Part shown: positions 1-47,648 of the stretch, one piece after another
How the letters are laid out: the number at the start of each line of letters is the position of its first letter
Position numbering within the stretch: the stretch's first letter is position 1
NCBI GenBank assembly: GCA_029821755.1
Contig: JALGSV010000028.1
Coordinates: forward strand, 1-47,648
Reading direction: 5' to 3'
Length of the DNA stretch: 47,648 bases
Source of the DNA: Candidatus Zipacnadum vermilionense
GTDB taxonomy: Bacteria > Armatimonadota > Zipacnadia > Zipacnadales > Zipacnadaceae
The notes under the pieces: generated by a model
Database searches by the model: none
What the model was told of the DNA's origin: nothing
What the model saw: only the letters and a program-made list of their open reading frames with translations
Program-made: the position numbers and the translations under genes

Positions 1-981
1 GGCATGAGGCTGCCAGTTGCCGGCTTGACGGGCCCACTGGCTGTTGAAGACGGTGGAGTCCTCCTGGTAGGGCGCGTCACCATACCAGCCGGCGTCCACC
101 CAGAAGACGTCGCAGGGCAGGCCTTTATCCTTCCACCAGAGGGCTTTGGCGATCTGCTGCTCGGCCCGGTTCTCGCCCCAGTTGAGGTAGCAGATCGGCC
201 CTTGCAGCGGCTCGCCTTCCAGTCGGGGCACATGATGCGCCAGCAGAAACCGCCGCAGCAGGTTGTGACCGTGCTGCCGTTCGCCTTCCCAGAACAATAG
301 GAGCATCCGGGGCGTGCGGATCTCCTCGCCGGGGTGGAGCCGCAGATGGGTGCGCTGCATGCCCGCCTGCACGCTTACTTCCCCTCGCTTCTCGTCTTCC
401 CGCCGGAACACCGCCTCCCAGTCTCCGGTCCAGCCAATCGCTGCGATAACCCCCCGGTCGTCCATCTGCAGGTTGAAGAAGGGCAGGAATCCATTGGAGG
501 ACTGCCCCATTTGTGACGCGAGCCGGTGTTCGCCCGGATTCAACGTTACCTGCAGCGGCTCGTAGTCGTCCACCCGGGGCATGCTGCCTCGGGCGTAATG
601 GAGCGTGCACAGGTCCTGCTCGTCCAGGGCGAACGAGGCCTCCAGGGCTCGGATATCGGATATGATCGGGGTGTCATTCGGGCCCACGTTGCGGAGATAC
701 GCGATCCACTCGACGGCTGGGAAGTCGGCGAAGAGGGTCATCTCGCAGCGGCACTCCAGGGCGGTGGCCGGATCGCGGAGGAGGATCGTCCGTACTTGCC
801 GGTCCTCCCTCTGGTCCTCCGTGACCTGCGCCTCCCAGTCGGGGAGCAGCTCGCGGGAGGGGCGATCCTCGTAGACGAAGGAGAGAGGAAAGGCGGAGTC
901 AGCAACCGAGGAAGACGAAGAGGTGCGTGCGAACCATTCAGCCGCAGTGGTCATTTCGGAGGTGCTAGGGGCGTCGGACAT
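1..981 (-). CDS. GH36-type alpha-galactosidase, N-terminal part (C-terminus beyond window)
   Basis: The frame is open from ATG at 981 to the window edge, giving 327 residues of a longer protein. The start follows a good ribosome site (AGGGAGG, about 8 nt away). Residues 1-270 look like the N-terminal beta-sandwich of melibiase-type GH36 enzymes, which precedes the catalytic barrel. Near 225-245 is a run containing LLLFWEGERQHG and LLRRFLLAHH, typical of the end of that domain. At about 290-300 the first barrel strand reads DVFWVDAGWYG, matching the FW-D-GW pattern of the clan. The nucleophile and acid/base residues lie outside the window, so activity cannot be judged. There is no signal peptide, which suggests cytoplasmic action on alpha-galactosides. 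It is the last gene of a minus-strand series, 317 nt after the SUMF1-fold gene. Related GH27/GH31 enzymes are less likely alternatives. Confidence 0.8.
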   Translation of the reverse strand, partial: MSDAPSTSEMTTAAEWFARTSSSSSVADSAFPLSFVYEDRPSRELLPDWEAQVTEDQREDRQVRTILLRDPATALECRCEMTLFADFPAVEWIAYLRNVGPNDTPIISDIRALEASFALDEQDLCTLHYARGSMPRVDDYEPLQVTLNPGEHRLASQMGQSSNGFLPFFNLQMDDRGVIAAIGWTGDWEAVFRREDEKRGEVSVQAGMQRTHLRLHPGEEIRTPRMLLLFWEGERQHGHNLLRRFLLAHHVPRLEGEPLQGPICYLNWGENRAEQQIAKALWWKDKGLPCDVFWVDAGWYGDAPYQEDSTVFNSQWARQAGNWQPHA

Positions 982-1298
982 GGTTGAGCCTCCCTGTTGA
1001 GGTTGAGTGGGCCGGCCTCCCGGCGGCCTTTCAGCCCTTGTCGTGTTTCGTCCGCGCGATGATATGGTCCTGCATTTCCGGCGGCTGGCAGAACGTGCGC
1101 TCGCGAAGGCGGAGAACGCCGTGAGATGGTTGGTAGGGAGTAGTCGGCATGGCGCGGTATTATGTTGCGTGAAGAGGTTGGTGTCAAGGTGGGAGAGGCC
1201 GTGATGAGCTGCGGTCGCGAAGCGACCGCCAAGCTAATCCGGCCCGTCCCGCAGGCAACCGGCGGGCCGGATTCACTCCGCGCGCCGGTGCGCTCCGT
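982..1298. other. gene-free spacer with two strong hairpins
   Basis: No convincing gene lies in this 317-nt gap between two minus-strand genes; its small open frames lack ribosome sites and family signatures. It holds two perfect inverted repeats. GCGGTCGC (1211-1218) pairs with GCGACCGC (1222-1229) across a GAA loop. CCGGCCCG (1239-1246) pairs with CGGGCCGG (1263-1270) across 16 nt. Neither is followed by a T-run, so they are not textbook rho-independent terminators. They resemble the palindromic elements in other gaps of this window. Confidence 0.6.
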
Positions 1299-2825
1299 TC
1301 ATCGCGGCCCCTCCTCTATCTGGAAGGTGAAACTCCCGCCGCCCTCGGTTACGCGCTCTATGTCCTTTGGCTTGACGCCGGGGCCCCAGCCGCCGCGGCA
1401 TATATGAGTGCAGGGCACCCAACTATTGCCGCTGGCGGTGTAAGGGCCCTCCGGGAAGAGCAGCCTGGCCTGGCCGTCGGGCGAGAGGAACGCTGCACGG
1501 CCGGAGGCGGGGACCTCGCCCAGATTCCAGTAGAAGGGCTGCGAGGAGTGCGGGTTCAGCGGCAGATCGCAACAACGGGTGATCCGGTCGCCCTCCAGGC
1601 GGACCTGGGACATGCGCTCCTGGCTGGAGAAGAAGGGGCTGAAGGTCTTGAAGCAGAACGAGCCGGGCGTCACGGGGGCGAGGCCCTCTACGGCGAAGCG
1701 GTAATGCACCGTGTCGCCGTCCACCCAGGCCTCGAAGAGCGCACGCTTGCCGCCCCGATGCCGTTCGTAGCGGGCCACCTGTCCGTCACCCTCCACCACC
1801 CACGGCACCCGCCAGTCCTCCTCGCTCTGCTGCGGCCAGGAGTTGGCCCCGCCGAAGATCTCCCAGTCGGCCTCGGGGCAGTCCAGCGCCCAGACGCTCT
1901 CCGGGAGCCAAGGGACGTGGATAGCCAGGGTGGGCCAGGGGTAGGGGACGAGGCGTATGGGGGCGACGCGGTACAGGTCGGGGCGGGCGGAGACTTCGCG
2001 CACCGGGTCGCAGCGCAGCACGCGGTACCCGGGGTCGTCTACCAGGCCCAGCGGGGCCGTGTCGGAGACGCAGCGGAAGCCGAAGTTGTAGGCGCGGGTT
2101 TGGGGGACCCAGGCGGCACGGTTGCTGGGGAGGAAGGAGTAGTCCTGGGTGTGCCGGAAGCTGCCGCCCGCCAGCAGGCAGTTGCTGGGGCGGCGGCCGG
2201 CTCTGCCGTGCTTGCTGCGGGGCGGGAAGATCGTCTGCACCCACTCCAGCACCTGGCCGTAACTCTGCAGATCGTGGGGGCCTGCCGGCGGTACGACGCC
2301 TACCGGAGCCTCCACCGCCAGCGAGGCGGTGCCGGGATTGCGGCGGACGGCGTGCTCCTGCCAGTCGTTTCCCCAGGGGAAGAGACGCCCGTCGCTGCCC
2401 CGCCAGGCCTTCTCCCACTCCACCTCGGTGGGCAGGCGCTTGCCTGCCCACGCCGCATAGGCTGCGGCATCCTCAGAGTTGACACCGACCATGGGCAGCG
2501 CGTGGTTGCTCTCGGTGCAATCCAGCCAGCCAGTGAGCTCGCGCCAGCCCACCAGCCAGCCGTTGTACTGGATTTCGTGGCCGGTCTCCCTGGCGAAGCG
2601 GAAGAATTGGCCCCGGGTGACGGGATAGCGGTCTACCCAGAACTCGCCGGTGTCCACCTCCTGCCGGTTGGCGTGGAAATGGAGCATGTCGGGATGCACG
2701 CCGGCAGCCTGCGCGGCGGCTTCCTTTTCCTCCGGCGTGAGGCCGAAGGTCGCCGGTCCCGCCGGGATGTGGGCCATGCAGCGGTCGAGTTGTTCGGGGT
2801 CATAGGCTGATACTTCGTAGGGCAT
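1299..2825 (-). CDS. SUMF1/formylglycine-generating-enzyme-fold protein lacking the catalytic cysteines
   Basis: A 508-residue protein. The ATG at 2825 is preferred over the 64-residue longer frame because a ribosome site (AAGGA) precedes it and the extension reads through a repeat element. Residues 15-257 form the SUMF1/FGE fold: HIPAG opening, EFWVDRYPVTRGQF at 61-74, RLPTEVEWEKAWRG at 130-143, FPWGN at 149-153, and the closing GGSFRH...NFGFRC near 220-252. True FGE enzymes carry two cysteines in the block after GGS; here that block (220-250) has none, so formylglycine formation is unlikely. The last 250 residues are beta-rich and match nothing I recognise. There is no sulfatase gene nearby and no signal peptide. 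It may be a binding or lyase-like relative of the FGE fold. It follows the creatininase gene with 143 nt between them. Confidence 0.8.
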   Translation of the reverse strand: MPYEVSAYDPEQLDRCMAHIPAGPATFGLTPEEKEAAAQAAGVHPDMLHFHANRQEVDTGEFWVDRYPVTRGQFFRFARETGHEIQYNGWLVGWRELTGWLDCTESNHALPMVGVNSEDAAAYAAWAGKRLPTEVEWEKAWRGSDGRLFPWGNDWQEHAVRRNPGTASLAVEAPVGVVPPAGPHDLQSYGQVLEWVQTIFPPRSKHGRAGRRPSNCLLAGGSFRHTQDYSFLPSNRAAWVPQTRAYNFGFRCVSDTAPLGLVDDPGYRVLRCDPVREVSARPDLYRVAPIRLVPYPWPTLAIHVPWLPESVWALDCPEADWEIFGGANSWPQQSEEDWRVPWVVEGDGQVARYERHRGGKRALFEAWVDGDTVHYRFAVEGLAPVTPGSFCFKTFSPFFSSQERMSQVRLEGDRITRCCDLPLNPHSSQPFYWNLGEVPASGRAAFLSPDGQARLLFPEGPYTASGNSWVPCTHICRGGWGPGVKPKDIERVTEGGGSFTFQIEEGPR

Positions 2826-2926
2826 GTAGGGTTCCTTCTTGGGATGTGAGTTTAGAGCGTGTTTGAAAAGCATCTCTGCCTGCGGCTGCAATAAGCCGCG
2901 ATAACAGTTACGTTTCCGGCAGGCGC

Positions 2927-2974
2927 GGGCGGATGTTAGCGGGCGGGAACGCCCGCCAACATCCGCCCCTACAG
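2927..2974. repeat. palindromic element abutting the creatininase stop codon
   Basis: GGGCGGATGTT (2927-2937) pairs with AACATCCGCCC (2958-2968). After one A/C mismatch the stem continues as GCGGGCG/CGCCCGC around a GGAA loop, giving 18 paired bases. The right end, TCCGCCCCTACAG (2962-2974), is identical over 13 nt to the right end of the large element at 31447-31459. The creatininase stop codon (2969-2971, read on the minus strand) falls inside this end. Confidence 0.85.
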
Positions 2975-3751
2975 AGTCTCCATCTTGTTGATGAGCTCCA
3001 CCAGCCCCGCCACGCACTCCTCCGAGATCCTCGCGCCGGTTTCGGCCAGGGCGCGCTCGGGCCAGCCCATCACGCCGACCTTCATACGGGGGCTCTGGAA
3101 GCGACGGGCGACGACGGCAGGGTGGTCAATGCGCTGCTCTCGCTCCTCGTAGGCGTCTTGGTCGGTGCGCATCAAGGCGAGGAACTCCGGCTCGTCCACG
3201 GTCACGCGGTCACGGCGCACCTCCTCCGGGGCCCAATGGAGCATCAGAGAGGTCTCCACGTTGGCGGCGTGCCAGTCCCCCTCTTCCGCCAGGGCCATCC
3301 ACTCGGGGCTGTATTCCCAGAACTTGAAGACGGCCACATTCCGGTCGGACCAGTGGGAGTTGAGGCGCAGGAAGAGGTCGGCGGCGCTCTCGATGGCGTA
3401 GAGGTTGTCGGTGCCTCCGTGTCCCGGCACCAGGATGAGGTTAATCATCCCGTTGCGGCAGAGCTCGCGCATGATCTCCATGAGGAACTGGCCGAGGACC
3501 TGGGGGGAGATGTTGATGGTGCCGGGTAGTTCCCCACCGCTGAAGGCGTACTTGAGCAGGGGGGCGACCAGGCAACCGGTGTCCTCCGAGCCGCGGCGGC
3601 AGATGTGCTCGGCGTTGTGCATGTCCACCGACAGGGGCATGTGGAAGCCATGTTGCTCGCAGACACCGAGAGGGAGGAGTACAGTCTGGGTCTCCTGGCG
3701 TACCTGCTGGAATTCCTCCACAGTTAACTGCTCCCAGATTCTGGCGGGCAT
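2969..3751 (-). CDS. creatininase / creatinine amidohydrolase family protein
   Basis: A 260-residue protein, normal for the family. The ATG at 3751 is chosen because AGGAGG lies 7 nt upstream; a longer frame to 3802 has no such site. Metal-site motifs are in place: PLGVCEQHGFHMPLSVD at 27-43 (candidate ligands E32, H34, D43), PGHGG at 109-113 (H111), and HAANVETS at 161-168 (E166). Family members are metal-dependent amidohydrolases acting on creatinine or on cyclic amides in cofactor pathways such as FAPy deformylation and mycofactocin maturation. Nothing here fixes the substrate, and creatinine is not implied. It is cytoplasmic, first in the minus-strand series with the SUMF1-fold and GH36-type genes, and divergent from the exported protein starting at 3914. 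Confidence 0.9.
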   Translation of the reverse strand: MPARIWEQLTVEEFQQVRQETQTVLLPLGVCEQHGFHMPLSVDMHNAEHICRRGSEDTGCLVAPLLKYAFSGGELPGTINISPQVLGQFLMEIMRELCRNGMINLILVPGHGGTDNLYAIESAADLFLRLNSHWSDRNVAVFKFWEYSPEWMALAEEGDWHAANVETSLMLHWAPEEVRRDRVTVDEPEFLALMRTDQDAYEEREQRIDHPAVVARRFQSPRMKVGVMGWPERALAETGARISEECVAGLVELINKMETL

Positions 3752-3913
3752 GCTGATACCTCCTGGACGGCGGGACGCGGCCCCTCCGGGTTGGGGTGGC
3801 ACCCGCCCTGATTCCCCGCGGCCCCCCGCAGGTCCTTCCGGCTCTCACGGGGAAACCTTCATTAGCCGTGCGTGCGCCCGGTAGTTTCTATTCTCGCTTC
3901 CCTGGGGGCCGAT

Positions 3914-6358
3914 ATGCCTACTCGCCGTCTCCTGCTGTGCTTGATGATGCTCCTGCTCGCTCTGCCGGTTCTCGCGCAGAACCGTTTGAAAAACGGTGGC
4001 ATGGAGGACCTGACCGCTGCCTCCCAGTTCCAGCTGGCCGCGACTACCGGCGACTGGTGGCTCAATCCGAGCTACCCGGCGCGGGTGACGGCGATCGAAG
4101 ATCCCCGCATCGCCCATTCCGGCAAGCTGTGCATAAGGGTGGTGCCGTTCGACCGCACGGTTGGCGAGGGGGGGCAGGCGCCCCGCGAGGGCGCGGTGAG
4201 CCAGGGGGTCGGGCAGCTGGAGCCCGGTGACACATACTTCATCCGCTTCTTCGCCCGCGGTTTGGGGACGGTTACAGCGCCCGTCTACGAGTACGACAAG
4301 AACGGGTTCAAAGGCTCGCACGGCCCGCCCACCCAGCAGCTTTCGAGCAACTGGCGTGAGTACCGATGGTACTACACTGTCCCCGAGGGCGTCACGGCCG
4401 GCCAGTTGGCCTTCCACGTTCCGCCGGGCGGGCTGATGTACCTGGATGACGTGTCCTTCGCGCCCATCGCGGCCTTCCCGACCCCGCCGGCGATTACCGA
4501 GGTGGACGTGAACGGCGACGGGAAGCCGGAGTTCGTGATGGAGAATCCGGCACTGCGGCTGGCGATTGACCCGCGCCGGGGGGCGCAGGTGGTCAGTGTG
4601 CTCCGTAAGTCCGACAACCAGGAGCTGATCCCGGACCAGGCCAAGAGCGGGGGGCTGTTCTCTGACCACGACGTCTCCCAGCCCTACCCGGGGGAGCTCA
4701 TGAACGTTCCCTACACCGCCGCGAAGGTGGACCTGCAGGACGGGAGCGCGGCGATCAAGTTCACCTACACCACCGCGGAGAAGGGGACGCAGATGTCCGG
4801 CCTGCGGCTGGAGAAAACGGTCTCCCTCTTCCCGGACGCACCGGCGATCCGCTGTGATGTGGCCTTCACCAACCCCACGAAGGAGGGGCGGGCGGTGCAG
4901 TACTGGATGCAGAACTTCGTGACGGCGTCGGGGAACCCGGCGGAGGACACCTTCGTGCGGCCCGCCTCGACCGGGATCTCCCGGCTATCCCCCGATGCGG
5001 TGCAGCCGGAGTTCGTCCACGACCCGGTCGCGGGCTGGACGGCGGTTTCCAGCGGGAAGGGTTCCGTGGCCTTCACCATGGACTACGACAACCTCGACAC
5101 GCTGTACAACTGCGGGCCGTGCAAGCCGGGGGCAACCACCGAATGGATGCTGAGCAAGGTGGCGGTGCCGGCGGGGAAGACCTGGCAGACGACCGTGTGG
5201 TGTCTGCTCACCAAGATACAGGACCCGGTCTTCGTCTCACCGGACGTGGTAGCCGGGGCCAGGCACAAACTGGAGGGCGGCACGACGCTCTTCACGAACT
5301 CCTTCACCGCCGCGACTCGTCCTTTAGGCAAGCTGGAGGAGGCCCGCAGACTGATCCGGGTGACGATGCGTTACGACACCCCCACCGGCAAGACGGTGCC
5401 GGTGGAGACGGCGCAGGTCGTCGGCGGGGGCTGGGGGCCGAGATCCAGCTTCGACCTGCCGGCCTGGACCCCGGCGACCGATACGGGTGGTGGGGTGGTC
5501 TTTACCGATGGTCTGTGGCTTCTCCGCATCAACCTGACCAGCGACGCGCTCACGGCGCAGTACGACCTCCCGGTGCGCGTCGGCGTGGCGGCGCCGGAGT
5601 ACCAGACCACGCCGCCGCCTAAGCTGGTCATCCGCTTTCAGCCCGAGGAGCTGGCCATTGACCGGAGCGGGAAGCTGCGGGTGCTGCTGATCCAGAACGA
5701 GTTCGTCAAGCCGATTGTACAGCGGTGGAAGCTGCAGGAGATATTGCAGGGGTTGCCCGGCCCGCCGGAGGTGACCGTCTCGCAGCATTCCTACATCGAC
5801 TGGAAGATGGCGGGGCAGCTCACCTTCTTCCCCGCGCTGATGGAGGACCTGCTCAAGTACCAGGTGGTCATCCTGGAGACGCCCGATGCCGCGGCCTTCT
5901 CGCCCTCCGAGCAGGAGATGCTGCGCGACTACGTCAAGGCAGGCGGGGGGATGCTGGTGCTGGGCGGGTACTACTCCTACGGCAAAGGCCGCTGGGAGGG
6001 AACGACGCTGGGAGGCATGATGCCGGTGAAGACCAAGGGGGCATGGGATTTGGTGGAGGTCAAGGCGGCCCTGCAACCGGCGGCCCCGCATGCGGCCCTC
6101 AACGGGGTAGACCTCGGCGCGGAGCCGCGCGTAGCGTGGGCCCACGACGTAGACCCGGTCCCTGGGGCGCAGGTGCTGCTAACCGTCGGAGGCAAACCGC
6201 TGCTGGTGGCCAACGGAGCGGGCCCCGGCAAGGTCCTCTGCTTCACCGGGACCATTCTCGGCTACGAGGACAAGGTCGGCGGTATGCCCTTCTGGAAGTG
6301 GGACAAGTACCCGGCTTTCCTGCAGTCGCTGATCTCCTGGTTGGGGAGTGAGCAATAG
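3914..6358 (+). CDS. exported beta-sandwich protein with GATase-like C-terminal domain
   Basis: Read from ATG 3914 this is 814 residues with a clear signal peptide (hydrophobic LLLCLMMLLLALPVLA, cleavage likely at ALA/QN). An upstream GTG at 3872 would put 14 extra residues before the signal and is less likely. Residues 23-190 begin NGGMED and resemble carbohydrate-binding sandwich domains of the CBM4/CBM16 type. Residues 200-440 look like a mutarotase- or supersandwich-type fold. Residues from about 588 to 814 form an alpha/beta domain (LRVLLIQNEF, VVILETPD, AGGGMLVLGG, ANGAGPGKVLCFTGT) of the class I glutamine-amidotransferase-like type, without an evident catalytic cysteine. The function is unknown; a glycan-binding surface protein is plausible. 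Its stop codon directly abuts the next start, so the two are almost certainly co-translated. Confidence 0.75.
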   Translation: MPTRRLLLCLMMLLLALPVLAQNRLKNGGMEDLTAASQFQLAATTGDWWLNPSYPARVTAIEDPRIAHSGKLCIRVVPFDRTVGEGGQAPREGAVSQGVGQLEPGDTYFIRFFARGLGTVTAPVYEYDKNGFKGSHGPPTQQLSSNWREYRWYYTVPEGVTAGQLAFHVPPGGLMYLDDVSFAPIAAFPTPPAITEVDVNGDGKPEFVMENPALRLAIDPRRGAQVVSVLRKSDNQELIPDQAKSGGLFSDHDVSQPYPGELMNVPYTAAKVDLQDGSAAIKFTYTTAEKGTQMSGLRLEKTVSLFPDAPAIRCDVAFTNPTKEGRAVQYWMQNFVTASGNPAEDTFVRPASTGISRLSPDAVQPEFVHDPVAGWTAVSSGKGSVAFTMDYDNLDTLYNCGPCKPGATTEWMLSKVAVPAGKTWQTTVWCLLTKIQDPVFVSPDVVAGARHKLEGGTTLFTNSFTAATRPLGKLEEARRLIRVTMRYDTPTGKTVPVETAQVVGGGWGPRSSFDLPAWTPATDTGGGVVFTDGLWLLRINLTSDALTAQYDLPVRVGVAAPEYQTTPPPKLVIRFQPEELAIDRSGKLRVLLIQNEFVKPIVQRWKLQEILQGLPGPPEVTVSQHSYIDWKMAGQLTFFPALMEDLLKYQVVILETPDAAAFSPSEQEMLRDYVKAGGGMLVLGGYYSYGKGRWEGTTLGGMMPVKTKGAWDLVEVKAALQPAAPHAALNGVDLGAEPRVAWAHDVDPVPGAQVLLTVGGKPLLVANGAGPGKVLCFTGTILGYEDKVGGMPFWKWDKYPAFLQSLISWLGSEQ

Positions 6359-8800
6359 ATGACTACGCGTACATTCACCATCGCGCTGTTGCTGATCGCG
6401 TTGACGGCGGGCGCTGCCCTGGCGGCCGTCACCGATACCGGCCCCTCCTTGGTGCTGGATAACGGCCAGATCAAGGCCACCATCGCCAAGTCCAGCGGGT
6501 GTATCACGACGCTGGAGGCCGGGGCGGTGCAGTGGCAGGCACCAGGCCTCGGGCGGCTGCTCCTGTACCCGCCGCTGCCGCCCGTCTATGGGGGCGAGAC
6601 CTCCACCCCCCTGGAGCAGGACAAGGGGCAGGCGACCGTTACGGCGGCAGGGGAGACGGTCAAGGTGGTGTGGAGCACCGACTACGGCACGCTGACCGAG
6701 GTGCTCTCCGCGAACGGCCCGGCTCTGGTGGTGAGCTACGACTTGGTCCTGACCCAACCGGCCTGGGCTGCCCTCTTCTCGGCGGAGCCCGTCCTGTCGG
6801 CGGCAGAGCGGGCGCAGTGCGTCTTCCTGCCGGACGGCGGGCCGTTGGAGGAGATCTACCGCCGCGTCCCCACCTATGAGGTGCTGCACCATGCCCCCTC
6901 GGGGCGGTCGCTGGGGATGATTGCGCTGGGCGAGGACAACGACCGGTTGTACATGAACGGGGCACGCATGGCGGTGCAGGTGCGGCCCCTGCATTTCGAG
7001 CGGCAGCAAGAGTACCAGGGCGTGTTCGCCCTGTACCTGCCGCAGGACGCAGCGGCGCTGGTGCCGGCGTGGCGGGCGCTGGGAGTGGCCGGGGAGCCGA
7101 TGCCAACCGTGCAGCTGGTAAAGGTGGAGGCCGGGAAGCTGCTGTGTGATCCCGGGGAGAAGGGCACGATTCGGGCCACGGTGCGCAATCTGTCGCCGTC
7201 GGCTCAAGAGATGGTGCTGGAGGTGGAAGCCTTCCGGGGGCTAGAGGGGTCCCAGGAAGCTGCGTCCCAGACGCTCACACTGCCGCCTTTTGTCCAGCAG
7301 ACGGTCAACGTCCCGTGGTCACCGGGGACGCAGGAAGGCGGAGTGAGCCTACAGGCGAGTCTGCGACAAGGGCGCACCGTGGTGGATCGCGTGTGGGATG
7401 CCTGCGTGGTGAAACGGGACTGGGCGCAGGTGTTCCAGCTAGGGATCATGTACCCCAGCGACGAGAACGCGGCGCAGTCGGCGCGGCTCCTGCGGGACAG
7501 TTACCTCTCGGTGGGGCACTGCTACTCCTGGTACGAGGCAAACGGCAGTATGGTCCCGGCCACGGACAAGTACATGTCGCACCAGGACCGTGAGAAGAGC
7601 AAGACCGGGTTCATCAAGTTCAACCAGGAGATGCACGCGCTGGGGCTGAAGACCAACTTCTACTGGGACCCCTTCCCCAACAGCCAGCCCGGGGACCTGG
7701 AGCTGGCCACCAAAGACCCCACCATTGTCGCCTACCACCCCAACGGCCAGCCCTACAACGGCTTCCACGGCCTGGGGACCGACCCGTACCTCCAGTGGTC
7801 GCGGGACTTCGCTATCAAGCAGTTCCTCGGCTCCATCGCCATGTTCGGGTGGGACTCGATGATGTTCGACGACGTCACCTTCTTCCAGGTGGAGGACACG
7901 CCCTTCACCGCTTACTACATGCGCAACTGGAAGGGCGAGCTGGCGGGAAAGGAACTGGCCGCGGACGCCGACACCGCCGGGGAGAAGTGGCTGAACGAGA
8001 TCAAGGCGGGGGTGCGGGCCAAGTACCCTGACTTCGTGTTCATGGGCAATTGTCTGGGGCCGGACGACTTCCTCGCCGGAACCGGCATGGGGCCCAAGAC
8101 CTACGCCGCAATCGAGATTCCGCTTTCGGAGCTGGGTGGAGGAGGCGATGCCGTGACCGGGCAGACCGGCGTCGGCACCTGGGTCGGTCTTAAGCAGGTG
8201 CTCGACGCCCAGCACCAGGGGCGGGAGGGACTGGGCTTGGGGAACAAGCCCAACTACGTGTACATTCCGGTGCCCTACGGTGGGGAGGAGTCCACCAAGG
8301 GAACCTTCGCCCTGTTCTTCGCCAACCGCCACCACCTGTACGGCTGGTGGCCCGCGCCGGCGGGGAGTGTGTGGTCGCAGCCCGAGATCCAGTACCTGCG
8401 CTTCGCCACCCGCTTCTGTGAGTTCATCTACCCAGACAACGCCAAGTGGTTCCAGCCCGAGCAGGTGGACTTCCTCAAGGTCAACGCTCCCCAGCAGGTG
8501 GCGTGGCGGGAGTACGTGTACGAGCGGCCCTTGCCGGAGGGGCGGCAGCTTTTGATCCACTTGGTTCAGCAACCGCAGGGGGAGTTGATGTGGCGGCAGT
8601 CGCTGGCCCCGCCCACCCGCAAGGACGTGACGCTGGACCTCACCCTCAAGGCGGGGGAGAAGGTCACCGGCGCCTGGGCGCTGTCGCCGGATATGGCGGG
8701 GGAGAGGGCGACGCTCAAGCTCCCCACAGGCTCCCCGGCGCGGCTGGTGGTCCCGGAACTGACGTACTACACGCTGCTAGTGGTCAATATCGGGAAGTAG
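6359..8800 (+). CDS. exported TIM-barrel glycosidase-like protein
   Basis: An 813-residue protein with an N-terminal signal peptide (IALLLIALTAGAALA, cleavage near residue 22). It starts on the base after the preceding stop, with its ribosome site (GGGGAGTGAG) inside the end of that gene. Residues 25-260 resemble a beta-supersandwich, 260-345 an immunoglobulin-like linker, and 350-700 a barrel. The barrel contains LGLKTNFYWDPFPNSQ and, at 497-508, a strand ending DSMMFDDVTF with an acidic pair at 504-505, as found at active sites of GH66- and GH13-like clans. Residues 700-813 form a C-terminal sandwich. I cannot assign a GH family with certainty; GH66-like or an unclassified relative fits best. 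The acid/base residue is not identifiable by eye. Confidence 0.7.
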   Translation: MTTRTFTIALLLIALTAGAALAAVTDTGPSLVLDNGQIKATIAKSSGCITTLEAGAVQWQAPGLGRLLLYPPLPPVYGGETSTPLEQDKGQATVTAAGETVKVVWSTDYGTLTEVLSANGPALVVSYDLVLTQPAWAALFSAEPVLSAAERAQCVFLPDGGPLEEIYRRVPTYEVLHHAPSGRSLGMIALGEDNDRLYMNGARMAVQVRPLHFERQQEYQGVFALYLPQDAAALVPAWRALGVAGEPMPTVQLVKVEAGKLLCDPGEKGTIRATVRNLSPSAQEMVLEVEAFRGLEGSQEAASQTLTLPPFVQQTVNVPWSPGTQEGGVSLQASLRQGRTVVDRVWDACVVKRDWAQVFQLGIMYPSDENAAQSARLLRDSYLSVGHCYSWYEANGSMVPATDKYMSHQDREKSKTGFIKFNQEMHALGLKTNFYWDPFPNSQPGDLELATKDPTIVAYHPNGQPYNGFHGLGTDPYLQWSRDFAIKQFLGSIAMFGWDSMMFDDVTFFQVEDTPFTAYYMRNWKGELAGKELAADADTAGEKWLNEIKAGVRAKYPDFVFMGNCLGPDDFLAGTGMGPKTYAAIEIPLSELGGGGDAVTGQTGVGTWVGLKQVLDAQHQGREGLGLGNKPNYVYIPVPYGGEESTKGTFALFFANRHHLYGWWPAPAGSVWSQPEIQYLRFATRFCEFIYPDNAKWFQPEQVDFLKVNAPQQVAWREYVYERPLPEGRQLLIHLVQQPQGELMWRQSLAPPTRKDVTLDLTLKAGEKVTGAWALSPDMAGERATLKLPTGSPARLVVPELTYYTLLVVNIGK

Positions 8801-8904
8801 AGCCCGGGGGCGTCGTCAAGCCGTCATGCGCTAGCCTGCGTCTCGGTGCCGACATGTGAGTCGGGCGCCCAAAGTCTGAAGTCTTACCCGAGGGAGGTCT
8901 TTCC

Positions 8905-9966
8905 ATGCTGAAAGCCGGCGTCGTTGGAGCAGGACGCGGACACAGCTTCGTGGCGGTCATGAGCCGCCTGCCGGAGTTTGAGGTCGCGGCGATCTGCGAC
9001 TTGGAGGAATCCCGGGCCGCCGAACTGGCCGAGCGTTACCAGGTGCCCACTGTCCACACGGATTTCGAGGCCTTCCTCGAGGAGGGCCTGGACGTCGTGG
9101 TGGTCGCCACTCCGCCGGAGTTTCATGTTCCCCAGTCCGTCGCCGCCCTGGAGCGCGGCTGTCATGTGCTTTCCGAGGTCCCCGCTGCCAACAGCCTGGA
9201 GGAGTGTCCTCGTCTAGCGGAGGCGGCCTTGGCGGGACCGGGAAAGTACATGCTGGCCGAGAACTGCAACTACTGGGCCTTCCTGGAGACCTGGCGGGAG
9301 ATCGTCGCTCAGGGGCGGCTGGGGAAGATCATGTACGCCGAAGCGGAATACATCCACGCGTTGGGTGGGCTGCGGCGGATTCCTGACGGCAGCCCCACCT
9401 GGCGCGCCTTCATCCCTCCCATCCACTACTGTACCCACAGCCTGGGGCCCCTATTGGCGCTGAGCGGCGATCGGGTGGTGCGCGCGGTCGGCATGAACAC
9501 CGGGTCGAACCTGGACACCGAGTTCGGGACCATTGACATGGAGGTAGGCCTGTTCCACACGGAGCGCGGGGCCGTTATCAAGATCCTGTGTGGCTTCGGC
9601 GTCGTGCGCGAGCCAAGCTTCCATTACTACTCGGTCTACGGCACCAAGGGGACGCTGGAGACCACCCGGGGCAGCGACCACCCCTTCGGTACCACTCTCG
9701 CGTTCTTCGAGGACGTGCGCCACCTGCGCAACATGATTCGTATCCCGCTCGATACCCAGCACCCCAACGTGCCGCACTGGGCATTGGAATTGGGGCACGG
9801 GACGGCGGAGTATGCCATGATCCGGGCCTTCGCCGATAGCATCCTGCAGGACACCCCGCCGCCGATTGACGCGCGCCGGGCGCTGGCGATGTCGGTACCG
9901 GGGCTGGTGGCACATCAATCGGCGGTTCAGGGCGGGGAACTGCGGGAGGTGCCGGAGTTCGCCTAG
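8905..9966 (+). CDS. Gfo/Idh/MocA-family oxidoreductase with EVP in place of EKP
   Basis: A 353-residue NAD(P)-dependent oxidoreductase. The start is preceded by GGGAGG at good spacing. Residues 1-120 form the Rossmann domain (VVGAGRGH at 6-13, VVVVATPPEFH near 64-74). The family normally has a conserved EKP whose lysine takes part in catalysis; here positions 91-93 read EVP, so that lysine is missing. Residues 125-353 are the C-terminal alpha/beta domain. Relatives oxidise or epimerise sugars, inositols and sugar acids, or remove acetyl and glycosidic groups by redox chemistry. The substrate is unknown. The gene follows the exported pair by 104 nt and converges with the next gene, only 4 nt separating the two stop codons. 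Confidence 0.88.
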   Translation: MLKAGVVGAGRGHSFVAVMSRLPEFEVAAICDLEESRAAELAERYQVPTVHTDFEAFLEEGLDVVVVATPPEFHVPQSVAALERGCHVLSEVPAANSLEECPRLAEAALAGPGKYMLAENCNYWAFLETWREIVAQGRLGKIMYAEAEYIHALGGLRRIPDGSPTWRAFIPPIHYCTHSLGPLLALSGDRVVRAVGMNTGSNLDTEFGTIDMEVGLFHTERGAVIKILCGFGVVREPSFHYYSVYGTKGTLETTRGSDHPFGTTLAFFEDVRHLRNMIRIPLDTQHPNVPHWALELGHGTAEYAMIRAFADSILQDTPPPIDARRALAMSVPGLVAHQSAVQGGELREVPEFA

Positions 9967-9970
9967 TCGA

Positions 9971-12208
9971 TCAGCGCACGACCTCCCACGCCTTGCCTGC
10001 TCGGTTGGAGAAGCGGGGGTCCTTCTCCGCTATCTTCCCGTCGGGGTCTACTACCACCCAGATCATGTGCTGGCCGGGGGCGGCGGTTGCGGTGTCCCAG
10101 ACCACATCCACGGAAGCAAAGCCGATGGGGCCGAGTTTGGGGATGACCTGGTCGGCGCCGATCTGCCGGGTGCCGGGCTGCTCGGGGTCGCCGTCAAAGA
10201 AGCGCACTACCAGGTTCTGCACCGTCGTGCCCCGCACGTAGATCCACCTCTGGCCCTGGCAGGCATTGCGTACTGTCGCCCGCAGGCGGACCTTGCCCGG
10301 CTGGTTGGGTTCGTCGGTGAAGAGGAGGAAGGCATCGCTGAGGAGCAAGCGCGGCCTCTCGCGGATGAAGAGGGGCAGATAAGGGAGGTCGGCCGTCTGC
10401 TCCGGGGTGGGACGCTGGCCGTCCGGGTCCACCAGGGCGTAGATCTTGCTGAAGTCATAGTGGTACGGGTCCTCCGGCGTGGGACTGAGGGTAGAGTTGA
10501 TGGTGACCCAGGGGCCGCGATCCCCGGTGGCTACGCAGGGCCAGACGAGGGTAGCGGCGGCGGACTTGCCGGCAGCCAGGCTGGGGATGAAGACCAGTTG
10601 CCCGAGGGGTTTGCCCAGGCCCGCGGGATCGCCGTCGTAGAACTGTACCGGGATGTCGCGTGCGAGCGTATCGCCATGGTTGGTGACGGTCGCCGTGAGG
10701 ATAACCGGTTGGCCCTCGACGGGGTCGTAGCGATCAGCCTGGAAGGAATGGACCTCGTCGTACTCGTAGATGACATGGAGCGGCGGGGGCATGGTGGTGG
10801 CGGTCACTGTGATCCGGTTGGCGCCAAGGCGCAAGGCAGGTAGGGCGCGGTTGTAGGTCAGCAGTTCGGTCACGAACTTGAGCTTAGCGAGGCCGACCTT
10901 CTCGGGTGCCTGCGCCGCGCTCATCTCCACGCGGGCCAGGTAGCTGCGCAGCCCCTTGGCGTAGCACTCCTGCTCGAAGGAGACCGCTTGGGCGAGGTCG
11001 ATATTGGCTTTGACGACGCCGGTTTCGGTATGCTCCCAGGCCGGGCTCCAGGTCTTACCTCCGTCGACGCTGACGCTAAGGCGCAGAACGTCGGCCTCGC
11101 CGCCGCGAGAGAACTCACCCTCGATCCACCCGGTCATGAGGTTGTAGTAGCTGGAAACCTCCCAGACCACCGAGGCCGGTTCGCCGGGGCGGTCGATGTG
11201 TAGGGGGAGCGGTCCAGCGTCCCAGCGAACGTTCTGGGAGGAGGTGATGCCGTCTTTGGCCTCAGGAGAGGCCAGATCGGGCTCATAGATAAGCTGAGGG
11301 TTAGTGAAGTCGCTGGGCTCGACGATATCCTGGATCTGTGGCTCGCCGTACCATTTGACGAGATGCCGGGGACGGTCCCACCAGAAGATGATTCGCTCGC
11401 CGGCCCGGAGCTTGTAGGCGATCTTATTGTCGTCCCAGGGCAAGCGCTGGCCGGTCACCTCGGGGGCTGCGCCCTTGAAGGACCCGTAGATGCCCTGGAG
11501 ATAATCCTGGTAGTTGCGCACCCGCTCGGGCGGGTACTCCACGGAGCTCATCTCGGCGAGGTCGGCGTCGGTATTGCGCAGGATAAGCTCGGGGGAGGCC
11601 GCCAGCTCCGCACCGTTAGCGGGGTAGAGACCGGTAGGGCCGGGGTAGATGGCGCGCTCGTGGACGTCGAGCATATTCCAGCGGCCGTCGAACCAGAACT
11701 CGAAACAGTTGTGGCTGGCTAGGTTCATGGCACGCCAGCGCAGCCCGGCGGCGTTGGCGAGGACCCGCTGCGCGAAGTTGCGTGGGCCGCAGTGCCCGAA
11801 GCCGAGGGCGGAAGCGAAACGGGCCTCGTCCCAGATATAGGGAACGTTGCTGGAGAAGTTCTCCTGGCAATACCAGAAGATGGCGTAGGCCTTCTCGCGG
11901 TCGCTCATGTCTGGCTTGAAGATGTAACTGAGGACGGTGGCCGGGGTCTCGGGGTCAATCCAGCGGTCGCAGACGACCTTGGGGTCGACCGCGGGGCCCA
12001 CGATCTCGAGCCGGCGCATCACGGGGTCGGTATTGCCACCAACCTGAATGGTGAAGCCGCCGCCGCTCTTACCTATGGTTTCTTCATGAACCCGGTGTGT
12101 CCTGTCCACCGTGAGCGCGGGTGCGGCCCAGGCACCGGCACAGTGGCCCCACAGCACCATCGACGCCGCCCAGGCGAAGAAGACGAATAACTGCTTGCTG
12201 CGGATCAT
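9971..12208 (-). CDS. exported transglutaminase-like protein with two CARDB-type domains
   Basis: A 745-residue protein from ATG 12208, preceded by GAGGAGAG; the longer frame to 12256 would bury the signal sequence. Residues 7-29 are a signal peptide (hydrophobic stretch, AWA/AP cleavage). Residues 85-190 form a transglutaminase-like papain-fold domain with a plausible triad: Cys140 (GFGHCG), His166 (LASHNC) and Asp181 (NMLDVH). The middle is beta-rich with a dosage-like SVDGGKTWSP segment. Two CARDB-like modules close the protein, near 490-590 and 620-740, each with NHGD or VRN and FYDGDP or FFDGDP signatures. Such proteins can be peptidases or protein cross-linkers at the cell surface; no substrate can be named. 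It is last in a minus-strand series after the GH95-like gene (152-nt gap). Confidence 0.82.
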   Translation of the reverse strand: MIRSKQLFVFFAWAASMVLWGHCAGAWAAPALTVDRTHRVHEETIGKSGGGFTIQVGGNTDPVMRRLEIVGPAVDPKVVCDRWIDPETPATVLSYIFKPDMSDREKAYAIFWYCQENFSSNVPYIWDEARFASALGFGHCGPRNFAQRVLANAAGLRWRAMNLASHNCFEFWFDGRWNMLDVHERAIYPGPTGLYPANGAELAASPELILRNTDADLAEMSSVEYPPERVRNYQDYLQGIYGSFKGAAPEVTGQRLPWDDNKIAYKLRAGERIIFWWDRPRHLVKWYGEPQIQDIVEPSDFTNPQLIYEPDLASPEAKDGITSSQNVRWDAGPLPLHIDRPGEPASVVWEVSSYYNLMTGWIEGEFSRGGEADVLRLSVSVDGGKTWSPAWEHTETGVVKANIDLAQAVSFEQECYAKGLRSYLARVEMSAAQAPEKVGLAKLKFVTELLTYNRALPALRLGANRITVTATTMPPPLHVIYEYDEVHSFQADRYDPVEGQPVILTATVTNHGDTLARDIPVQFYDGDPAGLGKPLGQLVFIPSLAAGKSAAATLVWPCVATGDRGPWVTINSTLSPTPEDPYHYDFSKIYALVDPDGQRPTPEQTADLPYLPLFIRERPRLLLSDAFLLFTDEPNQPGKVRLRATVRNACQGQRWIYVRGTTVQNLVVRFFDGDPEQPGTRQIGADQVIPKLGPIGFASVDVVWDTATAAPGQHMIWVVVDPDGKIAEKDPRFSNRAGKAWEVVR

Positions 12209-12335
12209 CTTGGTTAACACTCTCCTCGACTTGGCGGCTAGGCGTACCGGGATCACTGACTACTACCAGGCTAGAGGGTGGTGCAAGTGCAGGGGAATGT
12301 CAAGTAGGGAAGTGAACGGGGCAGCGCGAGCTGGC

Positions 12336-12352
12336 AAGCCCGCCCCACGCGG
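12336..12352. repeat. 17-nt dispersed motif AAGCCCGCCCCACGCGG, copy 1
   Basis: The 17 nt are identical to 31427-31443 inside the large inverted-repeat element, and a variant (AAGGCCCGCGCCACGCGGG) lies at 38145-38163. This copy sits just downstream of the GH95-like stop codon, between two minus-strand genes. The same gap has a short stem, GGGAAG/CTTCCC, spanning that stop codon. Confidence 0.7.
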
Positions 12353-12360
12353 GAAGCAGC

Positions 12361-15300
12361 CTACTTCCCCTCCGTCACCGCCGCCAGCTCCGCCTCGCTC
12401 AGCGCTCTCCGATAGAGCCGCACGTCCTCGACCAGCCCCACGAACCGACTCCAGCCGGTGCTGTCCGCCCCTATACGCAGAGGGAGATCAGTCGCGCTGA
12501 GCTTGCCTGCGGCGGGCGCCTCTTGCACGAGCTTGCCGTTTAAGTACATCCGCAGCGCTTGGCCGTCGTAGGTGGCAGCTACGTGGCTCCACTCCCCTTG
12601 CGGGAGAATGACCTTGGGGCTTAGCCCGCCGATTCTGGTGATCAGGCGAAGGCTATTCCCGGGGTGGGTGTCCAACAGGTAGCCATCGTTGCCGCCGGCG
12701 GGGCCCTTGTCCACGAGGCGCATGGAGCCCTGGTTCTTCGGCTTGACCCACAGCGCGATCGTCATGCCGTCGGTCAGGTTCAGGTTCGGCGTGGGGGCAA
12801 TATCCACGTAGCCCGCGCCGGTCATCTCCAACGCCTTGCTCAGCTTGCCGTCCACCACCTCCATGGGGTTGGTCATGAAGCCACCGTGGTGGTGGCCGGA
12901 GGCATCCTGCACCCACTGACTGCGGACATGGGCGAAATCCCAGCGTCCTACCAGGTCCGGGTCAACCGGAGTCAGGAGGGGCGCGGGCGGCAGGTCGGGG
13001 AAGGTCAGCAGGCCAAACTCTTCGGTCAGCCAGAAGTTGAACTGGGAGAGCGGAGCCCAGGTGGAGGTTTCGCCGCAGGGCTTTTCATCGCGGCCGAAGT
13101 TGATCCGCCACTGCTGCTCGGCGAAAGGCCCCTCGGCGGCCAGGGAGGAGAAGGGCAGCGCCGCCTCCACGATCCAGCGGTTGCTGTGCCGGGAGGTGGC
13201 TACCGACCATTCCGGGTTAGCGCTGCGGTCGTCAACCGCGGCGCTGGCGCCGCGCGCGTCGAACCGGGCGCCTAGCGCGTTGACGCAGAAGTGCCAGGGG
13301 GGCTGACCCGGCGGAACGATCAGGATCTCGACTGCGTCATCGTGGAAGAGGTTACGGTCGCGGTTCTCAGGGGTGGGCTTGAACTCGGTCATCTGGCCGG
13401 CCATGCGTGATTCCCAGCAGATCATGCCCACGTACAGGTTGTTGTTGTCGTACCCCAGGTAGACGTCAGTCTGCTGAGTGGCCGGCGTCTTTTTCGCCAG
13501 CAGGAAGAAGGGGCCCAGCGATCCAGCGGCTTTCCACTCCGGTTCGTCCAACTCGCCGTCGAGCTGAGGGGCGGCGGCGAAGCGCGTCATTCGCGCCGGG
13601 GGATTGGCGAGACGGTCGATCTTCGCGGGGACGACCGGAGGCTGCGGGGCGTTGGGTTCCACGGGCGGCTGCCAGGCCTGGCCCGCGCCGGGGGGCTTGC
13701 CGATCCAGCGTTTGCTGTCAGGAGAGAGGTGCTTAGGCGCGTCGTTGGGGGTGGCGGTGACCTGTACGGTCTTCCACGCGGGGCCGGCTGGTAGGACGAG
13801 ATACGCCTTGCCGGCCTGGGTGAGGAACTTGAGCTGAGCATCGGCGGAGGTCAGCACGGTCTTGCCGTCGGACTGGACCGTGGCCGTCGCCCCGAAGGGG
13901 TTCACCAGCGTGAGCGGCTTCCCGCGCAAACTGAGCAGCTCCAGCGCCGTCACCTTCCCCTTCTCTGCGTGACCGGTGATTTCGAAACCGCCCATCGCTA
14001 GCAGCTTGAAGTCGGCGCTCCAGGCGCTGGGGAGGGCCGGGCAGACCCGCAGGACCCCCTCCCAGGACTGCAGCAGCATCTCGCCCACACCGGTGGAAAG
14101 GGTGCCGCTGCCCTCCAGGTAGGGGTGGATGGCCGGGTCACGGCCGTAGTAGTCCTGCAGGCCGCTGGGGTGGTCCTGGTAAAGCTCGGCGTGCAGGCGC
14201 AGCACGTCGCCGATTCCCTGTTGCTGCGGCGAGTGTTGGCCCTCCGGGCTGTCAGCCAGGCCGAGGCGCGCGGCGCAGATGCTGTCGGTGGTCCAGCCAT
14301 AGACGTCGACGTTGACGCGGTTGTAGAAGGTGCGAAGCCCCAGCGGGAGGTCGGGCGAACCGAGAGTTATCAGTGGGAAGACGCCGAGGGGGAACAGCTC
14401 GGGGTTCTCGGCATTCTGCCGATCCAGCTTCTCATTCGGTTGCATGTAGTAGGGCGTGATCGCCTCGGTGGTGGGGTTGAGCCCGTAGGGGGCGAGGTGG
14501 TCCAGATGCTCCTGCCAGACCGGGCGCAGGTCAGCGTCCAGGCCCAAGATCTCACTGGCGCGAATCAGGGTGGGGAAGAGGTAGCGTATCGCCGCCAGGT
14601 CGGTGGTGGCATTGAGCTTGTTGTGGAAGGTCTCATGGCCGCTGGAGGGGTACATGTTGTAGACGCCGTTCGCATCTTTCTCCAGGTAAGCCAGGAAGAA
14701 GTTGCCCGCCGCCTTCATGAGTGGGTAGGCGCGCTCCCGCAGGAAAGTCTGGTCGCCGGTGTAGAGGTAGTTCCACCAGTACTGCATCGCGATCTCGGCG
14801 GAGGAAGAATAGATCTGGTTGGTGGCATTAACGTCCTTGGGTACCGGCAGGCGCGGGTGGATGCCGTCCACCCGCGCGAACAGGCCCATCGCCCCGTTGA
14901 AGGGGATGGTCTCCTGGTACTGGGCGGCGTTGTCGAGCCCGTAGAAGTCCTGGGTCCACTTCTCTACCGTCGGGAGCATCTGGGAATACATGTCGTAGTA
15001 TGGCTTGAGCAGCGCCAAGTGGTTCGCCGCATAGAGCGGCCAGTACGTCTCCTGGGTGTTCCAGTGCCAGTAGGCCGAGCCCCACTCTCGCTCATCGCGG
15101 CTGTCGGTCCACAAGCCGCCGTTGAACTTGGGCGGCACCTCGCCGCGAGAGCCCGCGCCCATGGCGTAGATGTGCATGTACCACAGGTTAGCGACGTAAT
15201 CGGCCACGCCGTCGTCGGAGGTCAGCCGGACGAAGGACTTACTCCAGAAGTCGGCCCACCAGGCGGCATGCGTCCGGCGCACGGCCTCCAGCCCCCTGGC

Positions 15301-16035
15301 CTGCAGCGCCGCCAGCCGCTGGCGGGCTTGCGCCGCCACGTCTATCTCCGGGTCGCGGGAGGCCGCAAAGGCCAGCCACACCGTGTACTTGTCCCCGGTG
15401 AGGCGCAGTCGCGAGGTTCTGACCTGCGGGTCAGCCTCGGCAGTGGAGTTGCCCCCCTCAGCGGAGAGGGCCACGGCGAAGTGGTAGTCCGGCTCACCCT
15501 GTACCTTGAGCGAGTCAGTCATGACCACCACGCCGTCGACGGCCGTGTGCGCCGCGCCAGGGCGCCAGGTCTCCAGTTCCACCATGGCGTCGCGGTCCCC
15601 CGTGCGGGTGTCCTGGCAGGTGAGCACCAAGGCGTCGGCATTCGCGGGGATGAAGCAGTCGGTGCGGACCTTGCCGGTCTCGGTAGTTATCTCCGTGTGT
15701 AAGGTCGCATTGTACAGCGACAGCCGCTGCCGGTAGTCCTGCATTCCCGAGAGGACCGGCACCGCCGAGCGCAGGCGCACTCGGCAGATCGCCCCGCCGT
15801 ACACTCCCGAGAGAGGCGTGTTGAGCTGGAAGAGCATCCCGTCGGGCTGCCAGGCCTGGGCGCCGAGGGTGCCGTTGCCGAGGGGCAGCCCCTCCCACCC
15901 CTCGCGCGCCGGGAACTGGTAGACAACGTCGTTGTGCGAGACAACGCCCAGCATGTCGACCTCGGCCAGATCGGCGCCGAAGGTGAGGGTTGCACAGAGG
16001 GAGAACAGGAGAGCGGCGAGGACTACTCGTAGCAT
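12361..16035 (-). CDS. large exported GH95-like glycosidase with CBM9-like and LamG domains
   Basis: A 1224-residue protein starting after a strong site (AGGAGG). Residues 1-20 are a signal peptide (VVLAALLFSLCATLTFG). Residues 40-300 carry the N-terminal sandwich with WEGLPLGNGTLGAQAW at 48-63, the hallmark opening of GH95 alpha-fucosidases and galactosidases. Residues 320-700 form the alpha/alpha barrel (HWNTQETYWPLYAANHLAL, comparable to the GH95 N-T-NYWP block), followed by the C-terminal sandwich. Residues about 815-1010 match CBM9-like modules (PQLDGELDEPEWKAA, TDVYLGYDNNNLYVGM). Residues about 1027-1222 are a LamG/concanavalin-like domain (GRWDF, GMTIALWVKP, EWSHVAATYDG, GLVEDVRLYRRAL). 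A GH95-like exo-enzyme acting outside the cell on fucosylated or galactosylated polymer is the best reading; exact specificity is open. Confidence 0.8.
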   Translation of the reverse strand: MLRVVLAALLFSLCATLTFGADLAEVDMLGVVSHNDVVYQFPAREGWEGLPLGNGTLGAQAWQPDGMLFQLNTPLSGVYGGAICRVRLRSAVPVLSGMQDYRQRLSLYNATLHTEITTETGKVRTDCFIPANADALVLTCQDTRTGDRDAMVELETWRPGAAHTAVDGVVVMTDSLKVQGEPDYHFAVALSAEGGNSTAEADPQVRTSRLRLTGDKYTVWLAFAASRDPEIDVAAQARQRLAALQARGLEAVRRTHAAWWADFWSKSFVRLTSDDGVADYVANLWYMHIYAMGAGSRGEVPPKFNGGLWTDSRDEREWGSAYWHWNTQETYWPLYAANHLALLKPYYDMYSQMLPTVEKWTQDFYGLDNAAQYQETIPFNGAMGLFARVDGIHPRLPVPKDVNATNQIYSSSAEIAMQYWWNYLYTGDQTFLRERAYPLMKAAGNFFLAYLEKDANGVYNMYPSSGHETFHNKLNATTDLAAIRYLFPTLIRASEILGLDADLRPVWQEHLDHLAPYGLNPTTEAITPYYMQPNEKLDRQNAENPELFPLGVFPLITLGSPDLPLGLRTFYNRVNVDVYGWTTDSICAARLGLADSPEGQHSPQQQGIGDVLRLHAELYQDHPSGLQDYYGRDPAIHPYLEGSGTLSTGVGEMLLQSWEGVLRVCPALPSAWSADFKLLAMGGFEITGHAEKGKVTALELLSLRGKPLTLVNPFGATATVQSDGKTVLTSADAQLKFLTQAGKAYLVLPAGPAWKTVQVTATPNDAPKHLSPDSKRWIGKPPGAGQAWQPPVEPNAPQPPVVPAKIDRLANPPARMTRFAAAPQLDGELDEPEWKAAGSLGPFFLLAKKTPATQQTDVYLGYDNNNLYVGMICWESRMAGQMTEFKPTPENRDRNLFHDDAVEILIVPPGQPPWHFCVNALGARFDARGASAAVDDRSANPEWSVATSRHSNRWIVEAALPFSSLAAEGPFAEQQWRINFGRDEKPCGETSTWAPLSQFNFWLTEEFGLLTFPDLPPAPLLTPVDPDLVGRWDFAHVRSQWVQDASGHHHGGFMTNPMEVVDGKLSKALEMTGAGYVDIAPTPNLNLTDGMTIALWVKPKNQGSMRLVDKGPAGGNDGYLLDTHPGNSLRLITRIGGLSPKVILPQGEWSHVAATYDGQALRMYLNGKLVQEAPAAGKLSATDLPLRIGADSTGWSRFVGLVEDVRLYRRALSEAELAAVTEGK

Positions 16036-16105
16036 GGGGTTCCTCCTGGTGAGGTGATTGGGCGCTGACGAGAGCGGAGGGATTCCAGCGCGCGTCTGGA
16101 GGGGT

Positions 16106-17158
16106 CTATACTCCCTTCCACAGCCTCAGGTACTCCCGCGCGATTCTGAGATCCTCCAGGGCTTCGGCTGCCTGGCAGGGAGGGGGCTTCTCGCCTCGGA
16201 TGGCTGCCAGGAAGTTCATGGTTTGTGCTTTCATGGCGTGGATCCAGGGGAGTTGCGGCTGCTCCCGAGTAGGCTCAGCGCCCTCGCCGGGATCGCGGTG
16301 GACCGTCACCCGGCCCGGGCGGTTGCTCGCCAGTGGCGCCGGGAGGTCCACGTTGATCCACCCCCGCTCGAAGCACACCAGCGCCGACTCCTGCCAGTCG
16401 ATGCTGGTCTGGTAGGGCGCCATCTCGATCGTGCTGGTCACCCCACTGGCACTCTCGGCCACGAACAGCACCCCGGTCCGGTCGGCGTAGGTGACCTCGT
16501 AAGGCTCACCCAACAGGTAGCGCAGCAGGTTGACCTGGTGGATGTAGTAGTTGACGAAGCCCACGTACTGATTGAACGCGGCCTCATCCAGGTCGGTCGC
16601 CGCCGGCTCGTGCTCCAGGGGCGGCAGGGGCTCGTCGCTGGTGAGCAGGTCGGCGAAGCCGCCGGCCACCCAGTCCCCCGGCGGCATCAGCAGCCGCACG
16701 TACCGCAGCTTCCCCAGTTCCCCGGTCTGCTGCAGCCGCTCGATCTCCGCCCGGGCCCAGGCGATGGCCGGATCGCTGCGCTTGTGATAGCCGACCATGA
16801 CCCAGGTTGCGGAGGCCTCAATTGCCGCTAGCAGCTCGGTGCCGCCCTGCACGGTTGAGGCGAGCGGCTTCTCGATGAAGATCGGCACCCCAGCCGGCAG
16901 TAGCTCCGGGAGGAGAATTGCGTGCCGGGTAAAGGGCTGGGGGGCGACGAGGCCGTCGAGTTCCTCCGCGGCCAGCATCGCCCGGTGGTCGGCGTAGACG
17001 CGCGGGACGCCGTACTTGGCCGCTACGCGTGCGGCCAGCTCGGGGCGCAATTCCGCTAACGCCACCACCTCGCAGTCGGGAAGCAGGGCGTAGTTCTTCA
17101 GGTGCGCGCACTGGCCCATACCACCGACTCCGACGAAACCGAGGCGTAGCTTAGGCAT
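16106..17158 (-). CDS. Gfo/Idh/MocA-family oxidoreductase (canonical EKP)
   Basis: A 350-residue protein. ATG 17158 is preferred over an upstream TTG because the dinucleotide-binding strand begins directly after it and GAAAGG stands upstream. The Rossmann motif GVGGMG is at 10-15, and the catalytic EKP is at 96-98, unlike the relative at 8905. Residues 120-350 form the substrate domain, with HKRSDPAI near 142-149 and NYYIHQVNLLRYLLG near 225-240, where the conserved histidine is expected. It is a cytoplasmic NAD(P)-linked sugar or polyol dehydrogenase of unknown substrate. It lies 22 nt downstream of the DUF4838-like gene and 70 nt upstream of the GH95-like gene, all on the minus strand, which supports one transcript. 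Confidence 0.9.
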   Translation of the reverse strand: MPKLRLGFVGVGGMGQCAHLKNYALLPDCEVVALAELRPELAARVAAKYGVPRVYADHRAMLAAEELDGLVAPQPFTRHAILLPELLPAGVPIFIEKPLASTVQGGTELLAAIEASATWVMVGYHKRSDPAIAWARAEIERLQQTGELGKLRYVRLLMPPGDWVAGGFADLLTSDEPLPPLEHEPAATDLDEAAFNQYVGFVNYYIHQVNLLRYLLGEPYEVTYADRTGVLFVAESASGVTSTIEMAPYQTSIDWQESALVCFERGWINVDLPAPLASNRPGRVTVHRDPGEGAEPTREQPQLPWIHAMKAQTMNFLAAIRGEKPPPCQAAEALEDLRIAREYLRLWKGV

Positions 17159-17180
17159 GGTTGGATTACCTTTCAACGCG

Positions 17181-19001
17181 CTAGTGGCACGGCTTCCCAG
17201 AGCGGCATCCCCTCGCCGACTCGGCCTTCTCCTTCCACATCTCCTCCAGCAGCCTCTCCAGCCCGAAGAAGTAGGCCCCGTGCATCTTCGCCTTGCGGAA
17301 GGCCTTACCGACCGGCCCTGCGCGGCGGACGGCTTCTCTGTACGCTGCGTTCGCCTGCGCGGCGCGATCCTCGCCGCCGGCGCAGCGGCCCAGCTCCTCG
17401 AGCATCTCCATCTGCGCCTCCATCTGGCGGCAGATACCCGCGCTGGTCTCCAAGGCCAGGCGCTCTCGGTCGGCCCATGGCGGTAACTTCTCCGGTAGGA
17501 CCGCGACGGCCTTCGTGAGTTGCTCCGCCGCCCGCGCGCAGCCCTTGCGGTAGGCGCGCGACTCCTTCACCGGGCGCTCGAGGAGGAAGCGGTAATCAAA
17601 GTAGCGGTCCAGTGGCCAGTCCGAGATATCCAGCCAGCGGTACGAGGCGCGCGCCTGGAGCCGCCAGGCCTTGAGCAGGCCGGGCACGCCCTGGGCCAGG
17701 CGCTTCAGCGGCTCCCAGGGGTCCGCTTCGAGGTCCCAGCACTGAGCGGCGAAGACGTGCAGGTTGCCGAGGATACCTACCACTGTGGCTACCAACAGGT
17801 GCTGGGCGCAGTCCAGCCCTTGGGATTTGTAGTACTTCAGGTCCGCCGCCACGACCTCCGGGATCAGGGGCATCATGGCCCGGAAGAGGATGTAGTCGCT
17901 GTAGTACTCGAAGGTCTCCCACTCGGGGCGCCCGAAGTAGTCGAGCGTCTTCTCCAGGCGCTCGCGGTGCCAGCGGTTGCGAGCACAAGAGGGGTCGTCG
18001 AGGGCATGGGCGTAGCAGCGCTCCCGGGGGGCCCAGAGGGGGAGTAGCGCCGGATGGGGCTTGACAAGGCGGGGCGGCTCCAGCGTGTCGTGGTACAGCA
18101 GGTGCGCGGTCTTGGCGTGGATATCTATGGAGCATACGCCCTCCGCTACCGCGTTGTTGGCGAGGAGGGCTTGGTCCTGCGGCGGCATGCCCATGCAGCG
18201 GGCGCAGTAGCACCAGCCTCCCGCGGGCAGGTCATCGGCCCAGAGATGATACGCGCGCGCGCCCGGTGAGGCCTGGGCAAAGCGCCTGGCTCCCTTGCGC
18301 ACCTTGTCCAACGCCGCGGGGCTGCTGGCGCAAAGATTGCTGTCGTTGAGCCGCGTCTTGTCGAAATCCGGCGGCTGCAGCGCACGGAAGTAATCGGGAT
18401 AGGCGGAGAAGTCGTCGCGGGGAAGGAACTGGGATAGGCCGTGGCCGCCCAGTTGCAAAGTCATCCCCCAGCGCTCGGCCTCGGCCTGGTACACCTTCCA
18501 CTCCTCCGGGCCGCCGTGGATGGATACCTCGTTGAACTGCAGTCGCGCGTACCACTGGCACCAGGCGGGGAACTCCGCCGGGGGCTGGGAATGGAAGATG
18601 CCGCGGCGGGCGAAGGCCGGGTTACGGAGAATCGGGGCCTGGGGGAAGCGCAGCGGCCCAGGCGACGGGAGGACCTCCGCACCGGGCTTGGGCCACAGCA
18701 CCCCGTGCCAGGCCAGATAGCCGCATACGGCGTTGAGCAGGCCCTTGGCGTTGCGGGCGGCAATCACCATCCCGGTCCCGGTGGGGAAGAGCAGGTACCC
18801 GTCGTCCTTCACCTGCGCCAACTCGGTCTCGGGCAGGGGCTCCGCCTCCCCGAGCAAGAGCTGATACGGCGGCACGGACCCAACCACGGACTGTGCCGGT
18901 CGGCGGCTGTAATGAAGAAGAAAATCGCTAAGCACGACCAGCGCCTGGCGCGCCGGCGCCTCGTCGCAGGGGGCATGGTTGATGATCACGGCTGAAGACA
19001 T
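17181..19001 (-). CDS. DUF4838-like glycoside-hydrolase-related protein
   Basis: A 606-residue protein with ATG 19001 chosen for its GAGAGG site; the frame open to 19070 has no support. Residues 1-130 resemble the small domain in front of GH67/GH20-type barrels (a LLLGEAEPL strand, KDDGYLLFPTGTGMVIAA, then GLLNAVCGYLAWHGVLWPKP). Residues 150-480 form a barrel-like region with a cysteine cluster GGWCYCARCMGM, comparable to the C-x-C-x2-C block seen in DUF4838 proteins and possibly a metal site. The C-terminal 130 residues are helical. No signal peptide is seen. The function is unknown; related proteins sit in polysaccharide-use loci. It is the first gene of the minus-strand series that includes the oxidoreductase, the GH95-like enzyme and the CARDB protein. 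Confidence 0.7.
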   Translation of the reverse strand: MSSAVIINHAPCDEAPARQALVVLSDFLLHYSRRPAQSVVGSVPPYQLLLGEAEPLPETELAQVKDDGYLLFPTGTGMVIAARNAKGLLNAVCGYLAWHGVLWPKPGAEVLPSPGPLRFPQAPILRNPAFARRGIFHSQPPAEFPAWCQWYARLQFNEVSIHGGPEEWKVYQAEAERWGMTLQLGGHGLSQFLPRDDFSAYPDYFRALQPPDFDKTRLNDSNLCASSPAALDKVRKGARRFAQASPGARAYHLWADDLPAGGWCYCARCMGMPPQDQALLANNAVAEGVCSIDIHAKTAHLLYHDTLEPPRLVKPHPALLPLWAPRERCYAHALDDPSCARNRWHRERLEKTLDYFGRPEWETFEYYSDYILFRAMMPLIPEVVAADLKYYKSQGLDCAQHLLVATVVGILGNLHVFAAQCWDLEADPWEPLKRLAQGVPGLLKAWRLQARASYRWLDISDWPLDRYFDYRFLLERPVKESRAYRKGCARAAEQLTKAVAVLPEKLPPWADRERLALETSAGICRQMEAQMEMLEELGRCAGGEDRAAQANAAYREAVRRAGPVGKAFRKAKMHGAYFFGLERLLEEMWKEKAESARGCRSGKPCH

Positions 19002-19094
19002 GGAAGGAAACCTCTCTGGAGTTAGGGGGTGAAACGGGGTGATTTTAGGCAATGCCCCCCACGGCGTCAAGCAATTCCCACGGGCCGCGGCCGT

Positions 19095-19123
19095 TTGACT
19101 ATTCCCCGGCCCTCGCCTACACT
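19095..19123 (+). promoter_or_regulatory. candidate sigma-70-type promoter for the MATE gene
   Basis: TTGACT (19095-19100, 5 of 6 to consensus) and TACACT (19118-19123, 4 of 6) are separated by exactly 17 nt in the divergent gap, ending 79 nt before the MATE start codon. It is the best promoter-like match I saw in the window. Transcription is not shown by the sequence itself. Confidence 0.5.
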
Positions 19124-19202
19124 ACGATGTGTTCTCGTGCTGCCGCCACGGGCGAGGACGCTTGTGGTGCCGCGTATCGCGAGACAGTGGAGAATCACTG
19201 AG

Positions 19203-20573
19203 ATGCAGAAACGCATCGCGGACCTGGGGGTCGCGCCTCTGGGTTCGCTTTTGCTTAAGTTAAGTGTGCCTGCCATCGCCGGAATGCTGGTGATGGCGTT
19301 GTATAACATCATTGACACCTTCTGGGCCGGTCGGCTGGGCACGGAGGCTGTCGCGGCCCTGACGGTGGTCTTTCCTTGGCAGATGATCGTAGGGGCGCTG
19401 GGGGTCAGCACCGGGGTGGGGGTGTCCTCGCTGGTGGCGCGTCGCTTCGGTGAGGGACGCGGGGAAACGAGCAACCGCACCGCGGGGCAGACGGTTCTCT
19501 TCGCCGGTGTCGTGGGTCCAGCGCTCGGCGCGACAGCCGTATTCTTCTCCCTGCCGGTGGTCAGGCTGTTCGGGGCTACCCCGGCGCTGGAGGGCCTCGC
19601 TCGGGACTACCTGCACGCGGTGGCGCTGGGCGTGCCCTTTGTGCTCTTCCTCATGTCCACCAGCGGCCTGTACCGCGGGGCGGGCAACACGGTCTTCCCC
19701 ACCATTACCATCGTGATCTCCGCGGTGCTCAACGCGATGCTGGCGCCACTGTTGATCCTCGGACCGTGGGGCCTGCCTCGCCTGGGGGTGACCGGGCTGG
19801 GCTTGGCCACCGCCCTCTCGCAGTTCCTGGCCAGCCTGGTCGCCATGGTCTACTTGTGGAGCCGGCACAGCGGCTTCCGGGTGCGCCTGCGGCACCTGAA
19901 CCCCAACCTGGGTGTCCTCAAGGACATCGCCCAGGTCGGCGCGCCGGCCTTCGCCATGCAGGTAGTGGGCAGCGTGATGATATCACTCTACAACGGCGTG
20001 CTCGGCAGCTTTGGCACCGTCGCCATTGCCGCCTACGGCATCAACTTCCGTCTGCTGATGGTGGTCATGATGCCCATTTTCGGCACCTCGCAAGGGCTTC
20101 TGCCCATCGTGGGCTTCAACTACGGGGCGCGGAAGTACGATCGCATGTGGCGGGGGATAAGGATAGCAGCGGTGGGAACCGGCGTCGCGGGCCTGGTCCT
20201 GGGGGCGGCGCTCTGGCTGGGGGCGCCGCAGATCACCCGCCTATTCACGGGCGACTCGGAGTTGGAGCATCTCGCGATCCGGGCCATCCGTATCACGATC
20301 GTAACGATGTGGCTGGTAGGGCCGCAGATCATGTTCGTCTCGGCGATGCAGGGCATGGGCCACGGCACGCACGCGCTGGTGCTGGCCCTCACCCGCCAGC
20401 TCATCTTCCTCACGCCGGGCCTCTACTTCTTATCCCACCGCTTCGGGATCACGGGGGCTTACGTCGCCCAACCGGTGGCGGACGTCCTATCCTTCTTCGT
20501 CACGGCCGGTTTCCTGTTGTACATGGTTAGGCGGTACCGGCCGGACCGGGCGCCCTTGCAGGGCGTCGAATAA
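19203..20573 (+). CDS. MATE-family multidrug/metabolite exporter
   Basis: A 456-residue protein, the usual length for MATE transporters, read from ATG 19203; the frame extends back to 19029 but those 58 residues are arginine- and proline-rich and not membrane-like. It has about twelve membrane segments in two halves. Family signatures include the N-terminal PAIAGMLVMALYNIIDTFW, VSSLVARRFGEG in loop 2-3, and the second-half pair FGTSQGLLPIVGFNYGA. These inner-membrane antiporters expel drugs or metabolites using Na+ or H+. It stands alone between two opposing series, with its own promoter candidate and a hairpin-rich 3' end. It has no evident link to the glycan genes. Confidence 0.92.
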   Translation: MQKRIADLGVAPLGSLLLKLSVPAIAGMLVMALYNIIDTFWAGRLGTEAVAALTVVFPWQMIVGALGVSTGVGVSSLVARRFGEGRGETSNRTAGQTVLFAGVVGPALGATAVFFSLPVVRLFGATPALEGLARDYLHAVALGVPFVLFLMSTSGLYRGAGNTVFPTITIVISAVLNAMLAPLLILGPWGLPRLGVTGLGLATALSQFLASLVAMVYLWSRHSGFRVRLRHLNPNLGVLKDIAQVGAPAFAMQVVGSVMISLYNGVLGSFGTVAIAAYGINFRLLMVVMMPIFGTSQGLLPIVGFNYGARKYDRMWRGIRIAAVGTGVAGLVLGAALWLGAPQITRLFTGDSELEHLAIRAIRITIVTMWLVGPQIMFVSAMQGMGHGTHALVLALTRQLIFLTPGLYFLSHRFGITGAYVAQPVADVLSFFVTAGFLLYMVRRYRPDRAPLQGVE

Positions 20574-20578
20574 GAGTA

Positions 20579-20596
20579 GGCAGGCCTCCGCCTGCC
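20579..20596. repeat. hairpin after the MATE gene
   Basis: GGCAGGC (20579-20585) pairs with GCCTGCC (20590-20596) over a CTCC loop, 5 nt after the MATE stop codon. It is preceded by GTAG, as in the stop-associated elements elsewhere. It could serve as a transcript end but lacks a T-run. Confidence 0.6.
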
Positions 20597-20601
20597 CCCG
20601 C

Positions 20602-20638
20602 GCAAAGAAAAGCCCCCTCTCCTATGAAGAAGAGGGGG
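20602..20638 (-). terminator. rho-independent terminator of the cyclophilin-gene transcript
   Basis: CCCCCTCT (20613-20620) and AGAGGGGG (20631-20638) form an 8-bp stem with a 10-nt loop. Read on the minus strand the stem is followed by CTTTTCTTT, a fair U-tract, 24 nt beyond the stop codon of the membrane-anchored cyclophilin. It is the only hairpin-plus-T-run terminator I found in the window. Between convergent genes it may also slow plus-strand transcripts. Confidence 0.7.
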
Positions 20639-20661
20639 TACGTGTGTAAGACGCCGTTGTT

Positions 20662-21861
20662 CTACCCGTTTCCCGGTACTCGCGCCTTCTTGGCGGCTTC
20701 CTCCGCCACGGGGGCATCCGGGGATTCCTTCTCCACCGTCACCTTCTCCATCTTGTCGCCGACCTGGATCTTGTCGACGACGTCCATCCCCTTCAGGACC
20801 TTCCCGAAGACGGAATGCTTCATGTCCAGGTGGCTGGCCGGGCCGGTGACGATGAAGAACTGGCTGCCTCCGGTGTCGGGGAGAGCCGTCTTGGCCATGG
20901 AGAGCGTGCCCCGGGTGTGCTTGAGGCTGGGCTTGAGTTCGTCGGGGATGGTGAAGCCGGGGCCGCCGTTGCCGGTGCCGGTGGGGTCACCGCCCTGAAT
21001 CACGAAGTTGGGTTCGACCCGGTGGAAGGTGACGCCGTCGTAGTAGCCGGACTTCACCAGCAACAGGAAGCTGCCCGCAGTGATGGGGGCGTCCTTGTCA
21101 AAAAGCTCCAGGACGAGGTCGCCCTGGCTGGTCTGCATCTTCACCACGGAGCCCGTGGCGTTGGCAATGTCGGTCATGGATTTCTCCTCGGTGGGTGGAT
21201 TGATGGAGGGCGCATTCGAGGCCTGCCCCTTCGAACTCGAGAGGCGGGGAGATGGGAGGGAGGCCTTCTCCTCCGGGGTCAGGTGGGGCCGAAAGACGCC
21301 AGCGAAGCTCAGCCCGGCTAGAATCGCCAGCACCACGAAGGCGGCCCCGACCCACACCATCGGGTTGAGACTACGCTGCGGCGTGGCCGCGGGAATCGGC
21401 GGCGCCGTGTCCAGACCGCGCTGGCGCATAAGCTCTTCCAGGCGGTCGAAGAACTCCTGGACCGCTGCAGGTAGTTTGGTGCCGCCATCCAGCGCGAGTA
21501 GGTCCTGGATGACCACCTGGACCGAGGCGCCCTCGCTGCCATCGGTCAGGGGCCGGAGGCGCACCTCCCACCCGCGCGGCGCGCCCGTCTCGCCACCGCT
21601 CCGCGGTTGCGTAGCCCGGCGCAGCCCGGCAGCCTTGTCGACCTCGTCGACCGTCAGGTCCACCGCCGCGCCGGCGTCTCCGACTACCTCCCACAGCTTG
21701 GCCGCCGCGGCAGAGTATTTGCGAGTTTCACGATGAGTAGCGATAGGACCAGGCACCTCCTTGGGGGGGGCGGGTGGAAAGTGGGAAACGACGGGTGTAG
21801 ACAACGAAAGCACAGCAGCCGCCCACGCGTACTTACCGACAATCCAGCACGGGGCGACCAC
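20662..21861 (-). CDS. membrane-anchored cyclophilin-type peptidyl-prolyl isomerase with extra N-terminal domain
   Basis: The open frame gives 399 residues if begun at GTG 21861; the true start is uncertain because the only strong upstream ribosome site (AAGGAGG near 21763-21757) is followed by no standard in-frame start. Residues 48-148 form an unrecognised, possibly SRPBCC-like, domain. Residues 168-190 are one membrane segment (PMVWVGAAFVVLAILAGLSF). Residues 192-228 are a flexible linker. Residues 229-399 are a complete cyclophilin domain (FHRVEPNFVIQGGD, GGSQFFIV, HSVFGKVLKGMD) that keeps the catalytic arginine. The likely topology puts the isomerase outside the membrane, helping exported proteins fold. 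A strong internal start at 21177 could also make a free 171-residue isomerase, the usual PpiB size. It follows the HtrA-like gene and ends at a terminator. Confidence 0.75.
   Translation of the reverse strand: MVAPCWIVGKYAWAAAVLSLSTPVVSHFPPAPPKEVPGPIATHRETRKYSAAAAKLWEVVGDAGAAVDLTVDEVDKAAGLRRATQPRSGGETGAPRGWEVRLRPLTDGSEGASVQVVIQDLLALDGGTKLPAAVQEFFDRLEELMRQRGLDTAPPIPAATPQRSLNPMVWVGAAFVVLAILAGLSFAGVFRPHLTPEEKASLPSPRLSSSKGQASNAPSINPPTEEKSMTDIANATGSVVKMQTSQGDLVLELFDKDAPITAGSFLLLVKSGYYDGVTFHRVEPNFVIQGGDPTGTGNGGPGFTIPDELKPSLKHTRGTLSMAKTALPDTGGSQFFIVTGPASHLDMKHSVFGKVLKGMDVVDKIQVGDKMEKVTVEKESPDAPVAEEAAKKARVPGNG
21184..21189 (-). promoter_or_regulatory. internal ribosome site before ATG 21177
   Basis: GAGGAG on the minus strand lies 6 nt before an in-frame ATG at the exact boundary between linker and cyclophilin domain. 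This is stronger than anything at the long-form start. It suggests that a soluble cyclophilin of 171 residues may be made from the same gene. Confidence 0.5.
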
Positions 21862-21950
21862 GCCAGACTGCCCCGATCTGCTTCGTCAAGTTGCTAGTTA
21901 GAACGCTGCGGCGGGGGGCAGTAGTTCCCACCTTCCCCCTCCGGTCGCTC

Positions 21951-23501
21951 CTATCCGTTCATAGGCACGTCGCCGTACACCTTCTTATAGCTGACTGCCT
22001 CGCCGTCGCAGCTATTGGCGAGGATGGCCAGGTAGTCGGGGGTGATGAAGGTGTGCGGAACCTGGTTCTCCCAGAGTATGTCGCCGTCGGTGTCCAGACT
22101 CAGGCGGCCGAAGGGATCATCCCAGTTGCGCTGGAGCAGCTCGATGGCCGCGGTCCCCTTGCCCGGGTCGTCGTCGCCGGGCATGCCCCCGACCCAGCAG
22201 TGTGTCCAGATCATCCCCTGGATGATGGAGATGTTGACGGAGACGTCGTCCTTGTAGGGTAGCGTGAAGAAGGCGTCCTCGTCATCGCCCTTCTGTTCGA
22301 ACTGCAGGCCGGAAGCTTGCAGCGTCTGCTGGAGCTTGGCTACAAGCTCCAGTTCGTCGCCACCGGGATAGAGGTCGTCGGGGTCCTCGGGGTCCTCGCC
22401 GGCCATGATCTTGTCCCAGCGCGCGGCCTGGTTGGCGCCGGCCAGGGCCAGGGTCTTGAGATAGGCGGGGCTGACGGCCGAGAAGGGAATCTGGGCCTCC
22501 CAATATAGCTCTAGCCAGCCGTCCTCGTTCTCATAGGCGCTGAGCCGGCCGACGGGGTCGGTGTAGTTGAAGCGCAGGGCCTGTAGAGCGTTCTCCCCTC
22601 GCTCGCTATCGTCCTCCCCGGGCAGCTCGCCCAGGGGCACGTAGGCGCGCAGGAAATCCTCGTACTCGTGGACCGTGACCGTGATGTCGTTGTCATAGGG
22701 CAGTTCGAAGAGGGCGCCCTCTTTCTCCTCGTAGTTGAGCTTGGCGGCATCGAGGAGATCCATGATCCTCTTGCCGGGGATCTCGGGCTTGGGGTCTTCG
22801 CGCGGATCGCTCTTGAGCCAGTCGCGCAGAACGTTGGAGGGGATGGCGAACTTGGTCATGGAGTTGGAGGCCGTCAGGGTCAGGGAATGAATGCCCAAGA
22901 CCCGCCCGTCGGCGTCCACCACCGGCCCGCCCGAATTGCCGCCTTCGGCCATGGCGTCGTGCTCCAGGTACTTGTGGTTTTCCCAGGTGCGCTTGGCCGT
23001 GACGCTGCCGGAGCGGATGGAGATCTCGCGCAGGCCCAGCGGGTGACCGCAGGCGTAGATGTCAGTGGTCTCGGCCACGGCCTCGGAGTCGGCCAGCGCT
23101 AGGAAGACCGGCGTGGCCAGCTCCACCTTGATCACGGCCAGATCAAGGTAGGGGTTCTCCCGGAGCACCTCAGCCGTGTAGCTCTTCTCCTGGTCGGTGC
23201 CCGAGTGGAAGAAGACGGTGATGTCGCGGTTATCGGCGGGGGAGGTGCCTCCGTCCTCCCTCTCCATATCCATGGAGACAACGTGGTAGTTAGTGACGAT
23301 CTGGCCGTCGGCGGAGATGAGGAAGCCGCTGCCGCGGCCGCCGGAGGCGTCCCCGTCGGTAGTGGTCAAATCCACGTCAATGAGCACGACGGAATCCTTG
23401 ATGCGCTGGACAAGGTAGGCGGACAGACTGGCCTGGGCGGCTCCCGCGAACAGGAGCAGGGCCAGGGAGAGCAGGGCAGTTACGAGAAGCGGTTTGCGCA
23501 T
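21951..23501 (-). CDS. HtrA-like exported serine protease with duplicated YbjN-like C-terminal domain and no PDZ
   Basis: A 516-residue protein from ATG 23501 (GGAGGTG upstream; the frame is open to 23576). Residues 1-24 are a signal peptide (LLLFAGAAQA). Residues 28-232 are a trypsin-like domain of the DegP/HtrA type with triad His73 (TNYHVV), Asp120 (YLDLAV) and Ser190 (EGGNSGGP). HtrA proteins usually end in PDZ domains. Here residues 244-365 and 385-510 are two related copies of another domain: each has a helix, an LPYD-D or LPYKDD strand, a G-LPGEDD or GGMPGDDD turn, and a DP-GRLS strand followed by a W-bearing hairpin. The shape resembles YbjN or secretion-chaperone folds. It is probably envelope quality control, downstream of the URO-D-like gene and upstream of the anchored cyclophilin. 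Confidence 0.85.
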   Translation of the reverse strand: MRKPLLVTALLSLALLLFAGAAQASLSAYLVQRIKDSVVLIDVDLTTTDGDASGGRGSGFLISADGQIVTNYHVVSMDMEREDGGTSPADNRDITVFFHSGTDQEKSYTAEVLRENPYLDLAVIKVELATPVFLALADSEAVAETTDIYACGHPLGLREISIRSGSVTAKRTWENHKYLEHDAMAEGGNSGGPVVDADGRVLGIHSLTLTASNSMTKFAIPSNVLRDWLKSDPREDPKPEIPGKRIMDLLDAAKLNYEEKEGALFELPYDNDITVTVHEYEDFLRAYVPLGELPGEDDSERGENALQALRFNYTDPVGRLSAYENEDGWLELYWEAQIPFSAVSPAYLKTLALAGANQAARWDKIMAGEDPEDPDDLYPGGDELELVAKLQQTLQASGLQFEQKGDDEDAFFTLPYKDDVSVNISIIQGMIWTHCWVGGMPGDDDPGKGTAAIELLQRNWDDPFGRLSLDTDGDILWENQVPHTFITPDYLAILANSCDGEAVSYKKVYGDVPMNG

Positions 23502-23594
23502 AGCCGGGCACCTCCAACTGGAGTGGCAAAGACGCGTCTGCCCACAATAGTAGCACTTGCGGACGACAGTAGGCAAGAGGCGAGGGCCCCGGGG

Positions 23595-24824
23595 TCAGGC
23601 GTACTCCTCCACCATCTGCATCGCAATGCCCTCCCATTCCCAAAGGCGCTGCGGCTTGCCGCGAAGGGTGTGGATATCCTTGAGGATCAACTCCACCCGG
23701 CAGCCGCGGGTGCGTTCCAGGATTTCCCGCAGATGGGCGTGGACGTGGTCGGGATGGAAGGCCTCTCCGGCCAGGTACGCGGGGTTGGGCTTGCTGGAGA
23801 AAATATAGTCGGCGCCTACGGCCTCTACGGCCGCCTCCAGGTCGATGAAGGGACTCATGGAGATACGGCGCAGGTTCCTCACCGAGCGCAGTATACCCAC
23901 TTTGTAGTGCAGTGGCTCGCAGCAGCCGTAACAGGAAAGACCGAAGCGCTCCAGGTAGGGGCGCTCGAATTGCAGGCAGAACTCCTCATGCATGGCCGGG
24001 GAGACTTCCGAGAAGATCTGTCCGGTAGCGGTGCCCCACTGGTCCAGCGGGCGGACGTGAGCCGCGTCGCAGTCAGGCTGCGGAAGCTGGTCGGTGATTC
24101 CCAGGCCCCCGGAGCCGACGCGGAAGTTGTTGTTCGAGGTTGAGAGCAGACCGTAGGTCTCCAACTGGTCCAGCCGGGCGTTGGTAGCCTCCATGTAACG
24201 CCGCGCCGACTCGCGGACCAACTCAGGGTTGTCGGTCATGTCCGTGTATAACTCCTGGATGCCGTACCAACGCACCAGGTTGTCCCACGCCGCGCACCAC
24301 TCGTGCATCACCCCGCGTTTCTCCACGGGGAGGATGCCGTCGAAGGTCTCCGCCATCCACAGATAGTTGCGCTCGGTGGCGCCCCAATCGGGGGTGATCT
24401 CCGGCGTGCGAATCTTCTCCAGATCGGCCAGGGCGGTGATAGTGGGGATGTAATCCACCGCGCCCATCTCCATCCCCGAGGAGCGGGTATGCTGCTCGAT
24501 ACCGTAGCCGGTATCCGAGAACACATAGGAGGAATAGAGCACCGGATCGAGCACCATGTCGCCGGGGAAGTGTCGCCACTGGTACAACGTGCAGCGCAGA
24601 TGGTTCTCCAGTCCGCGGCAGGCGGGGTCCTGGCAGCGGAGGGTCAACTCGTCGTCCACGTTCATCTCATGCCAGGGGATCTCATTGATCAACACCAGCG
24701 GACGGACGGGCTCCAGCCGATTCAGGCGGCGCCAGAGGTCGGCCTTCTCGTCGTGAAGGGGCAGGGCAGCGGCCTCGGCATATACGCGGCCGAGTTCGCG
24801 GAGGATTTGGGTATCGGTATTCAT
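23595..24824 (-). CDS. URO-D-like (uroporphyrinogen decarboxylase-fold) protein, probably not heme-related
   Basis: A 409-residue protein starting after GGGAGC. The barrel fold of URO-D and MtaA-type methyltransferases is suggested by HEWCAAWDNLVRWYG, the segment YGCCEPLHYKVG and the closing strand GADYIFSSKPNPAYL. The YGCCEPLH site could bind zinc, as in corrinoid-dependent methyltransferases, where thiol methylation uses a zinc-bound centre. No corrinoid protein or activating gene is present, and heme genes are absent. Real URO-D enzymes are nearer 350 residues with a different N-terminus. Possible roles include demethylation or an isomerase-like reaction on a glycan-derived substrate. It sits 49 nt after the GH29 gene and 93 nt before the HtrA-like gene. 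Confidence 0.7.
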   Translation of the reverse strand: MNTDTQILRELGRVYAEAAALPLHDEKADLWRRLNRLEPVRPLVLINEIPWHEMNVDDELTLRCQDPACRGLENHLRCTLYQWRHFPGDMVLDPVLYSSYVFSDTGYGIEQHTRSSGMEMGAVDYIPTITALADLEKIRTPEITPDWGATERNYLWMAETFDGILPVEKRGVMHEWCAAWDNLVRWYGIQELYTDMTDNPELVRESARRYMEATNARLDQLETYGLLSTSNNNFRVGSGGLGITDQLPQPDCDAAHVRPLDQWGTATGQIFSEVSPAMHEEFCLQFERPYLERFGLSCYGCCEPLHYKVGILRSVRNLRRISMSPFIDLEAAVEAVGADYIFSSKPNPAYLAGEAFHPDHVHAHLREILERTRGCRVELILKDIHTLRGKPQRLWEWEGIAMQMVEEYA

Positions 24825-24836
24825 TGGCAGCTCCCA

Positions 24837-24878
24837 TGTAGGGCGCGGGCTCGTACCGCGCCGTCGGTGCTCCCTACA
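24837..24878. repeat. 42-bp mini-element with TGTAGGG/CCCTACA ends covering the GH29 stop codon
   Basis: TGTAGGG (24837-24843) and CCCTACA (24872-24878) are perfect terminal inverted repeats. Inside lies GGCGCGG (24842-24848) pairing with CCGCGCC (24856-24862). The GH29 stop codon (24874-24876 on the minus strand) is within the right end. The segment 24841-24860 matches 28821-28840 in 19 of 20 bases. Confidence 0.85.
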
Positions 24879-26082
24879 AGATTTCCACCGCCACCACCGT
24901 GTCTGCTTGGTCCGGCGGCTCGGAGGGCAAGCCGGTGATCTCTAGGACGTCGCCGTCCCAGCGGGCCTGCGCGGGCTGTCCGGTGGTCACGCACCGGGCG
25001 GCTGCCCGGCAGCGGCCCGGTTCAGCCCGGAGCGTCTCCGTAGTGAGGAACGGTACTCGCAGGCGCTCACCGGGCCAGTAGAAGGCGTGGAAGTAAAGCG
25101 TGCTTCCCTTCCGCGTCATTCGGCCGGCGTGAAAGTTGACCTCCGGCAGGCGCTCGACGCCGTAGACCGACTCACCATGGACCGCCAGCCAGTCGCCGAG
25201 CTGCTCCAGGCGCTCGACCTGCGGCTCGGGCACGCTCCCGTCGCCGCGGGGGCCGATATTGAGCAGGAGATTGCCGCCGTAGACGGCGCAATTGGCCAGC
25301 AGGAAGAGGAGTTGGTTGTGGGTCTTGTAGTTGTGGTCGTGCGGGTTGTAACCCCACAAGTCGTTAATGCAGATGCACAACTCCCAGTCGCGGCCGGGTG
25401 GTGGGGGGGTCAGGGCGTTCTCGGCGGTGTAGAAGTCCTCCGGCAGGCCGGAGCGGTCGTTGATGAGGATCTCGGGCTGCAGGCTTCGCGCCAGGGCGTT
25501 GAGGCCGGTGGCATCGATCAGCTCCGGGGGTAGTACGTCTCCCTGGAACGCCGCCGCCCAGGCAGGACCGTCGTACCAGAGCAGGTCGATCTTCCCGTAG
25601 TTGGACAGCAGTTCCCGGACATGCCCCTTCATGTACTCCTGCATCGCGGCCTGGCCGGAGAGGTCCCCGCGCCGGGCCACTTGCAGGTAAGGAGGGAAGT
25701 GGAAATCCGGAAGCGAGTAGTACAGCCCCACGCGCAGCCCTTCGGCGCGGACCGCGTCGGTGACCTCCCTGACGTAGTCACGCCGGGCACCGTGCCGGGC
25801 GGAGGTGTAGTCGGTCAGTGCTGAGTCGAACAGGCAGAAACCGTCGTGGTGTTTGGTGACAAACACGACGTACTTCGCCCCGGCGCGCTTGGCGAGATGC
25901 GCCCACTGGGCCGCGCAGTCGGAGGCGGGGCAGAACCGGTCGGCCAGGGCCTGGTAGTCGGCTAGGGGGAGGGCCTCTTCATGCTGGCACATGGTGTCGC
26001 GGCCCAGCAGGGAGTAGAGGCCCCAGTGGATGAACATGCCAAAGGAGGCGTCACGGAACCAGTGGATGGGGGAGGTGGACAT
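24874..26082 (-). CDS. GH29 alpha-L-fucosidase
   Basis: A 402-residue enzyme, slightly short for GH29 but complete. Family signatures are unmistakable: FGMFIHWGLYS at 14-24, VTKHHDGF at 75-82, and NYGKIDLLWYDG at 161-172 with the catalytic nucleophile Asp171, plus LLLNIGPRGDG near 275-285. The last 80 residues make the C-terminal sandwich. It cleaves terminal alpha-L-fucose by a retaining mechanism. No signal peptide is present, so it should act in the cytoplasm on imported oligosaccharides. The start has only a distant GAGG, inside a short direct repeat. It follows the GH99/WbsX-like gene by 70 nt. Together with the GH95-like enzyme it gives this region two fucose-linked activities. Confidence 0.95.
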   Translation of the reverse strand: MSTSPIHWFRDASFGMFIHWGLYSLLGRDTMCQHEEALPLADYQALADRFCPASDCAAQWAHLAKRAGAKYVVFVTKHHDGFCLFDSALTDYTSARHGARRDYVREVTDAVRAEGLRVGLYYSLPDFHFPPYLQVARRGDLSGQAAMQEYMKGHVRELLSNYGKIDLLWYDGPAWAAAFQGDVLPPELIDATGLNALARSLQPEILINDRSGLPEDFYTAENALTPPPPGRDWELCICINDLWGYNPHDHNYKTHNQLLFLLANCAVYGGNLLLNIGPRGDGSVPEPQVERLEQLGDWLAVHGESVYGVERLPEVNFHAGRMTRKGSTLYFHAFYWPGERLRVPFLTTETLRAEPGRCRAAARCVTTGQPAQARWDGDVLEITGLPSEPPDQADTVVAVEIL

Positions 26083-26089
26083 TGGGCTT

Positions 26090-26113
26090 CAGACCTCAGA
26101 CCCAGACCTCAGA
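26090..26113. repeat. 11-nt direct repeat CAGACCTCAGA upstream of the GH29 gene
   Basis: The two copies lie at 26090-26100 and 26103-26113, just upstream of the GH29 start. A looser relative (AATCTCAGACTTAAGACT) lies at 27330-27347, upstream of the GH99/WbsX-like gene in the same series. Both could be regulatory sites or repeat debris. Confidence 0.4.
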
Positions 26114-26152
26114 GTCGGCCGGTAGCGGAGACGGTTCTGAGAGAGGGCCGCA

Positions 26153-27313
26153 CTATAGCTCTGCGAGGGCGTCTCTCAGGGCCTCCAGGTACCCCGTGCC
26201 GTACTTCTCCTCCGGCAGCAGATACATGCCCTCTGTCCACTCGTTCCAGGCGTTGATGAAGATGGCCCGGGGCTCGGGGTTCTGTGCGGCTTGCTGGAGG
26301 GCCAGGCGGCAGATCTCGCCGAACTTTTCCGGCGTGTTGCCGACGATGATCGGTTCATAGGATAGCGTCCGGAAATCCATGGGCAGGCTCAGGCCCCGGT
26401 GCCAGCGCGGAGTCACGTCACAACCAACCGTGACTACCGGATGATGCGGGACGCCCCAGCGCTCAATCTGTTGCCAGCAGTGCTGGTGGGACTTGATCAC
26501 GTCCTCGTAGGGCACGATTGGCATCTCGTCCGGCAGCGTGGAGTAAGCCGGGGTGCGGCAGATGTTGTAGGCAAAGACGCTGTTGAAGCCCATCTCCCGG
26601 GCGCGCGGCGGTCGGTCGTAGCCGCAGCAGTAGAGGTTGTCGTCGCAGCAGCCGATGTTGGCCACGAAATACAGGCCGGGCAGGCCGTGGGTCTGGGCGC
26701 GGGCGTCCATGCGCTCCAGGGCAGCGCGGGCGGCAGCGTCGCCCCCCAACTGGTCAGCCAGCTCGTTGACGTTGTAGATGACGTAGACGGGTCTGTCGTA
26801 GAGACGCCAGTAGTTGGGCTCGTGGAAGTAGTGCTCGCAGCAATAGTCCACGACGCGGTCCAGGTCCTCCAGGTAGTGGCGCTGGGGCAGCCAGAGCGAC
26901 TGGCCCTGGTTGACGCCGCGGGCGGCGCACATGCCGGGGATGCCGGTCACCGCCGGCCAGGTGCCCCAGGAGTGGTTCGCCCACATCAGGGCGAACTTCA
27001 TCCGCTCGCGGTTGGGGGCCTGCAGGAAGCCCTTCTCCAGGGCCTCCTCCATCAGGCGGGTCCCGCAGTACCAGTACCAGTCGAAGAGAAAGACACTCAC
27101 GCCGTGGTCGGCGGCGAGATCAATCTGCCGGGCGGCCCAGGCGGGATCGCGCTCGTCGAAGTATCCCCAGGTGGGGACCTTGGGCTGGTGATGGCCGGGG
27201 AAGAGCGGCTGGGAGCTCTTCACCAGCTCCCATTCGGAGAAGCCCTGGCCGTACCAGGCCTGGTAGTGGTCGTTAGGATGCCAGGAAGGGAAGTAGATGG
27301 CGATGGTTTCCAT
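26153..27313 (-). CDS. WbsX / GH99-like domain protein
   Basis: A 386-residue protein beginning IAIYFPSWHPNDHYQAWYG with GFSEWELVK next, the typical opening of the WbsX/GH99-like family, where YFPQ-HP and GF-EW blocks are conserved. Further family marks are VFLFDWYWYCG at 94-104, LMWANHSW near 128-135 and FINAWNEWTEG near 348-358. GH99 enzymes are endo-mannosidases or endo-mannanases; WbsX relatives occur in O-antigen loci and their chemistry is not settled. Neither a signal peptide nor a membrane segment is present. It heads the minus-strand series with the GH29 fucosidase, which makes a glycan-cleaving role a fair inference. It is divergent from the ABC binding lipoprotein. Confidence 0.85.
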   Translation of the reverse strand: METIAIYFPSWHPNDHYQAWYGQGFSEWELVKSSQPLFPGHHQPKVPTWGYFDERDPAWAARQIDLAADHGVSVFLFDWYWYCGTRLMEEALEKGFLQAPNRERMKFALMWANHSWGTWPAVTGIPGMCAARGVNQGQSLWLPQRHYLEDLDRVVDYCCEHYFHEPNYWRLYDRPVYVIYNVNELADQLGGDAAARAALERMDARAQTHGLPGLYFVANIGCCDDNLYCCGYDRPPRAREMGFNSVFAYNICRTPAYSTLPDEMPIVPYEDVIKSHQHCWQQIERWGVPHHPVVTVGCDVTPRWHRGLSLPMDFRTLSYEPIIVGNTPEKFGEICRLALQQAAQNPEPRAIFINAWNEWTEGMYLLPEEKYGTGYLEALRDALAEL

Positions 27314-27391
27314 GGGGGATGACTCCGAATCTCAGACTTAAGACTGGAACGCGAGACGCGAGCCCGCGGCAGGTATGTGTGTTGGTCGTGC

Positions 27392-27435
27392 GGAATTGTC
27401 AGGCAATTCCGGCGGAGCCGGGCGGGAAGCCCGGC
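27392..27435. repeat. tandem pair of hairpins before the ABC lipoprotein gene
   Basis: GGAATTG (27392-27398) pairs with CAATTCC (27404-27410), and GCCGGGC (27417-27423) pairs with GCCCGGC (27429-27435). The pair lies in the divergent gap 25 nt before the lipoprotein start, so it would be in the 5' leader. Whether it is regulatory or one of the dispersed palindromes is unclear. Confidence 0.7.
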
Positions 27436-27459
27436 CTTCGCGATAGTATGGTGATGCAC

Positions 27460-28809
27460 ATGACTCGCTCCGCCCTTGTTCTACTCGCCGTCCTGGTCTT
27501 CCTCCTTGTGGTGCTCGCGGGATGTCCCAAGCCTCCGCAAGGGGGGGGGCCAGGCACCGGCCCCACGCCGCCCGCCGCGGCGGGGCCGGTGACCGTGAAC
27601 ATGTGGACGATTTGGAACGCCGACCCCCGGCAGGCGGCGCTGGCCGAGATCGTCAAGGACTTTGAGGCGGCCAATCCGGGAACGACCGTGAAGGTCAGCG
27701 CCTTCGAGCCCGATGCGTACAAGACCTCCATCAAGGTAGTGCTGGGCGGCGGGGACGCCCCGGACATCTACTTCGTGTGGTCGGGCGAGAAGATGCTGCA
27801 CAACTTCGTGCGAGGGGGGAGGGTGGCGGACCTGACGCCGTACGTGGACGCCGACGGCGAGGCTTGGCGGGAACGCCTGATCCCGGCCTCGCTGGACCGG
27901 TTCACCTTCGACGGCAAGGTCCGCGGAGTGCCGTACCTGCTGCAGTGCACCTTCTTCTTCTACAACAAGCCGATGTTCGAGAAGCGCGGCTGGCAGACTC
28001 CCAAGACCTGGGAGGAGCTGATCGCTCTGTGTAAGCAGATCAAAGCGGCGGGGGTCACGCCTATCGCGCTGGGCAACGCTCAGAAGTGGCCGGCGCACCA
28101 TTTGCCCTTCGTGCTGACGCAGCGGCTCATCGGCAAGGAAGCCTCGGAGCAGCAGTACGACCCAACCGGTCCGGGGGACTACTCGGACCCCAGCTTCGTC
28201 ACAGCCCTACAGATGTTCTCGGACTTCGCTAAGCAGGGGTTCTTCAACGACAGCCCCAATGGGACCCTCCGGGAGACCGCGCGCACGCTGTTCTACTCAG
28301 GGAAGACCGCGATGTTCTACACTGGGACCTGGGACTTCGCGCGCTTCAGCAAGGGCGGGGAGGCGCCGGAGAGCTTCTGGGACCAGTGGGACTTCTTCAA
28401 CTTCCCCTCGGTGGCCGGGGGCAAGGGAGATCAGGCGGCGCTGGCGGGCTCACCAGACGGGTTTGTAGTTAGTGAGAGTAGCCAGGTGAAGGACGCGGCG
28501 GTCAAGTTCCTGCAGTTCATGACCACCAGAGAGCAAGCGCGCAAGTTCGTGACCTCCTGTCAGGAGATGGTGGAGGTGCAGGACGCGGTGGAGGAGGAGA
28601 TCGCCGGGCCGAAGCTGGCCAAGTACGCGAAGATTGTGGAGGAAGCCAAGCAGATCACGCCCTGGATGGACACGATGATGGAGGCGACGGTGGCCGAGGA
28701 GTACATGAACGGCGTGCAGGGCCTGCTCGGAGGGACGATGACGCCGGAGCAGGTGATGGAGAAGGTGCGCACACGGCAGGCGGCGGTGAAGGCGGAGATG
28801 GGGCGGTAG
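27460..28809 (+). CDS. ABC transporter sugar-binding lipoprotein
   Basis: A 449-residue extracellular binding protein of the family that includes MalE and UgpB. ATGs at 27448, 27454 and 27460 are in frame; 27460 gives a compact lipoprotein signal of 21 residues ending in the lipobox LAGC, with Cys22 as the lipidated residue. A proline- and glycine-rich tether (23-42) leads to the mature domain, starting VTVNMWTIWNADP. Later marks include DAPDIYFVWSG, YLLQCTFFFYNK and MFYTGTWDFA, typical hinge and ligand-site regions. It delivers a sugar or oligosaccharide to the permease encoded two genes downstream. The ligand cannot be read from sequence, but flanking glycosidases favour fucose-, mannose- or HexNAc-containing oligosaccharides. 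Confidence 0.92.
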   Translation: MTRSALVLLAVLVFLLVVLAGCPKPPQGGGPGTGPTPPAAAGPVTVNMWTIWNADPRQAALAEIVKDFEAANPGTTVKVSAFEPDAYKTSIKVVLGGGDAPDIYFVWSGEKMLHNFVRGGRVADLTPYVDADGEAWRERLIPASLDRFTFDGKVRGVPYLLQCTFFFYNKPMFEKRGWQTPKTWEELIALCKQIKAAGVTPIALGNAQKWPAHHLPFVLTQRLIGKEASEQQYDPTGPGDYSDPSFVTALQMFSDFAKQGFFNDSPNGTLRETARTLFYSGKTAMFYTGTWDFARFSKGGEAPESFWDQWDFFNFPSVAGGKGDQAALAGSPDGFVVSESSQVKDAAVKFLQFMTTREQARKFVTSCQEMVEVQDAVEEEIAGPKLAKYAKIVEEAKQITPWMDTMMEATVAEEYMNGVQGLLGGTMTPEQVMEKVRTRQAAVKAEMGR

Positions 28810-28820
28810 GAGGGCTTTTA

Positions 28821-28840
28821 GGGCGCGGGCTCGTGCCGCG
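28821..28840. repeat. second copy of the GGGCGCGGGCTCGT-CCGCG segment
   Basis: This matches 24841-24860 in 19 of 20 bases, the only change being A to G. It lies 12 nt after the TAG stop of the lipoprotein gene and is preceded by TTTTA rather than TGTA. The right-hand CCCTACA end is absent, so it is a partial element. Confidence 0.75.
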
Positions 28841-28868
28841 TCGAAGGGACGGCCGAGAGGTACAGCCG

Positions 28869-29399
28869 ATGTCGAGGGAGCGCGGAGCAATCGGCTGGGC
28901 AGGGGTCCTGCTGAGCGGGGCGGCCGTCGGCGGAATGGTTCCGGCCGCTTTGTGTGCCGTCGGTTTGGCAGGTTGGGTAGTGTCGGGAGTGGGGCCAGAC
29001 TTGGCACTTGAGGGATCTGGGTCAAGCGCCGTTGTTGGGCTCTTCCTTCTGCTCTGGGCGCTGGCCCCCGGGGCGGCCGCGGCCGCCCTTGTACGACTCC
29101 TCGGGTTCGGGCGCACCAGGTGGACGTGGACGTGGGTGGCCGGGGCTAAAGCCCTGGCGGCGATGGCGCTGGGAGGATTCGCAGGCTTCTGGCTGGCGCT
29201 GGGAATCGCGCTGGCCTTCTTCCCGGTGTGGTTCCCTCTGACCAGGGGCGAGATGGACGCCTTTCTCATCTTCCCATTGACCTATCTGGGCGCCTTCGGC
29301 GCAGGGCTAGCGGGGCTGATATGTCCGGTGTTGTGGGCGGAATGGGCGGCGCGGCGATCCCATAGGGATGGAGACGAGCCGCCGTTGGCTGCCGACTGA
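28869..29399 (+). CDS. small membrane protein of unknown function in the ABC series
   Basis: A 176-residue protein from ATG 28869, preceded by GAGAGG; an upstream start at 28833 would read through repeat sequence. About four membrane segments are visible, near 10-35, 52-75, 85-115 and 125-155. The C-terminal tail is charged and cytoplasmic by the positive-inside trend (EWAARRSHRDGDE). I recognise no family. It lies between the binding lipoprotein (59 nt) and the fused permease (68 nt) on the same strand, so it may be an accessory of the transporter, but this rests on position only. Confidence 0.7.
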   Translation: MSRERGAIGWAGVLLSGAAVGGMVPAALCAVGLAGWVVSGVGPDLALEGSGSSAVVGLFLLLWALAPGAAAAALVRLLGFGRTRWTWTWVAGAKALAAMALGGFAGFWLALGIALAFFPVWFPLTRGEMDAFLIFPLTYLGAFGAGLAGLICPVLWAEWAARRSHRDGDEPPLAAD

Positions 29400-29467
29400 C
29401 TGCCGAACGGGCGAATGTCGCGTGCGCCGTCGCGGACGACCGCCCACGAAAGCTGTCCCTACGTTGA

Positions 29468-31348
29468 ATGAAAAAGCGATCCTCCCTAATCGGGTACCTC
29501 CTCGTTCTCCCCGCCCTCGCGGTGTTTGTTTTCTATGTGGCTTACCCCCTGGTCTACACCGTCGTGCTGAGCGCTTATTCGTGGAGCCCGGTCAACCCGG
29601 TGAAGGTCTGGCGGGGGCTGGGGAATTACGCGGACCTGCTGGCCGACCCCAACTTCTACGCGGCGCTACGGAATAACGCTTACTTTGTCCTGCTGTCGTT
29701 GGCGATACAGTTGCCGCTGGCGCTGCTGTTGGCGGTGGCGCTGGGGTCGGCGGCGCGGCGGCACAAGCTGCTCCGAACGGTGTTCTTCTCACCCTTCGTG
29801 CTACCTATCGTCGCCGTGGGTCTGGTGTGGCAGCTCATCTACGACCCCAACCTGGGGGCGCTGAACGCGCTGCTGAAGGCGGTAGGCCACTCCGGTTGGG
29901 CCATCGGCTGGCTGGGGGAGGAGACGCCGGCGATCTTCGCCATCATCGCCGTGTCCTGCTGGCGGTTCGTCGGCTTCCACATGATGATCCTGCTGGCGGG
30001 CCTGCAGGCGATCCCTGAGGAGCTGTACGAGGCGGCCCGGCTGGATGGCGCAGGCCGGTGGGGGGTGTTCGTGCACATCACGCTGCCCTCCCTAAGGCGA
30101 CTGCTGCTGGTGGATGCGCTGTTGATCACGGCGGGGTCGGTGAAGATCTTCGACCTAGTGCAGGTCATGAGCGGGGGCGGGCCGGGGTATTCGTCGGATG
30201 TGCTGGCGACGTACATGTATCGCTCGGCCTTCACGAATGACCGGATGGGGTATGCCGCAGCGCTGGCGGTGGTGATGTTGGTGGTGACGCTGGGGCTGAC
30301 CGTGGCCTACCAGCGGGTTTCGGCGCAGGGCGGGACGGAGGGGCGGCCGGTGAGCTTCCGGAGCTGGCTGGCCTGGGGTGTGGCGCTGGCAGTGGTGGGA
30401 TTGGTGGGCGGGGCGCTGCTGCTGGGGCCGGCCAAGTGGGCGGGGGAGACGCTGCTGGCCCTAGGCGGGTGCGCGGCGGGGTTGTTGGTGCTGTGGCCCC
30501 TGTGCGCCGGGCTGGGGAAGGTATGGGACTGCCTACCGCGTAAGGCGGGGGAGGGGCTGAGGGATGGGCTGCTGGCGCTGGTGGGCGTGGCTTTCTTCCT
30601 GCCGATTGTATGGTCGCTGGTCAGTTCGGTCAAGCCGCAGAATGAGCTCCTGCTGTCGCCGTGGGCGCTGCCGCAGGAGTGGGCGTGGGGCAACTTCGCG
30701 GCGGCGCTGCACGGGGGGATAGGGCTGTACTTCCTTAACAGCGTCGGCCTGACTACGGTGGCGGTGCTGCTGATGCTGGCCCTGAGCCTGCCCGCGGCGT
30801 ATGCGCTGGGGCGGCTGCGGCTGCGCGGGGAGGCTCTCCTACTGGGTCTGATCCTGGGAGGCCTGCTGGTGCCCGTGCATGCGGCACTGTTGCCGCTTTA
30901 CCAGATCAACCAGGCCCTACATTTGCGGGAATACTGGGCAGTGCTGGGGCCCTATGTGGCCTTCTGCCTGCCGCTGTCGGTACTGCTGCTGCGGGCGTAC
31001 TTCCAGGGCCTGCCGGCGGAGCTGATCGAGGCGGCGCGGATGGACGGTGCGGGGCACCTGCGGTTGCTCTGGTCGATTCTCATGCCGGTGGCGCGTCCGG
31101 CCCTGGCGACGGTGGCGATTTTCCAGGCCTCCTGGGTATGGAACGAGCTGCCCATGGCGATGGTCTTCCTCCGCCAGAAGGCGCACATGACCCTGACTGT
31201 GGGCTTGCTGACCTTCCGCGGGGAGCATTCCACCGACTGGGCGGTGGTGATGGCGGGGGTCGTGATGGCGATGGTGCCGGTGCTAGCGCTGTATTTCGCC
31301 TTCCAGCGCCATGTGGTGAAAGGCCTGACGGCGGGCACGATAAAGTAG
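29468..31348 (+). CDS. single-chain fusion of MalF-type and MalG-type ABC sugar permeases
   Basis: A 626-residue protein containing both membrane subunits of a carbohydrate uptake ABC transporter. The first half (1-285) is MalF/UgpA-like: a SLIGYLLVLPALAVFVFY start and an EAA loop at 188-207 (EAARLDGAGRWGVFVHITLP). The second half (365-626) is MalG/UgpE-like with its own EAA loop at 521-540 (EAARMDGAGHLRLLWSILMP). The joining region, 286-364, holds two extra hydrophobic segments (about 300-320 and 327-348), which would set the second half in the correct orientation. In most bacteria these are two genes. There is no frameshift: the frame is open throughout with no obvious internal ribosome site. 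The partner ATPase is not in the window, so a shared MsmX/UgpC-type ATPase is presumed. The stop codon falls in the left end of the large palindromic element. Confidence 0.9.
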   Translation: MKKRSSLIGYLLVLPALAVFVFYVAYPLVYTVVLSAYSWSPVNPVKVWRGLGNYADLLADPNFYAALRNNAYFVLLSLAIQLPLALLLAVALGSAARRHKLLRTVFFSPFVLPIVAVGLVWQLIYDPNLGALNALLKAVGHSGWAIGWLGEETPAIFAIIAVSCWRFVGFHMMILLAGLQAIPEELYEAARLDGAGRWGVFVHITLPSLRRLLLVDALLITAGSVKIFDLVQVMSGGGPGYSSDVLATYMYRSAFTNDRMGYAAALAVVMLVVTLGLTVAYQRVSAQGGTEGRPVSFRSWLAWGVALAVVGLVGGALLLGPAKWAGETLLALGGCAAGLLVLWPLCAGLGKVWDCLPRKAGEGLRDGLLALVGVAFFLPIVWSLVSSVKPQNELLLSPWALPQEWAWGNFAAALHGGIGLYFLNSVGLTTVAVLLMLALSLPAAYALGRLRLRGEALLLGLILGGLLVPVHAALLPLYQINQALHLREYWAVLGPYVAFCLPLSVLLLRAYFQGLPAELIEAARMDGAGHLRLLWSILMPVARPALATVAIFQASWVWNELPMAMVFLRQKAHMTLTVGLLTFRGEHSTDWAVVMAGVVMAMVPVLALYFAFQRHVVKGLTAGTIK

Positions 31349-31457
31349 GGGGGCTGGGACCTCCGCGTGGGGCGGGCTTCCAGCCCGCCCTCCCACAGAC
31401 ATGCCGCCGCTCCCTTGGCGGGCTGGAAGCCCGCCCCACGCGGAGGTCCGCCCCTAC
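31345..31457. mobile_element. 113-bp nested inverted-repeat element (MITE-like) between permease and AMP-ligase genes
   Basis: GTAGGGG (31345-31351) and CCCCTAC (31451-31457) are the ends. Inside, 31357-31389 and 31417-31449 are perfect 33-bp inverted arms. Each arm contains its own 8-bp hairpin (GGCGGGCT-TCC-AGCCCGCC). The middle is 27 nt with no gene. The permease stop codon TAG overlaps the left end and the AMP-ligase ribosome site (AGGAGAG) directly follows the right end. No transposase or clear target duplication is visible. Confidence 0.85.
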
Positions 31458-31470
31458 AGGAGAGACTCTC

Positions 31471-32997
31471 ATGCGCTTACCTCACATCGCAGCGTTCTGG
31501 GACAATGCCGTCCTCCAGCAGCCGGCCTCGCTGTGCTGTGTGCATCGCGAGCGGGAGTGGAGCTTCGCCGAGGCGGACGCGGCGGTGGCGCGGCTGGCGG
31601 GATACCTGCGGGAGGAGGCGGGAGTGGCACGGGGCGACCGGGTGGCGTTGGCCATACCCAACTGCGCGGCGTTTCTGCTGGCTTATTGGGCGGTCCTGCG
31701 GCTGGGGGCGGTGGTGGTGCCGGTGAACTACCGGCTGGGGGTGGAGGAACTGGCGTTCGTGTTCGCGGATTCCGAGCCGGTCGTGGTGTTCCTGCATGAC
31801 AGCCTGCGGGAGAAGGTACTGCCGCCGCTGAAGGCCTCCGGGGTGACGATGAGAGTGCTGGCGGTGGGGGAGGAGGGGGATTCGCCGCAATGCGTCGACG
31901 AATATGCGGGTGCGGACGTGCCCGCGGCGTTGGAGATTGACCCGGAGGACTCGGCGATCATCCTGTATACCTCCGGCACCACCGGCCTGCCCAAGGGCGC
32001 GATGATGCGCCACGTGGACTTGGTCTTCAACGTGCACTGCGCAATCCTGGCGCATTCCTTCCGGCACGAGGATGTGCACCTGCTGGTCATCCCCTGCTTT
32101 GCGCCGACGACGGCGTACAGCCTGTTGCCGAGCTGCGCGTACCTGGCGAGCGCGGTGGTAATGGCGCCGGTGGCGCAGCCGGCGGAGCTGTGCGCGCTGG
32201 TGGACCGGTGGCGGTGCAGCACCTTCATTGGCGTACCGACGCTGTTCAACCTGTTCATGCACGACCCGGCGGTGCGGCGAGCGGACCTGTCGTCGCTCCG
32301 GTTAATCGCCTACTCCGGGTCGCCGATGCCGGCGGGGACGATTGCCCTGCTGCGGGAGCGCTTCCCGCATGTGGCGCTGCACAACTTCTTCGGGCTGACG
32401 GAGACCATCTCCATCACCCACGTCCTCCCCAGCGCCGACGCGGCGGCGCGGGCGGACTCCATTGGCAAGCTGCTGCCGGAGGTCTACGCGCGGATCGCAG
32501 ACGAGAACGGGCAGGACGTCCCGTCAGGGGAGGTAGGGGAGCTGCTGTTGCGGCGGGATTGTGTCATCCCCGGCTACTGGCGGCAGCCGGGGCGGCTGGA
32601 GGAGTCCGTCCGAGACGGCTGGTTCCACACCGGGGACCTGGCGCGACGCGATGAGCAGGGCTACTTCTACGTGCAGGGACGGAAGAAGGAGATGATAATC
32701 GTCGCCGGGCAGAACGTGTATGCGCTGGAGGTGGAGGCGGTGCTGCTGCGGCATTCGGGCGTGCGGGAATGCGCGGTGATCGGGGTCCCGGCGACGGGAG
32801 CCCGGGCGGCGCTGGGGGAGTTGGTGAAGGCCGTCGTCGTCCGCCAGCCCGGCGCGGAACTCACCGAGATCGAGATCAAGCGGCATTGCGCCGAAATCCT
32901 CCCCGGCTACAAGCGCCCGCAGGTGGTGGAGTTCCGGGAGGAGCTGCCCCGGAACGCGGCGGGGAAGGTACTGAAGAGATTGCTGAACGGCCACTGA
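31471..32997 (+). CDS. AMP-binding enzyme, acyl-CoA-synthetase-like
   Basis: A 508-residue adenylate-forming enzyme of normal length, with ATG 31471 after AGGAGAG. The phosphate-binding loop is YTSGTTGLPKGA at 166-177. Other blocks are YSGSPMP and NFFGLTET, the aspartate motif GWFHTGDLARRDEQGY with the following GRKKEMI hinge, and the C-terminal catalytic lysine in NAAGKVLKRLL (K499). Such enzymes activate a carboxylic acid with ATP and usually transfer it to CoA; the acid is unknown. No acyl-carrier protein or beta-oxidation gene is near. Its place behind the sugar transporter is separated by the large inverted repeat, so co-transcription is not assured. Confidence 0.9.
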   Translation: MRLPHIAAFWDNAVLQQPASLCCVHREREWSFAEADAAVARLAGYLREEAGVARGDRVALAIPNCAAFLLAYWAVLRLGAVVVPVNYRLGVEELAFVFADSEPVVVFLHDSLREKVLPPLKASGVTMRVLAVGEEGDSPQCVDEYAGADVPAALEIDPEDSAIILYTSGTTGLPKGAMMRHVDLVFNVHCAILAHSFRHEDVHLLVIPCFAPTTAYSLLPSCAYLASAVVMAPVAQPAELCALVDRWRCSTFIGVPTLFNLFMHDPAVRRADLSSLRLIAYSGSPMPAGTIALLRERFPHVALHNFFGLTETISITHVLPSADAAARADSIGKLLPEVYARIADENGQDVPSGEVGELLLRRDCVIPGYWRQPGRLEESVRDGWFHTGDLARRDEQGYFYVQGRKKEMIIVAGQNVYALEVEAVLLRHSGVRECAVIGVPATGARAALGELVKAVVVRQPGAELTEIEIKRHCAEILPGYKRPQVVEFREELPRNAAGKVLKRLLNGH

Positions 32998-33057
32998 ACG
33001 ACTGTCGGCCAGCCCTGGGAACACCCATGACTCCACTCGACCGCGCCGGAGGTGTCC

Positions 33058-33237
33058 GTGAGCCCGGAGGTGGCGCTGGGCCTGCGCTGGCGGCGGGAGT
33101 TCGACCCGGAGATCCCGGACCAGCAGTGGGAGGTGTGGATATCGGGAAGATTCACTGGCCCAGCGTATCCGGGCGGAAAGACCGACGAGGCCAACGGACT
33201 CTCGGTGGACCGGGTGGTGCTGGGGCCTGTGGAGTAG
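33058..33237 (+). pseudogene. possible remnant of a beta-sandwich domain gene (59 residues)
   Basis: A GTG start at 33058 with GGAGGTG just upstream opens a frame ending in TAG at 33235. It reads WRREFDPEIPDQQWEVWIS and GPAYPGGKTDEANGLSVDRV, with the composition of real protein rather than a shadow frame, and looks like the end of a larger ligand-binding or sandwich domain. The frame is closed upstream by TGA at 33028, so only this piece survives. It may be a decayed end of a gene or a very small protein; I cannot name a family. Confidence 0.4.
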
Positions 33238-33398
33238 GGAGACCTGCTTCGACGCGCCCTTCGTCCACGTCCCAGGGGGGCGTGGGGTGAGACAACAGCG
33301 GCCCGCAGGGAGGAACCTGACGGGTGGTCGGCGAACGACCCACCAGGCGGCGTCCGTGGGGGGCGCCGGCCTTGGCGCATGTCTGCTGCTGTGCAGCT

Positions 33399-33404
33399 GG
33401 GAGG
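33399..33404 (+). promoter_or_regulatory. ribosome site selecting the TTG start at 33412
   Basis: GGGAGG lies 7 nt upstream of TTG 33412. The upstream in-frame ATG at 33379 has only GGGGGG-like sequence at poor spacing. This supports the shorter form, which begins with a charged cytoplasmic tail before the first membrane segment. Confidence 0.5.
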
Positions 33405-33411
33405 CAGAATC

Positions 33412-35382
33412 TTGGCGACTGTTGAGGCAAAGTCGCAGCCCGGCCCGCGGGGCCGCTCGCAGCCGGAGAAGATCTACGTTCGCTTCCTGCTGGCGCTGGT
33501 TATTGCGCTGGTGCTGACGTGGCTGTCGGCGTACTGGATTCGCCAGTCGGAGATCATCATCCTCGCCTGCCAGGTAACCGAGGCCGTTCCCCCCATCCCC
33601 GCCGTGGTCGTCCTGCTGTTGCTGGTGTTGCTCAACCCCCTGCTCCGGCGCATCCCCCGCCTGCGGGCTCTCAGCAGCGGCGAAATCGCCATTATCTACG
33701 TCTTCACGACCGTAGCTACCACCATGTTCGGTTGCGCTATCGTGCGCTTCCTCATCTCGCTGCTCAGTGCAGGGCACTACTACTCGAGCGGCGAGTTTCC
33801 CATGGAGCAGATTGTCTCGAACATCCCCGCTTGGCTAGCGCCGAGCAATCCCCTGTACTACAGAGCCCTCTACGAGGGCGCCCCTAGCGGGAACGTGCCG
33901 TGGAATGTGTGGTGGCTGCCCATCCTGGCCTGGGCGGGGTTCTTCACGCTGCTGGGGGGGGCGCTGATCGGGGCCATGATGCTTATGGCTGACCGCTGGA
34001 TTGACCACGAGCGTCTGGCCTTCCCCTTGGTGCAGTTGCCGTTGGAGATGATGGGCCGCGGCCAGTCGGGGTCGTTCTTCAGGAACAAGGCGATGTGGAT
34101 CGGCTTTGCCGCAGCGGCGCTGCTGAACCTGTACAAGGCCAGCGACGCCGTTTGGGGTGGCGGCAAGACGGGCACGATGTACTTTACCATCGGCCAGAGT
34201 ACCTTCGAATACCCCTGGGCGGCGGTGGTGCCCTTCAGCATACACCTCCGGCCCGAGCTGATCGGGCTGGGATATCTGGTCTCCACCGAGGTGTCGTTCT
34301 CCATCTGGTTCTCCTGGGTGCTGCATCAGATGGAGGCCATCTGGCTCTCGACGCTGGGCTTGCGGGTGCAGGGGATCCCCTTCGTGAGGGAGCAGGGGAT
34401 TGGCGTGTACTTCATGCTGGGGCTGATCCTGCTCTGGAAGGACCGGGCGGTGCTGCGGATGGCCTGGCAGGGGTGGTTCGGTCGGGGGCACAAGGATTCG
34501 CCGCACCGGTGGGGACTGTTGGCGCTGGGGCTGGGGGCCGCGGGGGTGGTGATGTTCTGGGTCGCGGCAGGAATGGACGCCTGGCTGGCGGTGGTGTACC
34601 TAGTGTCCATCCTACTTGTGGGGATTGTCTATGCGCGGGCCCGGGCGGAGACGGGGGTGCCCTTGGTCTGGGCTTTCCCCTTCATGAAGCCGCAGGGGGT
34701 GATCTTTGACTTCCTGGGCACGGCGCCGATTATCGGCTCCTCACCCACGCTGCTGTCGCCGACGATCTTTACCGTGTTTATTTTTCTGTCGAGGGGCTTC
34801 TTCCTGGGGCAAGGGGCCAACTCCATCGAGGGCCTCGCTCTGGGTCGCAAGAGCGGAGCGAACTGGCGGCAGATGACCATCGCCCTGCTGCTGGCGCTGG
34901 CCGCGGGGACGATCATCGCCTTCGTCTTCCACCTGCAGCCGTACTACGCGAAGGGCGCTATCGGCCTGCAGGAGGGCGGAATATGGGGCGACCGGGAGTC
35001 CAAGGCGGCGTACATGAGCGTGATCAACGGGGTGTCCAGCCCGCAGCCGCCCAACCCGCGCAACATCGGCGCGGCGGCCTTCGGCGCGGGCTTGGCGGGC
35101 CTTCTCAGCCTCATCCGTTGGCGCTTCATGGGCTTCCCGCTCAACCCGATTGGGTATGCGGTAGCCTGCTCCTACGGTAGCCTGGTCTGGGGGCCGTTCC
35201 TGATCGTATGGCTCATCAAAACGGCCATCCTGCACTACGGCGGCGGCAGGGCCTACCTGAAGAGCATGCCGGCATTCCTGGGGTTCGCGCTAGGCCACTT
35301 CATCACGGCGGGGGCGGTTTGGGGGTCCCTCTCAGCAACGCTGGGCGGTATCTTCCGCCGGTGGAGCATCTGGTTCGGGTAG
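33412..35382 (+). CDS. large multi-spanning membrane protein, OPT-like (DUF6785/DUF6784 type)
   Basis: About 656 residues from TTG 33412, chosen because GGGAGG stands 7 nt before it; the ATG at 33379 is in frame but has no ribosome site and would add 11 residues. About 13 to 15 membrane segments are spread along the whole length. The arrangement, with conserved loops HERLAFPLVQLPLEMM and ARAETGVPLVWAFPFMKPQG, matches a family of Armatimonadota and Planctomycetota proteins that I know as DUF6785/DUF6784 and that resembles oligopeptide transporters. The substrate is unknown; peptide, siderophore or oligosaccharide are all open. It ends 44 nt before the converging aldo/keto reductase gene, with a palindrome between them. 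Confidence 0.72.
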   Translation: MATVEAKSQPGPRGRSQPEKIYVRFLLALVIALVLTWLSAYWIRQSEIIILACQVTEAVPPIPAVVVLLLLVLLNPLLRRIPRLRALSSGEIAIIYVFTTVATTMFGCAIVRFLISLLSAGHYYSSGEFPMEQIVSNIPAWLAPSNPLYYRALYEGAPSGNVPWNVWWLPILAWAGFFTLLGGALIGAMMLMADRWIDHERLAFPLVQLPLEMMGRGQSGSFFRNKAMWIGFAAAALLNLYKASDAVWGGGKTGTMYFTIGQSTFEYPWAAVVPFSIHLRPELIGLGYLVSTEVSFSIWFSWVLHQMEAIWLSTLGLRVQGIPFVREQGIGVYFMLGLILLWKDRAVLRMAWQGWFGRGHKDSPHRWGLLALGLGAAGVVMFWVAAGMDAWLAVVYLVSILLVGIVYARARAETGVPLVWAFPFMKPQGVIFDFLGTAPIIGSSPTLLSPTIFTVFIFLSRGFFLGQGANSIEGLALGRKSGANWRQMTIALLLALAAGTIIAFVFHLQPYYAKGAIGLQEGGIWGDRESKAAYMSVINGVSSPQPPNPRNIGAAAFGAGLAGLLSLIRWRFMGFPLNPIGYAVACSYGSLVWGPFLIVWLIKTAILHYGGGRAYLKSMPAFLGFALGHFITAGAVWGSLSATLGGIFRRWSIWFG

Positions 35383-35393
35383 GTCCCGCAGAC

Positions 35394-35411
35394 ACCGGTC
35401 TCCAGACCGGT
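35394..35411. repeat. 18-nt palindrome between converging genes
   Basis: ACCGGTCT (35394-35401) pairs with AGACCGGT (35404-35411) around CC, 12 nt after the OPT-like stop and 15 nt before the aldo/keto reductase stop. There is no T-run. It could end transcripts in both directions or be one of the dispersed palindromes. Confidence 0.7.
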
Positions 35412-35425
35412 ATCGCATCCCCCCC

Positions 35426-36538
35426 TTACCGCACCCCCTCACAGGCACCCGCGATCTCCTGGAGCAGCTTCCTGACCGGCAGATCGTTCGGGCACTTCTC
35501 CTCGCACTCGCCGCAGTCGGTGCAGCAGGCGGCGCGAGCGGCCGGCTCGATGGCCGCGTAGGCCTGAGCCGCGGCGTCAATGGCGCCATAGACCGCCAGA
35601 TAGTTGCGGATGCGCAGGTTCTGGCTGATGTTCACGCCCTGCGGGCAGGGAGCGCAGTAGTTGCAGCCGGTACAAAGGCTGTCGGCCACTTCCTTGAAGC
35701 GACCGAATACGGCGTCCATCTCGGCACGGTCGGCGTCGGTGGGCTCGGCGAGAATGCTGGTCAGATTCTCCTGGAGCTGCGCCACGCTGCCCATACCGCT
35801 GCAGGCGGTGGAGACGGCGGGGTGCGAAAGCACGAACTGTAGTCCGGCGCGGCTGGTGGTAACATCCGGATTGGGCACGAGCTCGCGCAAGGCCGGAGCC
35901 GGTAGGGCCAACATCCCCCCGTGCAGGGGGCCCATGACCACGATCGCCACGCCGTGCTCACCCGCGGCGTCGAGCGCCGGCTCGTAGGAGCGGTTAAGCA
36001 GGTTGTACTGGAGTGTGCAGGACTCAAAAACGCCGGACTCTATACAGGTGACCACGTTCTCCGGGGTGTCGTGGGTGGTGAAGCCCACGTGGCCGACGAT
36101 CTTCTCGTCCTGGAGTTGTCGGATAGCGTCCAGGACCCCACCCTTGGCGCGCAGGGCGTCGAGCTTGTGCGCCTGGAACCAGCCCACCTGCAGCCACTCG
36201 ACGTGGTCGGTGCGTAGGGCGGGGAGCTGATTCTCCAGGATTTCCCGCCGGTAGTCGTCGCCGGTAGTAGCCGGTTGGCTGTCCGCCTCGCCCTCCACGA
36301 GCAGGCCGTGCTTGGCCGAGACCATGATCTTGTCCCGCACCGGCTCCAGCCCCCGACCGGTGCGCGGCTGGCATTCGCCGTTGCAGTAGATGGTCGCGGT
36401 CTCGAAGTAGTTGATTCCCGCGGCGACGGCGGCGTGGAGCAACTCGTCGCACAGATCGGGATCGTCGGGAAGGTGTCCGCAGCCCATGCTGAGCGCAGAG
36501 ATGTCGAGTCCGGAGCGGCCCATGGGACGATAGATCAT
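35426..36538 (-). CDS. aldo/keto reductase with C-terminal 4Fe-4S domain
   Basis: A 370-residue protein from ATG 36538, preceded by AAGGAG. Residues 1-275 are an aldo/keto reductase barrel (RPMGRSGLDISALSMGCG start, INYFETATIY with the tyrosine region, IVGHVGFTTHD). The C-terminal 90 residues carry two cysteine clusters, CTGCNYCAPCP and CCTDCGECEEKCP, as in ferredoxin-like tails that bind 4Fe-4S clusters. Fused enzymes of this kind are common in anaerobes and in carbohydrate loci; they probably couple NAD(P)H or ferredoxin electrons to reduction of an aldehyde or ketone. No signal peptide. It is downstream of the DUF1015 gene on the minus strand, the gap filled by two hairpins. Confidence 0.9.
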   Translation of the reverse strand: MIYRPMGRSGLDISALSMGCGHLPDDPDLCDELLHAAVAAGINYFETATIYCNGECQPRTGRGLEPVRDKIMVSAKHGLLVEGEADSQPATTGDDYRREILENQLPALRTDHVEWLQVGWFQAHKLDALRAKGGVLDAIRQLQDEKIVGHVGFTTHDTPENVVTCIESGVFESCTLQYNLLNRSYEPALDAAGEHGVAIVVMGPLHGGMLALPAPALRELVPNPDVTTSRAGLQFVLSHPAVSTACSGMGSVAQLQENLTSILAEPTDADRAEMDAVFGRFKEVADSLCTGCNYCAPCPQGVNISQNLRIRNYLAVYGAIDAAAQAYAAIEPAARAACCTDCGECEEKCPNDLPVRKLLQEIAGACEGVR

Positions 36539-36558
36539 GAGGGAGGTCTCCTTCGGGT

Positions 36559-36645
36559 GGCACAAGCTTACGAGCTTGTGCCGGCTATGGCGGTGGCTGC
36601 GGAGCCAGGCAGTTAGCTCGCGGAACGCAGGCTAGTAAGCCTGCG
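36559..36645. repeat. pair of strong hairpins between DUF1015 and aldo/keto reductase genes
   Basis: GGCACAAGCT (36559-36568) pairs with AGCTTGTGCC (36573-36582) over TACG. CGCAGGCT (36626-36633) pairs with AGCCTGCG (36638-36645) over AGTA. Both loops are four bases and both stems are perfect. They are 43 nt apart and lie wholly between the genes; the DUF1015 stop TAG is followed by GGGA, close to the element-end form seen elsewhere. Confidence 0.85.
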
Positions 36646-36660
36646 CTACCCGGGATCTCC

Positions 36661-38016
36661 CTAGGCCGTCGCCAAATCGTACAGCACTATCCCCGCCAGC
36701 AGCTTGGGGTAGAAATACGTCCCCTTCTGGGCCATGCGGTCGCCGGTGGCGGCTATGGCCATGACTTCCTGGGCGGTGGTGGGGTTCAGCAGTAGAGCCA
36801 TTTCCTGCTTGCCCGCCTCTACCAGGGCTACGGCCTCCTCCGGGTAACGCGTGAAGCTGATGTTCTCCCCACTCTCCGCATAGGAGCCGGTTAGGCCCAG
36901 CACCTTCGGGATAAGCAGGTTGTGCAGTGCCGCTACCCCCAGACGCTTCCAGGCCTCACTGTGGCCCTCGCCATAGTCGGGGGGTAGGGGAGCATCCTTG
37001 GGCATCAGCAGGAGATAGGCGCTGCGTTCGCGGCCGTAGACGAGGTAGGCCAGGGCGCTCTGCTGCCAGCGGGCCAACATCTCTACCACGGTCTGGGCGA
37101 CCTCGGCGTCGCTGCCGGTGGGGAGGACTACGTTCGCCACCGCAAAAGGCCGGGCGGGGCAGGTGGCGAGCCGATCCCAGGTACCAGGTGAAAGTTTCTC
37201 CAACATGCGATGTGCGGCCAAAATGGTCAGACCGCTGGTCTCGGTGTTGGCGAGGAACATGGTCACGCGTTCGGCTGGGGCCTCCGGGTTCACGCCATGC
37301 GCGGTCCGGTACTCCTCGCGGTAGGCGAGGGCCGTCTCGTAGCGGTGGTGGCCATCGGCGATGACGATCTGCTTTCCCTGGAAGGCTGCCTCCAGCGCCG
37401 CCACCCGGTGGGGATCGGAGATGACCCACATCCGGTGCCGGACGTCCTGCCCGTCGGTGACTTCGAAATACGGAGTCTCCTGCACTACCTCGTCGGTAAT
37501 CCCCTCGGCGGTCAGGTCAGGGTCGCTGTACAGGGCGAAGATCTGGCTGAAGGCCGCCTCGCAGGCCTCCATCAGGGCCAGGCGGTCCAGCTTCGGTCCC
37601 TTGAGTGTGCCCTCATGCGGCAGAATGACGCGGTCCTCATAGGGGTGCAGCTCGACCGCGCCGATGATACCCCGCTGCAGCTTGGTCTCGCCTAGGGGGT
37701 CGGTGTACTGCTCCTCATAGAGGTAGAAGGCGGGGGCCTCGTCGCGGAGCAGGACGCTCTGCGCCTGCCACTGCCGCAGGACCTCCGCGGCCTGCCCGTA
37801 GCGCTCGGGGTCACCGAGGCCGGGCCCGGCGGGCTCGCCCAGGTCTAAGTGGACAATGTTGTAGGGGCTGCGCAAGCAGAACTCAGCCTGCTGGGCTAAG
37901 TTGATGACATCGTAGGGCGGGGCTAGCACATCGGCCAGATTGCCGACCTGCTCCGGGTTGTATCGCCAGCCCCGAAAGGGCTTGACCAAGGTAGGCACAG
38001 TTGGGTAGCGCTCCAT
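36661..38016 (-). CDS. DUF1015-family protein (SerK-like)
   Basis: A 451-residue protein from ATG 38016; the frame is open far upstream but those residues are arginine- and serine-rich with no family signal. Family marks include PFRGWRYNPEQVGNLADVLAPPYDV at the N-terminus (shown here only as the start PFRGWRYNPE and end APPYDV), RVILPHEGTLKGPKLDRL near 136-153 and IADGHHRYETAL near 218-229. DUF1015 proteins share the fold of the archaeal ADP-dependent serine kinase SerK. They are widespread and cytoplasmic, and most are uncharacterised; a serine or small-molecule kinase role is possible but unproven. The protein has no clear tie to sugar metabolism. It is divergent from the broken SGNH gene. 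Confidence 0.88.
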   Translation of the reverse strand: MERYPTVPTLVKPFRGWRYNPEQVGNLADVLAPPYDVINLAQQAEFCLRSPYNIVHLDLGEPAGPGLGDPERYGQAAEVLRQWQAQSVLLRDEAPAFYLYEEQYTDPLGETKLQRGIIGAVELHPYEDRVILPHEGTLKGPKLDRLALMEACEAAFSQIFALYSDPDLTAEGITDEVVQETPYFEVTDGQDVRHRMWVISDPHRVAALEAAFQGKQIVIADGHHRYETALAYREEYRTAHGVNPEAPAERVTMFLANTETSGLTILAAHRMLEKLSPGTWDRLATCPARPFAVANVVLPTGSDAEVAQTVVEMLARWQQSALAYLVYGRERSAYLLLMPKDAPLPPDYGEGHSEAWKRLGVAALHNLLIPKVLGLTGSYAESGENISFTRYPEEAVALVEAGKQEMALLLNPTTAQEVMAIAATGDRMAQKGTYFYPKLLAGIVLYDLATA

Positions 38017-38144
38017 AGCGAAAACGCCGCCACCGGCGGGGACGGCGCAGGGGATGGGTCGGAGGTCAGTATAGCAAGCGGAGGTGGTGTCGGCAAGAGA
38101 GGAGGTGAGCAGCAGTTCGGTACGCTGGTGAGAGCGCGGATCGG

Positions 38145-38163
38145 AAGGCCCGCGCCACGCGGG
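38145..38163. repeat. variant copy of the dispersed GCCCGC-CCACGCGG motif
   Basis: AAGGCCCGCGCCACGCGGG differs from the exact copies at 12336 and 31427 by an extra G and a C-to-G change. It lies in the divergent gap before the SGNH gene. GGGAAGGTCCCTGCCTTCCC-like inverted sequence follows at 38174-38194. Confidence 0.5.
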
Positions 38164-38248
38164 AGCCGGCCGCGGGAAGGTCCCTGCCTTCCCGGTGCCG
38201 AAGTGCGCACCCGCGCGGGATGACGCTGACGCAACCGGAGGTGGCCGT

Positions 38249-39022
38249 ATGTCGCGCCCAAATCGCACGGTCCGGGCAGCTATTCTGGCTCTTTTCACGG
38301 GGGTAATGTTGACCATGTCTGCATACGCTGAGGGGACTGTGGCCCGCCAGCCGGGCTTGGAGAGGTTTCTGGCCAAACTTGACGCCGGGCAGCAGGTGAC
38401 CGTCGTGGCCCTAGCTGACTCCAACACGGAGCAGACCTTCCACACCCGGGGCGCGCTCAACTTCGTGGGCCTGCTGTAGTGCGCCCTGCTGGACAAGTAT
38501 GGCGCCAACAACGCGATCATGATTAACGCTGTCTGCTGCGGCGAGGGAGCCGCTGGTGGTCTGGCCCGGCTGGACCGGGACGTGCTGCGCTTCGCCCCGG
38601 ACCTGGTCATCATCTGCTACTGGGATGGCGACATGGAGGCCCTGCGGCAGATTGTCAAGAAGATTCGCGCCACCGGCCGGGCCGACGTGCTCCTGCGCAT
38701 CAGCAACCCGGTGGTGATACCCAACATGCCTGGGGTCAAGCTCCCCATGGAGATCAACAAGGAATGGCCGGGGATGAGCACCGGGGAGGTAGCACAGAAG
38801 GTGGTGGCGCTGGCCGAGGAGTTAGGTGTGCCCGTGGTGGACCACTATTTGGCCTGGCTTGCGGCCGACACCGAGCACCACGGGCCGCCGGTGTCCAATC
38901 CCAACAAGCTGTGGATGCTGATGTCGGACGCCACGCATCCGGGGCCGTTGGGTCACCTGCTTTCCTACCGCCAACTGGCGCCGTACTTCGGCCTGCCGGA
39001 GAAGCTGCCCTGGGAGCTGTAG
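38249..39022 (+). pseudogene. exported SGNH/GDSL hydrolase interrupted by one in-frame TAG
   Basis: ATG 38249 follows GGAGGTGG and opens a signal peptide (ILALFTGVMLTMSAYA). The frame meets TAG at 38477-38479 (codon 77), then continues without shift to the true stop at 39020. Everything else is intact: the nucleophile block VVALADSNT (Ser58), the glycine-bearing region GGLARLDRDVLRF, the N-P block ISNPV, and the final SDATHPG with Asp227 and His230. The interrupted run reads NFVGLL-stop-CALLDKYG; relatives usually have Gln or a similar residue here, and CAG to TAG is one C-to-T change. It would be an esterase, for instance a glycan deacetylase. A recent null mutation, readthrough or an assembly error are the options. 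Confidence 0.85.
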
Positions 39023-39038
39023 GCGAGGGGGAAGTCCA

Positions 39039-40127
39039 ATGACTCTCCGCGAACGCATCCTGGCGGTCCTGCACGGGCAACAGCCCGACGTGATGCCCTG
39101 GTGCGCCGACCTGACCTACTGGTACGCCGCGCAACAGCACTGGGGGCGACTGCCGGCCAAGTATGAGGGAGCGGCGGGGTTCGTCGATCTGCACCGGGAC
39201 TACCATGTCGGGTACTACCTAGGCTACGCGACGGTGTACGTGACCGAGCAGGAGAACGTGCAGGTCGTGCGTGAAACGGCTGGGCACCTGACTACCACCC
39301 GCTGGCGGACGCCGGTGGGGGAGATCTGGGGCCAGACGTTCTTCTCCGAGCAAACCTGCGCCGCCGCCCCGATGCGCTGGGCGGTACAGTCGCCCGACGA
39401 TCTGCGGGTGCTGCGGTACCTGGCCGAGGCCACCCGGATCACGCCCGACTTTAGCGATTTCGAGGAGCAGAAACGTCTGGCCGGCGACCAGGGGCATCCC
39501 AGCGTCTTCCCGCCGCGCTCGCCGATCTCGCAGATGCTGGCGGAGTGGACGGGCGTAGTCCACCTGACGTACCTACTCGCCGACGCGCGCGAGGCGGTCG
39601 AGAAGACGATCCGGGGCATGGAGAGGGCCGCCGATGGAGCTTTCGAGGCGCTGGTGGCCTGCGACGCGCCCTGGGTGGAGTTCGCCGACAATCTCAGCGG
39701 CGAGGTCATCACCCCCTTCTTCAAGCGCTACCAATACGACTACTACGTGCGGCGGCTGGCGCAGTTGCACGGAGCCGGGAAGATCGTGGGCGTGCACCTG
39801 GACGGGACCATGCGGGGAATCTTGCCGCTGCTGGTGGAGGTAGGGATGGACTTTATCGAGTCAATCACGCCGAAGCCCACCGGCGATGTGGCGGTGGAGG
39901 ACCTGCGGGAGCTGGCCGGGCCGGAGGTGATCCTCTGGGGCGGGATTCCTGGCGCCATGTTCTCCCCGCCCTTCACCGAGGACCAGATGCGGCAGCAGGT
40001 GGAGAAGATTCTGGCGTGCCACTGGCCCAGCGCCAAGTTCATCCTGGCCAGCGCCGACCAGGTCCCGCCCGATGCGGACTTCGAATTGGTGCGGAAGGTG
40101 GGGGAATGGCTGGAGGAGATGTGCTGA
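39039..40127 (+). CDS. URO-D-like (uroporphyrinogen decarboxylase-fold) protein
   Basis: A 362-residue protein, close to true URO-D length, starting after GAGGGGGAAG. It opens MTLRERILAVLHGQQPDVMPW, whose RERILAVLHG core is the standard beginning of the family. A later block is GVHLDGTMRGILP with FIESITPKPTGDV, the barrel strands around the active site. The arginines and aspartate of porphyrin-binding URO-D are not evident, and no heme genes are near. In Armatimonadota-like genomes such proteins occur in many copies in sugar loci; chemistry may involve methyl transfer or decarboxylation of non-porphyrin substrates. It lies 16 nt after the broken SGNH gene and 22 nt before the GH38 mannosidase, so these are one operon. 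Confidence 0.8.
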   Translation: MTLRERILAVLHGQQPDVMPWCADLTYWYAAQQHWGRLPAKYEGAAGFVDLHRDYHVGYYLGYATVYVTEQENVQVVRETAGHLTTTRWRTPVGEIWGQTFFSEQTCAAAPMRWAVQSPDDLRVLRYLAEATRITPDFSDFEEQKRLAGDQGHPSVFPPRSPISQMLAEWTGVVHLTYLLADAREAVEKTIRGMERAADGAFEALVACDAPWVEFADNLSGEVITPFFKRYQYDYYVRRLAQLHGAGKIVGVHLDGTMRGILPLLVEVGMDFIESITPKPTGDVAVEDLRELAGPEVILWGGIPGAMFSPPFTEDQMRQQVEKILACHWPSAKFILASADQVPPDADFELVRKVGEWLEEMC

Positions 40128-40149
40128 ACGGCGGCTGAAGGGAACCGTC

Positions 40150-43100
40150 ATGGACCATCGCATAGTAGTCAAGAAGATCGAGATACTCCAGGGGCTCGCC
40201 ATCGCCGAGAGCCTCCCACTCGGTCCCTGGGAGGCGCGGGCTTGCCGTCACCGGGGGCCGGATGACTATGAGTGGCTGGAGGACTGGCATCCCGTGGAGG
40301 AGGTCTCCTGGTGGGCGGCGCTGCAGACTGTGTTCTTCCGCGCCCGGCTGACGGTGCCCGAGGAGTGGACCGGCCGGGCGGACCTGAGCTTCGAGTTTGC
40401 CGATATGGAGGGGATGGTTTCCGTAGACGGGCACCCCTGGGCCGGGCTGAATGTCTGGGGGCACCGGAGTTGTCCCGCTCCGCCGCCGGGCGAGCCCGAC
40501 CTGCTCCTGGAGTTCCTCAGCTCCCCGGGGACCTTCTCCCACCCTGAACTGGCAGGTACCGCGGGCTCCTTCCGCGGCGGGTCGCTGCAACTGGTGGACG
40601 CGGAGGTGCAGGCAGCAGTTTACGACTTCCGCTTTGCCCTGGAGGCCTACGAGGCCCTCCCCGACGAGCGCCGACGAGCACGGCTGGGGCAGGCGCTGGA
40701 GGAGGCCATGCTGATCCCGGACCTCACCGCGGTGCGGGGGGTTATTCTGCCCCAGATCGCCGAGTCGCGCCGTCTGCTGGCCGAGAGGACCGCCGAGATC
40801 GCGCCGGACCCCGAGGGCGGGCGGCTGCTGATGACCGGGCATTCACATATCGACACGGCCTGGCTCTGGCCGATCCGCGAGACCATCCGGAAGTGCAGCC
40901 GCACCTTCGCCACCGCTTGCCGGATGATGGAGCGCTGCCCCGAGTACCGCTTCTCCTGTCCCCAACCGCAGCTCTACTGGTACACGAAGCGCCATTACCC
41001 CACGCTGTACGAGGAGATCCAGCGCTGGGTCGCCGCGGGCAACTGGGAGACCACCGGTGCGATGTGGGTGGAGGCGGACGCCAACGTCTCCTCCGGCGAG
41101 GCGCTCATCCGACAGATGCTGTATGGCCTGCAGTTCTTCCGGGAGGAGTTCGGCACGCGGCCGACGCTCTGCTGGCTGCCGGATGTTTTCGGCTACAACG
41201 CCGGGATGCCGCAAATCCTGCGAGGTTGCGGCCTGCAGTCGTTCTGGACTTGGAAACTACACTGGCAGTCGCGGGATGAGTTTCCTCACCACCTGTTCTG
41301 GTGGGAGGGGGTGGATGGCAGCCGGGTCATGGCGCACATCCCGAAGTTGGGCGGCGGGGGCTACAGCGGGACACCCAATCCGCAGCAATTGGTCCGTTCC
41401 TGGGAGGCCAACCAGCAGAAGGCGGGCTATGAGGAACAGCTTTTCCCCTTCGGCTACGGCGACGGAGGAGGAGGGGCGACGGAGGAGATGCTGGAGTACC
41501 TGCGCCGGGCGGAGCACTACCCCGGTCTCCCCGCCTGCCGTCAGGGCACGGCGGAGGAGTTCTTCGCCCAAGCCCATGAACAGGCCGGCGAGTTGCCGGT
41601 ATGGGTGGGGGAGTTGTACCTGGAGACCCACCGGGGCACGTACACCTCGCAGGCGCTGACCAAGCGGGGAAACCGGAAGTGTGAGCTGGGCCTGCGGGAG
41701 CTGGAGATCTGGGGCACGCTCGCCGGCAGCGAGGGCTTGCGGGAGACGACAGGAAAGCTGTGGCGCACGGTCCTCTTGCACCAGTTCCACGACATCCTCT
41801 CCGGCAGCTCCATCGGCGAGGTCTATGAGGAGACGGAACGGGACCATGCGCAGGTGCTGCAGGCCGCCGCGGCCGGGCGGGAGGCGGCGCTGGATGCGCT
41901 CTCGGCGGGTGGCGCCGACTGGCGCGTACACAATTCCCTGTCCTGGAAGCGCCGTGATCTCGTGAGCATACCCGGCGGAGGCTTCACTGGACCGGTGGTG
42001 GCTGTGTGCGGAGAGGAGAGGCTCCCGGCTCAGGTAGCGGGGGATGAGGCCGTAGTCGTCGCTCCCATACCCTCAGTAGGAGCCGGGACCGTGACGCTGG
42101 AGCCTGGCAAGCCCCCGGTGACGGCGGTGCGGGCGAAGGGGAACGTCCTGGAGAACGAGTTCTACCGGCTGGAATTGGCCGAGGACGGCTCGATGGGGTG
42201 CCTCTACGACAAGCGCTGCGACCGGGAGGTGCTGGAGGCGGGACAGCGTGGGAACCGGCTCCAACTCTTCCAGGACGGTCCGGTGTACGAGGCCGCCTGG
42301 AACCTGCACGATACCTACGAGAAGCGCGAGTACGCCTGGGAGGGCGAGACGACGGTAGAGGTCGTCGAGTCCGGTCCCGTCCGGGCGCGGGCGCGGGTGA
42401 CCCGCCGGCACCGGGAGACCGTACTGGTGCAGGACATCTGTCTCTACCACGGGCTGCCGCGCATCGACTTCCTCACCCAGGTGGACTGGCGCGAGCGCCA
42501 GACAGTGCTCAAGGCCGCCTTCCCCCTGGCAGTGCGGGCGTACCACGCGACGTACGAGGTCCAGTTCGGCGCCCTCGAGCGCCCCACCCACCGCAACACC
42601 TCCTGGGACCAGGAGAAGTACGAGGTCTGCGCCCAGCGCTGGGCGGACCTGTCCGAGGCGGGCTACGGCGTGAGCCTGCTCAACGACTGCAAGTACGGCT
42701 ACGACTGCCGGGGGAGCCTCTTGCGCCTGACGCTGCTGCGGGGGACGCAATACCCGGACCCCAACGCCGACCTCGGCGAGCACGAGTTCACCTACTCGCT
42801 CCTCCCACACCAGGGAGACTGGCGCGAGGGCGACACAGCACGGGAGGCCTACGCGCTGAACGTGCCGCTGCTGGTCAGGCCGGGCGGTGGGGAGGCCGTG
42901 TCGTACCTGACGGTCGACGGGCCGGCCCTGCTGGAAACCCTCAAGCCGGCGGAAGACGGTAACGGCGTCATCATGCGCCTCTATGAGCCGAACGGCGGGC
43001 GAGGGAGGGTGACGGTGACCCATCGGCTGCCCTATAGTGAGGTCGTGGAGTGCAATATGGTGGAGGAGGGCGAGGAGCCGGTACAGGTGGGAGGACGATC

Positions 43101-43152
43101 GTTCGAGTTTGAGGCGAGCCCGTTTGAGGTGAGGACCTTCCGCCTCACATAG
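40150..43152 (+). CDS. GH38 alpha-mannosidase
   Basis: A 1000-residue enzyme with ATG 40150 after GAAGGGAA. Residues 1-200 are an N-terminal sandwich. The catalytic barrel begins with GHSHIDTAWLW (zinc ligands His231 and Asp235 and the usual TAWLWP). The nucleophile region reads MWVEADANVSSGEAL with Asp310 as the predicted nucleophile and zinc ligand, followed by LPDVFGYNAGMPQIL. LLHQFHDILSGSSIGEVYEE near 550-570 carries the last zinc-site histidine. The remaining 400 residues are the beta-rich C-terminal half. These retaining enzymes cut terminal alpha-mannose. No signal peptide, so it is cytoplasmic. Its stop codon overlaps a TAGGGG element end at 43150. Confidence 0.95.
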   Translation: MDHRIVVKKIEILQGLAIAESLPLGPWEARACRHRGPDDYEWLEDWHPVEEVSWWAALQTVFFRARLTVPEEWTGRADLSFEFADMEGMVSVDGHPWAGLNVWGHRSCPAPPPGEPDLLLEFLSSPGTFSHPELAGTAGSFRGGSLQLVDAEVQAAVYDFRFALEAYEALPDERRRARLGQALEEAMLIPDLTAVRGVILPQIAESRRLLAERTAEIAPDPEGGRLLMTGHSHIDTAWLWPIRETIRKCSRTFATACRMMERCPEYRFSCPQPQLYWYTKRHYPTLYEEIQRWVAAGNWETTGAMWVEADANVSSGEALIRQMLYGLQFFREEFGTRPTLCWLPDVFGYNAGMPQILRGCGLQSFWTWKLHWQSRDEFPHHLFWWEGVDGSRVMAHIPKLGGGGYSGTPNPQQLVRSWEANQQKAGYEEQLFPFGYGDGGGGATEEMLEYLRRAEHYPGLPACRQGTAEEFFAQAHEQAGELPVWVGELYLETHRGTYTSQALTKRGNRKCELGLRELEIWGTLAGSEGLRETTGKLWRTVLLHQFHDILSGSSIGEVYEETERDHAQVLQAAAAGREAALDALSAGGADWRVHNSLSWKRRDLVSIPGGGFTGPVVAVCGEERLPAQVAGDEAVVVAPIPSVGAGTVTLEPGKPPVTAVRAKGNVLENEFYRLELAEDGSMGCLYDKRCDREVLEAGQRGNRLQLFQDGPVYEAAWNLHDTYEKREYAWEGETTVEVVESGPVRARARVTRRHRETVLVQDICLYHGLPRIDFLTQVDWRERQTVLKAAFPLAVRAYHATYEVQFGALERPTHRNTSWDQEKYEVCAQRWADLSEAGYGVSLLNDCKYGYDCRGSLLRLTLLRGTQYPDPNADLGEHEFTYSLLPHQGDWREGDTAREAYALNVPLLVRPGGGEAVSYLTVDGPALLETLKPAEDGNGVIMRLYEPNGGRGRVTVTHRLPYSEVVECNMVEEGEEPVQVGGRSFEFEASPFEVRTFRLT

Positions 43153-43196
43153 GGGCGCAGAGCCTCACCCTCTGCCTCCTCTCCTTGCAGGAGAGG
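43150..43196. repeat. two hairpins beginning at the GH38 stop codon
   Basis: TAGGGGCG starts at the stop codon (43150). GCAGAG (43157-43162) pairs with CTCTGC (43170-43175), and CCTCTCC (43178-43184) pairs with GGAGAGG (43190-43196) over TTGCA. The second hairpin ends 22 nt before the next start codon. The 5' end matches the TGTAGGGGCG end of the other elements in 7 to 8 bases. Confidence 0.75.
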
Positions 43197-43218
43197 GGAA
43201 GAGAATAGGAGACAGACA

Positions 43219-45315
43219 ATGCCCAAGTCGAGTCCCCAACCTTTCCGCGGCCTGCACTATGACATGGCCCGCGGGAACTATGAATCCTACGCCACGCTTC
43301 GCCGTATCGTTCGGCTCTGCGCGGAGCTGGGCCTCAATGAATTGGTCCTTTACATGGAGGACCTCTGGCGCTACAGCAAGCACCCGAAGCTGTCCAACCC
43401 GCACTCCTACGCTCCGGCGGAGATGGGAGAGCTGGCACAGTACGCCGCCGACCGTGGTGTGGGCTTCATCCCGTCACTCACGACGCTGGGGCACTCAGTC
43501 CACATTCTAGAGAAGCCCGCGTACGCCCACCTGGCCTTCCCCGGCAAGTCCCTGGAGTTCGACGTGCTCCAGCCGGAGGTCTACGATCTGTTCAGCGACC
43601 TCCTCGACGAGGTGCTGCCGCACTTCGCCAGTCCCTACGTCTTCGTCAATGGCGACGAGATGCGTCTGCATCACCTGACCGACGAGGCGCGAGAGGTGGC
43701 GCGGAAGAAGAGTATCGGCCATCTCTTCGGCACGGCGATGCAGAAGATCTGCCAAATGGTCATCGACCGGGGCAAGCGGCCAATCATCTGGCACGACCTC
43801 CTGCTGCACCACGCGGATGCGCTGGACTACCTCCCCAAGGAGACGGTGATCGCCTACTGGTTCTACGACTGGCAGCCGAGCTACCCGGCAATCCCGTACT
43901 TCTGCAGCCGAGGCTACGACGTGCTGGGCTGCCCCGGCGTCATGAAGACGGCGCCGAACGGTCCCACCTACGGTCGGGCGCTGGCGAGCATCCTGGGGCA
44001 GGCGAAAGCGGCCGCGGCCAACGCCACCGGGCCGGGGGCCTCCTGGAGGGGGCAGGTAGAGGATCCGGGTGTCTGCCTGGGGACGATGACAACCGTCTGG
44101 GAGGAGTGCACCTGGAAGATGGCGCTGCTGGGAATCTACGCCACGGCGCGCTGGACGCAGGACGCAGACCTGTCGTACGACCGCGTGCTGGGCGATTTTA
44201 GCCGCGACGTGCTCGGCGTCAAAGCGGCCCGCGTGGGGAAGGCGTGGCTGTCCGCCTCCAACGAGGATTACCGGATGCGCATCATCACCGAGGCCGAGGC
44301 CGGTCCGCGCTCGCCGGAGGAGAAGGCGCTCCTAGCCAAGGAAAGCGCCAGCCGGCGCCAGCGGATTGAGCGCGACAGCTTCGTGCTGGAGGCGGTGGAG
44401 GCGACCAAGAACACCGATCTGCAGAAGTACCTGCAGGGCTACGCTCGAAGCTTGCGCAAGGTGCGGCGCGCGCCGAAGCACACACGGCCCGAGCCGGTGC
44501 TGCTGACGCCGAGCCTCGTGGACCCCGCCGACCGGACTTGCCGCCTGATCAAGACCGAGACCCAGTATGGCCATCAGCTCCTGGTGCTGACCAACGGGCT
44601 CACCGCTGTCGCTATCCTGCCGGAGTTCGGCGGGACGCTGCTGGAGTGGGCCGTCCTGGGCGAGGAGCCCTGGGCGCCGCTCAGCAGCGGGTATGAGCGC
44701 TGGGCCTCCACCGAGCACCCCACCCCCGGCGACCCGGCCCTCGGCTCGCCCTGGGGCGCGGGGTATCTGGGTGGCTGGCGGGAGTGTGTCTACTACAATG
44801 CCCGCCTGCAGCCGTCCTCCCTCTGGGGGCGGCCCTTCAAGACCAAGGTTCTCAGCAAGGGACCGGAGGAGGTTGCGGTGCAGTTGACCGGCCGCAACGA
44901 GGTGGCGGAGCTCCAGCGCGTGGTTACCCTCAAGCGGGGCAAGCGCGTGGTGCAGATTGACAGCACGGCTACTAATCGCTTCCTCCCCGGCTATCTGGCG
45001 ATTCAGCCGAATGCCGGGCACTCCCTGCCCGGGACCTCTGTGCCTGTCCTGCGGCTAATCGAGGGGAAAGACGGACAGCCCCGCTCGCTTCTGGACCACG
45101 ACGGCACACTGCACTTCGTCCCCCAAGCCAACTCCTTGCGGGTGGAGTCGCCCCTGAACAAGCACTTCCTCGCCCTGAGCTGGCAGCGCGGTGACGTGGA
45201 TCGCGTGCTCACCGATGTGGGAGCCGAGTGGTTTACGCTGGAACCGTTGGGCAAAGAGAAGTGGTGCAAGCAGGGGGAGAGCGTGAGATTGCGATTGAGG
45301 TATGAGGTGGGGTAG
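43219..45315 (+). CDS. GH20-like barrel protein with C-terminal mutarotase-like domain
   Basis: A 698-residue cytoplasmic protein; its start follows AATAGGAGAC. Residues 8-340 form a barrel of the GH20 beta-hexosaminidase type: RGLHYDMARGNYESYATLRR, then LNELVLYMEDLW, then VNGDEM with Asp146 and Glu147, the acid pair that in GH20 positions and protonates the substrate for substrate-assisted cleavage of HexNAc. A final barrel strand gives TVWEECTW. Residues 430-698 are beta-rich with a GLTAVAILPEFGGTLLEW start, reminiscent of mutarotase-type domains. GH20 enzymes rarely carry such a tail, and parts of the usual active site are not obvious, so HexNAc cleavage is probable, not certain. The gene is part of the GH38 operon. 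Confidence 0.78.
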   Translation: MPKSSPQPFRGLHYDMARGNYESYATLRRIVRLCAELGLNELVLYMEDLWRYSKHPKLSNPHSYAPAEMGELAQYAADRGVGFIPSLTTLGHSVHILEKPAYAHLAFPGKSLEFDVLQPEVYDLFSDLLDEVLPHFASPYVFVNGDEMRLHHLTDEAREVARKKSIGHLFGTAMQKICQMVIDRGKRPIIWHDLLLHHADALDYLPKETVIAYWFYDWQPSYPAIPYFCSRGYDVLGCPGVMKTAPNGPTYGRALASILGQAKAAAANATGPGASWRGQVEDPGVCLGTMTTVWEECTWKMALLGIYATARWTQDADLSYDRVLGDFSRDVLGVKAARVGKAWLSASNEDYRMRIITEAEAGPRSPEEKALLAKESASRRQRIERDSFVLEAVEATKNTDLQKYLQGYARSLRKVRRAPKHTRPEPVLLTPSLVDPADRTCRLIKTETQYGHQLLVLTNGLTAVAILPEFGGTLLEWAVLGEEPWAPLSSGYERWASTEHPTPGDPALGSPWGAGYLGGWRECVYYNARLQPSSLWGRPFKTKVLSKGPEEVAVQLTGRNEVAELQRVVTLKRGKRVVQIDSTATNRFLPGYLAIQPNAGHSLPGTSVPVLRLIEGKDGQPRSLLDHDGTLHFVPQANSLRVESPLNKHFLALSWQRGDVDRVLTDVGAEWFTLEPLGKEKWCKQGESVRLRLRYEVG

Positions 45316-45328
45316 GAAGAACGTCTCG

Positions 45329-45364
45329 CTCGCCCGTGCCGCCTCGACGGGCGAGACGCCCGTC
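45329..45364. repeat. alternative overlapping hairpins before the divergent GH38-like gene
   Basis: CTCGCCCGT (45329-45337) can pair with ACGGGCGAG (45347-45355). The overlapping GACGGGCG (45346-45353) can instead pair with CGCCCGTC (45357-45364) over AGA. Only one can form at a time. The gene starts at 45388, 24 nt beyond the second stem. Confidence 0.75.
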
Positions 45365-45387
45365 GTACCGCCGATCGAGGTGCATCC

Positions 45388-47648
45388 ATGAAACTAGCCG
45401 TCGTCATGCTCGATATGCCCCATTGGGCGGAGGACCGCGAGAGCGGGAGGTGCTTCGAGTACCTCTACGAGTGGCTGGAGGGGTACTCGCTGATGTGGGA
45501 CCCGTACCTGCTAGCGCGGCTGGGGGAGACCCCGGCGCTGGTGGGCGTGGAGCAGGCCCGGGCGGGCGGGCATGACTTGCTCGTCGTCGGTGGGCGGCAG
45601 GTGGCGGAGGAACTGGCCTCTGAGGAGCTCCTCCCCGGCCTGTGGCTGGACCCGCCGGAGGAGTTACTGGGCGGGTTCGCACACGCCGGACGCTGCCAGT
45701 CGATGTGCGAGCGGCTGTCGCTGGTGGGGCATGACGAGTACTACCTCCCGGAATGGGAGTTCTACTGGGCCCTGGAGGCGGGGCGTGACCAGACCGCCGT
45801 GGGCGAGGTCGGCGACCGCCCGCTGTTCGTGGCCGAGCGCGGGCGGGGCGTGTGCTGCTGCGACTTCTTCCGCATGATCTATACGCTGCAGTATCGCCGA
45901 CCGGAGGTGGTCAAGGCCGCCGCGGCCACCGCACTCGTGAGGGCGCTCTATGCGGTGCTGGGTGAGGACCCGGGCTTGGTCCCCGTCTGCTCGGCGGAGC
46001 CGGAGTCGCTACGGCGCGACTTCCACTCCTTCGGAGCCATGTTGGAGATATTCAAGCACTTGCTGCGGGAGGCGCAGGAGGAGTGCGAGGCTCTGCCACA
46101 GATCGAGGCGACGGTGCTGGGGGCGGCGCGGGCTTATGTCGAGGGCGAGTCGCAACTGGCGCGAGAGAAGCTGGGCGAGGCCTTCCGGCAGATGGCGGCC
46201 GAGCGGGAGCGGCGCTTCCCCTTGAAGATCTACATGGTCGACACGCCTCACTGCGGGATCGTCTTCCCCGAGGGCAGTATGTTCGAGGCCGAGTGGCCGC
46301 ACTACATGCAGGAGTTCCTCCACCAATTCCTGCCCTTCCTGGACGGCGGCAACTACAAGCTCAGTCTGGAGACCAGCGTAGTGAGCCTCAAGGAGCTGAT
46401 CCGCCGTTACCCGCGCTACGGAGAGCTGTGCCGTCGGCTGATTGCCGAGGGAAAGCTGGAGTTGGTCAACGGTTCTTTCAGCTGCCCACTGCAGCAGTAC
46501 ACCGGCATCGAGGCGGCCTACCGGGAGTTCGAGGTAGGCCAGGCGGCGCTACGCGAACTGGGGCTGACCGTCGACAGCTACGTCTGCCAGGAGTTCTCCT
46601 TCACGCCGGCCTTTCCCGGGATTCTGCGGGACCTGGGGTACAAGACAGCCCTGCACGCCACCCAGAATCGGGGCTGGTGCCCGGAGGGGGAGGGGGTGTT
46701 CCTGCACTGGCAGGGGGCGGACGGGCGAGCCCTGCCGGTGATCGGCCACCATCACCTGAATACCATCCGGCGCGGCAGCAGTACCTATATCGAGCTGCCC
46801 CTCGCTTTCGTCAAGGGTCGCGAAGAGGGCCTGTCGGAGCTCGTAGTCGTGCTGATGCAGGACCAGGGCTACATCCACCTGCGCTTCGAGATGATCCGCG
46901 CGCACCGGTATGCTCCGGTCTTCGTGCAGTACGCCACGGTGGGGGAGGTCATGGGGGCGCGGACGGGGGAGGCGCTTCCCGAGCAGTCTTTCCCCATGGA
47001 CGAGTACTACTGGGAGCAGCCCTACTGGGGGCCGACTTCGGTGGACTGGCTCAGCGGCTTGGAGCGGCATTACGCTTATGCCCAGCGGCTGCTGGGGTTG
47101 GAGGCGTTGGCCGCGGCGGCGGGAGTCGACGCGGGGCCGGCCCTGGCCCCGGCCTGGGAGACTGCGTTGGGCCGGGAGTCGCATGACGCGCTGCTCTGCC
47201 CTGGTGGGGCTACCGGGGACTTCTATCGGAACTCGATGCCCGACTACCAGGGCCCGCGCCAGCCGGAGTGCCTCGGCGAGACCCTTGACGCGCGGCAGGA
47301 GCAGGAAGAGAAGGCGCTGAAGGAGGTCGAGGAGGGGGCGCTGTTGTCGCTGGGCCTGCAGCCGGTCGCCATGCCGGGGGCGGCCGTGATAATCAATGCT
47401 TGGCCCATGGCGCGACGCTACGGCGGTCTGCTGCTTGACGCCGAGTCGGGACTGGGTATCGAGGGGCAGGCCCTCCGGGGCGGGACAGTGGAGGGGATCG
47501 GGTACGTGGCCGGAGAGATGTCAGGAGCCGCCTGGGAGGCGGTGGCTCTGGGCGAGCCGGTAGAGGCGGCGGGGCAGAGCTGGGCCTGGGAGATCGCGCT
47601 CGGGCGGCGAGAGGATGTGGTGCTGCACCATGGCGATCTGCGGCTGGC
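45388..47648 (+). CDS. divergent GH38-fold protein with N-terminal flavodoxin/GATase-like domain (C-terminus beyond window)
   Basis: The frame is open from ATG 45388 (GAGGTG upstream) to the window end, giving 753 residues. Residues 1-190 look like an alpha/beta domain (KLAVVMLDMPHW, HDLLVVGGRQV, RPLFVAERGRGVCCCDF), akin to the GATase-like domain of the protein at 3914. Residues about 278-450 resemble the GH38 barrel: IYMVDTPHCGIVFPEG stands where GH38 has GHSHIDTAWLW, GKLELVNGSFSCPL where the nucleophile strand is expected, and TPAFPGILRDLGY where GH38 has its LP-FGY-P-IL block. The usual zinc His-x-Asp and nucleophile Asp are not conserved, so it may be inactive or act differently. It is fourth in the SGNH to GH38 operon. 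Confidence 0.65.
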   Translation, partial: MKLAVVMLDMPHWAEDRESGRCFEYLYEWLEGYSLMWDPYLLARLGETPALVGVEQARAGGHDLLVVGGRQVAEELASEELLPGLWLDPPEELLGGFAHAGRCQSMCERLSLVGHDEYYLPEWEFYWALEAGRDQTAVGEVGDRPLFVAERGRGVCCCDFFRMIYTLQYRRPEVVKAAAATALVRALYAVLGEDPGLVPVCSAEPESLRRDFHSFGAMLEIFKHLLREAQEECEALPQIEATVLGAARAYVEGESQLAREKLGEAFRQMAAERERRFPLKIYMVDTPHCGIVFPEGSMFEAEWPHYMQEFLHQFLPFLDGGNYKLSLETSVVSLKELIRRYPRYGELCRRLIAEGKLELVNGSFSCPLQQYTGIEAAYREFEVGQAALRELGLTVDSYVCQEFSFTPAFPGILRDLGYKTALHATQNRGWCPEGEGVFLHWQGADGRALPVIGHHHLNTIRRGSSTYIELPLAFVKGREEGLSELVVVLMQDQGYIHLRFEMIRAHRYAPVFVQYATVGEVMGARTGEALPEQSFPMDEYYWEQPYWGPTSVDWLSGLERHYAYAQRLLGLEALAAAAGVDAGPALAPAWETALGRESHDALLCPGGATGDFYRNSMPDYQGPRQPECLGETLDARQEQEEKALKEVEEGALLSLGLQPVAMPGAAVIINAWPMARRYGGLLLDAESGLGIEGQALRGGTVEGIGYVAGEMSGAAWEAVALGEPVEAAGQSWAWEIALGRREDVVLHHGDLRL

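Follow-up and report, generated by a model that had tools for sequence, protein, structure and literature searches.

GTAG-ended palindromic repeats and their coincidence with TAG stop codons in an uncultured Armatimonadota bacterium

The palindromic elements at the gene ends of this bacterium are very probably REPs and BIMEs of the GTAG/GTGG superfamily, presumably dispersed by RAYTs, which survive where they are harmless and accumulate at TAG stop codons. They were examined in the window, an entire contig of 47,648 nucleotides (C88), and in the genome bin to which it belongs (4.39 Mb, 115 contigs). In a test of stop overlap of the kind proposed at the outset, run over 2.4 Mb of this genome, 20 of the 89 clean intergenic ends of one family, F1, lie exactly on TAG stops, and chance alone is rejected for this family. 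The overlap itself has already been reported for GTAG-ended REPs, which in many cases supply a gene's TAG stop (Di Nocera et al. 2013, PMC3733652); what is new here is the measured statistical detail.

Four stops in four sequence contexts

The original prediction was built on four genes whose stop TAG is followed by GGG, at 2969-2971 (minus strand), 24874-24876 (minus), 31346-31348 (plus) and 43150-43152 (plus). Direct reading of the sequence bears out these stops and coordinates, the ends TGTAGGG/CCCTACA of 24837-24878 and GTAGGGG/CCCCTAC of 31345-31457, and the identity of 2962-2974 with 31447-31459 (TCCGCCCCTACAG). It does not bear out the idea that the four stops share one element terminus, since the contexts differ (F1, the tail of an F2 unit, a GTGG-REP dimer and repeat D). 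A single common element behind all four stops is thus ruled out. The features are as follows.

2927..2972, minus strand: F1 REP, GTAG plus hairpin (GTAGGGGCGGATGTTGGCGGGCGTTCCCGCCCGCTAACATCCGCCC), identified by sequence, inverted repeat, fold and family membership
24838..24862, plus strand: F2 REP, GTAG plus GGCGCGG/CCGCGCC hairpin, identified by sequence and related genome copies
24870..24878, minus strand: 3' tail of the F2 unit, CTCCCTACA, identified by sequence
31345..31359, plus strand: left F1-like outer arm, GTAGGGGGGCTGGGA, holding the permease stop 31346-31348, identified by sequence
31360..31446, no strand assigned: B element, two inverted GTGG-REPs (31367-31389 and 31417-31439) forming a multi-copy BIME-like dimer
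31447..31457, minus strand: right F1-like outer arm, TCCGCCCCTAC (GTAGGGGCGGA on the minus strand), identified by sequence
43163..43198, plus strand: repeat D (CCTCACCCTCTGCCTCCTCTCCTTGCAGGAGAGGGG), 13 nt past the GH38 stop, identified by sequence and genome matches

In the creatininase-family gene (2969-3751, minus strand), the stop TAG is the TAG of the F1 REP itself, at distance 0. The hairpin spans 46 nt with 19-nt arms that are 95% complementary, and its fold is predicted at -43.9 kcal/mol. The GH29 gene ends in a different unit, as 24837-24878 is a GTAG hairpin of family F2 (GTAGGGCGCGGGCTCGTACCGCGCC), distinct from F1. Its stop is located in the F2 tail, which reads TGTAGGGAG on the minus strand and so provides the TAG at 24874-24876, and F2's own GTAG lies at the opposite end of the hairpin. 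In the permease element, a GTGG-REP dimer is nested between the arms GTAGGGG.. and ..CCGCCCCTAC. This B element of ~87 bp has 33-nt perfect arms in an inverted-repeat search and is multi-copy, with 86 genome alignments, many of which count a single palindromic copy once in each orientation. Many B copies elsewhere (L027, L034, L044, L048 and others) lie within a further inverted repeat, GGTTGTGTTCA..GAACACAACC, forming nested repeats, and this outer repeat sometimes stands next to GTAG palindromes. The permease gene itself (29468-31348) is a fusion of two ABC sugar permeases in one ORF. The fusion is present in the relatives G001, G016, G026 and G021, and other same-order relatives have separate neighbouring matches.

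The GH38 end (43150-43198) is not a GTAG-REP. Its stop reads ATAG, with A as the base before TAG, no hairpin forms at the stop, and the sequence beyond it belongs to the unrelated repeat D, which has no GTAG end. The hairpin of repeat D (CCTCACCC..CCTCTCC..GGAGAGGGG) begins ~30 nt past the GH38 TAG. In 2.4 Mb of the genome the pattern CCTCACCCCCTGCCCCCTCTCC..GGAGAGGGG gave 105 matches at up to 4 mismatches, compared with 33 for a reversed control, and the matches near gene ends fall mostly 3-20 nt past the stop, after either type of stop codon. Repeat D is possibly a terminator-like or REP-like family; about 80 intergenic matches were seen genome-wide. No Rfam RNA family scored above its gathering score within the window.

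Exact overlap of F1 ends with TAG stops

Overlap statistics were collected over 2.4 of the 4.39 Mb, taken as stretches of the same genome. Genes were called with a simple home-made codon-usage model (1803 genes, coding fraction 0.864), and some family definitions were fixed post hoc. F1 ends were searched with the pattern xTAGGG[AG]C.. followed by a 12-nt arm with up to 3 mismatches, and the same arm matching with TGAGGG or TAAGGG in place of TAGGG provided the controls. A loose hairpin filter on GTAGGG words let about half of them through and was uninformative; arm matching with the TGA/TAA controls was used instead. A long pattern of fixed spacing found no match in the organism's own genome, and the length of the F1 hairpin varies.

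In the 2.4 Mb, 90 of 100 matches to the F1 pattern are intergenic, and 81 of the 89 clean ends start with GTAG. The ends form 25 head-to-head pairs, either short full palindromes of ~44-51 bp or dimers of ~110-184 bp. F1 loci lie between unidirectional genes in 51 cases, between convergent genes in 10 and between divergent genes in 2, yet divergent gaps make up 20% of the intergenic bases. A 15-mer of the family (GTAGGGGCGGATRTT) occurs 41 times in this genome and no more than twice in any of 60 relatives (0-2 copies each), and therefore the expansion of F1 is specific to this genome. One F1 dimer (C38:2450-2562) lies within a called gene of 2478 nt and is either a true intragenic REP or an error of gene calling.

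The placement of F1 relative to stops is sharp. Counting 0-60 nt downstream from stops on the same strand, there are 44 ends, 24 of them at 1-60 nt and 20 at distance 0, where uniform placement within 60 nt would put ~0.7 (P ~2e-24). The TGAGGG and TAAGGG hairpin controls gave none at stops in the same 2.4 Mb, so the excess of F1 at stops is real. One dimer (C67:60448-60596) ends both of its convergent neighbour genes. B elements, whose GTGG contains no stop codon, start at least 8 nt past stops. A second cluster of F1 ends is found 32-36 nt past stops and accounts for 12 of the 24 ends at 1-60 nt (for example C53:78288, C38:127216 and C17:125219). In addition, a few F1 copies have a common 5' flank of ~30 nt (GAGCGTGTAYGAGAAGTCGAATCTGGGCCTC), so that a longer composite may start at the stop.

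An ordinary coincidence, in which TAG is the commonest stop codon and the sequence after stops is rich in G so that TAGGGG arises by chance, is extremely improbable as the explanation of these overlaps. TAG does end 949 of 1793 genes in the 2.4 Mb (53%; TGA 604, TAA 240), GGG follows TAG in 13.8% of cases, TGA in 11.6% and TAA in 9.7% (first 1.2 Mb), and 218 gene ends read GTAG with GG directly after it (2.4 Mb). TAGGGG words as such are unremarkable here, and chance, which the original prediction had allowed for, suffices for the GH38 stop and for TAGGG words that lack a hairpin. Once the hairpin is required, however, TAG has 20 stop overlaps and TGA and TAA have 0, and the copies concerned can be recognised as members of F1; for this family coincidence is refuted. 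The rank of TAG as top stop codon is unusual for a bacterium of 66% G+C, and TAG is also the stop of the compared genes in many same-order relatives.

Gene ends in relatives and how elements may come to lie at stops

We compared by hand the 17 F1-overlapped genes that have a usable homologue, a set composed of F1-overlapped genes only. In 16 of them the gene ends within 3 codons of the same position in at least one relative that lacks the element there, and in 14 this is true of the closest homologue. The closest-homologue exceptions are C114:127949 and C86:1441, which differ by 6 codons, and C67:6376 (UvrC), which differs by 16. C-terminal tails also vary among the relatives themselves. The permease of the same-genus G001 (74%) stops at the same residue with TGA, the next gene begins after a short gap that holds no element, and order-level relatives mostly show the same end with TAG. 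LptB in G002 (89%) and G011 (80%) ends ..YLGERFRM-GTAG with no REP, and here the same GTAG continues into the REP. In G001, TrpE (90%) shares both the end and the TAG, and a REP follows ~20 nt further downstream. The ends of creatininase, the C38:72144 oxidoreductase, a YggS-like gene, C67:60449 and C67:60596 match within one codon. Outside the F1 set, a Zipacnadia homologue of GH38 (57%) has nearly the same end (..RTFRLQ-TAG); the nearest named GH38 relatives belong to a Victivallales bin and a Candidatus Zipacnadia bin. GH29 is ~16 residues shorter than many homologues at about 46% identity, the closest at hand, and may have been trimmed by the F2 element.

Since relatives without the element mostly have the same or near gene ends, the stops pre-exist. 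The proposal that gene ends were rebuilt by the element is therefore not supported: homologues lacking it end at or near the same residue, often already with TAG, which is the finding that the prediction itself had named as decisive against this half of its claim.

The genome holds several REP families, each unit made of GTAG (or GTGG) and a G+C-rich hairpin, and the observations fit a scheme in which the units would be mobilised by the genome's own REP-associated tyrosine (HUH) transposases. Copies would persist where they do no harm. When the GTAG lands on an existing in-frame TAG, the protein would be unchanged or altered in its last few codons only, and because they spare the protein such copies would accumulate. 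Pre-existing GTAG/TAG would thus be the sites where insertion or retention is favoured, and in a TAG-rich genome many of these would be gene ends.

Alternatively, REPs may insert at random near gene ends, with persistence limited to the one frame in three in which the copy brings an in-frame stop at once, so that the element supplies the stop. This would account for the ends that lie up to 6 codons away from those of relatives, as in C114-127949 and C86-1441, and it agrees with the presence of GTAG in non-stop F1 copies, by which the tag is the element's own. We nevertheless regard it as unlikely. In the 2.4 Mb, the 45 nt upstream of stops and the positions 1-7 nt past them are free of F1 ends, so that random insertion would need a purge of two frames in three and of all near misses as well, and most ends match relatives within 3 codons. 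The lack of ends just before or just after stops argues against frame selection alone, without proving targeting.

Another possibility, which we entertain tentatively while judging it somewhat improbable, is that F1, and above all its sub-lineage F1b, is targeted to pre-existing GTAG at stop codons and regenerates GTAG upon insertion. Stop codons make up 22.1% of the GTAG words that are non-coding or stops, and the F1 overlap of 22.5% (20/89) is what would be seen if F1 copies were scattered at random over GTAG words already present. Agreement is incomplete because, among sites up to 60 nt from a stop, 20 F1 ends are at the stop and 24 downstream, whereas the corresponding counts for GTAG words are 572 and 265. 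In favour of targeting, GTAG stops without an element are found in relatives of LptB, C67:60449 and creatininase. Against it, several relatives of the remaining overlapped genes have TGA, TAA or a TAG without the preceding G as their stop. In addition, in the RAYTs studied so far GTAG acts as a guide and cleavage occurs at CT or CA (PMC8266576), which speaks against GTAG as the target. The three positions C-T-C ahead of GTAG are conserved at 62%, 45% and 64% in non-stop F1 copies and at 40%, 25% and 45% in stop-overlapping ones, a difference hinting at two insertion contexts.

F1b (GTAGGGGCGGCTTTCG..CGACAGCCGCCCGTTCGCTAACC; also ..GGCTTTCG..CCGCCCGTTCGCTAACC) also speaks for targeting. Of its 12 copies 9 overlap stops, compared with 11 of the 77 remaining F1 ends (Fisher P 4e-5 for a grouping made post hoc, which counts against it); under a definition by the 3' tail, the stop coincides exactly with 10 of the 15 copies that have an xTAGGG end. 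The suggestion that insertion is tuned to stop codons survives only as a possible sub-hypothesis; F1 overall sits at the 22% GTAG background, as expected for REPs landing on GTAG already in place, and F1b alone exceeds it. Simple tolerance does not fully explain the F1b overlap. That F1b inserts at the pre-existing GTAG of TAG stops, regenerating the stop and sparing the host gene, nonetheless seems to us quite doubtful.

RAYT genes and relation to known repeats

The preferred reading, REPs retained where they are harmless, is in line with the transposase genes of the genome. Y1 transposases are encoded, and three match the RAYT model NF047646 with 93.2, 81.7 and 74.2 bits; two pass the cut-off of 80 and the third is below it. 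RAYT genes lie at C71:182686-183183, C22:120-659 and C22:1992-2516. The top-scoring gene (C71:182686-183183) sits between inverted B dimers, and another adjoins GTAGCACAGGCTTCC.. hairpins. The gene at C22:120-548 has a short GTAGGGGCGGCGCCTGCGCCGCCC hairpin adjoining its 3' end, which is not typical F1. Two RAYT-like genes lie within 2.5 kb in C22:1-3000, one by tandem GGCGGCGCAGGCGCCTCTCGGGATCC and the other by GTAGCACAGGCTTCCAAGCCTGTG hairpins, and these repeats are a third REP family.

Nunvar et al. 2010 (PMC2817692) defined the link between RAYTs and REPs and listed similar units (GTAGGGcGGG..). As in the systems described there and in the REPtrons of PMC8266576, the NF047646 RAYTs here are flanked by inverted palindromes, and the units bear a 5' GTAG or GTGG tag. 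Their high, mainly intergenic copy number and their inverted dimers are features of the GTAG-REP superfamily. Unlike most listed REPs, F1 has longer and more variable stems. The GTAG REPs of PMC3733652 likewise have GTAG at one end of a palindrome, occur as singles and inverted dimers, lie mainly between unidirectional or convergent genes near 3' ends, and nest in other palindromes. The sequence families found here are not identified in the text of that paper that was consulted, the host is different and poorly studied, and the overlap is here measured and compared with relatives.

IS630-type MITEs (Correia, RUP) are also small palindromes, and their target TA could fall inside TAG or TAA stops. 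A TA-duplicating MITE was rejected as the identity of F1, because G is conserved before TAG in 81/89 ends, so that TA alone is not the element boundary; many F1 copies also have no CTA at the other end. The elements are therefore not the new kind of miniature repeat that had been envisaged: in anatomy they match GTAG/GTGG REPs, the accompanying transposases match RAYTs, and the supply of TAG stops by GTAG REPs is already stated in PMC3733652.

A literature search on REPs in Armatimonadota retrieved no publication. These results show GTAG/GTGG REPs together with RAYT genes in an uncultured bacterium that has been little studied. They also turn a one-line remark in the literature into a measured effect, consisting of exact overlap, nothing at the adjacent positions, and the same or near stops where the element is absent. 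If F1b is indeed targeted, it would be a mobile repeat that spreads while leaving stop codons intact. More generally, if GTAG is the insertion target of REPs as well as the tag recognised by RAYTs, the spread of REPs would be buffered by stop codons.

Follow-up and report, generated by a model that had tools for sequence, protein, structure and literature searches.

REPs are short bacterial repeats with a simple signature, in which 0-2 nt separate GTAG or GTGG from a stem that is paired throughout over 7 bp or more and closed by a loop of 2-5 nt (PMC6006769), and the same GT(A/G)G head is described elsewhere (PMC3686654, PMC2817692). When two REPs in inverted orientation surround a spacer, the composite is known as a REPIN (Bertels and Rainey 2011, PMC3116915). 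The enzyme associated with these repeats is the RAYT, or REP-associated tyrosine transposase, a nuclease of the Y1/HUH type. Binding and cutting in vitro have been demonstrated for the enzymes of E. coli, Stenotrophomonas and Marinomonas (PMC8266576). Some REP dimers have further been described inside target palindromes, namely GTAG-15 of A. variabilis, GTAG-23 of T. roseum and CGTC-1 of H. neapolitanus (PMC3733652, section 7).

A perfect palindrome in the genome of Candidatus Zipacnadum vermilionense is very probably an element of this known kind, a REPIN served by a cognate RAYT. It lies in the window, the whole 47,648-nt stretch of contig JALGSV010000028.1 that was analysed, where it occupies a 122-nt gap between a permease gene and a ligase gene (Table 1). 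A sequence-only reading had described it as two perfect 33-bp arms, each containing an 8-bp hairpin, and both features were reproduced at the same coordinates. A repeat finder returned 31357-31389 and 31417-31449 as exact reverse complements (33 nt, 100% identity, 27-nt spacer). With spacers of up to 60 nt this pair exceeds in length every other perfect inverted repeat in the whole window, and every entry in the list of its top 12 inverted repeats is nested within 31357-31449. Both arms hold GGCGGGCT-TCC-AGCCCGCC or its complement, forming a stem of 8 bp closed by a 3-nt loop, and in both GTGG directly precedes the stem, just as the REP rule prescribes. Folding of the 113 nt yields -56.7 kcal/mol as single-stranded DNA (z -10.5) and -95.7 kcal/mol as RNA (z -10.1), neither being equalled by any of 200 shuffles, so the very stable RNA that had been envisaged is possible, as is a hairpin in single-stranded DNA.

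Table 1. Features of the palindrome and its neighbouring genes (positions in the window).
Feature	Position	Strand	Remarks
Upstream gene, ABC permease	29468-31348	+	626 aa; two BPD_transp_1 stretches (fused pair) in a single frame
GTAGGGG, left outer end	31345-31351	+	overlaps permease stop TAG 31346-31348
GGACC, left-arm extension	31357-31361		beyond the family core; complementary to GGTCC at 31445-31449
REPIN core, two inverted REPs and linker	31362-31444		model R1 match 81.7 bits, E 5.7e-12; this copy is one of the 33 from which R1 was built
Left REP	31367-31389	+	GTGG head 31367-31370, hairpin GGCGGGCT-TCC-AGCCCGCC 31371-31389
Linker between REPs	31390-31416		27 nt; a subset of copies have related linkers
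Right REP, inverted	31417-31439	-	GTGG head 31439-31436 (minus strand), same hairpin 31435-31417
GGTCC, right-arm extension	31445-31449		outside family core
CCCCTAC, right outer end	31451-31457	+	
Downstream gene, AMP-binding ligase	31471-32997	+	508 aa from its ATG

The repeat at 31357-31449 is real, but it is neither unique nor unexplained. A BLAST search of the 113 bp against its own assembly (4.39 Mb in 115 contigs) gave 80 matches, many of which represent both strands of one palindromic place. Forty copies, taken from the BLAST places and the RAYT neighbourhood described below, were examined, and two recognisable arms are retained in 33 of them; these make up the alignment A1, from which L019, L031, L041, L044, L045, L048 and L049, where the script saw no two arms, were excluded. 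The family consensus is TCCGCGTGG-hairpin ... hairpin-CCACGCGGA. In the aligned unit a linker of some 20-27 nt joins TCCGC-GTGG-hairpin to an inverted hairpin-CCAC-GCGGA, and its equivalent in the window is 31362-31444. Loops are 3-4 nt long in the other copies and 3 nt in this one. R1, a covariance model of the unit, finds at least 150 matches at no fewer than 86 distinct places on 34 contigs of the genome. The search for further copies that the sequence-only reading had proposed therefore returned a dispersed family rather than a unique sequence.

Occurrence in many copies per genome is typical of REPs, and the inverted pairing of two REPs across a short spacer, together with the computed hairpin folds, is that of REPINs; the family is probably a mobile DNA repeat. 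With the REPINs of Bertels and Rainey (PMC3116915) it shares inverted REPs, a short spacer, a whole-element hairpin, an extragenic location and a multicopy state, as well as RAYT proximity and compensatory changes. Its sequence and its bacterial host are different, however, and here perfect 8-bp palindromes sit directly at the GTGG head, which is preceded by a conserved 5' extension, TCCGC. Since the window is a single contig of a 115-contig assembly, a false palindrome created by hairpin chimeras or mis-joining might be considered. Its probability is negligible, given that there are dozens of copies, each with its own flanks and linkers, that the reading frames on both sides are intact, and that the arms differ from each other in 24 of the 33 copies.

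The site itself has a counterpart that lacks the element. In the sister species (G001), the orthologous permease, also a single frame (624 aa), and the orthologous ligase are separated by 19 nt that contain no element, compared to 122 nt here, in a comparison of one gene pair whose flanks are only 72-80% identical. The permease C-terminus, IK followed by the stop, is the same in both species, and on the other side of the element an SD-like AGGAG at 31458-31462 precedes the ligase. The sequence-only reading had advised looking for empty sites, and this gene pair is a candidate for one, within the limits of that flank identity. In G016, G018 and G019 the permease and ligase matches lie at separate places, with other sequence following the permease, so these genomes do not polarise gain against loss at the site. 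For a multicopy element, gain is the simpler reading. The earlier suggestion of an insertion agrees with the many places at which the element occurs and with the site that lacks it: the palindrome behaves as an inserted element, and mobility itself we infer.

Gene context was counted for 60 of the at least 86 places (two of the other 26 are close to a counted copy). Fifty copies are intergenic, one is partial and nine fall inside a predicted gene, as assigned by a crude Markov gene finder that called 83% of sequence coding, favoured the longest start and did not call the window's ligase; this is the extragenic placement typical of REPs. Among the gaps of the 49 intergenic copies that have a predicted gene on each side, 33 are co-directional, 14 convergent and 2 divergent, and divergent gaps are under-used (2/49 versus 15/91 for the remaining 20-400-nt gaps of these loci and of the window; Fisher p 0.033). 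This bias, along with the very stable RNA fold, would suit a locally selected RNA device, be it a terminator, an attenuator or an mRNA-stabilising hairpin between permease and ligase. Such a device is nevertheless improbable. A scan of 31200-31600 found no Rho-independent terminator, defined as a GC-rich stem followed by a T run, and no sigma-70 promoter. No Rfam family reached its gathering score, the best match scoring 45.9 against 168 bits, and the sub-threshold matches are mostly of microRNA type, to a long hairpin. The sister species does without the element at this site, and the same sequence adjoins many other genes. A secondary effect of the element on expression is possible.

Which of the two nested structures has been kept can be read from the copies themselves. 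When each arm is paired with itself across the 33 copies, 98.1% of cells are paired and 16 are double-change cells, a value reached by none of 500 shuffles, although most of this covariation comes from one basal pair (G-C to C-G) and shared descent of the copies inflates it. Pairing of arm to arm over the same columns gives 91.3% paired cells and no double-change cells, and all 500 shuffles score at least as high. In 18 of the 33 copies the arms have unlike basal pairs, each usually intact inside its own hairpin. Because pairing is preserved at the level of the hairpin and not from arm to arm, the small hairpins rather than the long palindrome would seem, from the aligned copies, to be what selection or the transposase reads. 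A long cruciform had been raised as an option for this locus; it is not supported as the selected structure by the same measure, as the long arm-to-arm pairing carries no compensatory changes among the 33 copies.

The perfection of the arms had been taken to imply recent insertion or maintenance by selection or gene conversion, but perfect arms turn out to be ordinary in this family. They occur in 9 of the 33 copies, and the exact hairpin pair of the window occurs in 8 of the 33, the window copy included, so that perfect arms reflect a common subfamily. Arms of the same copy are slightly more alike than arms of different copies (2.36 versus 2.82 edits; permutation p 0.010), which leaves some room for local conversion or subfamily descent. 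Gene conversion as a necessary cause of perfect arms was considered and rejected, given that this excess likeness is slight and subfamily descent can explain it.

A candidate enzyme for the family was found among five Y1_Tnp matches in the same genome. An intact Y1_Tnp-like gene of 167 aa, coding for a transposase of IS200 type, at L012:1315-1818 (= G000:C71:182680-183180) lies between two REPIN copies that are 94% identical to each other (L012:1229-1307 and 1842-1920). It starts 7 nt past the upstream REPIN and ends 23 nt before the downstream one, being flanked by inverted copies of the same REP as expected of a REPIN/RAYT pair. Its product carries the motifs MPDHVH, WQ and YILDNP and scores 22.3 bits against Pfam Y1_Tnp, just below the whole-protein cut-off of 23. 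In a PDB search, the sole match at E up to 0.1 was 4er8 (TnpArep; E 7.7e-6), which we take to be the E. coli TnpA-REP. The alignment places DHVH over EHMH and Tyr142 (AYILDNP) over chain position 115 (DYIYINP), presumably the catalytic tyrosine Y115 of 4er8. A RAYT is a Y1/HUH nuclease with an HUH motif and a catalytic tyrosine, both of which have counterparts in this alignment, and we infer that this gene is the likely cognate RAYT of the REPIN family.

The presence of a Y1/HUH gene flanked by the family also bears on another origin, that of a MITE belonging to a classical (DDE) insertion sequence and moved via terminal inverted repeats with target-site duplication. A MITE would likewise be short, multicopy, non-coding and built of inverted repeats. 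Yet each arm here is a hairpin in its own right behind a GTGG head, like a REP, and the repeat finder reported no direct repeat flanking the window copy within 31200-31600, very short duplications being outside its scope. A MITE is accordingly a very improbable description of the family.

The four other Y1 genes have surroundings of their own. That at L051:1992-2537 has its own, different inverted repeats, CGGTAGCACAGGCTTCCAAGCCTGTG, on both sides, that at L051:120-656 has yet other palindromes on both sides, and the one at L009 has unrelated short inverted repeats nearby; no flanking inverted repeats were found at the gene in L010. Just upstream of the gene at L051:120-656 there is a tandem repeat with a period of 39 and 3 copies (L051:650-783). 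Further REP-like hairpins, an inverted pair belonging to a different class, lie at 36557-36649 of the window (GTGGCACAAGCTTACGAGCTTGTG on the plus strand, GTAGCGCAGGCTTACTAGCCTGCG on the minus strand) and resemble the repeats beside the gene at L051:1992-2537.

Comparable arrangements are described for Stenotrophomonas and fluorescent pseudomonads (PMC2817692, PMC3686654). As in the Stenotrophomonas REP/RAYT systems, GT(A/G)G lies directly beside a perfect palindrome of 8-9 bp, and both groups share a RAYT located between inverted REPs and the presence in one genome of several RAYTs, each paired with a REP of its own. In contrast to those systems, whole REPINs flank the RAYT here, and the likeness is drawn from the arrangement. 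By motif only, the predicted protein appears nearest to subclass 2.7 of TnpA-Y1 (PMC6006769). It shares the pattern [ND]HVH / WQ / YI[LR][NQ]NP and flanking canonical GT[AG]G REPs, but has YILDNP instead, and its REPs are short rather than long.

The GTAGGGG and CCCCTAC ends are a separate matter. The sequence-only reading had named them as bounds of the palindrome, and they are indeed found there and recur at some other copies, yet they lie outside the conserved core 31362-31444. An outward CCCCTAC occurs within 60 nt of 10 of the 33 cores, and the tag is present on both sides in 3 of the 33. Neither flank has an outward CCCCTAC within 60 nt at the other 23 cores, which led us to reject the pair as the element's own ends. 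A larger unit bounded by TTGTGTTCAG was likewise rejected, as flanks of this kind accompany a minority of copies, with 29 matches (at most 2 mismatches) versus 15 for a reversed-pattern control. On the left side chance is possible, because GTAGGGG overlaps the permease stop (AAG TAG) and the homologous permease in G018 (L086) ends in a similar AAGTAGGGGGG stop context; the left GTAGGGG may be one half of a target palindrome or else the permease's own stop context.

GTAGGGG/CCCCTAC is perhaps a target palindrome. Eight exact GTAGGGGC-N6-36-GCCCCTAC palindromes exist in the genome, all unoccupied and with too little room for a REPIN. Around the 33 cores, up to a distance of 60 nt, CCCCTAC is seen 13 times in the outward and never in the inward orientation, with 5 occurrences in the 12,540 nt further out. 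Together these would fit a two-layer system in which the RAYT of this lineage would preferentially steer its REPINs into or next to GTAGGGGC...GCCCCTAC palindromes that serve as intergenic landing pads, a tentative and rather doubtful proposal at this stage. The REP dimers of PMC3733652 are similar in that doublets lie inside a second, outer palindrome; here the outer palindrome is GTAGGGGC...GCCCCTAC-like and, unlike theirs, is seldom tagged on both sides, as counted above. Among the papers listed by a literature search for the string GTAGGGGC, none is related by title. At about 2928-2972 the window also carries a GGCGGATGTT...AACATCCGCCCCTAC palindrome, which is like the GTAGGGGC palindromes of the genome.

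The association between RAYT homologues and hairpins extends to relatives of this organism. For 35 RAYT-homologue loci, 32 in relatives and 3 in the same genome and mostly chosen as the strongest matches, GT[AG]G followed by a perfect 8-bp hairpin was sought within 300 nt, with near and far controls drawn from the same loci. Such hairpins are present at 21 of the 35 loci, at 13 of them on both sides, where shuffled flanks would lead one to expect 0.12 loci. Their density is 3.48 per kb near the homologues and 0.10 per kb at distances above 500 nt. The remaining 14 loci have no GT[AG]G 8-bp hairpin within 300 nt, one of them, L081, having no upstream sequence. From one locus to another the hairpin sequence is mostly different. 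At one locus (L071, G017:C141), the RAYT homologue is embedded in alternating arrays of GTGGGGCGGCCATTCGTGGCCGCC and inverted GTGGGGCGGGCATTCTTGCCCGCC that are reminiscent of BIMEs.

At the level of genomes, a RAYT match is found in all 19 genomes with an R1 match versus 12 of the 22 without one (one-sided Fisher 0.0006, treating the 41 genomes as independent). The sister species has 43 R1 matches (both strands counted) to diverged REPINs, which keep the TCCGCGT(A/G)GG lead with changed hairpins (L105). Its best RAYT, in an assembly that is 79% complete, is only 39% identical and is accompanied by a different REP sequence. G002, a member of the same genus whose assembly is 90% complete, has no R1 match. 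Four named relatives of the RAYT were found, all cyanobacterial and 35-39% identical.

From these observations a mechanism can be sketched, in which the REPIN would be a non-autonomous element spread by its cognate RAYT. In single-stranded phases, during replication or otherwise, each arm would fold into its own small hairpin instead of a long cruciform. The RAYT may recognise the GT(A/G)G head next to the hairpin base, cut nearby through a 5'-phosphotyrosine link and move the doublet elsewhere, mostly between genes, cleavage and mobility being attributed to it by analogy with the enzymes of other bacteria. Once inserted, a REPIN may fold in mRNA and alter the decay or coupling of the downstream gene as a by-product, and an effect of this kind on the permease-ligase mRNA is possible.

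Taken together, a puzzling perfect palindrome can be placed in a defined class of mobile repeats, together with its probable transposase. A long and perfect palindrome need not imply a cruciform function or gene conversion. The base-pair change that is kept within each hairpin, and not between the arms, offers an instance for RAYT-hairpin co-evolution, and the RAYT homologues of the order, with their visibly different adjoining hairpins, would allow a test of it.
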